DNA from: Deroplatys truncata | Taxonomy: Eukaryota; Arthropoda; Insecta; Mantodea; Mantidae | Length of the DNA: 64,000 nucleotides | Direction: 5' to 3' | NCBI GenBank assembly: GCA_030765065.1 | Contig: CM060988.1 | Span: forward strand, 176,927,065-176,991,064 | Shown here: positions 1 through 64,000 of the stretch, one piece after another | Position numbering within the stretch: position 1 is the stretch's first letter | Layout: every line of letters starts with the position of its first letter | The notes under the pieces: generated by a model | Seen by the model: only the letters and a program-made list of their open reading frames with translations | The model's database searches: none | What the model was told of the DNA's origin: nothing | Position numbers and translations under genes: made by a program

Positions 1-199
1 AGAAACGAATGCTCAACATAGCAACCACCTCTTAAAGGATTTGACTATCGCTTAAATACTACCATATTCCCCTTGCACCTACAAGAAAATTAGCAATAAG
101 ATTAACATCTCAATTAACATGAAGCATATGGAGAATAAGCGTTTGTAAAAATAGTTTGTACAAGAGTAGAGAAAGTCATGTGAGTGTAACACATCAGAT
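1..199 (+). repeat. DE1 dispersed element, 3' end only
   Basis: The window opens inside a DE1 copy. The segment matches the last quarter of the full copy at 27158-27989, through the inner motif AAGAGTAGAGAAAGTCATG and the terminal CACATCAGAT, followed by a T run. The rest of the copy lies outside the window. Confidence 0.85.
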
Positions 200-864
200 T
201 TTTTTATTTATTTTATGTCGCTTTACTATATGGTCATATCGCGATGGATCTGTTAGGAGATACTTCGTGGAGGATACCTCGGTGTGTGGAGAACACTTAG
301 CCTTCTAGGTCTTCTACCTGTACCATACCATCCTACTTCGCCGCATGTGCACAGCAACTGTACCTCTGCTTCTGTGACGAGCAAATGACAACCTCCACAC
401 GTGTACACAGAGGTACTGTGTTCCTCCCACGAGAATGTGTCTGTAAGGAATGTGTTGACATCAACAATTCTAGCGCTATCTGAGAAAGATTATGGCTCTA
501 ATTTCAACATATCCTCAAGACTTCAGGCCTCCTAGAAAGCATACGCTCTTCTGCTAGTAATGCTGAATGACCAATTGCTTTTGTTTGCTTTGTCGTCACA
601 GATTTTAACAATGTTAGCAACTATTTTTCAGGCTTGACTCTGTAGAATTCTTCCTTTCTTACTGGGCATTGTTAATAGCTTTATAAAGCACTAGAAAACA
701 CTTACACATGCTGGAATACTAACGTTGGCGATGTTTTAATGTAAATAGTAGATCTATTTATGACATCATGAGGTGCCATGTGGTACTATACTCCCTCACT
801 CTTCCGGAGAGCAGAACATCCCGCAAACGTTTTCTCGTCAGAGCCTACAGTATCTGCACAACAA
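200..864. other. unassigned stretch
   Basis: No convincing reading frame or repeat was recognised. A short part near 340-380 resembles sequence next to the SINE copies at 865 and 15055 (a CAACTGTA..CTCTGCTTCT stretch), so it may be old repeat material. Confidence 0.4.
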
Positions 865-1166
865 CTGTAGTTGCTTCTACACGTGCCGGGCAGATGCCAT
901 TAGGTGCCGTCCAGTGTACCTGCTTTTATTATTTGTAGATAGATGGCAGAGCATTCGCTATTACTATCTATTTTTTTATTTTACTATTGTTTTAGACTTA
1001 AGATGGAACTTTGGGTCGTGGTATTAAACATTCAGTCTGGTATTTACTTTGGTAACTGTAGGAAACCAACAAAAAACTCTAGTCAGATTGGTCGGCCCAC
1101 GGGATTTGAACCCGTGCCTCCCGAAAACGGACCACAGACGTTACCGCCTGAACCATCCCGCTCGGT
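865..1166 (-). mobile_element. tRNA-derived SINE (family S1), minus strand
   Basis: Positions 1090-1166 read on the minus strand as a tRNA-like head, with an A-box-like GGATGGTTCAGGCGG and a B-box-like GGGTTCAAATCCC. The body to the left (865-1089) is closely matched by 15055-15282, including a shared GGCAGAGCATTCGCTATT segment. Together these show a dispersed SINE with a pol III internal promoter, not a functional tRNA. No clean target-site duplication was seen. Confidence 0.7.
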
Positions 1167-1256
1167 AGCTGCAGATTTGTTCAACATAATTATAGCATAA
1201 CATTAGTTTTCATGGTCCTATGTAACTGGCTCTGCAAAGAAAGAATCTTGAAAACA

Positions 1257-1998
1257 ATCTGATGTTCCATTCACACTATTTTCTCTACTCACTCTTCCAC
1301 AAACTATTGTTAAAAAGTCTTATTGTTAATAGAGATAAACATTTATTACACATTTCGTTGTAGATATAAGGACGATACAGTACCTAAAGTGACACTCCGA
1401 TTTTTCAATCGCGGATCGCTATGTGATGTCTCAAACTCCGTGCTCTTTGCATGCCCATGGGATATAACGAGTTGCCACTTGAAAAATACAAGTATTTGAA
1501 AATTACAACCAATGACAAAATATATCTCGGAAGTGGTTAAGGTCATAAAAAAGAATTATTTGACATAAATTGTGTGCTTTAACGTGATCTACTTTTTTTG
1601 CGTAGTAAGATTTTTTTCTGAACCCTTATGGTTTACGAGGTATAAATCTGATTCAGAATGAACACGACTTCACAGGTTAATCACAGAAAAGACAACATAT
1701 AATTTTTATTGTCATTAAAATATCTTAATTAAGTATTTAATCAAACGGTGTAGAGGGTAGTGTAAGATGGAGGAACTTCCTTCAAAATTGTGTGGCATCT
1801 TTGGAAGATACTAAACTTAAATACCAAGTTTGGTATGCATCGAACATTTCGTTTTAGAGTTATGCTTTTCACACACACGAACCTTCTTCTAAAAACGGAT
1901 TTTGTTAATCCAGGGGACCTCAAAACATTACTTATTTCTGGTGAAATCTCGACATAGAACCTTTTTCTGGAATAAAATACATCCTCTACTTAAAGAAC
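1257..1998 (-). repeat. DE1 copy, old and diverged
   Basis: Reads in DE1 order on the minus strand: head AATCTGATG near 1257, the GTGTAGTA-like and TTTACGAGGT motifs in the middle, then AAATACCAAGTTTGGTAT, a short CA run and a GAAATCTCGACAT region. It is clearly more diverged than the copies at 10044 or 27158. Confidence 0.7.
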
Positions 1999-2799
1999 CT
2001 TTGAAGACGGATAAATTACTTTTCTGTGTACTCGCACTCAAAAAGTTTTAGCAAGATATCGCATTCTGGTGCGTCATTTCCCTGTATGCAAATGCCCAGA
2101 CTGTTTTCTGCATTCGTTCTAAGTTATTTCTGAAATCAGCTAATGCAATTAATCATTAGTGGCTGCCGCATTAAGTATGCGATTATTTGTTTTAAAGTCC
2201 CCTTAGAGAAAATATACGGTTGCGTTAATTACCAAAACTCTATGCTGAAAAAGAACTAATGAAAGCCAGCCTGCGACCGAATTATGTTAGGAAGGGGAGG
2301 GAGGAGTAAACTGGCGAAATTACACCTCCCTTCCATTAGCGCTGTAAAAATAGAGGCGCAAAGCGATTATCTCGAAGCCATAGGGGATGAGAACAGTCGG
2401 TTGCCCCCTTCCCATTGATGAGAGGCCGTTAAGATGAATATGCAACAAATATCTATTGCTACATGTCACATTGGAGTTTTTATTTTATGATATTCCCCAC
2501 GTTAGATTACGCCTAGTCTGTAGTTGATATACAATGCTTTTCTTTTACACTGCGGCCGCTTCAGCTCGGATTCCCGTAGAAACAGTTATAATATCAGGGA
2601 AACCGCCTAACATTCTTATAGTTAGTTAGAATGATGACAAGCATGTACCTTATCATAAGAGATGTTGGAAATATTGTCCTGTATATTTCTGGTATCTTCT
2701 CAGGAAATTTTCATTCAATACCTGAAATTGAGTGAATTTCTCGCCTACTATTTTCTTTTAGTTCTCACAATGTATGGGGTTTATTGCATACACCTTATT
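1999..2799. other. unassigned stretch
   Basis: No gene or repeat family was recognised. The region is AT-rich with a short GC-richer patch near 2270-2420. No long reading frame or pol III box was seen. Confidence 0.4.
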
Positions 2800-2925
2800 A
2801 CTTTCTCTACTACGTATAGTAAGTAGGGGAAGTATTGTATTCCACCCAAAATTCGATACCAAGATTTCACCGGAAATATATGTTTTGCGACACCCTGAAT
2901 CCAAAAAAATTTTTTTGGAAACATG

Positions 2926-2959
<34 letters not shown>

Positions 2960-3639
2960 CAGCATAACTCAAACGAACAGTCGGATAAACACCAAACTTG
3001 GTATTTAAGTTCAATATCTTCCAGAGATGCGACACGAAGGTTTTCAAGAAAATCCCCCCACCCCAGATTACCCTTTACAGGGAACATTTTTCGAAAATTT
3101 TAATTTTCTCAAAAATGGCTCTAAGATTTTAATTAAAATATTATATGTTTAAGATATTTCCATGCCAAATAAAATGTATATCTTGAATTTTCTGGGAATG
3201 TCTCCAAAAGTATTCTTCATTATGAACGACTTTTGCATAACTGGTAAACCATAAGAGATAGACAAAATTCCACTACACAAAAAATGTAGATCGCGTTAAA
3301 ATACACAACTTATATCATATACATTTTTTTTGTTGACTGAACCGTTTTCGAGATATTGCTTGTTATTTCCTTAAATTTTCCAATACTTATACTTTTTCTC
3401 AAATTCGTTATTCATTTTTTTTATGTCCTGGACATGCAAAGAGAATGGAATGCGTCACATAGCAACCAGCGTTAAAATATTTGACTATCGCTTAAAAGCT
3501 ACCATATTCCTCTTGCATCTACAAGAAAATTAGCAATAAGATTAACATCTCGATTAACATGAAGCATATGGAGAATAAGCGTTTGTAAAAATAGTTTGTA
3601 CAAGAGTAGAGAAAGTCATTTGAGTGTAACACATCAGAT
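2800..3639 (+). repeat. DE1 copy, full length
   Basis: Starts at ACTTTCTCTACTACGTATAG and ends at ACACATCAGAT followed by a T run, about 840 bp. The internal GT microsatellite (2931-2957) lies at the same place as in other copies. Short open frames here are by-products of the repeat: the same translations recur in most DE1 copies. Confidence 0.9.
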
Positions 3640-3754
3640 TTTTTTTCATGTGATCATCAGAGACGGGTAAATTTCTGTAATTGGATTTTGCGAAATTATA
3701 AAGAGTAATTGACCAACGCTTAATATTCTTCTGACGAAGTATGGTTCCATTTAC

Positions 3755-4260
3755 CGAGAGGGATGGCTTGGGTGGTAAACTCTGTGGCCCGCATTTGGGA
3801 GGTCCCGAGGTCAATCCCAGCGACCGCCCACTCTAACCCGTGGGTTTTTTCGGGGTTTTCGCGGGTCATCAGGCGGATACTGGAGAGTTTCTTTCACCCC
3901 TCGAATTTCCTGTCTCTCCATTTCGGTCCATTATTCATCCTTCAACCCGTTGGGTCTGTTTCAGGGTTGGAAGTGTCCGCAATGGAATTTCAGTGCAGCG
4001 TGACAGGGAAAAAGGATGCTCTGTGTGAACTTAGTCCGTCCCTAGGCCTTCGGCTGGTTGCCGGAGTATAAGGACCGCTACGACGGGTGCTTTGGACCCC
4101 ATGCGGGGCGCGGTCTGACTGTCCGTCTGCCATTGCTGTGTCGTCACTCCTGGTTCCGGCCTCCCGGTGTCTCCCTTCACCTCATCCCTCCCTCCCCGGG
4201 GGCGTAGGTACATCTGGATTCACTGGATCGGTGCCGAAACCCCTTCGCTTCTCAGCCAAA
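3755..4260 (+). mobile_element. tRNA-derived SINE (family S1), plus strand, with TSD
   Basis: The tRNA-like head begins at CGAGAGGGATGGCTTGGGTGG (A-box region) and is followed by GGAGGTCCCGAGGTCAATCCC (B-box region). The GC-rich body includes a TTTTTTCGGGGTTTTCGCGG segment. A 9-bp direct repeat TCCATTTAC flanks it (3746-3754 and 4261-4269), which marks a retroposition event. The element is about 506 bp, much longer than its tRNA part. Confidence 0.85.
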
Positions 4261-4394
4261 TCCATTTACATGGTTATGTTCCGTCGTAAAATAACAATAC
4301 TGTAGCACAGAGAAACCCGATTTTACACACAATATTCGCTTGCTTGGCGTGAAAACTGGTGTGTGGTGTGCAATAATGGAGTCAATGTTTGGGA

Positions 4395-4905
4395 CCAATC
4401 ATTGTTACTCATTTCATTACTCGTAGTAAAGTAAGAGTTAATTTCTGTCACTGTTACTTTTATATTGCTTACCCAATAACTAGTAATTACTTTATGTCCC
4501 TATTACTTTTGTATCTCTTACTGAATAAATACTTCCTGTACACGTTACTTTGGCATTTGTTACTGAGTATTTTCCGTCCCGGTTACTTTTGTGCCCGCAG
4601 CCGAGTAACAGGCTGCTTTTTGTCACCGTTACTAAGAGGCAGATTACTTTATGTTTTCGTTAATTTTGGTTTTGTTACTGAGTAACTCTTTACAGGTCAT
4701 CGTTACCGACTAATCGGCTACTTTCTGTCACCTATACTAAATAAAATTATTTTGTCACGGTTACTAAGTAACATGTTACTTTCTGTCACGGTTACTTAGC
4801 AACATGTTACTTTATATTCCCGTTAATCTCGTTTTCATTACGAGTAACCTGTTATTTTTTGTCACCCTTACTGAGTAACTAATTACTGTATCCCCGTTAC
4901 ATTTT
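4395..4905 (+). repeat. degenerate tandem repeat of about 31 bp
   Basis: Imperfect units such as GTTACTTTCTGTCACGGTTA followed by CTAAGTAACAT recur across the interval. The pairs GTTACT and AGTAAC make each unit partly palindromic. Copies are clearest near 4760-4815. No coding sense is apparent. Confidence 0.75.
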
Positions 4906-5757
4906 GTTCGCCGTCAATACATCAGTAGTGGATTATGCAACAGCGGGGGTATGCATATAAAAACAGAAGCTGCAAGGAGACAAAGGTGCAAATCGTAGCC
5001 CATTCTAGAGAGGTAGTTTAGCTGAGAAAGAGCAAGAAAATCAATGATCTGCTCGATGTGTACTCTCCACTTCAGACAGTGTATTGTTTGTTCGCCTGTC
5101 ACTCAAAAACGGCTGAATTGAATTTCGTGAAAAGTGCGTGCACATTAAACAATCTCATCAAGATGGGCTATAAACCACACTCGGCTGAGTCGACGTCAAA
5201 AACTCCTCTGCCAAAAATAACTTGCTCGTCGAACTGCATATTACGAGGGGTCTGTCGCTAATTAACCGCAAAATCAATGCAGGTAGCGTTGGCGGGCAAC
5301 ACATCACAGCTGATTTTATACGTCCGTCAGAAAGCTCGCCGGTTAAAGGGATAACCTTAATTAAATACTCTTTGGAGATCTAAATTCGAGCGTTGTTTGA
5401 AGCTTCGTGTACTATGTCAATCTATAAACAATGTCAAGAGTCATATGCATTTAGCTTGGAGAGTTAACATTTTCCAATGCTTTTGAGCCATTCCTAAAAT
5501 AAAATGTAATTTGATTACAAAATAAATGATCACATTCCCATCATCACCTGCTGAATCCAACGAAACTACACCAAAACTAAGAGCAAATGAATTCTCGTCA
5601 AATACAAAGAGTTTTATAAAACAGCAGTTTAAAATAGAAACAAGCTTGCTGAAACCTCAAACTTACCATGTTGTTTTCAAAATCTATTGTTACTGATTCA
5701 CTTTGTGAGTAGAACAGAAAAGAGTATTCTCATGCACAAAGAAGAAACGATAAAAGT
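4906..5757. other. unassigned stretch
   Basis: No recognised gene, repeat or RNA. Short open frames at 4914-5261 show no family resemblance and no codon bias that I can judge. Confidence 0.35.
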
Positions 5758-5763
5758 TTATGT

Positions 5764-5983
5764 TGCCAGCCTCTGTGGTGTGGGGGTAGCGCCTCTGCTT
5801 CACATTCAAGAGGTCCTGAGTTCGAATCTCGGTTAGGGTGTTACCAGGATAAGATTTTTCGGGGTTTCCCTTACATGAAAAGACAAATTTCGGGTAACTT
5901 CAAGCTCTATGAACCCCGGGCTCATTTCATTGATGTTCGATATGACCTAATTGGTTAAAGGACACTAAACTTTAAAAAAAAAA
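5764..5983 (+). mobile_element. tRNA-derived SINE (family S2), with TSD
   Basis: The head has A-box-like GTGGTGTGGGGGTAGCGC and B-box-like GAGTTCGAATC at tRNA spacing. The body includes TTTTTCGGGGTTTCCC, and the tail is A-rich (5972-5983). A 6-bp direct repeat TTATGT (5758-5763 and 5984-5989) flanks the element. The head differs from the S1 family, so this is a separate SINE lineage. Confidence 0.8.
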
Positions 5984-6029
5984 TTATGTGCTCCAGTAAT
6001 TTTCAAAATTTTACATTTTCGAGTTGTGT

Positions 6030-6602
6030 AACCTCAGCATAAAATTTTGAGTTATGCTGCTCAGACACACACACACAATACACACCGACCCTTTTCTCAT
6101 TTTTTACTTTCTCTACCAGCACACAGTAGGTAGAGAAGGTATTGCATTCCACTCAAAATATTCTATTCCTAGATTTCACCGGAAATACGTTTCCAGGCTC
6201 CCTCAATCCAAATAAAGCATTTTTGGAAAACTGTCAGCATGTATCTGAACAACGTAACTCAAAAACGAAAAGTCGAATAAATACCAAACTTGGTACCTAG
6301 GTTCCGCATCTTCCAAAGATGCGTCACTAAGATTTTCAATTATATCCCCCACCGTTAACTACCCTTACATGAAACATTTTCCGAAATTTGATTTTCTCAA
6401 AAATAGCTATAAAGACTTTCATTCAAATAGCACATTTAATATATTTAGGTGGCAAATAAACTATATATCTTGTATTTTCTGGTAATAACTTCTGAAATCC
6501 CCTTTATGTTATTGAATTTTGTATAAATTTGTATAACTAGAAAACTATAACAAATAAACAAAAACTTACTTTAGAAGAATTGTAGAACTCGTTAAAACAC
6601 AC
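6030..6602. repeat. two old DE1 fragments, head to head
   Basis: 6030-6100 matches the DE1 region around the CA microsatellite on the minus strand. 6106-6602 is a plus-strand, diverged DE1 5' part beginning ACTTTCTCTACC and running to the CATTTAATATATTTA region. The next, younger copy follows directly. Confidence 0.65.
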
Positions 6603-6623
6603 GTTTTGTGTTTAACAATTTTT

Positions 6624-7624
6624 ACTTTTTCTACTACGTATAGTAAGTAGGGAAAGTATTGAATTCCACCCAAAAATTCGATACCGAAATTTCACCGGAA
6701 ATACATGTTTTCAGACCCCCTGAATCCAAAAAAAAGCATTTTTGATAACATGTCCGTCTGTTTGTCTGTGTGTGTGTATATGTGTGTATGTGTGTGCGTG
6801 TGCGTGTGCGTGTGCGTGTGTGTGTGTGTGTCTGTGAACCGCATAACTCAGAAACGAACAGTCGGATAAGCACCAAACTTGGTATTTAGGTTCAGTATCT
6901 TCCAGAGATGCGACACGAAGGTTTTCAAGAGAATCCCCCCACCCCAAATTACCTTTACATGGAAAATTTTAATTCTCTCAAAAATGGCTCTAACGATTTT
7001 GATTAAAATATCATATATTTAAGATACTTTCACGGCAAATAAAATGTATATCTCGAATTTTCTGGGAATGTCTCTAAAAGTATTCTTCATTGTGAACGAC
7101 TTTTGCATAACTGGCAAACCATAAGAGATAAGACAAAATTTTACTACACAAAAAATGTAGATCACGTTAAAATACACAATTTGTCATATACATTTTTGTT
7201 GTTGAGTGAACCATTTTCGAGATATTGCTTGTTATTCCCTTAAATTTTCCAATACTTGTTTTCTCAAATGGGAATTCGTTATTCATTTTTTTTTATCTTG
7301 GATATGCAAAGAGTATTAATCTGTGGCAAAGAGCATGGTGCTGCACCTAGCGACCAGCTATTAAGAGATATGTCTATGCTTAAAGGCTACTGTATTTCTG
7401 TATTGCCGTTGCAAATACAAAACAAGGGGAACATAGTACGTCTTAATCGATAGTCAAATATTTTTAGAACTGGTCGCTATGTGTAAAATGAAATTCTCTT
7501 TGCATGTCAAAAGATCGTTTCTGCAAATGTTTATCTCGATTAATATGAAATAGATGGAGAATAAGATTTTGTAAAAGTAGTTTGTACAAGAGTAGAGAAA
7601 GTCTGTGAGTGTAACACATTAGAA
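6624..7624 (+). repeat. DE1 copy, long subfamily
   Basis: Full DE1 from ACTTTTTCTACTACGTATAG to the CACATTAGAAT end, but about 1 kb long. It has an extra segment near 7290-7460 that looks like a partial internal duplication: a second CTATTAAGAGATATG..TTAAAGGCTAC stretch. The microsatellite (6766-6833) mixes GT and GCGTGT units. Confidence 0.85.
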
Positions 7625-7640
7625 TATTTTTTCGTAGCGC

Positions 7641-8108
7641 TAGCCGTTTTAGAAATATTCTATGTTTTAATTTTACACTTTTCCGAATTGTCATCTAAAG
7701 GGTATTCATGAAATTGAGCGACCCTCCTTTGTTTCGTTCTTTTCATCGCAAACGCTTGTTACTAGGAACGTAACAGTGTTTACCTTAAGTAACTAATTTA
7801 TTGCTGTGAATTTGTGAACAAATATAAACATCCATGGTAGCTTTATAAAAGATAGAGTTTGTGAAATCTTTTAGGGGCTTTTGCTTCGAAGAAGTGCTGA
7901 CTGAACCAATTTCGTAAGACTGTTTCATTTTATTAATACATATCTTATCATTTGTTATAGTACCATTTTCAAGCGTTCCTTATTTTCCTTTCTTACTTTT
8001 TAAGACTTTTCAGCTTTAATTTTAGTGTTAAGAAGTGTTTTTCCGTGAAGGCAGCTTAAGTGATTGCTGGTTCTATGTGTCAAAATATTTGCTGAGGTTA
8101 AAAGTACA
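7641..8108. other. unassigned stretch
   Basis: AT-rich sequence without a recognised gene or repeat. Confidence 0.35.
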
Positions 8109-8747
8109 CAATGCATTAACTGTTTTACTAAGAATAGTTTGTATATGCACTAATAACCTACAGAGGTCGAGAAAATCATGTGAATGTATCACATCGGAAT
8201 ATTTTTTATTTATTTATTCAGGTGGCCTCGTATTTCCGGTGAATCTCGACATCGAATTTTACGATAGAATGCAATACTTCCTTTCCCTACTAGGTACGTG
8301 GTAAAGGAAGTAAAAATGTATCATAATATTTGTAAACTCAAACCAATAGCAAAGAATATCATTGGTGCAAAAGATATGACATAAACCTACATTTCAAAGG
8401 ATGTACAAAGCTCTTTGTCTATCTCTTATGGTTTACCAGTAATACAAACGTTATACAAAAATTATTCAGAATTAAAAAAAAAAAAAAATCAGAGACTATT
8501 CCCCAAAAACTCAAGATATACATTTCATTTGCCAATTAAATATATTAAACATATGTTAACTATCCAACATTCGCTTTTGCGTTAAGCTGCTCACAGACAA
8601 ACACACAGAGACGAACCCCTTTTTAAAAACACTGTTTCTGGATTCAGAGATCTGAAAACATATTTTAGCTGCAACCACGATAAAGAATTTTTATGTGGAA
8701 CATAAAATCCTGCACCTAATATGTACCTAGTGTTAGAGAAAGTAAAA
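8109..8747. repeat. cluster of old DE1 fragments
   Basis: 8109-8196 is a plus-strand DE1 tail (ATCACATCGGAAT end). 8221-8313 is a minus-strand DE1 start region (ATTTCCGGTGAATCTCGACAT). 8338-8747 is another, longer minus-strand fragment ending GTTAGAGAAAGTAAAAA. All three are diverged. Confidence 0.65.
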
Positions 8748-8776
8748 AATCGGATATATTATGTTCACATAACGTT

Positions 8777-9459
8777 CTCTGCCCTCTATTCTTTTTTAAT
8801 AGATATACAAATTCAACTGTTACGAAAGTTTATTTTTCCACGTACTTCCTTTCGACCCAGATAAACCTTTGCAAATATAATTATTACATTACACATTTTG
8901 TTTGCATACAAAGAGAACAGCGATATACAAATGTTTAAGAACTGGACGCTATATGCTGGCCTTAAAATTCCATACTGTTTCCGTGACATCGCGAGAAACA
9001 ACTAAAAACATGGGAATTAAAAAGAATGACAAGGTATTGAACAAATCAAACCATTAATATAGGATACCTTCGAAATGGCTGATGCCACAAAAATTTATTT
9101 GAAATACAGTGTGTGTTTTGAAGAGATCTACATTTTTTCTGTAGTACGTTTTTGTCTATCGCTTAACGTTTACCAGTTATACAAGATTCTACAAAATTCC
9201 TTCCGAATGACGAGGACTTCACAGGTTGTTCCCAGAAAATTCAAGATATACATTTTACTTGTTATGTAAATATATTAAACATACGGTATTTTGATACAAA
9301 ACATAAGAGCTTTATTGTTGAATATAAAAAAATTACCAAAATGTACCATATATAAGATAGTTTGGGGGGGAGGGATTTTCTTGAAAATCTTCGTGTCGCA
9401 TCTTTGGAAGGTACTGAACCTAAATACTAAGTTTGTTAGTTATCCGACATTTATGCTGT

Positions 9460-9505
<46 letters not shown>

Positions 9506-9635
9506 GACCTTTTTCTAAAAATGCTTTTTCTTATTCCGGGGTCCTCAAAACAAGTATCTCTGGTAAAATCTGGAATGGAATTTTTGGGTGGAATGCAATA
9601 TCTTCTCTACTTACTATGTACGTGGTAGAGAAAGT
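8777..9635 (-). repeat. DE1 copy with a CT-CA compound microsatellite
   Basis: Near full-length on the minus strand, ending in GGTAGAGAAAGTAAAAAT. The internal microsatellite has become a (CT)n followed by (CA)n tract at 9461-9505, unlike the pure CA runs of other copies. Confidence 0.8.
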
Positions 9636-9939
9636 AAAAATAATTACAAAACATAAACATCGGATTACAAAGCATTAAATATTCGTTTGTGTAATAGGAT
9701 GATGGACTAGAGTTCCCTATGACTGAATTCCAATACCGGCTGTGTTGCTTCCACAGCACCCTCGAAAATCAATAGGCCGATTAACATCAAGAACTGACCG
9801 GTCGTTGAGTTTCGGCTTGTTGGATAAGTCAATGAAACAAGTACACACATTCCGGTCTGAGGTTTTACTTTTTCATCAGGCATATCTTCAAATGAGTATA
9901 ACAAACTCAAAACTGCAACCACAATCAGAACACGAAAAA
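9636..9939. other. unassigned stretch
   Basis: Unique-looking sequence of about 300 bp. Open frames on both strands (9707-9960) show no recognised domain. Confidence 0.35.
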
Positions 9940-10030
9940 CAATCTGAAGCGTTACATTAATATGACTTTCCTACTCGCTCTTCTACATACTAACCTTAGA
10001 AACTCAATTCTTCCGTCTGCTTCAAGTTAA
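9940..10030 (-). repeat. old DE1 head fragment
   Basis: Matches the DE1 terminal region on the minus strand (AATCTGAAGCGTTACATTA, then ACTTTCCTACTCGCTCTTC and TTAATCGA). The next DE1 copy begins right after it. Confidence 0.55.
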
Positions 10031-10043
10031 TCGAAAAAAAAAA

Positions 10044-10850
10044 ATCTGATGTGTTACACTCGTTTTACTTTCTCTATTCTTGTACAAACTAATTTACAAA
10101 CGCTTATTCTCCATATCCTTCCTGTTAATCAAGATGTTAATCTTATTGCTAATTTTCTTGTAGATGCAAGGGGAATATGGTAGGCTTTAAGCGATAGTCA
10201 AATATTTTAAGAGGTGGTTGCTATGTGGGCATTCCATTCTCTTTGCATCACCAGGACAAAAAAAATGAATAACGAATTTGAGAAAATGTGTAAGTACTGG
10301 AAAATTTAAGGGAATAACAAGTAATATCTCGAAAATGGTTCACTCAACCAAAAAAAAAAAAAAAATGTATATGACACAAATTGTGTAATTTTAACGCGAT
10401 CTACATTTTTTGTGTAGTAAAATTTTGTCTATCTCTTATGGTTTACCAGTTATGCAAAAGTCCTTCACAATGAAGAATACTTTTGGAGACATTCCTACAA
10501 AATTCAAGATATACATTTTATTTGTCATGAAAATATCTTAAACATATGATATTTTAATCAAAATCGTTTGAGCCGTTTTTGAGGAAATTAAAATTTTCGA
10601 AAAATGTTCCATGTAAAGGGTAATCTGGGGTGGGGGAATTTGAACCTAAATACCAAGTTTGGTGTTCATCCGACTGTTCGTTTCTGAATTATGCTGTTCA
10701 CAGACACACACACACACACGGACATGTTTCCAAAAATGCTTTTCTTGGATTCAGGGGGTCTCAAAACATGTATTTCCGGTGAAATCTCGGTATCGAATTT
10801 TTGGGTGGAATAAAATTCTTCCCCTACTTACTGTACGTAGTAGAGAAAGT
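10044..10850 (-). repeat. DE1 copy, full length
   Basis: Runs from ATCTGATGTGTTACACTC to GTAGTAGAGAAAGT on the minus strand. A runs border it on both sides (10034-10043 and 10851-10856), as expected if the target is an A/T run. Confidence 0.9.
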
Positions 10851-10989
10851 AAAAAACGCTCGCAAAAATACTTGTATACAGAACGATAAACCATAGAGGG
10901 TAGGGAAAAGTCGTATGTAATACATCGACTTTTTACGTTTGTTACCGCTTGCAACATTCAAATGAATAATGTATTGATTGGTGGCTCTG

Positions 10990-11383
10990 AATTATTAAAA
11001 GTACAATAAACTGGGTAACAAATCTTAGTGGGCTTGATTTCTGTAATGTTTGGATGATACACCAGTTGCATCTGGCTCGCAGACCACACACATAATATGC
11101 ATGTATCAGAGTTATGTTAGTCTGCGAGTGCGGTAAGCCTCCGTGCCAGCGCTAGGCAAGTTCATAAGGTCGATTCATGTTGTTCGGATTTCGGCAATCA
11201 TGGAAGCGACAAATCCTTGGAATCCGCCCGCTCCCTGGGGGCGCAGCCCTCCCAATAATGCGCTCCGCAGTGGCGGCAGTGACGGTTGCTTTTCTTCATT
11301 ACCAGGACCCGAATTCTGATCACATCTTTTAATTATTGCATCATAGGCATTCCTAACCTGTATAATAAATTATCATGGGTCCC
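10990..11383. other. unassigned stretch
   Basis: No gene recognised. A GC-richer patch at 11120-11290 may be old SINE sequence, but no pol III boxes could be made out. Confidence 0.35.
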
Positions 11384-12288
11384 AGATGTGTTACACTCAC
11401 ATGACTTTCTCTACTCTTGTACAAACTATTTATACAAACGCTTATTCTCCATATGCTTCATGTTAATCGAGATAAACATTTGCAGACTCTATCTTATTGC
11501 TAATTTTCTTGTAGATGTAAGGGGAATATATATTTACAAGGGCAATATAGAAATACAGTAGCCTTTAAACACATACATATCTCTTAATAGCTGGTTGCTA
11601 GGTGCAGCACCATTCCCTTTCCCACAGATTATAACTCTTTGCATATCCAAGACAAAAAAAACGAATAACGAATTCCCATTTGAGAAAAGTATTGAAAAAT
11701 TTAAGGGAATAACAAGTAATATCTCGAAAATGGTTCAATCAACAACAAAAATGTATATGATATAAATTGTGTATTTTAACGCGATCTACATTTTTTGTGT
11801 AGTAAAATTTTGTCTATCTCTTATGGTTTACCAGTTATGCAAAAGTCGTTCACAATAAAGAATACTTTTGGAGACATTCCCAGGAAATTCAAGATATACA
11901 TTTTATTTGTCATAAAAATATCTTAAACATATGATATTTTAATCAAAATCGTTAGAGCCATTTTTGAGAAAATTAAAATTTTCGAAAAATCTTCCATGTA
12001 AAGGGTACTCTGGGGTGGGGCGATTTTCTTGAAAACCTTCGTGTCGCATCCTTGGAAGATACTGAACCCAAATACCAAGTTTGGTGTTTATCCGACTGTT
12101 CGTTTCTGAGTTATGCTGTTCACAGTCACACACAGACAGACACACAGACACACACACGGACATGTTTCCAAAAATGCTTTTTTTGGATTCAGGGGATCTC
12201 AAAACATGTATTTCCGGTGAAATCTCGGTATCGAAATTTTGGGTGGAATACAATACTTCCCCTGCTTACTATACGTAGTAGAAAAAGT
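11384..12288 (-). repeat. DE1 copy, long subfamily
   Basis: Minus-strand copy from AGATGTGTTACACTC to GTAGTAGAAAAAGT. It carries the extra internal segment (about 11530-11640) of the long subfamily. It ends about 65 bp before the mariner element. Confidence 0.88.
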
Positions 12289-12560
12289 AAAAATGCACAT
12301 TTATTTGGGTATTTTTGGACATTTGTATACCATGTTCTATTTTAGCAACTGTATACGAGGGGCATTCAAAACGTTTTGCAACCAGCCTATCCATTGTTGG
12401 ACAATATTTGTTACAAAAACGTAACTAATACAGCTGCCAACAACTGACCTTAAGCTATCAAAATATGCATAAGTGCAAGTTTAAACTTTAATATTCACAG
12501 TTGTACAGTCTAAGTCCTGTCAACAGCTGGTGAAAAATCATGGGAGAACATGAGGCAGTA

Positions 12561-13665
12561 TTTTTAACACTTGAATAATTTCATTCTAATTATATACATA
12601 TGTAAATTCAATAACAGCCCGCCTTAAAACAATATGTGTATGTAACAATAATTTGTAAAAATGTATGTAAGAGTCATTGCATATGCTTATATTATTGTAC
12701 CCATTTGTAATAATGATATGTGACTATTTTTTTTTTAGTATATTACGTAATTTAATAATGTAGGAGCTGTGAGAATAATAAGATAAAAGTTGCTAACAAA
12801 GAGGTAACAATGAGGTAACCTTGAGGCAATAATGAGTAAGAATGTTTAATAATGCTACTAGTCATTATTGGAGCAACAATAATGTAAATTTTGTGACAGT
12901 TTATAAAAATAGCCAATCAACAACCAAAAAAAGCTTTAGTTAAATGCAGGTATTCTATTGGAGTAAAAATAGCCAATCAGAGACTTGAAATACAAAAATT
13001 TACAGTTTAGACGGTTGAAATCAATTCAGTTGCCTCCAAACAGTGCTCATAACCGGATGCGTTGCCTGTGCGTCCTCGAGAGATTTAATGCGTATTCGTG
13101 TGAGACGAAAAATAAGTTTGTGTTAAAAAAGTGTAATTAGTTAATAAAAAGAATCTCACAGCTCTCTATATCAGTGAAGTGTTATTTAAATCGTATCAAG
13201 TATTAATAAAAGTAGTAAAGTAAAAATTATAACCTGTGTAAGCCTACATTCTTAGTCGTACCAAAACCCTGCCAAGAGATACGTGTCTCTAACAAATACT
13301 GACGCAGCCGAGGCAAACATAAATATATAATATCTAAAGAAACAGTCAAATTACAAAGCTAATATTTTTAAACTTGGGGCGAAGGCTACCGAAAACCGGG
13401 TACTATACATGCGGTTGCAGCTACAAGTTCGGCTTCCCAACAGTTGCAAATAACGAAAAATTCAACATCTTCAAATTGACACTCAAAGCGTGGTGCTAAT
13501 AAATAAGGTAACAAACCATCTTTTTCAAATTGGTGTCCATACGTGGAGCTAATGAAGACTTTCTCAAATCGGCTTTCCAAGCGTGGTAAAAATAACGTAA
13601 CAAACTATTCCTCAAACTGGCTTCCCAAACGTGGGGCTAACATCAACAACAAAGCTACCTCAAAC
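12561..13665. mobile_element. LTR-retroelement-like insertion (fossil)
   Basis: Foreign sequence lying within codon 7-8 of the mariner transposase. It has CCAAT-like motifs, an inverted GAGCTGTGAGA / TCTCACAGCTC pair (about 12767 and 13154), and a leader-like part with tandem units. The content resembles an LTR plus untranslated leader of an LTR retrotransposon, but no protein domain is present and the family is uncertain. It is a broken fossil, younger than the mariner it interrupts. Confidence 0.4.
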
Positions 13666-13666
13666 A
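13476..13666 (+). repeat. short tandem units with an ACGTGGGGCTAA core
   Basis: Four imperfect units of about 45-60 bp follow the pattern TCAAAYTGG..TTCC..ACGTGGGGCTAA. A related core (CACAACGTGGGGCAAAC) occurs near 22942, beside the other LTR-like region. They look like leader repeats of an LTR element. Confidence 0.5.
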
Positions 13667-15054
13667 TTAGATTCCACATTTTCACATGCTACAAGCTAGG
13701 TGAACGAGCAAAGAGAATCCATGAGGACTTGTTAGCTGTTTATGGTGATCAAGCGTGTTCATTTGATAACATTGCAAGATGGATTCGATCATTTGAAGAA
13801 GGGCGAGAGATTTTGAAAGATAACCCTCGCTCTGGCCGGCCTCGGGAAGCTGTGAACGAAAGAAAAGTTCAAAGAGTGAGGAACTTGGAGGAAAGTCGAC
13901 ATGTTACTGTTGAAATGCTAAGTGTGGAAGTCGGTATTAATGTTGGCAGCATTGACTGTATATTCAATGAACATTTAAAGCTGCAAAAAATCTGTGCAAA
14001 ATGAGTTCCGCAATCTCTAACCAATGAACAGAAGAGGAGAAAGGAACGTGCAAGGAAACTGCTGAGCATGTTTCCACCCAATGGATCTAAACGTTAGACA
14101 GATGTATGTATGCACTGGTGATGAAAGTTTGATTTATTGCTATACCGCACCAAATAAAGCTCAGAATTGTGTCTGGGCAAACGAGAATGATCCAAGACCA
14201 GTCGTTCTTCGACAAGATTTTCGTTCTAGGAAGCGAATGTTCACCGTGTTCAACTATGAAGGACCATTAGTGGTTGACTGCATGCCAGAAAGAATGACAA
14301 TGAATGGAGACTACTATGACTCTTATGTTTTGAATCCTTTATTTGAAGATCTGAGGCGGCAACGTCCAAAGACAGGAACTTCAAGACTTTTGCATGACAA
14401 TGCATCTTCTCACAGAGCAGCGGCAAATTTGAGGACTCTGGAAGCCACTTAAGTCCAGTTGCTTGACCATACAACCTACAGTCCCGACCTTGCACCGTGC
14501 GACTTCTGGCTGTTTCCTCGAGTGAAATGTTGCATTGCTGGGAAACCTTTTAAACGAGTGCAGGACCTTGCTCAGGCTATAAATTCAGCTTGTTGCCAAT
14601 AGCTCAGTCTGAGTATCGTAGTGCACCGTCTACAACTGTGTGGAGAGAGATGGAGACTACTTTGAAGGATTGTGAGAATATGTTTTTGAATTCCATCCTT
14701 AATGTGGACTTTAAAATGACACTTGCAAAAGTTTTTGAATGCACCTCGAGTAAACAGTTGTATATTACTGGCTGTTTACATAAGGAGATAGGTAAAGAGA
14801 CCTGAGTGTAAGGCGACGGAAATTTTTAACTGGCATGCTCGGGAGCGTTATGGAAAAATAGTCATTTTCTCGCCTCACACACACACATCCACCTTTTCTT
14901 AGGAATACTTTCTGTGGGTGTGGCGATCAGTGGATCTCGAAATCTCGATATCAAAGTTTTGGATGGAATATGATACTTCTGGTATCTTTTACTTCCTTCT
15001 TTGTAGCTGCTGCTGTCAAAGAGAACGGCAAACGGAATTTTAAACAACCAAGCA

Positions 15055-15360
15055 ACTATGCCTCTGCTTCTAAACGTGCCGGGCGGATGGCATTAGGGTG
15101 CTGTCCAGTCTACTGCTTTCATTATCTGTAGACAGATGGCAGAGCATTCGCTATTTTCATATATTTATCTATTTTACTGTTGTTTTAGACTTAAAGTGGA
15201 ACTCTGGGTCGTGGTATTAAATATCCAATCCGGTATTTACATTGGCGACTGAGGGAAACAACGGGGAAAAAACAGTCAGATGGGTCGGCCCACGGGATTT
15301 GAACCCGAGATCACCCCAATGTGAGTCACAGAGGTTACCGCCTGAGCCATCCGGTCGGTC
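15055..15360 (-). mobile_element. tRNA-derived SINE (family S1), minus strand
   Basis: The tRNA-like head occupies 15283-15360, with ATGGCTCAGGCGG-type A box and a GGTTCAAATCC-type B box read on the minus strand. The body matches the copy at 865-1089. It ends exactly where homology between the two plus-strand repeat-gene loci begins (15361), so it probably inserted at the edge of copy 1. Confidence 0.75.
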
Positions 15361-15560
15361 CTTGTTTCTCGCGATGGACATAAGCGGAGGCCTTGTATTC
15401 ATTAATCTAATGGCGGATTATTTGAACGACTCAGAAATTGATTCTTCCAATGAATTCAACTGTTTCCAATCCAAACAATCTAATCAATGGTATTATCATT
15501 ACAATGTTGCTTCCGCTGCACAGGAAATTGATAGTGCAAATTGTAGCATATAGTAATAGC
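15361..15560 (+). repeat. copy 1 of the repeat-gene locus: upstream block
   Basis: CTTGTTTCTCGCGATGGA and GAATTCAACTGTTTCCAAT match 23563-23640 in the same order and orientation. It is the left part of the duplicated locus. A DE1 copy at 15705-16602 now separates it from the promoter part. Confidence 0.7.
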
Positions 15561-15704
15561 TGTTTGAGTGGCGCGAAACTACTGTGGTCATCAGCGCCAC
15601 CCTCTGGCTATAGATTTATTCATGTCTAATACATAAGCAATACATACAAAGCAATTACAGAGTTAAGCAACTGAGATTAGAAAAGTAGAAAAAATAAACA
15701 AAAA

Positions 15705-16602
15705 ATCTTATGTGTTACACTCACATGACTTTCTCTACTCTTGAACAAACTATTTTTACAAACGCTTATTCTCCATATGCTTCATGTTAATCGAGATAAA
15801 CATTTGCAGACTATCTTATTGCTAATTTTCTTGTAGACGTAAGGGGAATATATATTTACAAGGGCAATATAGAAATACAGAAGCCTTTAAGCACATACAT
15901 ATATCTTAATAGCTGGTTGCTAGGTGCAGCACCATTCTCTTTGCCACAGATTAATACTCTTTGCATATACAAGACAAAAAAATGAATAACGAATTCCCAT
16001 TTGAGAAAATAAGTATTGACAAATTTAAGGGAATAACAAGCAATATCTCGAAAATGGTTCACTCAACAAAAAAGATATATATGACATAAATTGTGTATTT
16101 TAACGCGATCTAAATTTTTTGTGTAGTAAATTTTCTCTCTCTTATGGTTTACCAGTTATGAACAGTTATGTACTCGTTCACAATGAAGAATACTTTTGGA
16201 GACATTCCCAGAAAATTCAAGATATACATTTTATTTGTCATGAAAATAATTTTAACATATGATATTTTAATCAAAATCGTTAGAGCCATTTTTGAGAAAA
16301 TTAACATTTTCGATAAATGTTCCATGTAAAGGGTAATCTGGGGTGGGGAGATTTTCTTGAAAACCTTCGTGTCGCATCTCTGGAAGATACTGAATCTAAA
16401 TACCAAGTTTGGTGTTTATCCGACTGTTCGTTTCTGAGTAGCATAACTCACAGACAGACACACACTCAGACATGTTTCCAAAAAAATTTTTTTTTTTTGG
16501 ATTCAGGGGGTCTCAAAACAAATATTTCTGGTGAAATCTCGGAATCGAATTTTTGGGTGGAATACAATATTTCCCCTACTTACTATACGTAGTAGAGAAA
16601 GT
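15705..16602 (-). repeat. DE1 copy, long subfamily, inside repeat-gene copy 1
   Basis: Runs from ATCTTATGTGTTACACTCAC to GTAGTAGAGAAAGT on the minus strand and is bordered by AAAAA on both sides (15700-15704 and 16603-16607). This fits a 5-bp A/T target-site duplication. The insertion splits the upstream part of the duplicated locus and is absent from copy 2. Confidence 0.88.
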
Positions 16603-16883
16603 AAAAATACGAAGGTTATAAACTAAAAAAACCTCACAAATCAATATATACCAGAAATAATCATCAGCAAATACAAGCAATAAAGTCAGTACAGGCAAAG
16701 TTTAAAAGTCAATAACAGACCAGGAACAACACGATTAAACAAATTGTAGCAAATGCAGAATGAAATTAAATTACATCAAAGGATAAAATACATATTACTT
16801 TCGGATGTTTCTCCCATTCGCCACCCGCAAACACCCCAGAAAATCCTGCTCTTGTATGCACACGAGAGTGCTCGCGAGTGAAA

Positions 16884-16889
16884 TCAGTG
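16884..16889 (+). promoter_or_regulatory. initiator-like TCAGTG in copy 1
   Basis: Aligned with the TCAGTC initiators of copies 2 and 3. No intact TATA box stands upstream. Confidence 0.4.
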
Positions 16890-17065
16890 AGCGAGCTTCT
16901 GATGCGACAAAGTGTTCTATGAGTTAGGTTGTGGCGACAATTACGACGTACATGAGTGCTGAGATAAGAGAGGTTTTAAGTTCGACGCCCCAGCGAGTGA
17001 AGCAGAAGGAAGAAATAAAAGGCTGCTTTACATGTTTCATTGCGCAGCTACGTCACGAGGAAAAA

Positions 17066-17747
17066 TGAAGCGACAGTGAAAGGTGAACTAAATCACATTA
17101 GTAAAGTGACAGTAAAAACTGAACTGAATCACATTAGTAAAGTGACAGTAAAAACTGAACTGAATCACTTTAGTGAACTGACGGTAAAAGCTGAACTGTC
17201 ACATTAGTGAAGCGATAATGAAAACTGAACAAAATCACCTTGGTGAAGCCACAGTGAAACCTGAACAAAATCACCTTGGTGAAGCCACAGTGAAAACTGA
17301 ACTAAATCACATTAGTAAAGCGACAGTGAAAACTGAACTGAATCACTTTAGTGAACTGACGGTAAAAGCTGAAAAGTCACATTAGTGAAGCGATAATGAA
17401 AACTGAACAAAATCACCTTGGTGAAGCCACAGTGAAAACTGGACAAAATCACGTTAGTGAAGTGACAGTAAAAACTGGACAAAATCACGTTAGTGAAGTG
17501 ACAGTAAAAACTGGACAAAATCACGTTAGTGAAGTGACAGTAAAAACTGGACAAAATCACGTTAGTGAAGTGACAGTAAAAACTGGACAAAATCACGTTA
17601 GTGAAGTGACAGTAAAAACTGGACAAAATCACGTTAGTGAAGTGACAGTAAAAACTGGGCAAAATCACGTTGGTGAAGGCACAGTAAAAACTGAACAAAA
17701 TCACGTTGGTGAAGTGACAGTGAAAACTGAACCAAGTCACAATGTTA
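17066..17747 (+). repeat. 36-bp minisatellite, about 19 units
   Basis: Units begin GTGACAGTAAAAACTG and are 36 bp, or 12 codons. Five units at 17462-17641 are identical, which points to recent homogenisation. The left half is older and more varied, with two 34-bp units near 17181 and 17359 that break the frame. A block of five units (period 178 bp) around 17164 recurs around 17342, giving a higher-order repeat. Several units encode VKTE, the others VKTG. Confidence 0.92.
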
Positions 17748-17758
17748 TAGACTCTTAG
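17396..17758 (+). CDS. repeat-peptide frame (12-residue repeats), unknown function
   Basis: Open frame of 120 residues made of VTVKTGQNHVSE-type repeats, ending EVTVKTEPSHNVIDS. The start is the first ATG inside the homogenised half of the array; older units upstream have the same sense but frame breaks. The product would be hydrophilic, with no signal peptide, membrane segment or known domain. The VKTE units fit the sumoylation consensus (hydrophobic-K-x-E), and VKTEP also resembles synergy-control motifs; this is only motif-level inference. The main support for coding is that copy 2 ends with the equivalent EVTKTGQSRNIIES and stop. The opposite strand is also open, as expected for a 36-bp repeat, so coding is not proven. 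Confidence 0.45.
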   Translation: MKTEQNHLGEATVKTGQNHVSEVTVKTGQNHVSEVTVKTGQNHVSEVTVKTGQNHVSEVTVKTGQNHVSEVTVKTGQNHVSEVTVKTGQNHVGEGTVKTEQNHVGEVTVKTEPSHNVIDS

Positions 17759-17988
17759 AATTGTGTGATTATGCTGTGAATGACAAAGAACGAAGGCCAA
17801 ACAACAAGACGAGAGCTCACTATTGCTCATGTTCGAATGTACACTGCTATTTCCACAAAAACTTCTGCTGGATACTTTATAATTTAATATTGAGGGCTGT
17901 CTAAACAATAGTATATGGCAACACATGTTAAGTGATTTTATTTTGATCATTGCTAGACTCGACCTCCAGCAAGCATTCCTACTCGCAA

Positions 17989-17994
17989 AATAAA
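17989..17994 (+). terminator. AATAAA polyadenylation signal, copy 1
   Basis: Lies in a conserved 3' segment, AATAAAACC...TATCATAAATAAC, shared with copy 2. Confidence 0.5.
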
Positions 17995-18039
17995 ACCCCA
18001 CTGTTAACACTTGTATCATAAATAACCGTTTAACGAACG

Positions 18040-18559
18040 CCAGTTCACCAACTACTGTTTACAGCTTGTGTCGAAGTGGCAACAACACAATCCGGTCACA
18101 TATTCATTCCCCGTATACTCTATACAGTACGTGCTGGGGAGTGTCTCAGGGGATTTGCTCAAGCCGCTTGATCCGCTATCTCTCTCCCGGGGACTAACTC
18201 TGGTACATGTTGGGGTGATGTTCCACCTACTGAACATGCACAAACTTCTCCCCCCCCTGCCAACTCCAAAATCACTTTCTCGCGAATTTATTCACAGCAA
18301 TTTATCTACAACGCAGTTCGATATAGTGAATTTCATCGGATTTGCGTGTTCTGAAGTGCGTTTGTTTTGTGGGGGAGCTAATATGGCACCAAAGGTAAAA
18401 TATGTATATTTTGGGAAATAATAACAGCTGGTAGACTTTCAGGAACTTCTCCATATACGCTGCCCTTTTTACTGCAACTTTTTCACACACACTTTCTGAA
18501 ACTATACAAGAAACTTCCGATTCGCACGATTTATTAATACGTTATATAAAAGAACTTTG
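18040..18559. other. unassigned stretch
   Basis: No homology to the other parts of the window was seen, and no recognised gene. An open frame at 18068-18421 has no known domain. Confidence 0.35.
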
Positions 18560-18843
18560 TTAATTTATTACAATTCAGCAAAAGAAATGACTTCAGAGGC
18601 TTTTTGCAGAACATTTAAAATACACATATTATTACTCATTCAAATATCTTAAATATATACTATTTTAATAAAAATCTTTACTCATTTGCGAGCACCTACA
18701 TAAAATATAAATATATTCTCTGCAAGAAGCTAAGCTTAAATACCAAATTTGGTATTCATCTGATGTTTGCTTCTTCCTTTTTAAGCTTATGCTGTTCACA
18801 CTCGCCGACACACACTCAACTCTCGATATTAAATTTTTGGGAT

Positions 18844-19316
18844 CTTATGTTCTATTACGGAAGGGATTCGGCACCGAGCCAGAGTGGATATTGTACCTAC
18901 GACCCCGGGAGGAAGGATGAGACGAGAGGAGCCACTGGGCGGCCGGATCCAGGAGCGATGGTGCAGCAATGCAGGGTCACAACGTTTCCAGATATAGACA
19001 ACCCGGCAGACAGGCCGGGGACCCCCAACGCCCATCAAGGGGTTCCATTAGCCGGCAGCCAGCCGAAAACCGAGGGACGGAGAGAGGTACAAAGAGCATC
19101 CTTTTCCCCTGCCATGCTGCACCGAAACACCATCGCCGACACTTCCGAACATGAAAGAGACCAACAAGGTCAAGTAAGAATGAAATGAAAAATGGAAGGA
19201 AATGGAGGGACAGGCAATTCGGGGGCTGAAACCAAAAAACACCCAGCATCGCCTGACAACCCCGGAAAACCCCCGAATGTGGACCACAGACATTGCTGAG
19301 GCCATCCCGCTCGATG
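18844..19316 (-). mobile_element. tRNA-derived SINE (family S1) in a DE1 copy, with TSD
   Basis: The direct repeat AATTTTTGGGAT (18832-18843 and 19317-19328) is a 12-bp target-site duplication taken from DE1 sequence. On the minus strand the head is at the right (CGAGCGGGATGGCC) and the GC-rich body contains GGGGTTTTCCGGGG. The tRNA part is shorter than in other S1 copies. Confidence 0.85.
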
Positions 19317-19343
19317 AATTTTTGGGATAATATAGGTACTTCC

Positions 19344-19621
19344 TCCCGCTTTTTGTAATGTTTTAACGCCCGCTCTTACCACATAACGGCACCAAAGGTG
19401 AAGGTCCCTGGTGATATATGAAATGAAATAATAATTGGGAAAGGAAATTTGTGAAGGCTACACTGCAGACCGAGGTTTAGGGTGCCTCACTGGCATTTGC
19501 TAGTTATGAAGACAGAGGTAAACCTGAAAAAAAAAAACTCTTCAGTCAAGGAGAACGGTCCTGGCAGGATTTAAACTGCGGACCTCCCGTTAACGAGTCC
19601 GTGCCTAACTACTGTCGGCCA
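19344..19621 (-). mobile_element. tRNA-derived SINE (family S3) in the same DE1 copy
   Basis: The minus-strand head GGCCGACAGTAGTTAGGCAC has a tRNA-like A box, and CAGTTTAAATCC about 40 bp on fits a B box. The direct repeat TACTTCC (19337-19343 and 19622-19628) flanks it. An A-rich run lies inside the body (19525-19540). Confidence 0.7.
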
Positions 19622-19959
19622 TACTTCCCCTACATACTATAGTAGGTGTTAGAGAAAGTAAAAGCTTCATGTGGAGGGCGACGCGAGAAAACTGACAAGA
19701 CAGTTGTGATTTATTCGAATTCAAAGCACTTCCATTCTGAAATCGTCACTCGACACGTCAATAGGCAATATAACAAAAACGTCACAAAACTGAAAAACAA
19801 CTGAATTATCACGGAAATGCTGTATGCTTGCTTTGTGAACATATGACATTAGGAACATTTTAGAGATACTAAAAATGACACAATTAAAAAAAACATTTGT
19901 TCTAGGGCGGAGAAAGAATAATACTAAATTTTACTGACCTAAATCAAGACAATTTTATA

Positions 19960-20222
19960 TTCCAATTTCTCAAACATTTCATGTTTTAATTAAAATTATT
20001 TTGAGAAAAACAAAATTAACTAAAGCCGGAAGAAATTCATTGAAAATCTTCGCCTTGCGCCCTTAAAAGTTGTCAGAAGCAAATATGAAATATTGTATTT
20101 ATCCGACAGTTTTTTTACCTCCCTCCGCCAGGGATCCTAAAACGGGTATTTCCCTGGTGGAATCTCGATATCGAAACTTGCAATACTTTATCTACCTACC
20201 ACATATAAACGGTAGAGAAAGT
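19960..20222 (-). repeat. DE1 3'-most fragment, old
   Basis: Minus-strand fragment ending GGTAGAGAAAGTAAC with the GAATCTCGATATCGAA motif. The CA microsatellite is missing and replaced by a T run and CCTCCCTCC. Confidence 0.6.
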
Positions 20223-20229
20223 AACAACA

Positions 20230-21430
20230 ATTCGCGAAAACTGGCAGATGTATGTACATGGTTTGTACTCCCTTAACCTCACTTTTTCTTCCGCCCCAGT
20301 CGATCCTTCACCGAAGGAAACAAACGAGAAGCCGAAACAAACACGAAACGAAATGTAAAGCAAACCATGGCAATAGCACAAGAAAAGCGGTGTGCGCACA
20401 GCGGTGCCTGATGTAAACAAAGGACGCAGGAAGTTATTTTCCACACGTGCGCTCTTCAGCTGCATTATTTCATTAGTGTCACCTTAATTAGGAATGCATA
20501 CATCTAGTCACAAGCCCTTGCAACTTTCTCTGCGATACACGAGCACCATTTTCCTGACATGCAGCTAAAAAGTTGCGTCCGTCAGAGAGAAGCCTCTTGT
20601 TCGTCACCTGATTGCATTAGAAACAAGGGCTTTCAATTCTCCATATCGCTGGCTAAGTGAAACAGGCTTTGTGCAATTAACTCTGAGGGCGGCCAATACA
20701 GCAGCTGAAACGCCAGTGTTAAATGCCCTGCTTCCGGCTTAGTATTGTTGCGTATATGCTTCGGCAGGGCAATCTTCAACAATATCGTAAACATTAACCT
20801 CAAAGTCATTCATTTTAGAGCGGAAATAATTTAGCATTGGTAATATTTAAGAAATATAGGTTGAACATGAACCAAATTTCACAGTATTCAAAAACAGGTT
20901 CCAAAGTCAGTCTTGGGAGTATCTCCACAAAGTTTTATGCTCAAATTACTAGTCTAAATGGGTTTTATGGTTCAAAGAACTGCAGCCTGTGAACTGCCTA
21001 GCCTTCTTTTGACTGTAATGTTTTCTAGCCACTATGTATTTACTTCTTATTTTTACAAATGTGTGCGTTCAAACTGCAGGAATGGTTTCTCTTTGTATTA
21101 GAAGGCTGTGAGCAGGCATTCCAACGTTTTATCAAGAGGCAAGCATGGCTTGTTTGGCTATTTTAGAGGTAGAATTAAATACCTGAAATAAGTTTTGGAA
21201 TGTGGCATGTGTTTGCAGATTTTGGGGCTCGTTTTTGAAATTACTATTTCTAGCTTTAGGGATCATTTTCTCAAAAACTAATAAGAGAAAAACGCTTTAA
21301 CACTTAATAACGAAAGATTACCAGCAGGCTTTCTGCTTCCAACTGAAAATTTATGGTATTTGTCCTGGAGGCAGTAGTGATAATTTTTTTTTAAAAATGA
21401 AGTGTTAATTTTTACTACTTTCTTTATAAC
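20230..21430. other. unassigned stretch
   Basis: About 1.2 kb with no recognised gene, repeat or RNA. Open frames are short and lack domains. Confidence 0.35.
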
Positions 21431-21439
21431 ATGTCAATC

Positions 21440-22080
21440 AATCGATCAATCTCTTGTGCCTTTTTATGAGAAGCAGGCACTCAGTATTTCCATCAAACCG
21501 TATTTCTTGCAAACTTCTTTACTTCATTTCATGCTTTCCCTTCTTTATCAATTTCTTCGGTAACTGTTCTATTCCATGTGTTTCTTGGCCTTCCTCTTCT
21601 GCCCTGGGGATTACAATTCAAAGCCATTCTTTCCACTGCCCTATCTTCGTTTCTTAGTGTCCCATATCCACTTCCACTTTCACTTTCATTTTCTTTTATT
21701 TCTATCGTAATTTAATTTTGATTTGTTATTTTCCATACTTCTAAATTTGAAATTGTATCTGGCCATCTTGTTCTTATAATTCTTCTTAAACATCTATTGA
21801 CACATGTTTGTATTTTGCTTTGAATGATTTTACTTGTTTTCCACGTTTCACAACCACAAATTAAAACTGATTTCACACTACGATTGAAAATTTTAATTTT
21901 AGTACGCCTTGATATAACCTTAGATTTCCATATACGATGTAATAGGACAAAAGGACCATTGGCTTTCTTTATTTCTATTCTTAAAATCTAGAGCCCAGCA
22001 TCCTTATCAATTATACCATCTAAATATTTGAATTCCTGAACACTATCAACATTTATATTATCTATAACTTTGTTTTCTTA
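21440..22080 (-). pseudogene. LINE 3' coding remnant (GRPRxTW type C-terminus)
   Basis: The minus strand, in several frames, reads FKYLD, VLICGCETWK, NRCLRRIIRTRWPDTISN and NPQGRRGRPRNTW. These are the conserved C-terminal blocks that follow the reverse transcriptase in many arthropod non-LTR retrotransposons of RTE-like or related clades. Frames shift between blocks and stops occur, so it is dead. The reverse transcriptase core itself was not seen. Confidence 0.7.
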
Positions 22081-22084
22081 TGAA

Positions 22085-22990
22085 GCAGTAATTTGTATCA
22101 CAATAATGTAAATGTCAGAGTGATTGTAGTGTGAATATGCATTGTTGTGTGACATTGATTTGAGATGTTTGTTGATTGTAAGCATTGTCGAGAAGTGGGT
22201 TTATACGGCCTTACTGAAACTGACAATAATAGCGTGCAATAATGTAGCGAGGGGGTGAGCTGTTTATCATTATTAGAGACGAGCAAATGACGTCAGAGTG
22301 GCGTGTTTTTCTTAGAATTTTCGGGAACATTTTCCCCAGAGCATATGTTTTCGTAATTTTCATTGGATATAAATATAGACGCTAATGTTGGCGCGTTTTA
22401 TTAACCAATAGCAGCTCGGTTATAAATCTTTAGGCATATCGGGCGAAGGATTCAGTGTGAGGGTCAAGTTTCATGTAGTTCAACGGAGGCATTCATAGAG
22501 TATGCGTCGCATGCAGTTCATCAAGGTTACGCGTCGCAAAGTTATGAAAAATCTCTCGCATCGTAAAGTGAGTTACAAAAAGTTGAAGTACGCGAATTAA
22601 TAATGTGCGGTAAATAAGTTATTATAACAGTTTCAGTTTGGCGAGTGTCAAGATTAATAGATGAAAGCGAATAATGTGTTACGACAATAAAAGTGTAAAA
22701 AATTCTTTTATCAGTGTTATCTTTGGATAAAAACTCCTTTCCGTTTACACACCTGTACAAGATAAGTGCTTGACCGAGAAATCATAGCTAGCCGGAGGAC
22801 AGTGAACCCAAAATTAAATACAATAACAGGTGCCAGTAAAAGATAACACGAAGTGACCGCGACAAATTGTCTTTCATACGTGCGGCAGATAAATAGTAGC
22901 ATCTTTCGACTACAAACATTAATACCACTACATATTGTTTCCACAACGTGGGGCAAACAATAATAATACCCCCACACTTATAACATAAAT
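22085..22990 (+). mobile_element. LTR-retroelement-like region (fossil)
   Basis: Features of an LTR plus leader: a CCAAT-like motif (ACCAATAGC) near 22398, TATAAAT near 22420, an initiator-like TTCAGTG about 30 bp on, an A-rich region with AATAAAAG, and an ACGTGGGGCAAAC core near 22942 shared with the insertion in the mariner. No protein-coding part is present. Family uncertain; a broken, old copy at most. Confidence 0.35.
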
Positions 22991-23776
22991 AATTAATATT
23001 TTAAAAACATGTCTGCTGGAATTTTCTACACATAATATAGGGAAACTGAGTAAAATATCAGTTCCATATATACGATAGTTTTTTTTGTGTGTGTGTGTGA
23101 ACATGTTCCTTATCTTCAGCAATTCAGGTTAAGTTTTAATAATTTACAACACAATACCAAGCAATACAAAACTTCGGAAAAAAAATTATGGAAATTGCAG
23201 ACAATTATTCTAAACCACCCTACAAAATTTTACATTTTTCGCTCAACAACTTAATGATTTATGGTATATCTAATATTTGCTGTCACTTGGACCTACATCT
23301 CCCCTTAATGATGTACATATTTTGGTGCATAAACTATCATTGTATCGATTTCAATCGAAATTCAAAAAGGGCCGACACACGTTCCGTACAGCGGTTTGCC
23401 TAAAAATTGCAAATGATTTTTAAACCCTTAGGTATGAAAAGTAACTCCATCAACACAGCTAGAGCTAAAAGTGGAGCTTTTAACATAAGTCACCCATACT
23501 AAAATTGAAGATTATAACACTCAGTGGAATAATATTTTTATACAACTCCATTGCTACTACTCTTGTTTCTTGCGATGGAAATTATATGTATCGATTAATG
23601 AAGGAGAATTAATCCGAAGAATTCAACTGTTTCCAGTCCAAACCATGTAATCAATGATGGTATCAATAACAACACTAGGAATTAATTTACAAACTGTAAC
23701 AATTACTTATCAACATCACAATTATATCAAAGGATAAATAATAATGTTAAATAAAAAAATTATTAATTACTGTTAT

Positions 23777-23792
23777 ATATATATATATATTC
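23777..23792. repeat. (TA)n microsatellite
   Basis: Pure TA run inside the upstream block of copy 2. Confidence 0.8.
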
Positions 23793-23912
23793 TGTTTACC
23801 ACAGCCTTCTAAACAATGTGACGCTGCGCCTATGGCCCAAGGTTATCGGAATAAACAACGATAAGTTACGCTTGCCAGCGTAAACACCTGGAGTGCTATC
23901 GGCAGACAACCA

Positions 23913-23930
23913 GAGTTTTCTGGGAGTTTC
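23913..23930 (+). promoter_or_regulatory. distal heat-shock-element-like array, copy 2
   Basis: Alternating 5-bp units read GAGttTTCtgGGAgtTTC: two units are perfect TTC and two differ from GAA by one base. It lies about 92-109 bp upstream of the initiator, as the distal array of copy 3 does. Heat shock factor trimers bind such alternating GAA/TTC units. Confidence 0.55.
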
Positions 23931-23953
23931 TTCCCCCCTCATCCAGAACGTAT

Positions 23954-23976
23954 GTCGAGATAGTTCTAGAATGTAC
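23954..23976 (+). promoter_or_regulatory. proximal heat-shock-element-like array, copy 2
   Basis: GTCgaGATagTTCtaGAAtgTAC gives a perfect TTC-GAA pair in the centre, with three neighbours each one base off, in 5-bp phase. It lies 46-68 bp upstream of the initiator, close to the usual place of the proximal element in insect hsp70 promoters. Confidence 0.6.
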
Positions 23977-23995
23977 TAAGGAAGATTTCGTTGCA

Positions 23996-24002
23996 TATAT
24001 AA
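23996..24002 (+). promoter_or_regulatory. TATA box, copy 2
   Basis: TATATAA, 26 bp upstream of the A of the TCAGTC initiator, which is canonical spacing. Confidence 0.65.
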
Positions 24003-24019
24003 GCGAGTGGTCTCGCGGA

Positions 24020-24025
24020 TCAGTC
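24020..24025 (+). promoter_or_regulatory. initiator TCAGTC, copy 2
   Basis: Matches the arthropod initiator consensus TCAGT. The predicted +1 is the A at 24022. Confidence 0.6.
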
Positions 24026-24206
24026 AGCGAGCGAGTTAGCGGGCGAATTTCCGGTTTCACATCAAGTGCAATTCTCCGAGCGAGTTGGTGACGACTGCTG
24101 TGAGGTGGAGCGAGTGCTGCTTACAGCAGGAGAGATTAAATAAATCTTCTGTTCGATTCCCTAGCGAGTGAACTGTCCGGAAGAATTCGTTACGTCGTAT
24201 TGTATT

Positions 24207-24287
24207 ATGCCGTTATATCAAGAAGGAAAAAGAAATGAAGATATTGAACTAGTTCACATCAGTGAAATCCCAGTGAAGTTGAACTAG
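24207..24287 (+). CDS. 26-residue frame in copy 2, unknown function
   Basis: The ATG at 24207 lies about 185 nt after the predicted start site and opens MPLYQEGKRNEDIELV, then HISEIPVKLN and a stop. The HISE..VK part is a remnant of the 12-residue repeat seen in copy 1. In copy 3 the equivalent place has a 7-codon frame only. Coding is uncertain; a short frame followed by repeats is also how the noncoding hsr-omega RNA of Drosophila is built, which is an analogy, not evidence of descent. Confidence 0.3.
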   Translation: MPLYQEGKRNEDIELVHISEIPVKLN

Positions 24288-24298
24288 ATAAAAATAGT

Positions 24299-24343
24299 GA
24301 AGTGACAAAAACTGGACAGAGTCGCAATATTATAGAATCTTAA
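24299..24343 (+). pseudogene. conserved terminal peptide of the repeat frame, copy 2
   Basis: EVTKTGQSRNIIES and a TAA stop match EVTVKTEPSHNVIDS and a stop in copy 1. It is in a different frame from the 26-residue frame upstream. Conservation of the stop position between the copies suggests the frame once mattered. Confidence 0.45.
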
Positions 24344-24576
24344 GATTATGTAAGTGAATATGTTGATGCTATGAAGGTCAAACAACAACATTAGAGCTCG
24401 CCATTGTGCATGCCCGAATATACACTACCAAATTTCAGCTGAATACTTTATAATTTAATATTCAGGGTTGTTTAAAAAATAGCATTTGACAACACGTGTT
24501 TAAAAAGATTTTATTGTACTCGTAGGATTGCTATACTCGGTTTTTAGCCTCGTTCTAAAAACATACCAACTCACAG

Positions 24577-24582
24577 AATAAA
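24577..24582 (+). terminator. AATAAA polyadenylation signal, copy 2
   Basis: Part of the 3' block shared with copy 1 (AATAAAACC..TATCATAAATAAC). Confidence 0.5.
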
Positions 24583-24629
24583 ACCTCTATTGTGTATCAT
24601 AAATAACTATTAGAACAACAAAATAAACA

Positions 24630-25280
24630 GCTGTGGTTAGAGATAAATAAAATGGCCCTCCATGTACAGCAAAATGTAGGATGGCTATAGGTGTAATATA
24701 ATACATGTACCGATTCCCCCTCTCCTCACATCACAATGGAAAATATTTACCCTTGTGTGGTAATGGTAGCAAAATAAAACTCAAAGGGTGAAACGCTAAA
24801 CTCGGTAACTGCATCTGATTAATGATACGGATATGACACCTAATAAAGAATTAAGTACTGTTAGGAAGAGAACCTAAATTGTTAAATATTTATATGCAAA
24901 ATATAAACCATTGAAACAGAAAAAACATAAACAAACAAACATGAAAATCCAGTGGATCAGAGGTAAATTAAGGACGAAATAACATAATTATAAAGTGTAC
25001 ATTTCGGAGTATTACTGTTCCCAGCCGAAGCTGTGTCCATTTACAGATTATAGTTTGAGCATTTCAATTAGGAAACACAAAGAATGAGAGAGAAAAAATG
25101 GTGCACAGACAAAGTTCTGAAACAGCCTATCAAGAATACATTTGAGTAAATAGAAACTTATCTTGAATAACACAACTGGCGGACTTCGGGCATGACTCAT
25201 AGAAAGTCTCGGGTTGAACGACCTCGTCCTGTGGTAGTCTAGCTGATGGCATTTGTACTTCCGTAAAACGTTCGGAACGG
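24630..25280. other. unassigned stretch
   Basis: AT-rich, no recognised gene or repeat. Confidence 0.35.
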
Positions 25281-25292
25281 TGTGTATTTATT

Positions 25293-25795
25293 GTGTTAAG
25301 TTCTGCTCAAAAGGAGTCACAAGTGGACGGTCAATCTGAATTTATACAGAAATTCCCAAGTGTCATTGTTCCTAACAAACACAAAATTTACATACAAACA
25401 GACAAGACAGTCAGCAGTTCTAACCGAGGAAAAGTTAGACGAGATATGAACTGTCGTGGGAAGAAGCCCAAGAAAATCGTTGTCTTCTTGCATTACAACG
25501 TCTTTTGATAACAGAATAACTGGGTCGCTCTCCAGATCTTAAATCCATGTAATTATCTGCAGAGAATGCTTACAGATGAAGAATAATTGGGTCGCTCTCC
25601 AGATCTTAAATCCATGTAATTATCTGCAGAGAATGCTTACAGATGAAGATCATGCTACAAATGCTCATACGCTCGACGAATTAGGCGACAGTATCCGACC
25701 TGCGTTTTCCAGTAATTGGTTGCAGAGTCGTCGAGTGTTCAACAGGTGCCAGGAATAAGTAAAAGCAGAGTGGCATCATTTCGAGCATTTGTTAT
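25293..25795 (+). pseudogene. mariner-like transposase remnant (HTH type)
   Basis: The start reads SEFIQKFPSVIVPNKHKIY and TDKTVSSSNRGKVRRD, the N-terminal helix-turn-helix pattern (..F..KFP....PN...IY.LV..F..TGSV) of one mariner-like group. The right part reads HTLDELGDSIRPAF and ends EWHHFEHLL with a stop, the usual C-terminus of that group. The catalytic centre between them is deleted. Positions 25518-25580 are repeated directly at 25586-25645 (TGGGTCGCTCTCCAGATC..), a local duplication. Confidence 0.65.
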
Positions 25796-25804
25796 AACGA
25801 AAGG

Positions 25805-26530
25805 TAAGCAAGCTTAACACACACGTTTCTTCGCATCGTTAGCAATACCTAGCACAGCAAAGACTGCATGAACGGATTCGTATAGCAGTGCCGGGGTGGA
25901 GGCGGGCTGCCAGTCACATTATTCAAGAGAAGCCTGGTATTTGTAGCGGATCTTCGGATTTATTCGGCCTTTACCGTCAATCGGTTTAAATGAAAGTCAT
26001 TATTAGTTCAGCAAGGCCCTAGTTTCAAAGGGGAGAGGCCCTAGTTTCAAAGGGGAGGTGCGAAATGCGTCGGACTGCATGCGTTTCCGACTTCGTAAGT
26101 AGCTTGGTGTACTGCGGTGGTACAGAACTGTTCCTCACTAGGACATTTCGTGTGTTCTTTGCACGCCAGATGGAAATGTCCACCAATCACAGAGAGTGCT
26201 AAGCCGAGACACTCTACGCTACAAAAACCGTCCAATTATTTGAATTACCTATCAGCATACATGCTGAGATTGCGAGTTTACCAGATGCAAACGAAAGACG
26301 TTCCAAATGTAAACACTGGAAAAGTCGATACAAGTTCCATTTCACTAAAGTGACCTAGAAACCGTTGACACCTGTCTCTTCCATCCATATTTCGCTAGAC
26401 CTCTGAGAGAGGTACTGGTGATAAACTCGCTTCAACTTTAGTCACATCGGACTACTTTAGAATACAGAATATGATTACAATGAAATTCAGTATTTTAAAC
26501 AGTAATAGTAGATACAACATTAAATTCTCT
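25805..26530. other. unassigned stretch with one short tandem duplication
   Basis: GGCCCTAGTTTCAAAGGGGA occurs twice in tandem (about 26015-26057). No gene was recognised. Confidence 0.4.
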
Positions 26531-26539
26531 AGATAGGTG

Positions 26540-28150
26540 TGCTACACGTTGTTATACAATTCTGTCGCTTTCATAAAGTTTAAAAGTTCTTTGTTGTGCT
26601 GAATTTAGGACGTCTGGTAGGCTGTTGGTGATGTCACATCTTTCTCTGTGTTGTACATAGCGACGGCAGGCTGTAACGAGATGAACTGTGAGGTTGGATC
26701 TGTAGAGGTCGCACACAGGAGGGAGGTCACGGTTGAGATGTTGGTGCGTTATAGAAGTATGTCCAATAGGTAGTCGAGTTAATACAACTTGGTGTTTGCG
26801 GTTGAAATTTGGACTCTGAAATGTAGACATCGTGTAACTTGCTTCTAGATGTGGCTTTCCATGTTTGTCTCCATTGATTAATGCAAATCTTTTTGATGAA
26901 GTTGATAAGTCCGTGTGTGCGATCTTAATGTTTGGTGGCTTCTTTGGCTGCATGATCAGCTGATTCATTACCCAGAATTCCGACATGAGACGAGTCCAGG
27001 CAAATGATAGTGATTTACCCGAAATTAGTATTTGGTTTTACAGTTTCTGAAGCTCTTTAACAATATTTTGGGGGGAGGGGTTGAGGTTTGATGAAGGGAT
27101 GTTAAAAGATCTCAACGAGTCGGAGAATATTATGTAATTATGTAGGTTATCGTTTTTACTTTCTCTTCTACGTATAGTAAGTAGGGGAAGTATTGTATTC
27201 CAACCAAAAATTCGATACCGAAATTTCACAGGAAATATATGTTTTGAGCAATTCTGAATCCAAAAAAAAAGCATTTTTGGAAACATGTCCGTGTGTGTGT
27301 CTGTGAACAGCATAACTCAGAAACGAACAGTCGGATAAACACCAAACTTGGTATTTAGTTTCAGTATCTTCCAGAGATGCGACACGAAGGTTTTCAAGAA
27401 AATCCCCCACCCTAGATTACCCTTTACATGGAACATTTTTCGAAAATTTTAATTTTCTCAAAAATGGCTCTAACGATTTTGATTAAAATATCATATGTTT
27501 AAGATATTTTCATGACAAATGAAATGTATATCTCAAATTTTCTGGGAATGTCTCCAAAAGTATTCTTCATTGTGAACGATTTTTGCATAACTGGTAAACC
27601 ATAAGAGATAGACAAAATTTTACTACACAAAAAATGTAGATCGCGTTAAAATACACAATTTATGTCATATACATTTTTTGTTGTTGAGTGAACCATTTTC
27701 GAGATATTGCTTGTTATTCCCTTAAATTTCCCAATACTTTTTCTCAAATGGGAATTTGTTATTCATTTTTTATGTCCTGGACATACAAAGAGAATGGAAT
27801 GCGCCACATAGCAACCAGCTCTTAAAATATTGGACTATCGCTTAAAGCCTACCATATTCCCCTTGCATCTACAAGAAAATTAGCAATAAGATTAACGTCT
27901 CGATTAACATAAAGCATATGGAGAATAAGCGTTTGTAAAAATACTTTGTACAAGAGTAGAAAAAGTCATGTGAGTGTAACACATCAGATTTTTTATGTAT
28001 GTATTCCAGTGTGAGTTGAATTACGAACAATTCGCAACAATAGACAGACAGATAATTGGGAAGACTATATTGTATGGTGTAATCAGGGAATACAGCTGCA
28101 CATCCATTATGACCATCACGTCTGGATCCATCGGTAAGACCCATAAAAAA
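26540..28150 (-). pseudogene. I/Jockey-like LINE: RNase H domain and C-terminus, split by DE1
   Basis: On the minus strand, 28150 to 27995 reads TDGSRRDGHNGCAAVFPDY and ELFVIQLTLEYIH (RNase H start, with the first catalytic D in TDGS and the E in ELF). After the DE1 insert, 27152 down reads NLHNYIIFSDSLRSF (second catalytic D), then a VGI.GNESADHA-like block in another frame. Next come VVLTRLPIGHTSITHQHL and PPVCDLYRSNLTVHLVTAC, the C-terminal zinc-knuckle region. Several frame changes show decay. This is the 3' end of a non-LTR element whose reverse transcriptase is missing. Confidence 0.8.
27158..27989 (+). repeat. DE1 reference copy with a defined insertion site
   Basis: This copy defines the family here: ACTTTCTCTTCTACGTATAG at the left, CACATCAGAT at the right, 832 bp, TTTTT at both sides (27153-27157 and 27990-27994). 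Removing the element and one TTTTT joins the flanking LINE codons as LEYIH-KNDNLHNYIIF without a frame change. Near each end an inverted motif, ACTTTCTCTACT, recurs (rc at the right: AGAGTAGAGAAAGT), but the ends are not inverted repeats. There is no coding capacity, so the family is non-autonomous and its helper is unknown. Confidence 0.9.
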
Positions 28151-28555
28151 ATGGGTTAAGAAAGACGTGTGAATCTTTTTTGTTTTCCTGCGCTTGTCTC
28201 GCTACTCGCCCACTGAACTCGATGCAATATCAGAAAGCGGGCGACATGTATAGGCAAATAAAGCTATACCTATCTATACTTAAAATCTATTTTAATGATC
28301 TCCATGAGATCTAGATTGAAAGACACGACAGAATTAAATGCATAGCCTACAAGGAATCCATATTGAGACAAAAACACTGGCGTTTACCGTGCGTTACCAG
28401 CACAAACCGTTATTGAGAAAATCCCCTATTGAACGTTTATACGGTACATGTATGTGTATGCTTTGGGAATTCGATAAGGGCCTTTAACTGTTTTTCCCCA
28501 GTCCGTTTGCTTTCTCTACTGCTTACATAAAGTAGACGTATTGTATTCCATACAA
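28151..28555. other. unassigned stretch
   Basis: May include more of the decayed LINE to the left; no clear motif was found. Confidence 0.3.
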
Positions 28556-28557
28556 AC

Positions 28558-29423
28558 ATTCTGATGTGATACTTCCACATGACTTTCTCTACCCTCTATC
28601 GTTTAACAGAGGATACACAAGTTATTCTTACCCAAGCTCATTTTTCTATCCACTACATTTTAATCCAAACAGGCCTTTGCAGAAATAGCTACATTACACA
28701 TTCCGTTATAGCTAAAGCGATAGTCAAATGTTTAAGAACTGGACGCCATACGCTGCCTTAAAATTCCATGCTATTTCCATGACATCGCGAGAAACAACTG
28801 AATGTTGAAAGGACTTTAAGAGAATGACCAAGAAATGAACAATTCGAAACTTTAATAATGAATATCTCAGAAAAGGCTTATGCCACACAAAAAATAAAAC
28901 TTATTTGAAATAAATTGTGTGTTTTAAAGAGATCTACATTTTTTGTGTAGTATGTTTTCGTCTGTCGCTTAATATTTATCAGTTATACAAAGTAATAAAA
29001 AATTCCCTAAGAATGAAGAGGACTTCACAGTCTATTCCGGAAAATTCAAGATATAAATTTTATTTGTCATGTAAATATATCTGATATATTTATATTTTAA
29101 TCAAAATCGTTTGAGGATTTTTTTAGAAAATCAAAAATTTCGAAAAATGTTCCATGTAAAGCTAGTTTGGGGTGGAGGGGATTTGTTAAAAATCTTCGTG
29201 TCCTATCTCTGGAAGATGTTGGACCTAAATACCAAGTTTGGTATTTATACGACTTTTCGTTTTTGAGTTACGGTGTTCACACACACACATACAAACACGG
29301 ACATGTTTGCAAACGTGGTTTATTTGGATTCAGGGGACATCAAACATTTCCAGTAAAATCTGTATCGAAATTTTTGTGTGGGATGTAATACTTCCCCTAC
29401 TTACTACACGTAGTAGCGAAAAT
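28558..29423 (-). repeat. DE1 copy, old subfamily
   Basis: Minus strand, from TTCTGATGTGATAC through ACTTTCTCTACCCTCTATC to GTAGTAGCGAAAAT. The head has CCTCTATCGTTTA in place of CTCTTGTACAAAC, a version also found at 49377, 50578 and 55900, which suggests an older subfamily. Confidence 0.75.
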
Positions 29424-29435
29424 AAAAAGAACTTA

Positions 29436-29830
29436 GAAAAAGGTCCGTGTGCGTGCGTGCATGAACAGCATAATAACAAATTAAAACTTCGGATAAATAC
29501 CAAACTTGGAGTTAAATTCCCTCACTTCCAAGGTTACGACATGAAGATTTTCATCCTACCAACCCAAACTACCCTTTACATGGAAAATGGCTCTACCGAT
29601 TTTGATTAAAATGCCCTATCTTTAAGATATTTATACGACATGTGTATATATTGAACCTTAGGGAATATTTCTGTAAAGTCCTTTTCATTTAGAAGGAATT
29701 TTGTGTAACTGGTAAACCATAAAAGATAATAAAAACCTACAACACAAAAAAACGTATAGCTCTTTAAAACACAATTTATTTCAAATACATTTTTGTGTCA
29801 CCAATCATTTCCGATATTCGTTATTAACAG
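29436..29830 (+). repeat. DE1 internal fragment, old
   Basis: Plus-strand fragment from the GTCCGTGTGCGTGC microsatellite region to the CCGATATTCGTTATT region, diverged. Confidence 0.65.
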
Positions 29831-29859
29831 TATAAATTTGTCAATATCTTCTTATTTTT

Positions 29860-30362
29860 ACTTTCTCTACTACCTATACTAAGTAGAAGTATTGCATTCC
29901 ACCCAAAAATTCGATACCGAGATTTCACTGCAAATACATGTTTTGAGACACCTAAATCCAAAAAATGCCTTTTTGGAAACATGTCCGTGTGTGTGTCTGT
30001 GAACAGCATAACTCAGAAACGAACAGTCGGATAAACACCAAACTTGGTATTTAGGTCCAGTATCTTCCAGAGATGCGACACAAAGGTTTTCAAGAAAATC
30101 CCCCCACCCTAGATTATCCTTTACATGGAACATTTTTCGAAAATTTTAATTTTCTCGAAAATGGCTCTAACGATTTTGATTAAAATATCATATGCTTAAC
30201 ATAGTTTCATGACAAATGAAATGTATATCTCGAATTTTCTGGGAATGTCTCCAAAAGTATTCTTCGTTGTGAACGACTTTTGCATAACTGGTAAACCATT
30301 AAGAGATAGACAAAATTTTACTACAAAAAATGTAAATCGCGTTAAAATAAACAATTTATGAC
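29860..30362 (+). repeat. DE1 5' half, left arm of a palindrome
   Basis: Starts ACTTTCTCTACTACC and ends in the middle of DE1 at AATTTATGACATATA. The next copy begins directly in the opposite orientation. Confidence 0.85.
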
Positions 30363-30365
30363 ATA

Positions 30366-30827
30366 TAAAGAAATGAACAACGAATTTGAGAAAAAGTATA
30401 AGTATTGGAAAATTTAAGGGAATAACAAGCAATATCTCGAAAATGGTTCACTCAACAGAAAAAATTTATGACAAATTTTTTATTTTAACGGGATCTACAT
30501 TTTTTTATGTAGTAAAAGTTTGTCTATCTCTTATGGTTTACCAGTTATGCAAAAGTCGTTCACAATGAAGAATACTTTTGGAGACTTCCCAGAAAATTCG
30601 AGATATATATTTCATTTGTCATGAAAATATCTTAAACATACGACATTTCAATCAAAATCGTTAGAGCCATTTTTGAGAAAATTAAAATTTTCGAAAAATG
30701 TTCCATGTGAAGGGTAATCTGGGGTGGGGGGATTTTCTTGAAAATCTTCGTGTCGCATCTCTGGAAGATACTGAACCTAAATACCAAGTTTGGTGTTTAT
30801 TCGACTGTTCGTTTCCGAGTTATGCTG

Positions 30828-30873
<46 letters not shown>

Positions 30874-31000
30874 GACGTTTCCAAAAATGCTTTTTTTGGA
30901 TTTAGGGGGTCTCAAAACATGTATTTCCGATGAAATCTCGTATCGAATTTTTGGTTGGAATACAATACTTCCCCTACTTACTATACGTAGGAGAGAACGT
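30366..31000 (-). repeat. DE1 5' half, right arm of a palindrome
   Basis: Minus-strand copy running from the middle of DE1 to GGAGAGAACGTAAAAA. With the previous copy it forms an inverted repeat with arms of about 500 bp. It holds a pure CA microsatellite (30832-30872). Confidence 0.85.
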
Positions 31001-31004
31001 AAAA

Positions 31005-31165
31005 ATTGACGAAATTGGTGCATCATTCGAATGCTGTCGAAAGAAGTCTCCAAGACGTGTTGCGCTACAAGTGGGTGTTTCAAAACATTCTGTTCATAGA
31101 GTTGCTAAACTTTTAAAATTGAACCCCTACAGAGTGACTATAGTTCTTGAATTACAACCTCGTGA
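31005..31165 (+). pseudogene. mariner-like transposase fragment
   Basis: DEIGASFECCRKKSPRRVALQ, then VGVSKHSVHRVAKLLKLNPY and ELQPRD match the second helix-turn-helix and linker of the HTH-type mariner-like transposases (pattern VGVSKTSVHR.TK.LKL.PYK). Nothing before or after could be assigned, so it is a fragment. Confidence 0.65.
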
Positions 31166-31169
31166 CGAC

Positions 31170-31885
31170 GAGGGGTAGCAAAATGTCTCAATGCAGACGG
31201 GCGGCACTTTCAACACAACTTAACCAGGTCAGTAGTCCTTATATTGCAATTACTATTACTCATGAGCACGCGTTCCGCGGCCCGGCAATATAAAGAACAC
31301 GCTGTAGAAGAGTGATTGGAGAAAGTCATGTGAATACAGTACATCCGAATTTTTTTTCTATCTGATGATTATTTCAACTTAGCTTAAACAGTTTAAAAAT
31401 AGCGGTTATTGCGTACAAAATCACATGAAAATCACACATATTCATAGCACGCCTATAATAAACTTGTCCGATCGTGAAATGAGGCACGGCTAAAATAACG
31501 TGTCAATGATTTTTGTTATTGAATTAGTTTTCACTGGCTGAATTTTTTGCGACTATAACAAACAAAACCGAAGGTAAATATTATCCCAAGAGAAAATTAA
31601 CAGAGCACTGAGTGCTATATTATGCTTCAAAACGTTATGATAAACATATGAATTTGACCAGCAGCAATTGTTTTGCGCAATCATTTTAAATTCAATGGAT
31701 CGCGTTAGAGCAGTACGTATCGGTTTTTGCCATTTTTGTTCTTTTCTGTAGTTTTTTCCCTGCCAGGTATTACTAATGACTGGCACATATGGCGGCGTCA
31801 AACAGCGGACTATAATGATGATAGAAAACGGTTTGTAAAGGGCAGTAACAGCTGATTCTACGAGAATAATTATTCCATTATACTC
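31170..31885. other. unassigned stretch
   Basis: No recognised gene, RNA or repeat family. Confidence 0.35.
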
Positions 31886-31888
31886 GAA

Positions 31889-32942
31889 TTCACCTTTTCT
31901 ACGACGTACCTTAGGTAGAGGAATTGTATTCCATTCAAAAATTCGATACGGAGATTTCACAAAGAATACATGTTTTGAGGGCTCCCGTAATTTTAAAACA
32001 AAGGGAGTATTTTTAGAAAAAAAAAAGGGCCTGTGTTTGTCTGTGTATGCGTACGAGCAACTTAACTCATAAATAAAACTAGAATAAGCTCTAAATTTGG
32101 TATTTAAGCTCAGTATATTCCAAAGATGCGACAAGAAGATTTTCAAAAAAATTCCCCAACCGCCAACTACCCCTTGTTACTTTCTCTAGGTAGGTAGAGA
32201 GGTATTGCATAACACCCAAAAATTCAATACCGAGATTTCATCGGAAATACAAGTTTTGAGGACCCTGAATCAAAAGAAAAGCATTTTAACAAAAAGGTTC
32301 GTGTATGTGAACAACATAACTCAAAAACGAAAAGTCGGATAAATACGAAACTTGTTATTTAGCTTTAATACCTTTCAAAGATGCGACCTGAAGATATTAA
32401 AGAAAATCCCCCACTCCAAACTAACCTTTACATGGAACATTTGTTTTCGAAATTTTTTATTTTCTAAAAATTGGCTGTTGCGATTTGATTAAAATTCCAT
32501 ACATTAAAGATATTTACATGTCAAATAGAATGTATAGTTAGCTATCTTGAATTTTCTGGGAATAGCCTGTGACGTGCTGTTCATTCGGAAGGAAGTTTGT
32601 ATAATCTTGTTTAACTGGAATACGTTAAGCGATAGACGAAAACGTACTGCACAAAAATTTTAGACCACCTTAAAACACACAACTTATTTCAAATAACCTT
32701 TTTGTGGCATCATAAATCCCTTCGATTTTCAGTTGTTTCTAGTGACGTTATGAAACCAGTATGGAAATTTAAGGCGAGCGTATAGAGTCCAGTTCTTAAA
32801 TGACTATCGCTGTTGCCTTTTTATCTGTAACGAAATGTGTAATGTAGATATTTTAGTAAAGGTTTATCTCGATTATAATGAAGTAGATACGCACTAATAA
32901 ACAATAGAGGGTAGAGAAGGTCATGTGCATGTAACACTTAAA
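31889..32942 (+). repeat. two old DE1 copies in tandem
   Basis: 31889-32165 is a truncated plus-strand copy. 32179-32942 is a longer one starting ACTTTCTCTAGG and ending GGTAGAGAAGGTCATGTGC..TAACACTTAA. Both lack a long CA run. Confidence 0.7.
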
Positions 32943-32949
32943 TTTTTTT

Positions 32950-33660
32950 TATTAGGGGCCTCAAAATGTGTAAATAAAAAGTAAATGTTCCGTCATTTTT
33001 CGATATAAAACGTGAAATACGATATTGTTCTCAGGGAATTTGACAAGTTTGAACAGCTGTTCGGGGAGAATATATAATCATTTTTAAAGGTGATATTCAG
33101 AACTTAAGTGTGAAGTAGAGGTAACAAAACTCTCGATATACGGCTGTGTCTATCTCTCCGTTATTTGAACTATGCACTGAATATGTAATGAGGAAAAAGG
33201 GGCGTATAAGGAATATCAACAACTTGGCTATGCCGATATTTTATGTAGTAAAAGAGACAGAGAGAGTGGTGCTGAAACCCAAACGTACGCCGAAAAGTTT
33301 AATTTCAGAAAAGAAGAAAATACAACGTGTAAGGTTGACTCGAAATAGTAAGAGAGGATAAAGAAGCTGAAGAAACGATGCTGTTGAGAGGGACGGAAAG
33401 AAATGGAAGAGAAAGTAACGTCAAAAACTTAAATAACCGCGATATACATGGTCAGGTATGAAATTTGGTCCCAAAGCGATTCTGTCTTCTCGAGGAGGCT
33501 TGGAAACGAGCCTCGCAATAAAGATCGGACACGTCACACGATTCTCTACCTATTACAACTTTACATAATCCTTTATACAGTGTTTTTCCTTCACACTCCT
33601 TGGACTCCCGCCAAAACATATCCCCGCAAACGCCTTACGTTCTCATAGTTACAACTACAA
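32950..33660. other. unassigned stretch
   Basis: No recognised gene. Open frames (33146-33361 and 33448-33648) are short, with no known domain. Confidence 0.35.
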
Positions 33661-33668
33661 TGATAAAA

Positions 33669-34433
33669 ATCTGATGCGTTACACTTACATGACTTTCTTT
33701 ACTCTTGTACAAACTATTTTTACAAACTCTTATTCCCAATCTATTTCATATCAATCGAGATAAACATTTGCAGAAACGATCTTTTGACATGCAAAGAGAA
33801 TTACGTTTTACACATAGCGACAAGTTCTAAAAATATTTGACTCGCTTAAGGCATACTATGTTCCCCTTGTTTTGTATTTGCAAGGGCAATACAGAAATAC
33901 AGTAGCCTTTAAGTATCGACATATATCTTAATAGCTGGTTGCTAGGTGCAGCACCATTCTCTTTGCCACAGATTAATACTCTTTGTATATCCAAGACAAA
34001 AATATTGAAAATTTTAAGGGAATAACAAGCAATATCTCGAAAATGGTTCACTCGACAAAAAAAAAATCTATATAACATAAATTGTATATTTTAACGTGAC
34101 CTACATTTTTTGTGTAGTAAAATTTTGTTTATCTCTTATGGTTTACCAGTTATGCAAAAGCCGTTCACAATGAAGAATACTTTTGGAGACATTCACAGAA
34201 AATTCAAGATATACATTTTAATTGCCATGAAAATATCTTAAACATATGATATTTTAATCAAAATCGTTAGAGCCATTTTTGAGAAAATTAAAATTTTCGA
34301 AAAATGTTCCATGTAAAGGGTAATCTGGGGTGGGGGGATTTTCTTGAAAACCTTCGTGTCGCATCTCTGGAAGATACTGAACCTAAATACCAAGTTTGGT
34401 GTTTATCCGACTGTACGTTTCTGAGTTATGCTG

Positions 34434-34480
<47 letters not shown>

Positions 34481-34601
34481 CCAAAAATGCTTTTTTTTTA
34501 TTCGGGGGGTCTCAAAACATGTATTTCCGGTGAAATCTGGATATCGAATCTTTGGGTGGAATACAATACTTCCCCAACTTACTATACGTAGTAAAGACAG
34601 T
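33669..34601 (-). repeat. DE1 copy, long subfamily
   Basis: From ATCTGATGCGTTACAC to GTAAAGACAGT on the minus strand. It has the extra internal segment (33860-33985) and a pure CA microsatellite (34434-34476). An A run follows each end. Confidence 0.88.
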
Positions 34602-34609
34602 AAAAAGGA

Positions 34610-36925
34610 AAATGTGGTACAAAAACGAAGGGATAATGAATTAATAAACACTTCACTATAATAACTGAACAAATAAACAGAGAATAGAACTATTAACTTG
34701 CCATTATTACTATTCTCAACACCTGATGTTTTCTCTTAATTCTTCAATGAATGGGGTTTGTTTGCACACACTTTATTTTTCAAGTACCCTCATAGATAAA
34801 AATCGAACAGTGAATTTAGTGGATAGTGAGGATAATAATTCTTAACCAATTACACTATCTTCAAACATTTCCTGAATTAAATTCAGCAACTCATCAGTTG
34901 TATGCGCGTTAGCAAAGTATTGTCGAAAAAATTCAGACTGACATTTAACGTAAGTCAGCAATTCAAAAAACAGTGTGAGGAGCCATTCCTGCGCCTATTA
35001 GAATTTTTGTTGTTCAAAAAATACAGATCTTATTGTTCTGTGTGCATTTACTGCACAATTTTTGCATCATGCAAGGGAATCTCGTGTGTAAAATCGGGTT
35101 TCTCTGTACTCCAATATCTGTTATTTTGCGACGAAACACAGGTGGAACCATGCTTCGTTAGAGAGGAATATTAAGCATGGATCAATTACTCTAACATTTC
35201 GCAAAGTCCAGTTACAGAAACTTACCCGACTCTGATGATCACATGAAACGTAAGGTGTGTGCAACAAACCCCATACACTGGAAGAAGTAAAAGAAAACAT
35301 CAGGCGAGAAATTCATTCAATTTGGATATTGAACTCTCGAGTGTGAATGAAAATCTCCTCAGAAGATGCCAGAAAATGTGAATTAGAGAAGGACAACATT
35401 TCTTATAATAAGATTTTACTTATTATCATTGTAATTCTAACTGTAACTATGCGAACGAGAGGCGGCTACGGGGATATTGTAACTTTTGGTGGGAGTCCAA
35501 GCTGTGGCGGCCGGCGCGCGAGCTGCCGTGCGGTGACCACAGTGCGAAGGAAAAATATTCACTTAATACCCACACTTCTATGTTCACCATGCCTTGAACT
35601 CTTTATTCAACTCTTAAGTTCTACGGCCTAGTCGGTATCACACCTTTTTACATTACTCGTGACCACGACCGGCGTGGAGACGTTCTGCAAGGGCTGTGGT
35701 GGTGGTGGTCAGCCCCTGTGACCTCAATTTGTTCAGCTTAAATATCTTACGATTCAGCGTCAGCGTTCTGTTAATTTAGATTCACCACGTACCCTAATTT
35801 CAACACTTTCCCGAGTGTTGCCTCATTATGAAAGCTGGGATTTGTTCCAAGCACTAGGACAATACTCTCCTGCTGAACGTTGGGAACCTTCCAGAAATGT
35901 CCCACAGCGCTGTCGCCATTCTTTCTGAACGTTTATAGATTTCCAGAAACAAACATCAGAAGCAGCGATTAATCCGAAGGCCTCTTTAACGTATTCGATA
36001 CCGCCTCTAACTTTGCCGTGAAAAGGGAGAAGTTAACTAATGTTTTACATCGGGCTGTAACACTGCAGCATAACTGAAAAATAAAATAAGGCAATGGGTC
36101 ACGGTCTGCAAGTTATTTCGCATTGACACGAATGTATTGGATCCTGGGTAGCGGTGAATGGAACAAAGGTCTGTGGCCAACGTTGACACGAAATTAAAGG
36201 TTTTATTTGCTAACCTGATTTAAATTAAATATTTTACAAACGCAGAGTTTCCTGTGTTTTATTTCGTGCCGTGTGCATTGATTGCATATTTTAAATGAAA
36301 GCTCTGCCCGCGATGTAATTGAAAAGACGCAGGCAGCCACGTTGAAAAGAAGAGGTAGACTCCATAGTTAATTTTCACACTCGACTGCACGTCAATGTGC
36401 TCTTATTCTGTGCTCATTAATATGTATGTACTTGCAGCCGCATCTATCAGTTCGATATAAGAAGAGAACTGTTTACTAGTTGAAATTTAAAATCAGGCGT
36501 TCGCTCGCGGCGGACACAATGCTAAATAAAATCGCAGATGTACGCATAGCGTTAAACTCAGGTGCGTTTGTGTTGGGAAGAAAATAATGCGATAGCGCCA
36601 GGAAACTACATTTTGGATATTTTGTTATACGATTATTTCCCAAACGGTAGCAACACGGACACCAGCTGTAAGCGCACCTTTAAGTTAGTCTAGTCATGTA
36701 TTTATAAACTGTATCACACCCGACAGGGGAATGAGAGAATTTGTGGAATGCTAGATATTTACATACAAATAAACTTCCCTTTGCATACATATAGATTAGC
36801 AGAAATACTATCAGGGCTTTGACGGTTTTGGCAAAACACGAATTTTCCAAATATTTGTTTATTTATTACACTTAAGTGAATTAAAACCATTACAATATTT
36901 TCATCCTGCTTCATTGTGCAAATTT
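34610..36925. other. unassigned stretch
   Basis: About 2.3 kb of lower repeat content. A GC-rich patch (GGCCGGCGCGCGAGC) lies near 35507. No coding exon with recognisable protein similarity was found on either strand. Confidence 0.35.
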
Positions 36926-36929
36926 CCCA

Positions 36930-37300
36930 TCCAACATTTTTCAACCCCATTCACCATTAAGGGTGGTTTTAGAATGAAGTCCCCCTAGAGCCCCTAAAGA
37001 ATGAAGAGAGGAACATTCATCGTTTTATTATTGAGAAAAAGCCCCATTTGTGCCGGATATTCTCAAAATTGGTCCCCGCCGAACATTTTCCAACCCTCTC
37101 CCGTTGGGAGGGGTAGTTTTGTTATACTACTCCTAAAGAACGAAGAGAACATGATTGATAACTTTCTCAAAGCATTGAGAAGATAAGTCCGTTCACGCTG
37201 AATATCCTAAAAAATTGCTTCCCGCCGTACACTTTCCAACCCATCTCGCTCTTTCAGTCCTATCTTCCCTTGCGGTGGTTTTTTGATATCACCCCCACAG
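36930..37300 (+). repeat. degenerate tandem repeat, period about 140 bp
   Basis: A TTTTCCAACCC-type core recurs near 36939, 37087 and 37226. Between the cores, CCCCTAAAGAATGAAGAG, GAGAAAAAGC and GGATATTCTCAAAA blocks also recur. A related single piece lies at 38260-38470, with the ending GTCGAAATCGATGCAATGG, which resembles 3' ends of insect LINEs. Confidence 0.6.
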
Positions 37301-37309
37301 CATATTTAC

Positions 37310-38250
37310 TCTTGTACTAAACAACATGCGTGTGAATTTTCCAATTCGTACTGAAAATTGATGAAGCAATTATTGTCAGGAAGATATAAATGATTAAAGA
37401 AAGAATAGCAATATACAGAAATAATTGCAATAAACAACTTCCGTATATTAAATCAATGTATGATGTAAAAAGCATATGCTGCGAAGATTTATCCGGATGA
37501 AAAGGTAATTAGCTAGCAAAGTCATCAGTAACAGCGTGAGTAGCGTTAAGTATAAAGATTCTGGGAGTGCAGTTTAGAGTTAAGTTCAGTACGTACCGCC
37601 TAGTAACAATGTCATACAAGCATACTTAAGAGTTTTGAGGTTGGAGCGCATATAAAGTAACGCTGGTGGGTGTAGTGATAGGTAGGCGGAGCTTAAATTA
37701 AAAAAAAAAAAAAGAGAGTGTATTGCTAAAATTAGCGTTTCTGATTTTTTTCATGTATAGTCTTAGGGGCTTACAATCTTTTACGGGATCGGCAGTTCGT
37801 AGCGCCTAAAACCGCGCTGGGTTATAAGTTATTTAGCGTTAGCCGCGAGGGGTTTTGTCAGTAAGCATTTTAGCGACTCACTGCAAGTTAGGATTCTAGT
37901 TTCTTTTATAGCAGAGACAGTTATTCAAACCGTAAAACGTGATCCTGCAGAAGTCAGCATGTATTAATAAGTCAAATGCTAAAGTTTCGAGTACTTCAAT
38001 TCATAATCAGCTTCATTCTTTATCTTCAAACGGTCGGCAGCTCGCTTCAATAACTCAAGTATTACATCACATTAAATCTCTCAGTGAATTTAAACTGGTG
38101 TTATATTTTTACATCCGCCAACGCATACCCTGAAAGATCTCATAGCCAACCACTGTAGCAGCAGGCAGTAGAATCAACAGCAGATACGTGACACCGAACA
38201 TTCGTTATCAAAATTGATGACCTTCACCCGGCTTCAAAATCCTGTGAGAA
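37310..38250. other. unassigned stretch
   Basis: No recognised gene or repeat. A TATAAA with a downstream TTCAGT near 37551-37590 is not supported by other promoter evidence. Confidence 0.3.
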
Positions 38251-38259
38251 GGTTCCCAT

Positions 38260-38470
38260 CAACAATGTTAAAGCCCATCTTCCATTAAGGGCGTTGGTGT
38301 TTTTGCTTTACTTCCCCTAAAAGAATGAAAGGAGACACATTTGTGGTTTTATTTAGCAAACATGTCCAGAAAACAGGCCTGAGAATCCTGTTTTCACAAC
38401 TGTCTTAAAGAATGTGTATCAAATTTGGTCGAAATCGATGCAATGGTGTAGGAGCCTATAATGAACATGC
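38260..38470 (+). repeat. single unit related to the 140-bp repeat, LINE-like tail
   Basis: Contains CCATTAAGGGCG, CCCCTAAAAGAATGAAAGG and GTCGAAATCGATGCAATGG in the same order as units at 36930-37300. Confidence 0.45.
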
Positions 38471-38479
38471 ATACACACG

Positions 38480-40385
38480 ATAGATATCGATACATAATGC
38501 AATAAATGTATCGCAAGCCGCAAGTTTAATTTTCCAAGTGGCCAAGTGAGGAACGTTGAGGGGTAAAAGAGCGTTGCTGTGAATGTCGGCGCACAAAGAC
38601 GCGTTGCCCAGCAATTAACTTGAATGACGTCAAGTCTCCATTTACTTGGGCTCTTGATTTTGGGTGCTTGTTCGAAGTTGGCAGAATCCAAAGGAACGCC
38701 TAACCACTGCAACTTTCGCTAGAGTCATTGGCCACGCCGTTGTTCTGTTTCAGACAAGTTAATTCATTTCCTTAAGTGAATCAAGAACCAGCAGCTTCTG
38801 TATCTACCTGCTATGCTGCGCTCTCTCCCGGCAGTAGATAAACAAAACAAAGTTGCACACAAGTTTCTCTACAATATCGGAAGATAAGGGAGGATTCCTC
38901 TACTACGTAATAACGACCTTTCTCTCTTCTCCTTGTGTATTCCATTTAAAAGTCAAACAACCCCTGCTGTAATTAGGTGCGTTCGCGACTATTAGCGTCG
39001 CAATGAAAAATGTGGACTTAGAATTGGTTAATTTTCGATAATTCTCTGTTTTGACACATGCGGTGTTTTCTTTAAAATTATTAGTATTATCACTGCTTAA
39101 AACAATTAAAAACGAAAACTATACCGTTGATATTTTATACAAATGCAAAACATCTGTTCCGCTGCAGTGCTAACGAAGTCCCGTGAGTATCCATGCATGC
39201 CAATCACCGTTTATTTTAAGTGGGCCCCGCTCCATTCTTTGCCAGAGATATGGTAGCACAGCAGCGATGATTCAAACATAGGTAACGGCGCTTTAGCTGA
39301 GTGCCAAGATTCAGAGATCAGGTGGGGCAAGTTTCGAAGGGTACACATATCCATTGTATGCCCGCTGGTTATAAAACCGGTTTCAAACGAAAATAAATTT
39401 AGCTGGAATGGATTAGCCGAACTAAAATGGTCAGGGCCGTTTCAGATAGTGCTTTCTTTTTCAGATAATTGATGGTAACGGTTTTAAGCAGCGAAAAATA
39501 TGGATAAAGTATTTAGAAAAACCTATTTAATAAAATCAGTAAATTTTTTTTCTAAAATTTCTTCTCGCAACACTTGCGAGCAGCCGTATCCTGCTTTGTT
39601 TTAGAACTCGCGAGGCAACATCAAAATAAAAGTTTTGCGTTATTGATAGTACCGTAATTCAATATTTTCCGTTAAGACATTGGTAACCTTTATCTCGAAT
39701 GGTTTGCAACCCTCCTCGCTAACGGCTTCGAGTTTCGTTCAATGCTTAGTACAACATACTTTCCTTCCGTTAAACACAAAGTACATTGACCAACAGTAAA
39801 CAGCAGTGAATGCGTGTGAAAGCAGTTAACACTTGTTATAACAATACAATATTTCTTCGAATGTGGGGTAGAGGGCGGGGATTAACTGCTTACAATACAA
39901 AGTACTGGTATTGGCATTTAGAGTTCGGCTTAAACAACATTGCCAATTGCCGCAGCAAAGTTGCCAGGGCGAATTTGAGCATATCGTATCTTTTCGTTCA
40001 TTCTTTCTTACTTTTTTCCCCCTTTCCTACGCCGTTTCGTTTAAGAGGGGGTTTTACTGTATTGCAATTTCGTACACATGAGATTTAAAAGTGGAATGCG
40101 CAGGCATAGAAATTGTAAAGCAGTTGGCTTCAAGTTATCTATACTCAAACCATTTTGTGGATAGGAGGAATATAAACAAGAGCAGCCAAGAATCTGACGG
40201 ACAGGTAAACACGGTCTGGTGAGTGCTGTCTGCAAATGCCTAGGAGCAATGGGGGTGGTTTGTAACCTGCGACACCAACAGTTTGACATCATTAGCTTTC
40301 GTCTTGGCGTTAAAGTTTAGAAATGCCTATGCCTGGTAATGTATATAGTTGAAACCATGAAGTGACTGCTACAAAATTTAAGATC
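38480..40385. other. unassigned stretch
   Basis: About 1.9 kb without recognisable features. Confidence 0.3.
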
Positions 40386-40394
40386 TATTTGAAG

Positions 40395-40570
40395 TTAAAG
40401 CCGGTTCACAATGACCGGAAACGAAACGAGACGAGACGTCGGTGTGAGCATTCACAATTGGCGGGAAACTCACCGTAACTCGGACACTGCATACTGGATT
40501 CATAACGTTCATGGTAACAAATGTTTAAGCAGGACGTAAAGTAAAACCGCCGCCTGATTCTCTCCAATCA
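40395..40570 (+). repeat. short repeat with a GCCGGTTCACAAT end
   Basis: GCCGGTTCACAATGACCGG resembles the ends of the repeat near 53692 and 55555 (GGCTGGTTTAAAAT and GGCTGGTTCACAACAACCG). It may be one end of a small DNA element. Confidence 0.4.
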
Positions 40571-40719
40571 CAGGCTTAGAAAACCAAACCAAACAATCGA
40601 AAACAGCTTTCACAAGAGGAATCAAGAAGTCATGAATATTTTAGAAAATTAATATTACATCTAATTTATATGTCGGTAACCTACACTATGTTGGCTGAAT
40701 GAAGAAAAAAACGCCGATG

Positions 40720-42240
40720 TCGCAGTCACACGACTTTCCCTACTCACTCTTCTACAATCTACTCCTATAAGTGTTTCTTCTTCTTTCTGGTTTCTGTTAA
40801 TCGAGATAAATGTTTACAGAAGTACTTTAATTACACAAACCGAGCGGGATGGCTCAGGCGACAAAGCCTGTGGCCCGCATTCGGGAGGTCCCAGGTTCGA
40901 TTCCTGGTGACCGCTTGCTCTGACCCTGGTTGACAAGGCAAATGCTGAAGTGTTGTCTTCCACCACGGCTCTGCTCTCTCCCCCATTTGCTCTCATTTCA
41001 TCTTGCTCTTTCACAATACAGGTTGCCTCCGGGGTTGACTGTCGGTCGGGGGCGGCGGATGGCGCAGAGGCTTGCGCTTTGGAACTCTTCGACCCCGCCA
41101 GATGCTAGCCGTTGGAAATTTCACTGCTGAGTCGAGCTTCCCCCGATCTCCCCCGTAAGGAGGACTTCGACCCCTTCAGCTGCCGTGGTGCGGATGCTAC
41201 GGACCCTGAGCACTCGTGGTACTTCTGGCGTTAGTAGAAGTACGCTAGGCAAAACGTCCGAGTTTCGTTTGGTTTGGGTTGGACTCGGCGGGCACAGGTT
41301 GCCGATACCCATGGGAGATCGGGGACGGTTTTCCACCCAGGCGGGGTTGTGAGACGCCTCAAGATCCTCCGGTAGACAGTTGCTAGATTACTGTCGGCCT
41401 CACCGAGGTTCTTCTGTAGTCTTCCCCCTTTTTGAGGTTGACGAGCGTAAATAGCGTATCCATTTCCTCTAATGGGGGCCTCATTTCCCTGATCTCATGT
41501 AAGCCGTCCTCCAGAGGCTTGAGAGGGTCGCCGCCGAGCGCTCTCCGGCCGGGTGGTCAAGCCAGTAATTATTAGGGAACTAAGCGCGTCTGTCGTCTGC
41601 GCCGACCGGTACTGCGGTTCCTTCGTTTCATCCATTCCTCCCCGGGGGTGTACAAAAGATCCCTTACGGGTCAAGGTGCCAGGTGTCCCCTCCATCTAGT
41701 AATCCTAATCCTTCATTACACATTTCATTGCAGATATAGGGGACTGAAATTATAGTCAAATCTTTAAAACGCGAGTCACTCTTCTTCTGATGACAACACA
41801 ACAAACAACTGAATGACGACAGCATTTCAAAAAATTACAAAGTATTGTAAAATTCATACCAATAACAATAAATATCCAGAAATGGCTGATGCCCAATAAA
41901 AGTTATTTGAAATAAATTGTGCATTTAAAACAGTTGTGTGCTAAGCTTCTGTCTACCTGTTACGATTTACTAGATAGGTAAAACTAAATCCAAACGAAGA
42001 GTACTTCACAGGTAATTCTCAGAAGATGTACATTCTATTTTTCATGCAAATATGTTAAAGTATGACAAAATTGTTAGATCCATTTTGAGAAAATAAAAAT
42101 AATGAACACTATTTCAAATACAGGGCAGTTTGGGGTGGGGGAATATTTTAAACATTTTCATGTGGCAGTCTTGGAAAATGCTTACCTCAAATAAGAAGTT
42201 TGGTATTTAATCGACCTGTCATATTTGAATTACATACACA
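40720..42240 (-). repeat. DE1 copy interrupted by a long S1 SINE
   Basis: Minus-strand DE1 at 40720-40837 and 41715-42240. The head has ACTTTCCCTACTCACTC. The right end is lost where the next DE1 copy begins. Confidence 0.7.
40838..41714 (+). mobile_element. long tRNA-derived SINE (family S1), with TSD
   Basis: An 8-bp direct repeat ATTACACA (40830-40837 and 41715-41722) flanks it. The head is intact: CCGAGCGGGATGGCTCAGG for the A box, CCAGGTTCGATTCCTGG for the B box. At 877 bp it is far longer than the other S1 copies. A second GCGGATGGCGCAGAGGC stretch near 41053 hints at a composite or a second SINE. Confidence 0.8.
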
Positions 42241-42250
42241 CACTTTTTTT

Positions 42251-42838
42251 ACTTTCTCTACTACGTATAGTAAGAAGGGGAAGTAATGTATTCCACTCAA
42301 AAATTCGATACTGATATTTCATCGATAATATATGTTTTGAGACCCCCTGAATCCAAAAAAAGCATTTTTGGAAACATGTCTGTGTGTGTGTCTGTCTGTG
42401 AACAGCATAACTCAGAAACGAACAGTTGGATAAACAGCAAACTTGGTATTTACATTCAGTATCTTTCAGAGATGCGACACGAAGGTTTTCAAGAAAATCC
42501 CCCCACCCCAGACTACCCCTTACATGGAACATTTTTCGAAAATTTTAATTTTCTCAAAAACGGCTCTAACGATTTTGATTAAAATATCATATGTTTAAGA
42601 TATGGTCATGACAAATAAAATGTATATCTCAAATTTTCTGGGAATGTCTCCAAAAGTATTCTTCGTTATGAACGACTTTTTCATAACTGGTAAACCATAA
42701 GAGATAGACAAAATTTTACTACACGAAAAATGTAGATCGCGTCAAAATACACAATTTATGTTATATACAATTTTATTGTTGAGTAAACCATTTTCGAGAT
42801 ATTGCTTGTTATTCCCTTAAATTTTCCAATACTTATAC
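42251..42838 (+). repeat. DE1 copy, 3' truncated
   Basis: Begins ACTTTCTCTACTACGTATAG and stops in the CCAATACTTATACTT region. A 49-bp minus-strand DE1 tip (42848-42896) follows, so this is another inverted junction. Confidence 0.85.
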
Positions 42839-43015
42839 TTAATTTTGTAATATAATACTTCCCCTAGTTATTATAGGCAAGTAATAGAGAATGTATGGAT
42901 AACCACCCTTGTGCATAGTGTTTAAAGAAAATTAGTTCATGAATTTAACATTTGGTACAAGACTGCCCTTTCTGAACAAAGTCTTAACATTACTTTTAAA
43001 TTGGAAGAGATAATA

Positions 43016-43728
43016 AAAAGATTAAATATAATATATAGAAGTGGTTGCAAATATACAATTTCACTAAATAGGTTAAATACCTCAGAACTAGTTTCGAGGA
43101 ATCACTTCGTCAGCTGATTGCAACTGGTTGGCTTTCCTCCGATGGTTACAGATGTCTCTTTGTCCCTCTAAAGTGGTTCTACAAGTTTAGTGATCAAAAT
43201 TTTTGTCCATAGGGATATTGAAATTCATTAACCTTGCACGAAATTTCCAAAGAAATATTTTCTCCCAAATGTTTAATTCAGTAGGTTTTTGTGCCTGCTT
43301 GACAAATGATACTGTGTCCTCAATTTCATGTCCCTGTATCAAAAAATGTGCTGCAACTGCTGATTTTTCTTCTTCCCTGGATTTGATGTTTCGAAAATGT
43401 TCCTTAAGCCTCATTTTTATGTTACGCTTAGTTTGAACAATATGGATTTGATCGCAATCCTTTCAATCTATTCTATAAATCCCGGATTTTTTTATGAGCT
43501 GGCATTTTTTCCTTTTGGTTTGCATTTATGAGGAATTTTACGCTGAATTTATTTTCGGGGATGAGTGCCACATTGCTGTCATTGAAAGTTTTCTTGAATT
43601 TGTTATGTGGCCAAGGGTGAAATGTGACTTCTTTGTATGTCTGATTTTGTTTGTGTGGTTTGAGGGTTGTATTCTCTTTTATCATCTTTTGATTAACCTA
43701 TCCAGCATATCTGTTTTGTAGCCATTTT
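43016..43728 (-). pseudogene. Penelope-like element: C-terminus with GIY-YIG remnant
   Basis: The minus strand reads KTDMLDRLIK, EVTFHPWPHNKFKKTFNDS and ENKFSVKFLINANQKEKMP. Next is IYRID..KDCDQIHIVQTKR, the GIY-YIG start with the second motif changed. It continues RLKEHFRNIKSREEEKSAVA, ELNIWEKIFLWKF and the end FNIPMDKNFDH. This is the end of the reverse transcriptase and the endonuclease of a Penelope-like retroelement. The 3' part (43016-43215) recurs inverted at 44395-44625. Confidence 0.8.
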
Positions 43729-43729
43729 T

Positions 43730-44384
43730 ACTTTCTCTACTACGTATGCTAAGTAGGGGAAGTATTGTATTCCACCCAAAAATTCAATACCGAGATTTCA
43801 CCGGAAATACATGTTTTGAGACCCCTGAACCCAAAAAAAGCATTTTTAGAAACATGTCCGTGTGTGTATCTGTGAACAGCATAACTCAGAAACGAACAGT
43901 CGGATAAACACCAAAATTGGTATTTAGGTTCAGTATCTTCCAGAGATGCGACACGAAGGTTTTCAAGAAAATCCCCCCACCCCAGACTACCCTTTACATG
44001 GAACATTTTTCGAAAATTTTAATTTTCTCAAAAATGGCTCTAACAATTTTGATTAAAATATCATATGTTTAAGATATTGTCATGAGAAATGAAATGTATA
44101 TCTCGAATTTCCTGGGAATGTCTCCAAAAGTATTCTTCATTATGAACGACTTTTGCATAACTGGTAAACCATAAGAGATAGATAAAATTTTTCTACACAA
44201 AAAATGTAGATTGCTTTAAAATACACAATTTATGACATACATTCTTTTTGTTGAGTGAACCGTTTGAGATATTGCTTGTTATTCCCTTAAATTTTCCAAT
44301 ACTTAAACATATTCTCAAATTCGTTATTCATTTCTTGTATGTCCTGGACATGCAAAGAGAATGGAATGTGCCACATAGCAACTA
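43730..44384 (+). repeat. DE1 copy between inverted Penelope-like arms
   Basis: Starts ACTTTCTCTACTACGTATGC and is cut at the CCACATAGCAACTA region, where the plus-strand Penelope-like segment begins. About the last quarter of DE1 is missing. Confidence 0.85.
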
Positions 44385-44389
44385 ATGTT

Positions 44390-44625
44390 CACTAATCTAT
44401 GGATCACTTTCCCTATGGACAAAAATTTGATCACTAAACTTGTAGAACCACCACTAGAGGGACAAAGAGACATCTGTAACCATCGGAGGAAAGCCAACCA
44501 GTTGCAATCAGCTGGTGATGAGGAAGTGATTCCTTGAAACTAGTTCTGAGGTATTTAACCTATTTTACTGAAATTGTATATTTGCAACCACTTCTATATA
44601 TTACATAGTCTTAACAATTTGAGAT
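44390..44625 (+). mobile_element. Penelope-like element 3' end, inverted second arm
   Basis: Reads PMDKNLITKLVEPPLEGQRD, then CNHRRKANQLQSAGDEEVIP. It is an inverted repeat of 43016-43215: on both arms GTTGCAAATATACAATTTC, or its complement, lies near the outer end. Penelope-like elements are known to carry terminal repeats in direct or inverted orientation. Confidence 0.75.
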
Positions 44626-45111
44626 TCTTTCATTCCCAGCTCAGACACTAGAGCTGATATTTTATATATAAGTTTCCAAATGGCTATGGCTAGGAAAGCT
44701 GAATCACATTTAAAAAATTCAGTGCCACACCTAAGAGTCAAATGCAGATTTTCGATTATCCCTCCAGAGGAACCCTGAACCGTGCTACCAATAATAATTG
44801 CAAATCTGATTTAATGCTCCAACCTTAGACAACAAAAGGCCATTATGAAACAAGTACTAAATAAATGTGTCACTAGTTTACATGAAGAGCTCCCAAATGT
44901 CACTTCATTAATGTGAATTAATTCAATATTCCTGTCACTTCATCCTCCTTTTTGACATAGCCACTTCTGGACAGTTCACTCACTGATGGAGAGTCGAACA
45001 CAAGACTTCATTATCTCCTGGTGAAGCAGTACTCACTGCACGTCACAGCTGTCATCACAAACTCGCTTGTAAAACTGCATTTCATGACGCACAGAAATGA
45101 ATTTGCTCAAT

Positions 45112-45121
45112 GACTGACTGA
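45112..45121 (-). promoter_or_regulatory. initiator TCAGTC (doubled), copy 3
   Basis: TCAGTCAGTC on the minus strand. The first A (45119) is about 29 bp from the TATA box. Confidence 0.55.
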
Positions 45122-45140
45122 CTCAACTAGCGAGAGCACT

Positions 45141-45150
45141 TGCTTATACA
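45141..45150 (-). promoter_or_regulatory. TATA box, copy 3
   Basis: TGTATAAGCA on the minus strand, aligned with CATATATAAGCG of copy 2; the bases that follow also match (AAGTG-TCTCGC). Confidence 0.6.
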
Positions 45151-45167
45151 GCCAATGGAATCTTACA

Positions 45168-45190
45168 CAGAACATTCTATAACTTTCTGG
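45168..45190 (-). promoter_or_regulatory. proximal heat-shock element, copy 3
   Basis: Read on the minus strand, ccaGAAagTTAtaGAAtgTTCtg: three perfect alternating GAA/TTC units and one that is a base off. Distance to the initiator is 49-71 bp, the same as in copy 2. Confidence 0.7.
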
Positions 45191-45214
45191 ACACTTGTTC
45201 TGGAGGGGAGGAAA

Positions 45215-45235
45215 GACACTTCCAGAAGATTCTGG
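45215..45235 (-). promoter_or_regulatory. distal heat-shock element, copy 3
   Basis: Read on the minus strand, ccaGAAtcTTCtgGAAgtGTC: three perfect units and a fourth one base off, a textbook array. Distance to the initiator is 96-116 bp. Confidence 0.7.
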
Positions 45236-45345
45236 TTATCTGCCAATAGCACTTCCAGTGCTCATGCTGGCAAGCGCCAATTGCTTTGTTTATTTCTGAC
45301 TGCCCAGCAGCCTTGTGCCATATCTGCTGCATCACAACACTGAAT

Positions 45346-45699
45346 TGAAACAAACAGTAATCTGCATATTGAAATGTTATCTTTTTAAACTGTTAACTTC
45401 TTGCATTTGTTGTGAATGTTAACGTTACATCTTACCTGATGATGAAGATGTCAAACACTTTTTTTTTCCTGCTCTCACACAAACTACACACAAATAGTAA
45501 AGTCTCCCAACAACACTTAATTTCATATCACTTCAATAACACCCTCCGCTCTTCTACTAATTGTTTATTTGACATGCCTGTTTTAGAATCACATTTTATT
45601 TCTTTGATACTTTTATTTTTCATCTCACTAAGACTAGGGCTCCTTTCCTTTCTTACAGAAAGTTTATCCATAACTTTTGTAAAGGCACACACATAACTG
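45346..45699. other. unassigned stretch
   Basis: Upstream of copy 3 on its own strand. Homology to copy 2 fades out beyond about 45345. Confidence 0.35.
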
Positions 45700-47033
45700 A
45701 TGAGAACGGCTGCAGCAATGGAGACACTCTTGAACCTGACTTCATTGCATGGCGCTTTATAAACTGCAACATGCTAAGCAACTGAGAATTCCTGATATAG
45801 ACTCAGGTTTGCTAAAAACTAGGAAATACATAGGAGATGCATCTTTTTTTTTTCCTTGGGTGAATATGCTACTGTTTTTGAAACAGCCATTTATGCTACT
45901 ATTCAATACATGAAAACTTAAGGAGAGCTTACACTGGTAAACAGATCCTTATCTTCTCAGATAGCCAGGCTGCACTTAAGGTTCAAAGTAGTCATAACGT
46001 AACATCAGGATTGGTTTTGAACTGCAACATGCTCACAAACTGACAGAACAAATGAAGTTCAACTCATCTGAGTGCCATGTGGCATAGAGGGAAATGAATA
46101 AGCTGACGAACTAGCAAGACAAGGAGCAGCTACACAATTCATAGCGTCAGAGCCAGCTCTAGGAACATCTCAATGTTTAGTAAGAGAGGCTATTAAGAAC
46201 TGGTTCAATATAGATCATAAAACCTGGCTTAAAACTCCAGGAAACAAATGTGGTAAACTATTTATTAGAAAACCATGTAAGAAAAGATAGCCAGGCTGCA
46301 CTTAAGGCTCTAAGTAGTCATAAGATAACGTCAGGACTGGTTTTAAAATGCCTAAACATGCTCACAAGCTTGGCACAACAAATGAAGTTAAACTCATCTG
46401 GGTGCCATGTGGCATAGAGGGAAATGAATAAGCTGATGAACTAGCAAGACAAGGAGCAGCTACACAATTCATAGCATCAGAGCCAGCTCTAGGAACATCT
46501 CAATGTTTAGTAAGAGAGGCTATTAAGAACTGGTTCAATATAGATCATAAAACCTGACTTAACACTCTAGGAAACAAATATGGTAAACTATTTATTAGAA
46601 AACCATGTAAGAAAAGAGCTGAAAGCTTACTTAAATGTAACAAACTTCAGCTGAGAACAAGAGCTGAAAGCTTACTTAAATGTAACAAACTTCAGCTGAG
46701 AACAATTATTGCATTCTCACAGGACATGCTCCTGTGAAAAAACATCTTAACACAATGGGAGTGTTTCAGGGTAACTTAAATTGCACATTGTGCAAGAAAC
46801 TGACACAACCCAGCACATTATAGCCTCACAGGAGATATATTGCTTTTGCAAAAAATTTTTAGAATCAGAAGAATCTGAAATCATATCTGTTATGAGACTT
46901 GGCAAAAGGTACAGACATAATGAGCTGGCCTTAAAGCGATATGGTAGCAGAATAAGTCCAAGGCTGAAGTGTGTCTGGAGCAATGACGGAAATCTTATTA
47001 TAGAAGAGAAAACAAACAAGAATGACTGAACCA
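45700..47033 (+). pseudogene. I/Jockey-like LINE 3' end: RNase H and C-terminus, duplicated inside
   Basis: LGEYATVFETAIYA (RNase H, catalytic E region) and SDSQAALK (catalytic D) are followed by PCGIEGNE and ADELARQGAATQF (third D). Then come LVREAIKNWFNIDHKTWL, KLFIRKPCKKRAESLLKC, a HAPVKKHL-like block and CTLCKKETDTTQHIIAS, a C-terminal zinc-knuckle remnant. The RNase H part (45957-46286) is repeated in tandem at 46288-46616, and about 45 bp near 46616 is also doubled. Stops and frame changes show it is dead. Confidence 0.8.
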
Positions 47034-47521
47034 TGCAGACTTTCCAGATAAGAAATGACCACTGCTAACTGGGAGGGTATGTTTATTTTAAACTATAATC
47101 ATGGTATTCTGCTAGTCTAAAGCTTAACATACGGCCGAGTTTCTTTCTGGCAGCCTTTCAGATATTGTTAACTCCAGGTGAAGTGAATGATTTCTTTAAT
47201 TTCATTGGCTGAAGTGACATATTCATTGGTGCAATGTGAAAACATCAGTGATTTATGAGAATAAACTAAGTGTTGATGTTTTTCTTATATTTGCAATATA
47301 GCTTTCTGAATGTCACCCAGAAAAAAATAAGCGTCAAACCTCGCAGATATGCACTGAGCAGAATGCAATGCATGTGAGAAACGAAGGTTATTGTCAAGGT
47401 CACAGTGTACAGCATCTTTCATTTCGTGCTGGCAAGTTATTTCATTTACCACCCATACCAGAATTTAGATTGCATGTGAGGGACCACTGACACAAAAGGT
47501 TTCTTCACAGTTGAAGTCCAA
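47034..47521. other. unassigned stretch
   Basis: No recognised gene. GAAGTGA-containing pieces near 47178-47215 slightly resemble the 36-bp repeat but were not accepted. Confidence 0.3.
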
Positions 47522-47523
47522 TA

Positions 47524-48671
47524 CAGTAGAATCTCGTTAGTACGTTTTTGCAGGGACCTAAGTATTTGGACGTCATAGGCGGGAAAACGTGTTAACGAAA
47601 ATGCAAAATCTGCAATTTAAGAACATAGGTAATAAAAATCTAATAATTACTACATCTCCATGGGCAATTTAAATCGATTTTGAGTACAATTTCATACTGA
47701 ATACGATCCGCGTTTCCATGTTAAATTCAATATGTTTAAAGCCTGAGAATAAATAATTTAAGCTTTTATTTTGGTCAACTTGGATTTTTTAGGTTATGAA
47801 TGTTTTTGAGAAAATAAATTGCGAATTGTGGATGCGGCAATAGTGGTTTTGCTGTGTGTTTTATTACACACGTGATAACAATTTCTGCTAAAAAAGAAAA
47901 AAATTATGAGCATGCATCGTGTTACGAGTACAATAGACGATATTATCTTTGGTGTATACAAGACGATTTGAATACGGAGGTGTTTCCATGCAACAAATTT
48001 CGTTCCGGTCCTCTTCTGATCCTATTTTCCAAGAGAAAAGTTTTGTTTTAGTATTTTTCCCTTCTTTAAAAGCAGCTTCAATCAATTTAGGTTTGCTAAC
48101 AATTGTGTTTAAGGTTGATGGAACTTCCGCACTATATCGACATGTTTTATATTTGGATTGTGATTACATCAAGGATTTTCAGCTTTTCACTGTTGGTTAT
48201 TTACCTACTACACTTTCTTTTTTTCATTGTAAATGAAAAGTTAAAATACAATCTACGGTTGTTTGGTCATCACTCAACATTAGAAACTATCGTTAGCGTT
48301 TACCGCGTTTACCACGCCAAGGTAAAGCATTCTCTATCCCGCCCAGAGAAATTGTGTCACACAAGTATTTAAATGCATGCATGTGATTGGCTGCCGATAT
48401 CCACCCCATGACCAAGGATTGACCGAAGTAGCAAATGAGGACGTCAAACTATGAACGTGTTATAATAAACGCTACTCCCACTGTACCGATCAAGGATTGG
48501 CCAAAACAGCGAATGAGGACGTCAAAATTCAAACGTAGTAGGCGGGACCGGGAAAACGCACTAAGCAAACATTATTTATTATATTTGGTGATTTGGTACC
48601 GGGACTTTTATAATTCAACGTAATACACGGGAAAACGTGTTAATGAGGAACGTGCTAACAAGATTCCACTG
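47524..48671 (-). mobile_element. Tigger/pogo-like DNA transposon, deletion derivative
   Basis: Terminal inverted repeats CAGTAGAATCTCGTTAGTAC and its match at the right, with TA at both ends (47522-47523 and 48672-48673). The minus strand near 48234-48050 carries a broken version of the N-terminal helix-turn-helix region (NNQQ.KAEN, NIKHVDIVRKF). The catalytic part is absent. Sub-terminal GGGAAAACGTGTTAA motifs are shared with the copy at 51407. Confidence 0.85.
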
Positions 48672-48679
48672 TATATGGT

Positions 48680-49370
48680 ACTTCCATGTCATAAGTAGCC
48701 CATGCTGTGCAGAAAGAGACAGATGCTTCCATCCCTCCACTTCTTCCACTTCAACATTTCCATACTGATTTGTAACAACATACAATTCTAGTATGTTAAT
48801 GTACCTTATCACATCCTTTACTGTCATATCTCTGATTTTGATGATTTAAAATGGTGGAATGGGAACAATCACAACTGTGTCTCACAAGCTGCACTTCTGA
48901 TTGGACCAAAGAATTCTTGAGGATGTTTGCATTGTTACTGTGCAACCAAAACAACTTCAAAACCACTAACTTTAAAGGCACAATAATCAGAAACCAGAAA
49001 AGAACAACAAAGATGTAATACAGCATGAGCATTCAGATTTAATGGAAAGCTTTACTGGGTCCCAGAAACGGCATATTAGATCCATACTGTGCATATCGCA
49101 CTCTTTATTGCAGAAATTATTTGAGGGGCAGCCACAACATGAAACAACTGCTAGAGCTCTCTCTAGTTGCAAGCTGGGAAAATCAAACTGGAAAATATTC
49201 TGGCCAATATGCATCCTGACTCTCAGATTCATTGAGCCTTGGTTCTTCTAGCGATCACTTGTAGTTTATTTATGATTACTGTCTATTGCCTCAAAAACTA
49301 TAGTAAAAACTGAAGAGCAGAAAATCCAGAACAAATTAAGAGAACAATGAACGACAAATAACTTTACTAT
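48680..49370. other. unassigned stretch
   Basis: Unique-looking sequence with no recognised exon or repeat. It lies about 6.4 kb downstream of the last PSMD1 exon found. Confidence 0.35.
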
Positions 49371-49376
49371 TAAAAA

Positions 49377-50185
49377 ATTTGATGTGATTCGCAAGACTTT
49401 CTCTAACCTGTATCATTTATTAGTGGATATACAAATTATTCTTACGAAAGTTCATTTTAATCGGGATAAACCTTTACAGAAATAGCTACATTACACATTT
49501 CGTTATAGATACAAAGAGAACAGTGATAGTCAAATGTTTAAGAACTGGACACTGGCCTTAAAACTCTGTACTGTTTCCATGCAATTGCCAGAAACTACTG
49601 AAAATCGATGGGATTTAAAAAGAATGATAAAGTATGAACAAATTGAACCATTAATAACGGATATCTCGGAAATGGCTGATGCCACAAAAAAAAATAAAAA
49701 GTTATTCAAAATGAATTGTATGTTTTAAAGAGATCTACATTTTTGTCTATCACTTAACGTTTACCACTTGTACAAGAATATACAAAATTCCTTCTGAGCA
49801 TAGAGGTCTTCATAGGCTATTCCCAGAAAATTCAAAATATACACTTTATTTCTTACGTAAATATCTTAAATATAGGGTACTTTAATAAAAATCGTTAGAG
49901 CCACTTTTTTAGAAAATAAAAAATTTCTAAAAATGTTGTGCGTAAAGGGTAGTTTGGGGCAGGGGGATTTTCATGTCACATCTTTGGAAGTACTGAACCT
50001 AAATATCAAGTTTGGTATTTATCTTACTTTTGTGCATGCACACACACACAACTTTTTCTAAAAATAGGGGTTTTTTTTATTAAGGGACCTCAAAACATGT
50101 ATTTCCAGTGTAATCTCGGTATCAAATTTTTGGGTGAAATGCAAGAGCTTCTCTACCTAATAGGTACATACGTGGTTAAGAAAAT
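49377..50185 (-). repeat. DE1 copy, old subfamily
   Basis: Minus strand; the head TTTGATGTGATTC..ACTTTCTCTAACCTG matches the older subfamily. The end region GGTTAAGAAAATAAAAA is diverged. Confidence 0.75.
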
Positions 50186-50189
50186 AAAA

Positions 50190-50570
50190 ATGGAACAAAT
50201 AGTGTGTTGTATGCTACAATAAGGGGAAATGTGGTGAAAATGTTTGGCAGCGCCAAAAAGCGTTGTTTGTGCCACCCTTCATTTACAGAACTGATTTGAT
50301 ATCTACCACAACCAACTATCATATTATGCCATCAAAATCTGTGAGCCAGATGCATGCAAAATTTAGCAAAGAAATTATATTGGTTGATTTTGTATCAATT
50401 TTTAAACTTCACAATGTACTTGCACAGCTGTACAGGTATTTAAATCAGATTTCTAAGGTAGTATGAGGGTATTTAAATAAGAGGCCAATGGCTTAATAGC
50501 ATTGTTCTATTAATTTCTACTGGTGTTTGCAGTCCTTTGGGTTTTTGATATTGTGCTTAATAGAAAAATC
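50190..50570. other. unassigned stretch
   Basis: No feature recognised between two DE1 copies. Confidence 0.35.
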
Positions 50571-50577
50571 TGATGTG

Positions 50578-51326
50578 ATATTTTAACGTGACTTTCTCTG
50601 CCTCTATCTTTATTAGTGGGTATACAAACTATTCTTACTAAAGCTTATTTTTCTATCTACTACATTTAATCCAAATAAACCTTTGCAAAAATAGCTAATT
50701 ACACATTTTGTTATAAATAAAAAGAGAAAAGCAATAATCAAATGTATAAAAACTGGACACTATATGTTGGCCTTGAAATTTGCATGTAATTGCAAGAAAC
50801 AACTGATTGAAAGGACTTTAGGAGAATGAGCAAAAAATGAACCGTTAAAAGAAAACTTATTTTAAGTAAATTGTTTCTTTAAAGAGAGATGTGTTTTTCC
50901 TATCGCTTAACGTTTACAAGTTATACAAGATTATATAAAACTTCTTCTGACTGCAGAGGACTTCCTAGGTTATTGCCAGAAAATTCAAAACATACATTTA
51001 ATTTGTCATGTAAATATCTTTAATATATAGTATTTTAATCAAAATTGTTTGAGGCATTTTTTTTAGAAAATCAAAATTTTCAAAAAATGCTACATGCAAA
51101 GGGTAATTAGTGTGGGGGAATTTTCTTGAAAATCTGTATAGCATCCTTGGAAGATACTAAACTCAAATAGCAATTTATCCAACTTTTCGTTTTTGAGAAA
51201 CACACATGCTTCCAAAAATACTTTATTTGGATTCAGGGCAGCGCAAAACATGCATTTCCAGTGTAATCTTGGGATCGAACTTTTGGGTGCAATGCAATAC
51301 TTCCCCTATTTATTATACATTAAAGT
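50578..51326 (-). repeat. DE1 copy, old subfamily
   Basis: ATCTGATGTGATATTT head with CTGCCTCTATC and an end at ATTAAAGTAAAAA. The CA tract is nearly lost. Confidence 0.75.
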
Positions 51327-51901
51327 AAAAAAGTTTGCATAAATGTGATGACTTGTAAATAGTATATGACCTTGTTTTTGTGTTCTCTGTACCTGTTGTA
51401 TATATACAGTGGAATCTCGTTAGCACGTTCCTCATCAACACGTTTTCCCGTGTATTGCATTGAATTATAAAAGTCCCGGCACAAAATGCATCAAATGCAT
51501 TAATAACGTTCGTTTAGTACGTTTTCTCGCTCCCGCTTACTACGTTCGAAGTTTGATGCCCTCATTCGCTATTTTGGCCAATGCCAATGCTTGGTCGGTC
51601 GGTATTAATAGTCATTTTTGAGAACATAAAAGTAACGGTCCAGCGGGAGTAGATTTACTACATTCAAAGTTAGACGTTCTCATTCGCTACTTTGGTCAAA
51701 CCAGGCGGGGTGGAACCGGCAGCCAATACCATGTGTGTACGTATTTGTGGGACGCGTTTTGTGTGTGCGTGTGGGGGGGATGCTTTAGTGACGCTCTTTG
51801 GTGTTCTGCGGTGACGCTTTAGTTTAACAGTGGCTTGGTGTGGTTAGTTTATGCTGTTGAGTGTTGACGAAACGTAAAAGTATTTTAACTTTTTGTTCGC
51901 A

Positions 51902-52096
51902 ATGGAGAAAAAGAAAGTGCGGCAAATAACCAACAGTGAAAAACTGAAAATCCCTGAGGAAGTAGATCGCAATCCAAATATGAAACGTGTGGATATAGCG
52001 CGGAAGTTAAACATTCCTCCGTCAACCTTAAACACAATTGTTAGCAAACGTAAACTAATTGAAACTGCTTTTGAAGAAGGAAAAAAGCCTGGATAA
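51902..52096 (+). pseudogene. Tigger transposase N-terminus (CENP-B/psq HTH)
   Basis: MEKKKVRQITNSEKLKIPEE then KRVDIARKLNIPPSTLNTIV is the N-terminal helix-turn-helix DNA-binding region of pogo/Tigger and CENP-B proteins. It runs into a stop after EEGKKPG, where the central deletion joins it out of frame to the catalytic part. Confidence 0.85.
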
Positions 52097-52851
52097 CTTC
52101 TGCAGTCTTTGAAAATTTCTTACGAGCATGGAACGCAAGACTGGGCATAAGAAGCAGGAAAATTGCACTGTTTATTGATCAGTGTGCTGCTCATCCACCA
52201 ACTGTTTCAAATTTAAGAAACATAAAGATCATTTTCTTCCCAGCAAACTGCACGAGTAAGCTACAACCTTTAGATCAAGGCATAATTCGGTGCATGAAAC
52301 ATGTGTATCGTAAGAGGCTGGTACAGAGAAGGTTGGCTGCACTGAAATTGACGACAAGAAAAATCACCGTCTTAGATGCCATGCATTTTATTAGAACTGC
52401 TTGGGATTGTGTGACGCAAGATACCATTAGGAACTGCTTTAATAAAGCCGGTTTTTGCCGAGTTCTTGGTGATGAAATTACGCAGGAAGACGAGTTTTCC
52501 GAGAGTGAAGAATGGCGCCAAATAGCAGACGATGCCGGCGTGTCTTTCGAAAACTATGTAAACATTGACAATGAAATTCCAGTGTGTGAAACAGCGACGA
52601 TAGATGAAATACTTGAAGAACAAGTGAAAGATGAAGCATTAGTGGGAGACGAAAGTGACGATGAACCAGATCCTGAGCCAGTACCTACAGTGTCAGAAGC
52701 CATGCAGGCAAAGGACATAGTGAAGCGATATGTGTGCAGTTTCGAAGTTGATGATGATGTAATGACTTTACTAAACAAGATGGACAGTAAAATTTTGGCA
52801 TTAAAACCAACAAAGCAATCAACTATCGATATGTATTTCAAACCAATGTAA
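52081..52851 (+). pseudogene. Tigger transposase C-terminal catalytic part
   Basis: FENFLRAWNARLG, KIALFIDQCAAHPP (second catalytic D) and NCTSKLQPLDQGIIRC (third D) belong to the DDE_1 domain. The first D and the second DNA-binding half are lost in the deletion. The frame continues, open, for another 180 residues with an acidic stretch (DESDDEPDPEPVP) and ends DMYFKPM. The long open frame suggests a fairly recent deletion event, but the protein cannot be catalytic. Confidence 0.85.
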
Positions 52852-53024
52852 ATAGTGTCTATATTTCACATCCGTTTTTGAGGTAAGATGTATTATTAGA
52901 TTTTATTACATAAATATGTTCTTAAGTTGCAGATTATGTATTTTCGTTAACACGTTTTCCCGTCTATGACGTCCAAATCCTTGGGTCCCCGCAAAAACGT
53001 ACTAACGAGATTTTACTGTATATT

Positions 53025-53540
53025 TTACTTTTGACAATGTAAGAAACTTTAAGTGCATTGACAGCTAATAAATTAATTGGGGGGCAATATTGGGTTTTGA
53101 TTGCTCTTGTAGCTCAGTTTATAGAGCACTTGCCTGTTGTGCAAGGGGTTCCAGATGTTATTCTCTACTGAGCTTGGGAAATTTTTCTTTAAAGAAGGTT
53201 TTTTGGTATACCTAGAGTCTGGTGCGAGTATGCTTCAGTGTGTAAACTACTGGTTATTTAATAACCAACTCGCCAATAATTGCAGCTGGGCAAAATCTAA
53301 GTACACAAATATCCAATTTTAATCTACAATCAGCGCATCTAATTGGTAATAGGTGCCGCAAAGTAAGAAACTTAAAAGCAAAGTAGAAGAGTGAACACTC
53401 ATGTCAGGATGAACATTTGCTGAAATTTCTCCCACTTTCATTTTCCTACCCTGAAATGGAGTAAGCTCCAGCAGCTGCTTCATGTCACAACTGCCTTTTT
53501 AATTTCTATAGTGAAGAGGCTAATATGCCCAATATGGACC
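53025..53540. other. unassigned stretch with a tRNA-like trace
   Basis: CTTGTAGCTCAGTTTATAGA at 53106 resembles a tRNA A-box region, and GGTTCCAGAT about 40 bp on a weak B box. No acceptor-stem pairing was found, so it is probably an old tRNA-derived SINE head. Confidence 0.4.
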
Positions 53541-53544
53541 TAAT

Positions 53545-53830
53545 ATACCATTCGTAGGGAGCGAGAAAGTTAAAACTTTACCAAGCCTTCTTCCTTGTCC
53601 CTGGGAGCTGGTAAAGCTTCCTGTTAATTATGAAACCTAACATTGTAATACCATACTTTAACATTGTTCTTGTTCTGGTCTCCGTTCCCAGTTAAGGCTG
53701 GTTTAAAATAGCCAAAGAATAGTAACCAAAATGGAAACGAGAATGGGAAGCAATGCAGCAAGTAAGATTTTGGTTCACAACAGCCTGATAATGAGAATGG
53801 GAGCGCATTACAATGATCATATCAATCACA
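53545..53830 (+). repeat. small dispersed repeat, also at 55376
   Basis: AGCGAGAAAGTTAA, CCAAGCCTTCTTCC, GGTAAAGCTTCC and GGCTGGTTTAAAAT match 55390-55556 in order. The parts to the right (AACGAGAATGGGAAG) suggest a mirrored arrangement. Confidence 0.55.
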
Positions 53831-53834
53831 AAGT

Positions 53835-54205
53835 GGAAAGTCGATTTTGCGCACTGGATTCCATTTGTTTTTAACTAACCAATGATATTTCGTTACCTGT
53901 TTCCAATTCAGACAACATAATTTGGGTTAGCCAAGATCAAAACTCAATAACATAAACATCCTCTAAATGCAGATTCATTACATTACAGTTTCCTCTACTC
54001 GTACCAAGCTTTCATTCCTTTATTTAATGGCATACATTAAGGTTCTTTATTGTTCTTTGTTAATTTGTACCAGAGTTTGCCAGTGTTTTTGAGGCAACAC
54101 AGTTTTGAGTGCATATTAACAAACCATGGATGACCCTTTAACTACAAGAACCAACACCCTATGGATATGTAAACTCAGGATTAAGTGAAGAGTCAGTGAA
54201 GTCAG
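53835..54205. other. unassigned stretch
   Basis: No feature recognised. Confidence 0.3.
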
Positions 54206-54222
54206 TGAGTCTAATATGCTGT

Positions 54223-55270
54223 GCTTTTGGTTTAGGTGCTTGAGAAAAGATAAAGAGGAAATTTTAAAGATATGCATGGAACAACAAAAGAGTATGAAAA
54301 ATAAAAATAGCTGGTGGACAGGGGTAGAAAAAATTATGGAGAAGATAGGAATGGGAGATATTTGGAGAATAGGAGAAAGAAATAGCGATGGTTTTTGGAT
54401 AGCAGTAAGAAACAGAGTGGAGGATATAGAAAGACAAGAGATTTGGGGAAGCTTAGAAAACAAAAAGTCACTAGGGTTCTATAGATTAGTAAAAAGGAAA
54501 TGGGGAAGAGAAGGGTATGTAGATTATTGTAATAGAGCAGGAAAAGAAGCGTTTGCATGGATGAGAACAGGAGCAATGTATTTGAGAGGGTTAAGAGGTA
54601 AAAAAAATGGAATTTGTGAATTATGCGACGATAGCGAAAGCACAGAGCATTATATGTCAGAATGCAAAGAATTAGCAGATTGGAGACAAGAAGTATGGGA
54701 AGAAAAATGGGAAAAAATGGATAGGAAAATAGTAGCAATTAAAATGCTAACCAGAAAAGAAGAAAAGCAAATTAAGAATATGGGGGAGTTCTTAAAGAAA
54801 GTAAAAGAGAAATGGAGTAGAAAAGTAAGAGAGATAAGAAAGGTAGAAAGGCAAATGGAGGAATAAAAATAATAATTGAGTTTTATTTATGGACGCTCTT
54901 TAACTACTATGGTTCTTAGCGTCCCATTCTATATTGGGCGTGAAACACCTGTAATTTTGCTCAGAGGCCTCTTTATCAGGCTTGAGGTTCTTTTACGTGC
55001 CGTAAATCTACGACACGGGACCACCGGCTTTACTTCCCTTCCGAAGGAAGCCGTGCTAACGATTTTTACGCCCGAAAAAATCCATCGCCCTCCGCCGGGT
55101 TTGAACCCGCGACCTTGGGAACTAGAGGCTAGCACGGTACCACCAGTCCACGGAGGACGACAAAAAAATGGAGGAAGGAGAAGATGGGCAAATATGGATA
55201 AAAGGTAGTAAGGAATGTTTAGAGGAGCCAGAAGGCCAGGGTGCCAGGCAAAAAGAGCAGCATAGCTGGT
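54223..55270 (+). pseudogene. LINE C-terminal ORF part with CCHC zinc knuckle
   Basis: GFWIAVRNRVEDIERQE, AFAWMRTGAMYLRGLRG and CELCDDSESTEHYMSEC are visible. The last is the C-terminal CX2CX8HX4C knuckle of many non-LTR elements. The frame runs to the SINE insertion and continues beyond it (GEDGQIWIKGSKE..) before a stop. The second LINE at 61762 carries the same region with about half of the residues identical. The reverse transcriptase lies in the missing 5' part. Confidence 0.8.
54864..55165 (-). mobile_element. tRNA-derived SINE (family S4) in a LINE, with TSD
   Basis: The direct repeat AAATGGAGGAA (54853-54863 and 55166-55176) is an 11-bp target-site duplication. The minus-strand head reads GTCCTCCGTGGACTGGTGG, with GCGGGTTCAAACCCGGCGG as B box. 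Confidence 0.88.
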
Positions 55271-55375
55271 AAGGAAATTTGGATATATGTTAAGATTAGT
55301 TTATAAGTGGAACATTGTAAAAAGAAGTATGTAGGAAAAAGTACAATAAATTATCTATCTATCTAAATATGCTGT

Positions 55376-55560
55376 ACCTGGGAATGGGAACAAGAAAGAG
55401 AAAGTTAATACTTAACCAAGTCTTCTTTCGCATTCCTGGGACCTGGGAAAGCTTCCCGTCGACTGCGTATGCTCCCATTTAAATACATGTATTTTAACTT
55501 TGACATTCTCATTGTGGTTACCATTCTCGGTTGTTGTGAACCAGCCTTTACTATGCTAAT
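55376..55560 (-). repeat. small dispersed repeat, second copy
   Basis: Counterpart of 53545-53715. The minus strand starts GTAAAGGCTGGTTCACAAC. Confidence 0.5.
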
Positions 55561-55784
55561 TAATAAATATTTCGTGCTCTGTGATACATAACATCTCAAT
55601 CATTTTACTGACTGCAACAATAAATGACCTCTTCCAGATGAAAATGAAAAAGTCACACCACAAAAATCTTAAAATCCTCACTTCTTTAAATATACCTAAA
55701 AACAAATATTCTCTGGGCTAAGCAATCTTATTCAACAAGCAATTATCTACTCTTTAAATCTACAAGGAATATGAAAAGTCATAC

Positions 55785-55849
55785 CTGAAGAGGAGGAATC
55801 CTATCCCGGTGACTGCAGCTCTCCTAACATCATCATTCACGTCCGAAAC
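55785..55849 (-). CDS. PSMD1: PSMD1/Rpn2 exon D (last exon seen)
   Basis: The exon encodes VSDVNDDVRRAAVTGIGFLLF plus two bases of the next codon. The acceptor ATTTCAG and donor GTATGA are canonical. It continues directly from HVA of the exon at 57540-57755, and the human protein has the same VAVSDVNDDVRRAAV run. The residues form one helical hairpin of the proteasome/cyclosome repeat toroid. The expected continuation (a PEQCPSVVSLLSESYNP-like stretch) was not found to the left, so the next intron is long or the exon was missed. Confidence 0.93.
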
Positions 55850-55899
55850 CTGAAATGGACAATTTGCTCAGCATAAACATACACCATAATAACAGAAAC

Positions 55900-56778
55900 C
55901 TATGTGTTACATTGGTATGACTTTCTCTACCCTCTATCATTTATTAGTGGACACACAAACTATTCTTCAGAGTTTCTTGAACACTTGGAACTTACACACA
56001 GTGAAGCATTCAAATATATTGAAGAAAGGGAAGACCAAGAGGAACATTGGAACCAGGCTAAAGGAACACTACTGCAACATCAGATATAAAGTTAGAATGG
56101 TCTCCTGTAGCGAACCATTTTTGGAAAGAGAACCACACAGTAGAAAAGGAAGTAAAATTACTAAAGTACGTCAGAAACCGCTAGAATTAAGCTTGTGGGA
56201 GAAAATATACATCAAAAAGTTCCAAGAGCAACCGATGAATTTTGAAATACCACCGGGAAGAGATCTCATCACTAAGTTCATCAATCGGTCAACAGATGGC
56301 ACCAGAGAACCAGAATCCTACTCTGAAGTCAGTCGACGCATAGCAGCGGAAGATGTGGGGAATGCCTCACAAAACATGGCCTGCATGTAATATGTAGTAA
56401 GTGGAGCAAAGAGCATCTTGAGTAGAATCACTCTTTCTTCAAAGCTATTCTTACTAAAGCTTATTTTTTTATCTACTACATTTTAATCCAAATAAGCCTT
56501 TACAGAAATAGCTACATCACTCATTTCATTATAGATACAAAGAGAACAGCGAGTCAGACATTTAAGAACTGGACCGCATATGCTGGCCTTAAAATTCCAT
56601 ATTGTTACCACAATCGCAAGGAACAACTGAATGTTGAAAGGATTTTAAAACATTACAAAGTACTGAACAATTCGAACACTTAATAACGTATAACTCAGAA
56701 ATGACTTATGCCACAAGAAAAATTATTTGAAGTGTATTTTAAAGAGATCTACAGTTTTTGTGTAGTACATTTTCTACG
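55900..56778 (-). repeat. DE1 copy, old subfamily, with a Penelope-like insertion
   Basis: Minus-strand DE1 at 55900-55967 and 56445-56778, within the PSMD1 intron. The head reads CCTATGTGTTACATTGG..ACTTTCTCTACCCTC. Confidence 0.75.
55968..56444 (+). mobile_element. Penelope-like element, 5'-truncated, with TSD
   Basis: An 8-bp direct repeat CTATTCTT (55960-55967 and 56445-56452) flanks it; the uninterrupted site is seen in the DE1 copy at 50578. It encodes GKTKRNIGTRLKEHYCNIR (GIY-YIG region), SLWEKIYIKKFQEQPMNFEI and PPGRDLITKFINRS, with only the last part of the protein present. An open frame spans nearly the whole insert, so decay is slight. Confidence 0.85.
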
Positions 56779-56789
56779 AAGCAACACAC

Positions 56790-57535
56790 ATCTGCTTATT
56801 TTAAACGCTCTCAACAATGTTCTAAGAAACAATTGACGGCAAATTTCTGTGATAATACCCAGAATAGATGTAAGACTTAGGTGCAAACAAGAAACCTGTG
56901 ATTAGAACGCTATCTCTTCTCAGTCATGGAGTTATCAATCCGCCCTTGTAAATCATAAATCGGGCAACATCTGCTCCCCCCCAGGTAAGCATGCTGTTTC
57001 ACTAATTCATTGTAATCCCCTTTAGAAGCCCTTGAGACATGTAGTAATAAATTCTATATTTTTATACACTTATTGGGTCACTATGTAAATGTTTAGGACC
57101 ATACTGGTCATATTAACCCCTTCCTTCTGGTCATGTACTTTAGATGTTAGGCAACCTTAAGGACCTTCCCTTAGTCTTGGTCTTCTTTCCCATGTGAGTC
57201 GCTATACCCAGTAGTTTGAGACACACTGATCTCCTGCCACCTGTGAATTAGTTACTCCCTTTGAGATCCCTCTCAGCTACCCTCCTTTATCCGCAACATT
57301 TGTTGTAGTGGCCTGAGTCTTGATTGCCAACATCTCCTTATCCCCTTAATTGCCACCGCAATATCTGATGTGAGGCACCTGATTCAGTATTTCACACCCC
57401 CTTTCAACCCTCCGTAATTACCACTGCTACAATATTAACACCTCACTTATAACAATATTGGTGAATGACATTTCAGTATAGTAATACTTAGCTTTTTCAA
57501 AACAATTCTTCATTCCCACAATATCATATGTAGAC
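56790..57535. other. PSMD1 intron, unassigned part
   Basis: No repeat family or RNA recognised. Confidence 0.4.
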
Positions 57536-57539
57536 TTAC

Positions 57540-57755
57540 CGCAACATGAAGTAGTTTGCGTATTGCTTGATTGTTGCCAGTGCCGCAGTATGCCATGGCA
57601 AGAGTGTACATGCCAGAACGACGGAGGATGGGATCCTTATCCTGACACAGGCTGGTAATCAGGGGGTCTGCTTCCTCCAAGCGCCCATACATTGTCAAGG
57701 CGATGCCCACAGCTAAGCCTCGCAAGATCTTTTCATGCTGTGTTTCTTGTGCATA
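57540..57755 (-). CDS. PSMD1: PSMD1/Rpn2 exon C
   Basis: 72 codons, phase 0 at both ends: [40 protein letters not shown] and [20 protein letters not shown] are followed by [12 protein letters not shown]. The acceptor TTTTTTATAG and donor GTAAGT are canonical. Two proteasome/cyclosome repeats are visible ([14 protein letters not shown] and [14 protein letters not shown]). They stack into the toroid of Rpn2, which joins Rpn10 and Rpn13 and the base ATPases in the 19S particle. Similarity to human PSMD1 is near 80 percent by eye. Codons are intact, so the gene is likely functional. Confidence 0.95.
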
Positions 57756-57759
57756 CTAT

Positions 57760-59255
57760 AAAAAATATTAATACAGTTATGCATAAGTATTTGTGAACTA
57801 CTCGCTTGCTACAAATAAAACCTAACACAAAGACCAAATATAAATAACATTTCTTAAAAACAATTGTCTGTAGCTGGTTGCAAGTAATTGAGGATGAAAG
57901 GAATCCTGCAATAGATATATGGAAACTTAATAAAGTGAAGTGATTAATGACGATAACAATATTAATAATAGTCAGGTTTAATCATGTCAGAATCTAGCCG
58001 AGGATGGGGCAATCACCCCGAAAACGCGTTTCTATAGTACACAAGCTAAATGCTGCCCATGTGGTTGATGACCTCCAGGAAAACCTTGCTCCACTAAGCA
58101 ATTTATGGGCCCCATTTATTACCTGGAGACACCCAGAGGGTAGTGTCTGTTATTACCTCCAATTAGGGAGTGATAATGTAAATCACGATGGAACGAGAGG
58201 ACCTACAGCTTTTACCGTGAACTCCAAACTATGTTAGGCCTGGGGAATACTTCACATGAGCTAGTCAGAAGTAAAAGCTTGAATAGGGCCAACTTAAAAT
58301 CACCACTCCAAAGACAAGAATCAAGCCATGGATCCTCAGCACAAGGGCCGTTAATGAAACCACTAAGCCAACCCAGCACCCTTACAAATATATAAAGTAA
58401 TTCAAGAAATATATCAGCTTTACTGACTGCATATATTGAAAAAATTAATTCCGAGAAAAATACACCTTTACTTTTGGTTGTAATTTAATGGCAATCGTGA
58501 AATCAAAAAATTTTCTTGCGACTGTCATCTGAGACTGTTTTAAACACCAATTCTCTCATCTGGTGTTATCTAAACTATTACGAAGAAGGAAATGCAAAAC
58601 ACGGTACTAAAATTAAATACACAACAGAAAATGCTTGACTGAGTGGTTGACAGCTAGAGACCATCTTCTTGCTCCACAGGCTTTAAAAATGCATTATTTA
58701 AAGGAACTAGGGGCCATAAATGTTTAAGAATGGATTGTGTGCAAAAAATGAAAAATTTAATTTTGCATGTTTTTTTTATCAATTTGGAGTACCCTCTTCC
58801 CTTAAATAAGTGAAACTGATGTTGCAAACAGCAAATCAGTTTGTGATTCTTCTACTTTAGCTTACTAGCTGTAAAGCCCCCTGTACATGATCAAGCTTGT
58901 TTTTCAATTCGAGTTTACAAGAAAATTTTTCAAACATTTAACAAGACCTGACATCATAAATGTCCATTTACATAATTTTCTTTTTCCTAGGGCAAACTGA
59001 ATGGAATCAGAACACACTGATAATTTGTCACGTACAAACTAATTTACTCTTAGCATCATGTACGCTTTGTCAGCTTTCATATAACCTAATCAGTTTACAA
59101 ACGACATCCCTTGCACAGGTAGCATTTTTTGTTTACTTTTTGCTTTGAGTCATGTTGCAGATTTTGACTCCTATTTTATTCACCAAAGTTGTTAAATTAT
59201 TCACAAATCTTTGAATGTTTAAAGCATGTCCTTGTTTGCTTTCAAGACTTTAACA
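57760..59255. other. PSMD1 intron, unassigned part
   Basis: Mostly AT-rich. The interval 57985-58400 is less AT-rich, with an open frame of 77 codons (58004-58237) and no known domain. It may be an old repeat. Confidence 0.4.
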
Positions 59256-59258
59256 GTA

Positions 59259-59738
59259 CAGGGTTATTCAAAAAGAATGAACAGACTTTACATATTTATT
59301 TTTAATGAATGACAATAGATAGTGACACGCACGACACATCACTGAATAGAGGAACGTTCAAAATTTTAAGCCCCACCTATTAGTTCCATTCAGTGCCTAC
59401 AGCGGCACTATGTTTGTTTACGAGAAAATGGCGATGCCACAGGAAAAGTTGTTTTGTGTGCTGCATTATGCAAAGATGAATCATTGTTTCATTGCAGCGT
59501 ACATTTCGTTGCAAGTTCAACAACGAGCTGCCTAATTTACAATTGCTACAATAATGTCGTAGAAGCACTGTCAGAACAGCACTGGTCGTCCTCTCATAAC
59601 AAATGGTGCTCATTTTGAACACATAAAATAAAACTTTAAACTTTTCTCTATTCAGTGATGTATTGCATGTGTCACCATCTATTGTCGTTCATTAGAAATA
59701 AATATGTAAAAATTGTTCCTTCTTTTTGAATAACCCTG
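59259..59738 (-). mobile_element. mariner-like deletion derivative with long TIRs
   Basis: TIRs of about 95 bp begin CAGGGTTATTCAAAAAGAA, with TA on both sides (59257-59258 and 59739-59740). Inside, on the plus strand, MAMPQEKLFCVLHYAKMNHC and ISLQVQQRAA (N-terminal helix-turn-helix remnant) and NGAHFEHIK (C-terminus) are kept, while the middle of the transposase is gone. It is a MITE caught while still showing its parent. It lies in the PSMD1 intron. Confidence 0.85.
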
Positions 59739-59849
59739 TATTGTAAGCAATTTGACAAGAAAAGTTGCGACAACTCTTGGAAAGTCTTGTAAAGCACTGA
59801 ATTTGACAAAAATTTGATCGTGTACAATCAGTTTAAGTTTTCTACTTAC

Positions 59850-60038
59850 TGCAACCATATCCTCTATGGCTTGTGTCGCTTTGGAACCCAGCATAACCAT
59901 TCCCATCGATATTCCTGCAGCTTCCCCAGTCACTGCATCATCCTGATACAGGTTGAACTTCAGTTGCTCATATACATCCTGTCTGTTGGTACCCATGGCA
60001 GCCAATCCCAGACCCAAACAACCTCCATGTCGCACCAT
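59850..60038 (-). CDS. PSMD1: PSMD1/Rpn2 exon B
   Basis: 63 codons, phase 0 at both ends: [40 protein letters not shown] and [20 protein letters not shown], then MVA. The acceptor ACTTACAG and donor GTAAGT are canonical. The ATG is internal; the exon joins QNE of exon A (QNE-MVRHGG, SND-IVRHGG in human). Two more proteasome/cyclosome repeats ([12 protein letters not shown] and [14 protein letters not shown]) are present with the small-residue pattern of the toroid helices. Confidence 0.95.
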
Positions 60039-60260
60039 CTGTAAGTTTAAAAATCAGTTGAAATGCTGTGCAATTTCCTTCTGCAGTGATAGTATTTTGT
60101 TTGTTCTTTCAAAGTAGATGACATGCAATGAATAAATGTCTTCCCAAATTAGTTCAAATACAACAAAAATTATATTAAGTAAAAGCAAATGTTTTATTCT
60201 CTAATGCATTTTTTGAACTTGAATAATTTAGACATTTAAATTTTTTCTTTCCATTTTTAA

Positions 60261-60590
60261 TTCCTCTATCATTTAACTATAGTAAGTAAGAGGAAGTATT
60301 ATATTTCACCCCCAAAAAACTGCCACTGGGGTTTTGCTGGAAATATGTGTTTTGAGGCTCCCGGAAAAATAAATAAATAAATAATAATAATAAAACACCA
60401 TAGAAAGAATACTACTCGTGAAAAACAAAATCTTGGATAAACATTAAACTTGGTATTTCGGCTCAGCATCCACCAAACGTGCAACATGAAGATTTCTAAG
60501 AAAATTCCCCACACCAAACTAACCTTTGCATGGATATTGTTTTTAAATTTTAAATGTTCTCAAAAACGGCTGCAATGATTTTGAAGGGCA
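60261..60590 (+). repeat. DE1 5' half, old, in PSMD1 intron
   Basis: Plus-strand fragment with AACTATAGTAAGTAAGAGG and ACTTGGTATTTCGGCTCAG. The microsatellite is replaced by an AATA run (60367-60392). Confidence 0.65.
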
Positions 60591-60599
60591 TTTTTTTTC

Positions 60600-61250
60600 A
60601 AAAACCAACACCCGCATAATGCATAGTTTTGAGACATCAGATTTTGTTAGAACACTGTAACTGTAGATATCGTGTTTTTTCTACCACTTCTGAGTAACAG
60701 AAATCGGAATATGAAAGAACCACTATAACCATTAGAAAGGCAGCTACTTAAACAAAACAAATGTACATCTCATTTTTGTCAAAACCTGCTCCTCAATTAC
60801 TTATATTTAAGATGGAATTAATTAATCTTCCACACAAGCCGTGTGTTGGACAAGGTTGGAAAGGTAAAATAAGACAATTGCGGCAATTTTATAAATTTCT
60901 TTAAAGAAGCTGTTAAATCAGATTTAATTTTTATACTATGTCTGATCTCTGCGTAATACTAACTTTGGAAGATCTTTTGGAATTTTCTCATGAACTTTGT
61001 GTGGTAAGTGAATGCTTTGAAGTTTTCCTTTTCTTTTTCTGCTGTTGGAGTGGTTACTCTGATATCCGTTGCTTTTTTTCTAATTTCTGTAATTTTATAT
61101 GCACCAATTTCACTTACCCCCCCAACGTTCATAAAATTGTCCAACGTTATAACATCATGCTAGCCCCACAAAATCAGCACCGTACAAAAAACATAATTAA
61201 ATCAAATAGATGTGTTGTAACACCTTCTTCAAAAAAAAAACAGGAATTTG
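60600..61250. other. PSMD1 intron, unassigned part
   Basis: No repeat or gene recognised; short open frames only. Confidence 0.35.
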
Positions 61251-61254
61251 TAAA

Positions 61255-61620
61255 TTAGCTGTGGAGATTACAAGAAAATAAACGTAGGAACTTTGAAACC
61301 TGTCTCAAGAAACATCTTAGACACACAAAGTACAACCACACAGAAAAATCAGCAGCCACAGAACTGAAAACAGCATCCATCTCTTGAAACAAGTACAAAG
61401 ACCAATAGAACTTGAAACGTGGGAGAAGATTTTCACGAAAAAATATGAGGCAACACTAATGAGTTTTGAAATCCCTGCCAAAGAAAACCCACTTCAGAGG
61501 TCCAGTAGGAGAGCTTCAAGATTTCAGAGGGAACAAATCTAATTATTCTGGCCGTCAAATGTAGCTGATGATGCACACAATGTCTGTGAAACATGTTCTA
61601 CATGTATGTAAAAAATTAGT
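61255..61620 (+). pseudogene. Penelope-like element C-terminus, decayed
   Basis: LKKHLRHTKYNHTEKSAAT, then KQVQRPIELETWEKIFTKKY and MSFEIPAKENPLQRS match the C-terminal region of the other two Penelope-like fragments in this window (SLWEKIYIKKF..MNFEIP). A frame change lies between the two blocks. No flanking repeat was found. Confidence 0.7.
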
Positions 61621-61643
61621 GACGCACTAAGTGTTAATTTAGG

Positions 61644-62501
61644 GTCAATTTTACTTAAATAAGTCTTCATGTTGCATCTTTGGAAGGACTGAACTTAATA
61701 CGAAGTTTGATATTTACATGACTTTTCGTTTTCAAGTTATGCTATTCACATACACACAACTTATGGGAGGGGAGAAAGGGGTTAGTTAAAGGTTTCTGGA
61801 AAGAAGTGAGGAACAGAGTGGAAGATATAGAGAAACAAGAATTATTTCAAAGTGTGGAAGGAAAGAAAACTTTGGAACTATATAGACAATTAAAGGTGGA
61901 CTGGGGAAGGGAGAAATATGTGGATGTAGGTAATAAATTAGTGAGAGAAGAGTGGGCCTGGTCTAGATTAAGTGCACATAGGCTAAGGGGAGATAGGAAG
62001 GGAGCGAATTTGAATAGGTGTCCTCTTTGTGGAGAGGCAGATAATGACTTGCATTATATAATTGAATGTGAAGAAACTAAGTTGTGGAGAGATCAGTTTT
62101 TGCCTAAAGAATGGGAGAATGTTAACAAAGAAGTATTAAAACTTAGGATAATGAAAATACAAAAGGAGAGGGATATAAACAGAATAGGAGAATATATGGG
62201 GAGAGTAAGAGAAAAATGGTTTAGAAAACTAAAGCAATATGAATTTGTTATGACCCATCATGCATAAATAACCACAGTGTTAAAATGCATGATGGACTAA
62301 AGAAAAGAAAAGAAAAAAAAATAGCAACTCAAAGTAATGTATTAAAAATTGTAAGATTTTTGTATAGCATTATGGAAATAAATACATACAAAAATGCTGC
62401 TTTTTTTATTCATTGGGCCTCAAAACATTATTTCTGGTAAAACTCGGTACTGTCTAGAATGCAATACCTCCTCTACCTACTATGCACATGGTAGAAAAAG
62501 T
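61644..62501 (-). repeat. DE1 copy interrupted by a LINE
   Basis: Minus-strand DE1 at 61644-61761 (to the CACATACACACAAC region) and 62389-62501 (AAAAATGCTGCTTTTTTTATT to GGTAGAAAAAGT). Together they are the right-hand part of DE1. Confidence 0.75.
61762..62388 (+). mobile_element. 5'-truncated LINE 3' end inside DE1
   Basis: It sits between two adjacent DE1 parts. Its 3' tail is A-rich (GGAAATAAATACATACAAAA). Open frame 61806-62267: RNRVEDIEKQELFQ, SRLSAHRLRGDRK and CPLCGEADNDLHYIIEC (C-terminal zinc knuckle), ending FVMTHHA. It belongs to the same or a sister family as the LINE at 54223 and is open through the whole remaining part, so it is rather young. Confidence 0.82.
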
Positions 62502-62647
62502 AACAAACCCTAGTGGGTAAAGAAAATAATTTTTGGAACTGCTAACAAAACAATAACCAATTCCCACTTCTAGAGAGATAACCGGCAGCCTGTGAAAGTG
62601 GCAAACAGTGCTATGCACACAACTTCTCACTTTAAATAACAACTTAC

Positions 62648-62900
62648 CTCATTCTGTCCATCCTTCAGCTGACCTAAGAGGTAGTCTGTTATACCAGTTC
62701 CATGATTGGCATGGATAAGACCAAGAGCGTACAGGCCACCACCCTCAGAATAACCAGAGCTGGGTCCAACTTCTCGTGGCAGGTAACTCTGCATCAGTGC
62801 CAAGGCTTCTTGTTCATGACCGCGATGTATAACTCCTAGGGAAGCTGTGGCAGTCAATTTAGCCCAATTTGTAGCTCGTGCAAGCCACTCCAAGTTATCC
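62648..62900 (-). CDS. PSMD1: PSMD1/Rpn2 exon A (first exon seen)
   Basis: One base of a split codon, then 84 codons: [60 protein letters not shown] and [20 protein letters not shown], ending GQNE. The acceptor CTGTTATAG and donor GTAAGT are canonical. [15 protein letters not shown] is a proteasome/cyclosome repeat and [17 protein letters not shown] another. Human PSMD1 has RLEWLSRATNWAKFTATASL here. Upstream exons would lie to the right, beyond the window. The protein is part of the 19S regulatory particle base, in nucleus and cytosol. Confidence 0.95.
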
Positions 62901-62901
62901 C

Positions 62902-63180
62902 TATAACAGATAACAAATTAATCAGTATCTATGAAAGAAATGCCAGATTTTAATACATTGTCCCTGTAAAATAATACTGAAATGTGCTATAAAATGGCAC
63001 ATCCACACAATGACAGAAACTTTACAGCAGATATTTGAATTATGATGATATTTCAGCAATAATTTCAACTTAACATGCAAAAACAGTTTCCGAGTTCCAT
63101 TACAAAAGAAACTATAAAATTCATATAATAGTGGAACATCATGCCAACATAGAGCTTATTGAACAGATGGCCACCATGTT
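62902..63180. other. PSMD1 intron, no feature seen
   Basis: AT-rich intron sequence between the exon and the next DE1 fragments. Confidence 0.4.
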
Positions 63181-63185
63181 TTATT

Positions 63186-63246
63186 GCTTTCTGTACCTCA
63201 TACATAGTAAGTAGAGGAAGTATTGTATTCTACCCACGCTGAGAGT
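63186..63246 (+). repeat. DE1 5' tip fragment
   Basis: CATACATAGTAAGTAGAGGAAGTATTG is the DE1 start region; it breaks off after about 60 bp. Confidence 0.6.
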
Positions 63247-63261
63247 TCGCCAGAAAAAAAA

Positions 63262-64000
63262 ATCTAATGTGTTGCACTTTCTCTACTCTTGTACAAACTA
63301 TTTTTACAAATGCTTATTCTTCATCTACTTCATGTTAATCTAGATAAACGTTTGCAGAAACGTTTCTTATTGCTAATTTTCTTATAGGTGCAAGGGGAAT
63401 AGGGTAGGCTGTAAGCGATAATCAAGTCTTTTAAGAGCTGGTTGCTATGTGGAGCATTTCATTCTCTTTGTATGTCCAGTACATAAAAAACCAATAACAA
63501 ATTCGGATTTAGAAAAGTATAAGTACTGGAAAATTCAAACAAATAAGAAATATCTTGGAAATGTTCACAATATATAAAAAAAATTTATATAACATAAATT
63601 GTGTGTTTTGCTGGATCTACACGTTTTGTGTACAAAACTTTCATCTATCTCTTACGTTTACCAGTTATGCAAGAGTCATTCATAATGAAGAGAGCTTTTG
63701 GAGACATTCCCAGAAAATTCAAGATACACATTTCATTTGTCATTAAACGTATAGTATTTTAATCAAAATCGTTAAGAGCCATTTTTGAGAAAATCAAAAA
63801 TTTTTAAAAATTTTCCATGTAAAGGGTAGTTCGGTGTGGGGGGATTTTCTTGAAAATCTTTGTGTCGCATCTTTGAAAGATACTGAAGCTAAACATCAAG
63901 TTTAGTATTTATCCGACTTTTCGTTTTTGAGTTATATTATTCCAGGGCACAAACACATACATCCACACAGACACATACGTGGAGCTTTTGCTAAAAATGC
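63262..64000 (-). repeat. DE1 copy running off the window
   Basis: Minus strand from AATCTAATGTGTTGCAC through the middle of the element to the CA tract, where the window ends. Moderately diverged. Confidence 0.85.

Follow-up and report, generated by a model that had tools for sequence, protein, structure and literature searches.

Three loci in a 64,000-nucleotide stretch of the Deroplatys truncata genome, referred to below as the window, were initially annotated as sharing a heat-shock-like promoter and leader, which raises the question of whether they are genes or copies of a mobile element. Based on the dispersal and the structure of the shared segment, we conclude, with a probability of about 85% for its identity and anatomy, that the promoter and leader common to the loci represent the LTR of a retrotransposon that is old and has reached a high copy number. 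The family now consists mostly of solo LTRs.

Dispersal and anatomy of the LTR family

The initial annotation had described a family of three copies. Instead, a 29-base core of the LTR has 3,655 matches in the 4.29-Gb assembly versus none in the control, and a first look gave 8,339 candidates genome-wide (40 places were scored, one of them the window itself). Twenty dispersed copies, together with copies 2 and 3 of the window, define a sharp common unit with TG...CA ends. Solo LTRs are about 590 bp long (592 bp in L023), and copy 2 measures 510 bp. Among ten copies picked by the 3′ part of the LTR, five cover the entire LTR, L081 begins at LTR position 102, and L075, L077, L079 and L083 have large insertions, repeats or 5′ truncations; the heat-shock element (HSE) region is gone from several of the ten.

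The unit is flanked by NTAT on the 3′ side in 11 and on the 5′ side in 10 of 13 copies, nine of the original 22 having been dropped with unrecognisable ends, and the exact LTR end followed by NTAT has 1,434 matches versus one in the control. The two flanks of the same copy match at 3.0 of 4 positions, compared with 2.93 for flanks of mixed pairs, and exact identity is found in 4 of 13 own pairs versus 22% of mixed pairs. Because flank identity is no higher in own than in mixed pairs, a target-site duplication is indistinguishable from a target preference.

The LTR end runs into TGG at 175 exact junctions, compared with none in the control. In L086, the LTR is followed by 14 bases, TGGTGTCAGAAGTG, that form the complement of the 3′ end (CCA included) of an 83-nt tRNA gene, and we take the primer-site tRNA of the element to be of the leucine type. 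Internal sequence is present in L085, in which two LTR 3′ ends, both belonging to 5′-truncated LTRs, enclose a coiled-coil coding piece in the gag position and then an integrase zinc-binding (H2C2) piece (PF17921, E = 1.4e-6, 28.8 bits, cutoff 25.5) located approximately 0.5 kb upstream of the point at which the 3′ LTR becomes recognisable. From its position and appearance, we infer that the coiled-coil piece is gag. A comparison of the integrase piece with the PDB gave no hits. The element is possibly of the Ty3/gypsy group, a label that is provisional because no reverse transcriptase or polymerase domain was seen in L085, which is internally deleted, and no gag model matched its coiled-coil piece (coiled-coil models alone did, below their cutoffs). 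Inspection by eye of the listed frames of L087 revealed no pol downstream of L086, and no intact element was found among the fetched copies. L055, the sole 4-kb pair fetched, was considered as a full-length element and rejected, as it consists of separate LTR copies and is not a clean provirus. A transposase-like frame, recognised by eye, is also located in L055.

The insect Ty3/gypsy elements 17.6 and 297 use AT-rich, ATAT-like 4-bp targets, and the present LTR family has a similar ATAT-like preference. On general background, it would be set apart from both by its putative leucine-type primer site and its HSE arrays.

The same data bear on an alternative to an LTR, namely that the unit is a MITE (non-autonomous DNA transposon) whose short inverted ends are ATATTGTGAC...GTCACAATAT. 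The ends and flanks are palindromic-looking, and the 20 dispersed copies first fetched have no common sequence outside the unit, both of which are consistent with a MITE. However, the inverted ends span no more than about 6 bp, any of the four bases (A, G, C or T) can adjoin the 3′ CA, 175 exact ends continue into TGG, and L085 retains part of an integrase flanked by LTR ends. We consider a MITE improbable. Dispersal, TG...CA ends, and primer-site, gag-like and integrase remnants support the other suggestion in the initial annotation, a mobile element with a heat-shock-like promoter.

Three insertions in the window

The features of the three copies and of a second dispersed repeat that surrounds two of them are listed in Table 1.

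Table 1 Positions of LTR copies, promoter features and flanking repeats in the window.
Feature	Position	Strand	Remark
Copy 1, LTR remnant without the 5′ (HSE/TATA) part and with an expanded 3′ part	16935..17741	+	left end approximate
Copy 1, 36-bp tandem array, 18.9 units	17066..17740	+	
Copy 1, second repeat, 5′ part	15356..15570	+	ends approximate
Copy 1, second repeat, 3′ part	17742..18032	+	
Copy 2, solo LTR (TG...CA) inside second repeat	23817..24326	+	short for the family
Copy 2, distal HSE array, degraded	23912..23931	+	2 of 4 units mutated; strict run only 2
Copy 2, proximal HSE array, degraded	23963..23977	+	third unit mutated
Copy 2, TATA box	23996..24003	+	
Copy 2, TCAGTC initiator-like site	24020..24025	+	
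Copy 2, host (second) repeat, 5′ part	23480..23816	+	left end approximate
Copy 2, host (second) repeat, 3′ part	24327..24612	+	
Copy 3, LTR without its 3′ end	44898..45336	-	lower boundary approximate
Copy 3, distal HSE array	45213..45235	-	strict run of 3 units
Copy 3, proximal HSE array	45170..45184	-	2 strict units

The promoter and leader attributed to all three copies are shared by copies 2 and 3, which are homologous across this region (73% over 338 bp). As originally described, both have two GAA/TTC arrays, a TATA box and TCAGTC at nearly equal distances: 51 bp (copy 2) and 50 bp (copy 3) from array to array, 35 bp in each from the second array to TATAAG, and 22 bp and 27 bp, respectively, from TATAAG to TCAGTC. 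TCAGTC in copy 2 is presumably an initiator-like site. The attribution fails for copy 1, which resembles the LTR copies only from about 16935 onwards and whose HSE/TATA part is either absent or too altered to recognise. The approximately nineteen 36-bp units reported for copy 1 are present, and they match the 3′ part of L018 with 91% identity over 35 bp. By this similarity, the array is the 3′ (U5) part of the LTR amplified in place.

A terminal peptide and 3′ end had also been described as common to copies 1 and 2. The similarity is there (84% over 56 bp in the 5′ outer part and 69% over 339 bp in the 3′ outer part), and it belongs to the second dispersed repeat. The LTR of copy 2 inserted into a copy of this repeat: all 20 other fetched copies of the host repeat are without an LTR at the insertion site, and the empty site is readable in four of eight aligned copies. 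Two peptides of the host repeat matched no Pfam families. A tandem duplication was considered as the origin of copies 1 and 2 and rejected, as a well-supported branch of the host-repeat tree separates their outer repeats, which are joined in 0% of 200 bootstrap trees, and blastn gave no further match between the two regions; nor do the copies resemble a duplicated gene. The two copies look paired because their LTRs occupy one AT-rich position in separate copies of the host repeat. The span 16740-45345, originally treated as one feature, joins unrelated insertions.

Drosophila hsr-omega is a single-locus RNA gene, and the initial annotation had favoured the idea of a comparable heat-inducible gene family, non-coding or peptide-encoding, in which a conserved stress promoter is combined with a fast-changing repeat body. 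The HSE arrays, TATA box and initiator do occur in a fixed order, and the 36-bp repeat body of copy 1 does carry a partial open frame. Against such a family, (i) the copies are dispersed in thousands and have transposon ends, (ii) copies 1 and 2 owe their body and 3′ end to a different repeat, (iii) the long 36-bp array sits in copy 1, whose promoter is lost, and (iv) the repeat peptide is below the cutoff of every Pfam family. An Rfam search of the window gave no hits. The initial annotation had itself stated that a family spread across the genome and bounded by clear transposon ends would refute a gene family, and that is what we found. We regard a gene family as highly improbable; the likeness to hsr-omega is one of loose design, a heat promoter next to a tandem repeat, and the present sequences belong to a dispersed mobile element.

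Heat-shock elements and their possible role

In the 20 dispersed copies that best match copy 2, taken together with copies 2 and 3, a strict alternating run of at least three HSE units is present in 13 of 22, versus 1.1% of 4,400 dinucleotide shuffles, and a strict run of four in 3 of 22, versus 0% of the shuffles. The assembly contains 7,219 perfect four-unit HSEs, compared with 652 control sites, and 15 of 20 sampled ones fall inside an LTR of the family. The HSEs are real at the level of the family and decayed in the window's copies, whose longest strict runs are 2 (copy 2) and 3 (copy 3). Conservation among decayed copies is 0.736 for HSE1, 0.841 for HSE2 and 0.741 for the 5′ U3 (0.775 without CpG columns). 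Special conservation of the HSEs relative to the rest of the LTR was looked for in these copies and not found; the HSEs have no clear advantage in preservation, and hence nothing points to selection on the copies.

Extrapolation from the small sample (15/20) places the LTR-held four-unit HSEs on the order of five thousand.

The arrangement suggests how the element may have worked. Two HSE arrays at a fixed place in U3, just upstream of the TATA box and TCAGTC initiator, would have been bound by heat-activated HSF trimers, and the bound HSF would have driven transcription from the initiator under heat. In the manner of ONSEN in Arabidopsis, the element could then have copied itself during heat stress, and recombination or decay would have reduced it to solo LTRs that each form a dispersed HSE cluster. 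We consider this heat-driven step in the history of the element probable. Alternatively, the LTR may be real and its HSE arrays incidental or meant for another factor, such that the element was never heat-driven. The lack of special HSE conservation and the degraded arrays of the window's own copies are consistent with this alternative, which concerns the heat step only. It is nevertheless rather unlikely, given that none of 4,400 shuffled LTR units contains a perfect four-unit array, that the arrays lie directly upstream of the TATA box in aligned copies, and that in plants predicted four-unit arrays in LTRs go with strong heat induction (PMC5059998).

Comparison with known heat-responsive or HSE-carrying transposons

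Heat-responsive LTRs are established in plants, among them ONSEN/COPIA78 and related COPIA elements of Brassicaceae (PMC3907296, PMC5059998). ONSEN is of the copia type, is present in A. thaliana in 24 copies and in A. lyrata in 55, and has been shown to be induced by heat. It resembles the present family in being a dispersed retroelement whose LTR promoter contains four nGAAn units clustered side by side, and in the proposed logic, putative here, by which host HSF drives the element (PMC3907296, PMC5059998). Unlike this plant copia element, the present family resides in an animal genome, is possibly of the Ty3/gypsy group and has thousands of mostly solo copies. We use ONSEN-like for the proposed working only and claim no membership in the ONSEN family.

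A second parallel is provided by Caenorhabditis Helitrons, which carry 61.4% of C. elegans HSEs and have demonstrated HSF-1 occupancy (PMC6927752). In both cases one transposon family supplies most HSEs, here as judged from 15 of 20 in a small four-unit sample; whereas Helitrons are DNA transposons, the HSEs here are carried by an LTR that brings along a TATA box and an initiator-like site of its own. According to PMC5059998, motifs for transcription factors have been described in the promoters of D. melanogaster transposons. The titles and abstract openings searched, a scope outside which most subscription literature lies, contained no insect or other animal LTR family with HSE arrays.

It is conceivable, if somewhat doubtful, that an ONSEN-like LTR element swept the genome by means of host HSF, that its solo LTRs hold most of the strong HSEs, that some of these now serve as promoters or enhancers inducible by heat, or form a sink that titrates HSF, and that the heat-shock response was thereby partly rebuilt. 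With an LTR family that contains 15 of 20 sampled four-unit HSEs, retroelement rewiring of an animal heat-shock response becomes directly testable. The element may once have been heat-driven, and it has scattered heat-shock switch sites through a large animal genome.

Spread and structure of the LTR family

The three loci of the window, which the initial annotation took for a three-copy family, belong to a widely dispersed one. Searching the whole assembly (4.29 Gb in 818 contigs, the window lying on contig C14) with copy 2 gave 8,339 first-look candidates, of which 40 places were scored, the window included, and a 29-base core of the LTR has 3,655 genomic matches with at most three mismatches, against 0 for its reversed control. 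In the other 39 scored places, the match covers the central part (promoter and leader) only, at 71-80% in the main piece. In an alignment of copies 2 and 3 with the 20 dispersed places that best match copy 2, similarity set in and ended sharply: the unit starts with TGTGAC, ends with GTCACA and is 583-592 bp long in the four copies measured. NTAT is present at the 3' flank in 11 and at the 5' flank in 10 of 13 copies, the nine of 22 rows with unrecognisable ends having been dropped. The family thus has a preference for AT-rich targets; the flanks of individual copies match each other no better (3.0 of 4) than those of mixed pairs (2.93 of 4), so that target-site duplication as such is not shown. 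The median K2P distance among the 20 copies, 0.30 (0.25 without CpG columns), indicates that the family is old. Among ten copies selected by their LTR 3' part, five are full-length LTRs.

The LTR 3' end is followed within two bases by TGG at 175 exact sites (control, 0), with 12 of the 100 sites listed lying in a single tandem array on contig C4, and by NTAT at 1,434 (control, 1). From the latter count, solo LTRs and 3' LTRs make up the majority of copies with this exact end. In one retrieved piece (L086), a C and then TGGTGTCAGAAGTG come after the LTR; these 14 bases are complementary to the 3' terminus, CCA tail included, of a tRNA whose 83-nt gene is present in this assembly. ARAGORN, which found a tRNA at one of three such sites retrieved, names the gene Met(cat); we take its long variable arm and its letters to resemble a decayed tRNA-Leu. 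In another piece (L085), an LTR end is followed by a stretch that resembles a primer site, then by coding sequence for a coiled coil at the position of gag, an integrase zinc-binding piece (PF17921; E 1.4e-6, exceeding its cutoff) and another LTR. For the coiled-coil piece, all model matches fell below cutoff, so the label gag derives from its place and look. Because the middle of L085 has been lost by deletion and a polymerase was not seen there, the assignment of this LTR retrotransposon family to the Ty3/gypsy group is provisional.

Copies 1 and 2 within a second repeat

The terminal peptide and 3' end ascribed to copies 1 and 2 are indeed shared, but the outer parts form a separate dispersed repeat rather than part of a gene: taken alone, the 5' and 3' parts have 550 and 1,289 first-look candidates, respectively. 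The LTR is absent from the insertion site in all 20 retrieved copies of the 3' part; in one of these (L045), an LTR lies ~1.2 kb off in the opposite orientation. Eight copies were aligned with copy 2. In four of them (L039, L043, L050 and L052) the site is empty: the left flank passes directly into the right one through ATAT-rich sequence at the point of the LTR in copy 2. L044 resembles these in a more diverged form, and L040, L047 and L049 are missing the left flank in the alignment. Among the matches listed for a junction-spanning query, the window alone crosses the junction and the other 39 reach it from one side or the other with an overlap of a few bases (two extend 13 and 17 bases beyond it); copy 1 is absent from this list, so further composites of this kind may also have escaped the search.

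Copies 1 and 2 could descend from one composite by duplication or from two insertions. A tree built from 22 copies of the 3' part, in which most remaining branches are weak, places them on opposite sides of the single well-supported inner branch (96/99), and they are joined in 0% of 200 bootstrap trees. It is therefore more probable that LTRs inserted twice, independently, at the same AT-rich site than that a composite was duplicated.

Some second-repeat copies, including L046, L049 and one in the window, encode pieces such as LLPKKSRKQYD, which are reminiscent of tyrosine-recombinase (Crypton/DIRS-type) proteins; a Pfam search of two pieces of this repeat gave no match. On visual inspection alone, a tRNA-like (SINE-like) stretch adjoins its start in copy 1.

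Copy 1 starts mid-LTR: the HSE (heat-shock element)/TATA part has gone, as has the last stretch of the 5' outer part, and copy 1 does not share the promoter attributed to it. Its repeat-bearing body does contain a 36-bp array, whose motif other copies already have in their 3' part (e.g., 91% over 35 bp to L018). Since the peptide motif of the array also appears on translating the LTR 3' part of L085, the predicted repeat protein is, judged from sequence, one reading frame of the LTR. U5 sequence has been amplified locally on contig C4 as well.

Features of the window, of the LTR and of two further loci
Feature	Position	Strand	Remark
Copy 1	16935-17741	+	LTR remnant; left end approximate
Copy 2	23817-24326	+	LTR
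Copy 3	44898-45336	-	LTR; lower boundary approximate
36-bp array	17066-17740		18.9 units
Second repeat, peptide-encoding	15242-15553
tRNA-like stretch	15270-15360
Third repeat (examples)	15953-16607, 43724-44362, 27266-27514, 34225-34450, 11911-12141
Mariner/Mos1-type transposase pieces	13543-14452	+	PF17906, PF01359
DUF6451 match	about 21860-21951	-	PF20049, E 5.8e-8; one frame
Pogo/CENP-B-like transposase piece	52294-52851	+	PF03184, PF09026
PSMD1/Rpn2 exons, span	57534-62740	-
PSMD1/Rpn2 exon	57.5-57.8 kb	-	Solved-structure match
PSMD1/Rpn2 exon	59.8-60.0 kb	-	Solved-structure match
PSMD1/Rpn2 exon	about 62.6-62.7 kb	-	Pfam repeat only
Distal HSE	116-136 of L023 LTR
Proximal HSE	168-194 of L023 LTR
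TATA box	201-208 of L023 LTR
L105	G000:C1:23501879-23502116		Four-unit HSE
Tandem array with LTR 3' end	G000:C4:237710472-237711480		About twelve 90-bp units

The PSMD1/Rpn2 exons, which encode a 26S proteasome subunit, are closest to animal PSMD1. With the mariner-type transposase pieces and the overall appearance of the sequence, they indicate an animal genome, probably that of an insect. No further PSMD1 exon was found in the three minus frames, either from 57.5 to 29.7 kb against solved structures or below 29.7 kb with Pfam, which suggests a very large intron. It may contain copy 3 and perhaps also copies 1 and 2.

Heat-shock elements and their possible role

The LTR family carries a distal (AGAAn-nTTCn-GGAAn-TTTCn) and a proximal (GTTCT-AGAAT-GTTCT) HSE array, and their spacing to the TATA box and initiator agrees within a few bases between copies 2 and 3, as the initial annotation held. 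Strict alternating runs of at least three units occur in 13 of 22 copies, against 1.1% of 4,400 dinucleotide shuffles, and runs of four in 3 of 22, against 0%, in a set whose 20 dispersed members were picked by likeness to the whole of copy 2, which may favour kept arrays. The runs of the window itself are weaker (2 in copy 2, 3 in copy 3). Conservation of the HSEs does not clearly exceed that of the remaining LTR, and thus there is no indication that copies have been retained for HSE function.

Over the whole genome, the four-unit HSE GAANNTTCNNGAANNTTC has 7,219 occurrences and its reversed control 652, and 28 of 50 sites listed have the LTR's own letters. Of 20 sites sampled as the first listed on C1 (16.2-25.4 Mb, one stretch of one chromosome), omitting a site inside an already retrieved LTR (L058) and counting the arrays of one LTR once, 15 match the LTR set at E < 1e-9. 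Two of the other five (L103, L107) lie in a third repeat and three match neither. This third repeat is common in the window, where a 238-bp piece (L103) has 29 matching pieces. The sequence after the HSE of L105 looks, on inspection by eye, like the TATA-to-initiator region of the LTR; the piece has no match to the family at E 1e-3 and possibly represents a related, more distant LTR family.

Published studies report that four adjacent nGAAn units go with the strongest heat induction in plant LTRs (PMC5059998), deal with HSFA2 binding in the ONSEN context (PMC3907296) and place 61.4% of C. elegans HSEs in Helitrons (PMC6927752). By analogy, heat-activated HSF would have bound the LTR, and the element was probably transcribed in this way and spread under stress. 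According to the plant study, functional arrays and heat response are absent from ONSEN fragments and solo LTRs in A. thaliana (PMC5059998), and the solo LTRs of the present family may likewise be silent.
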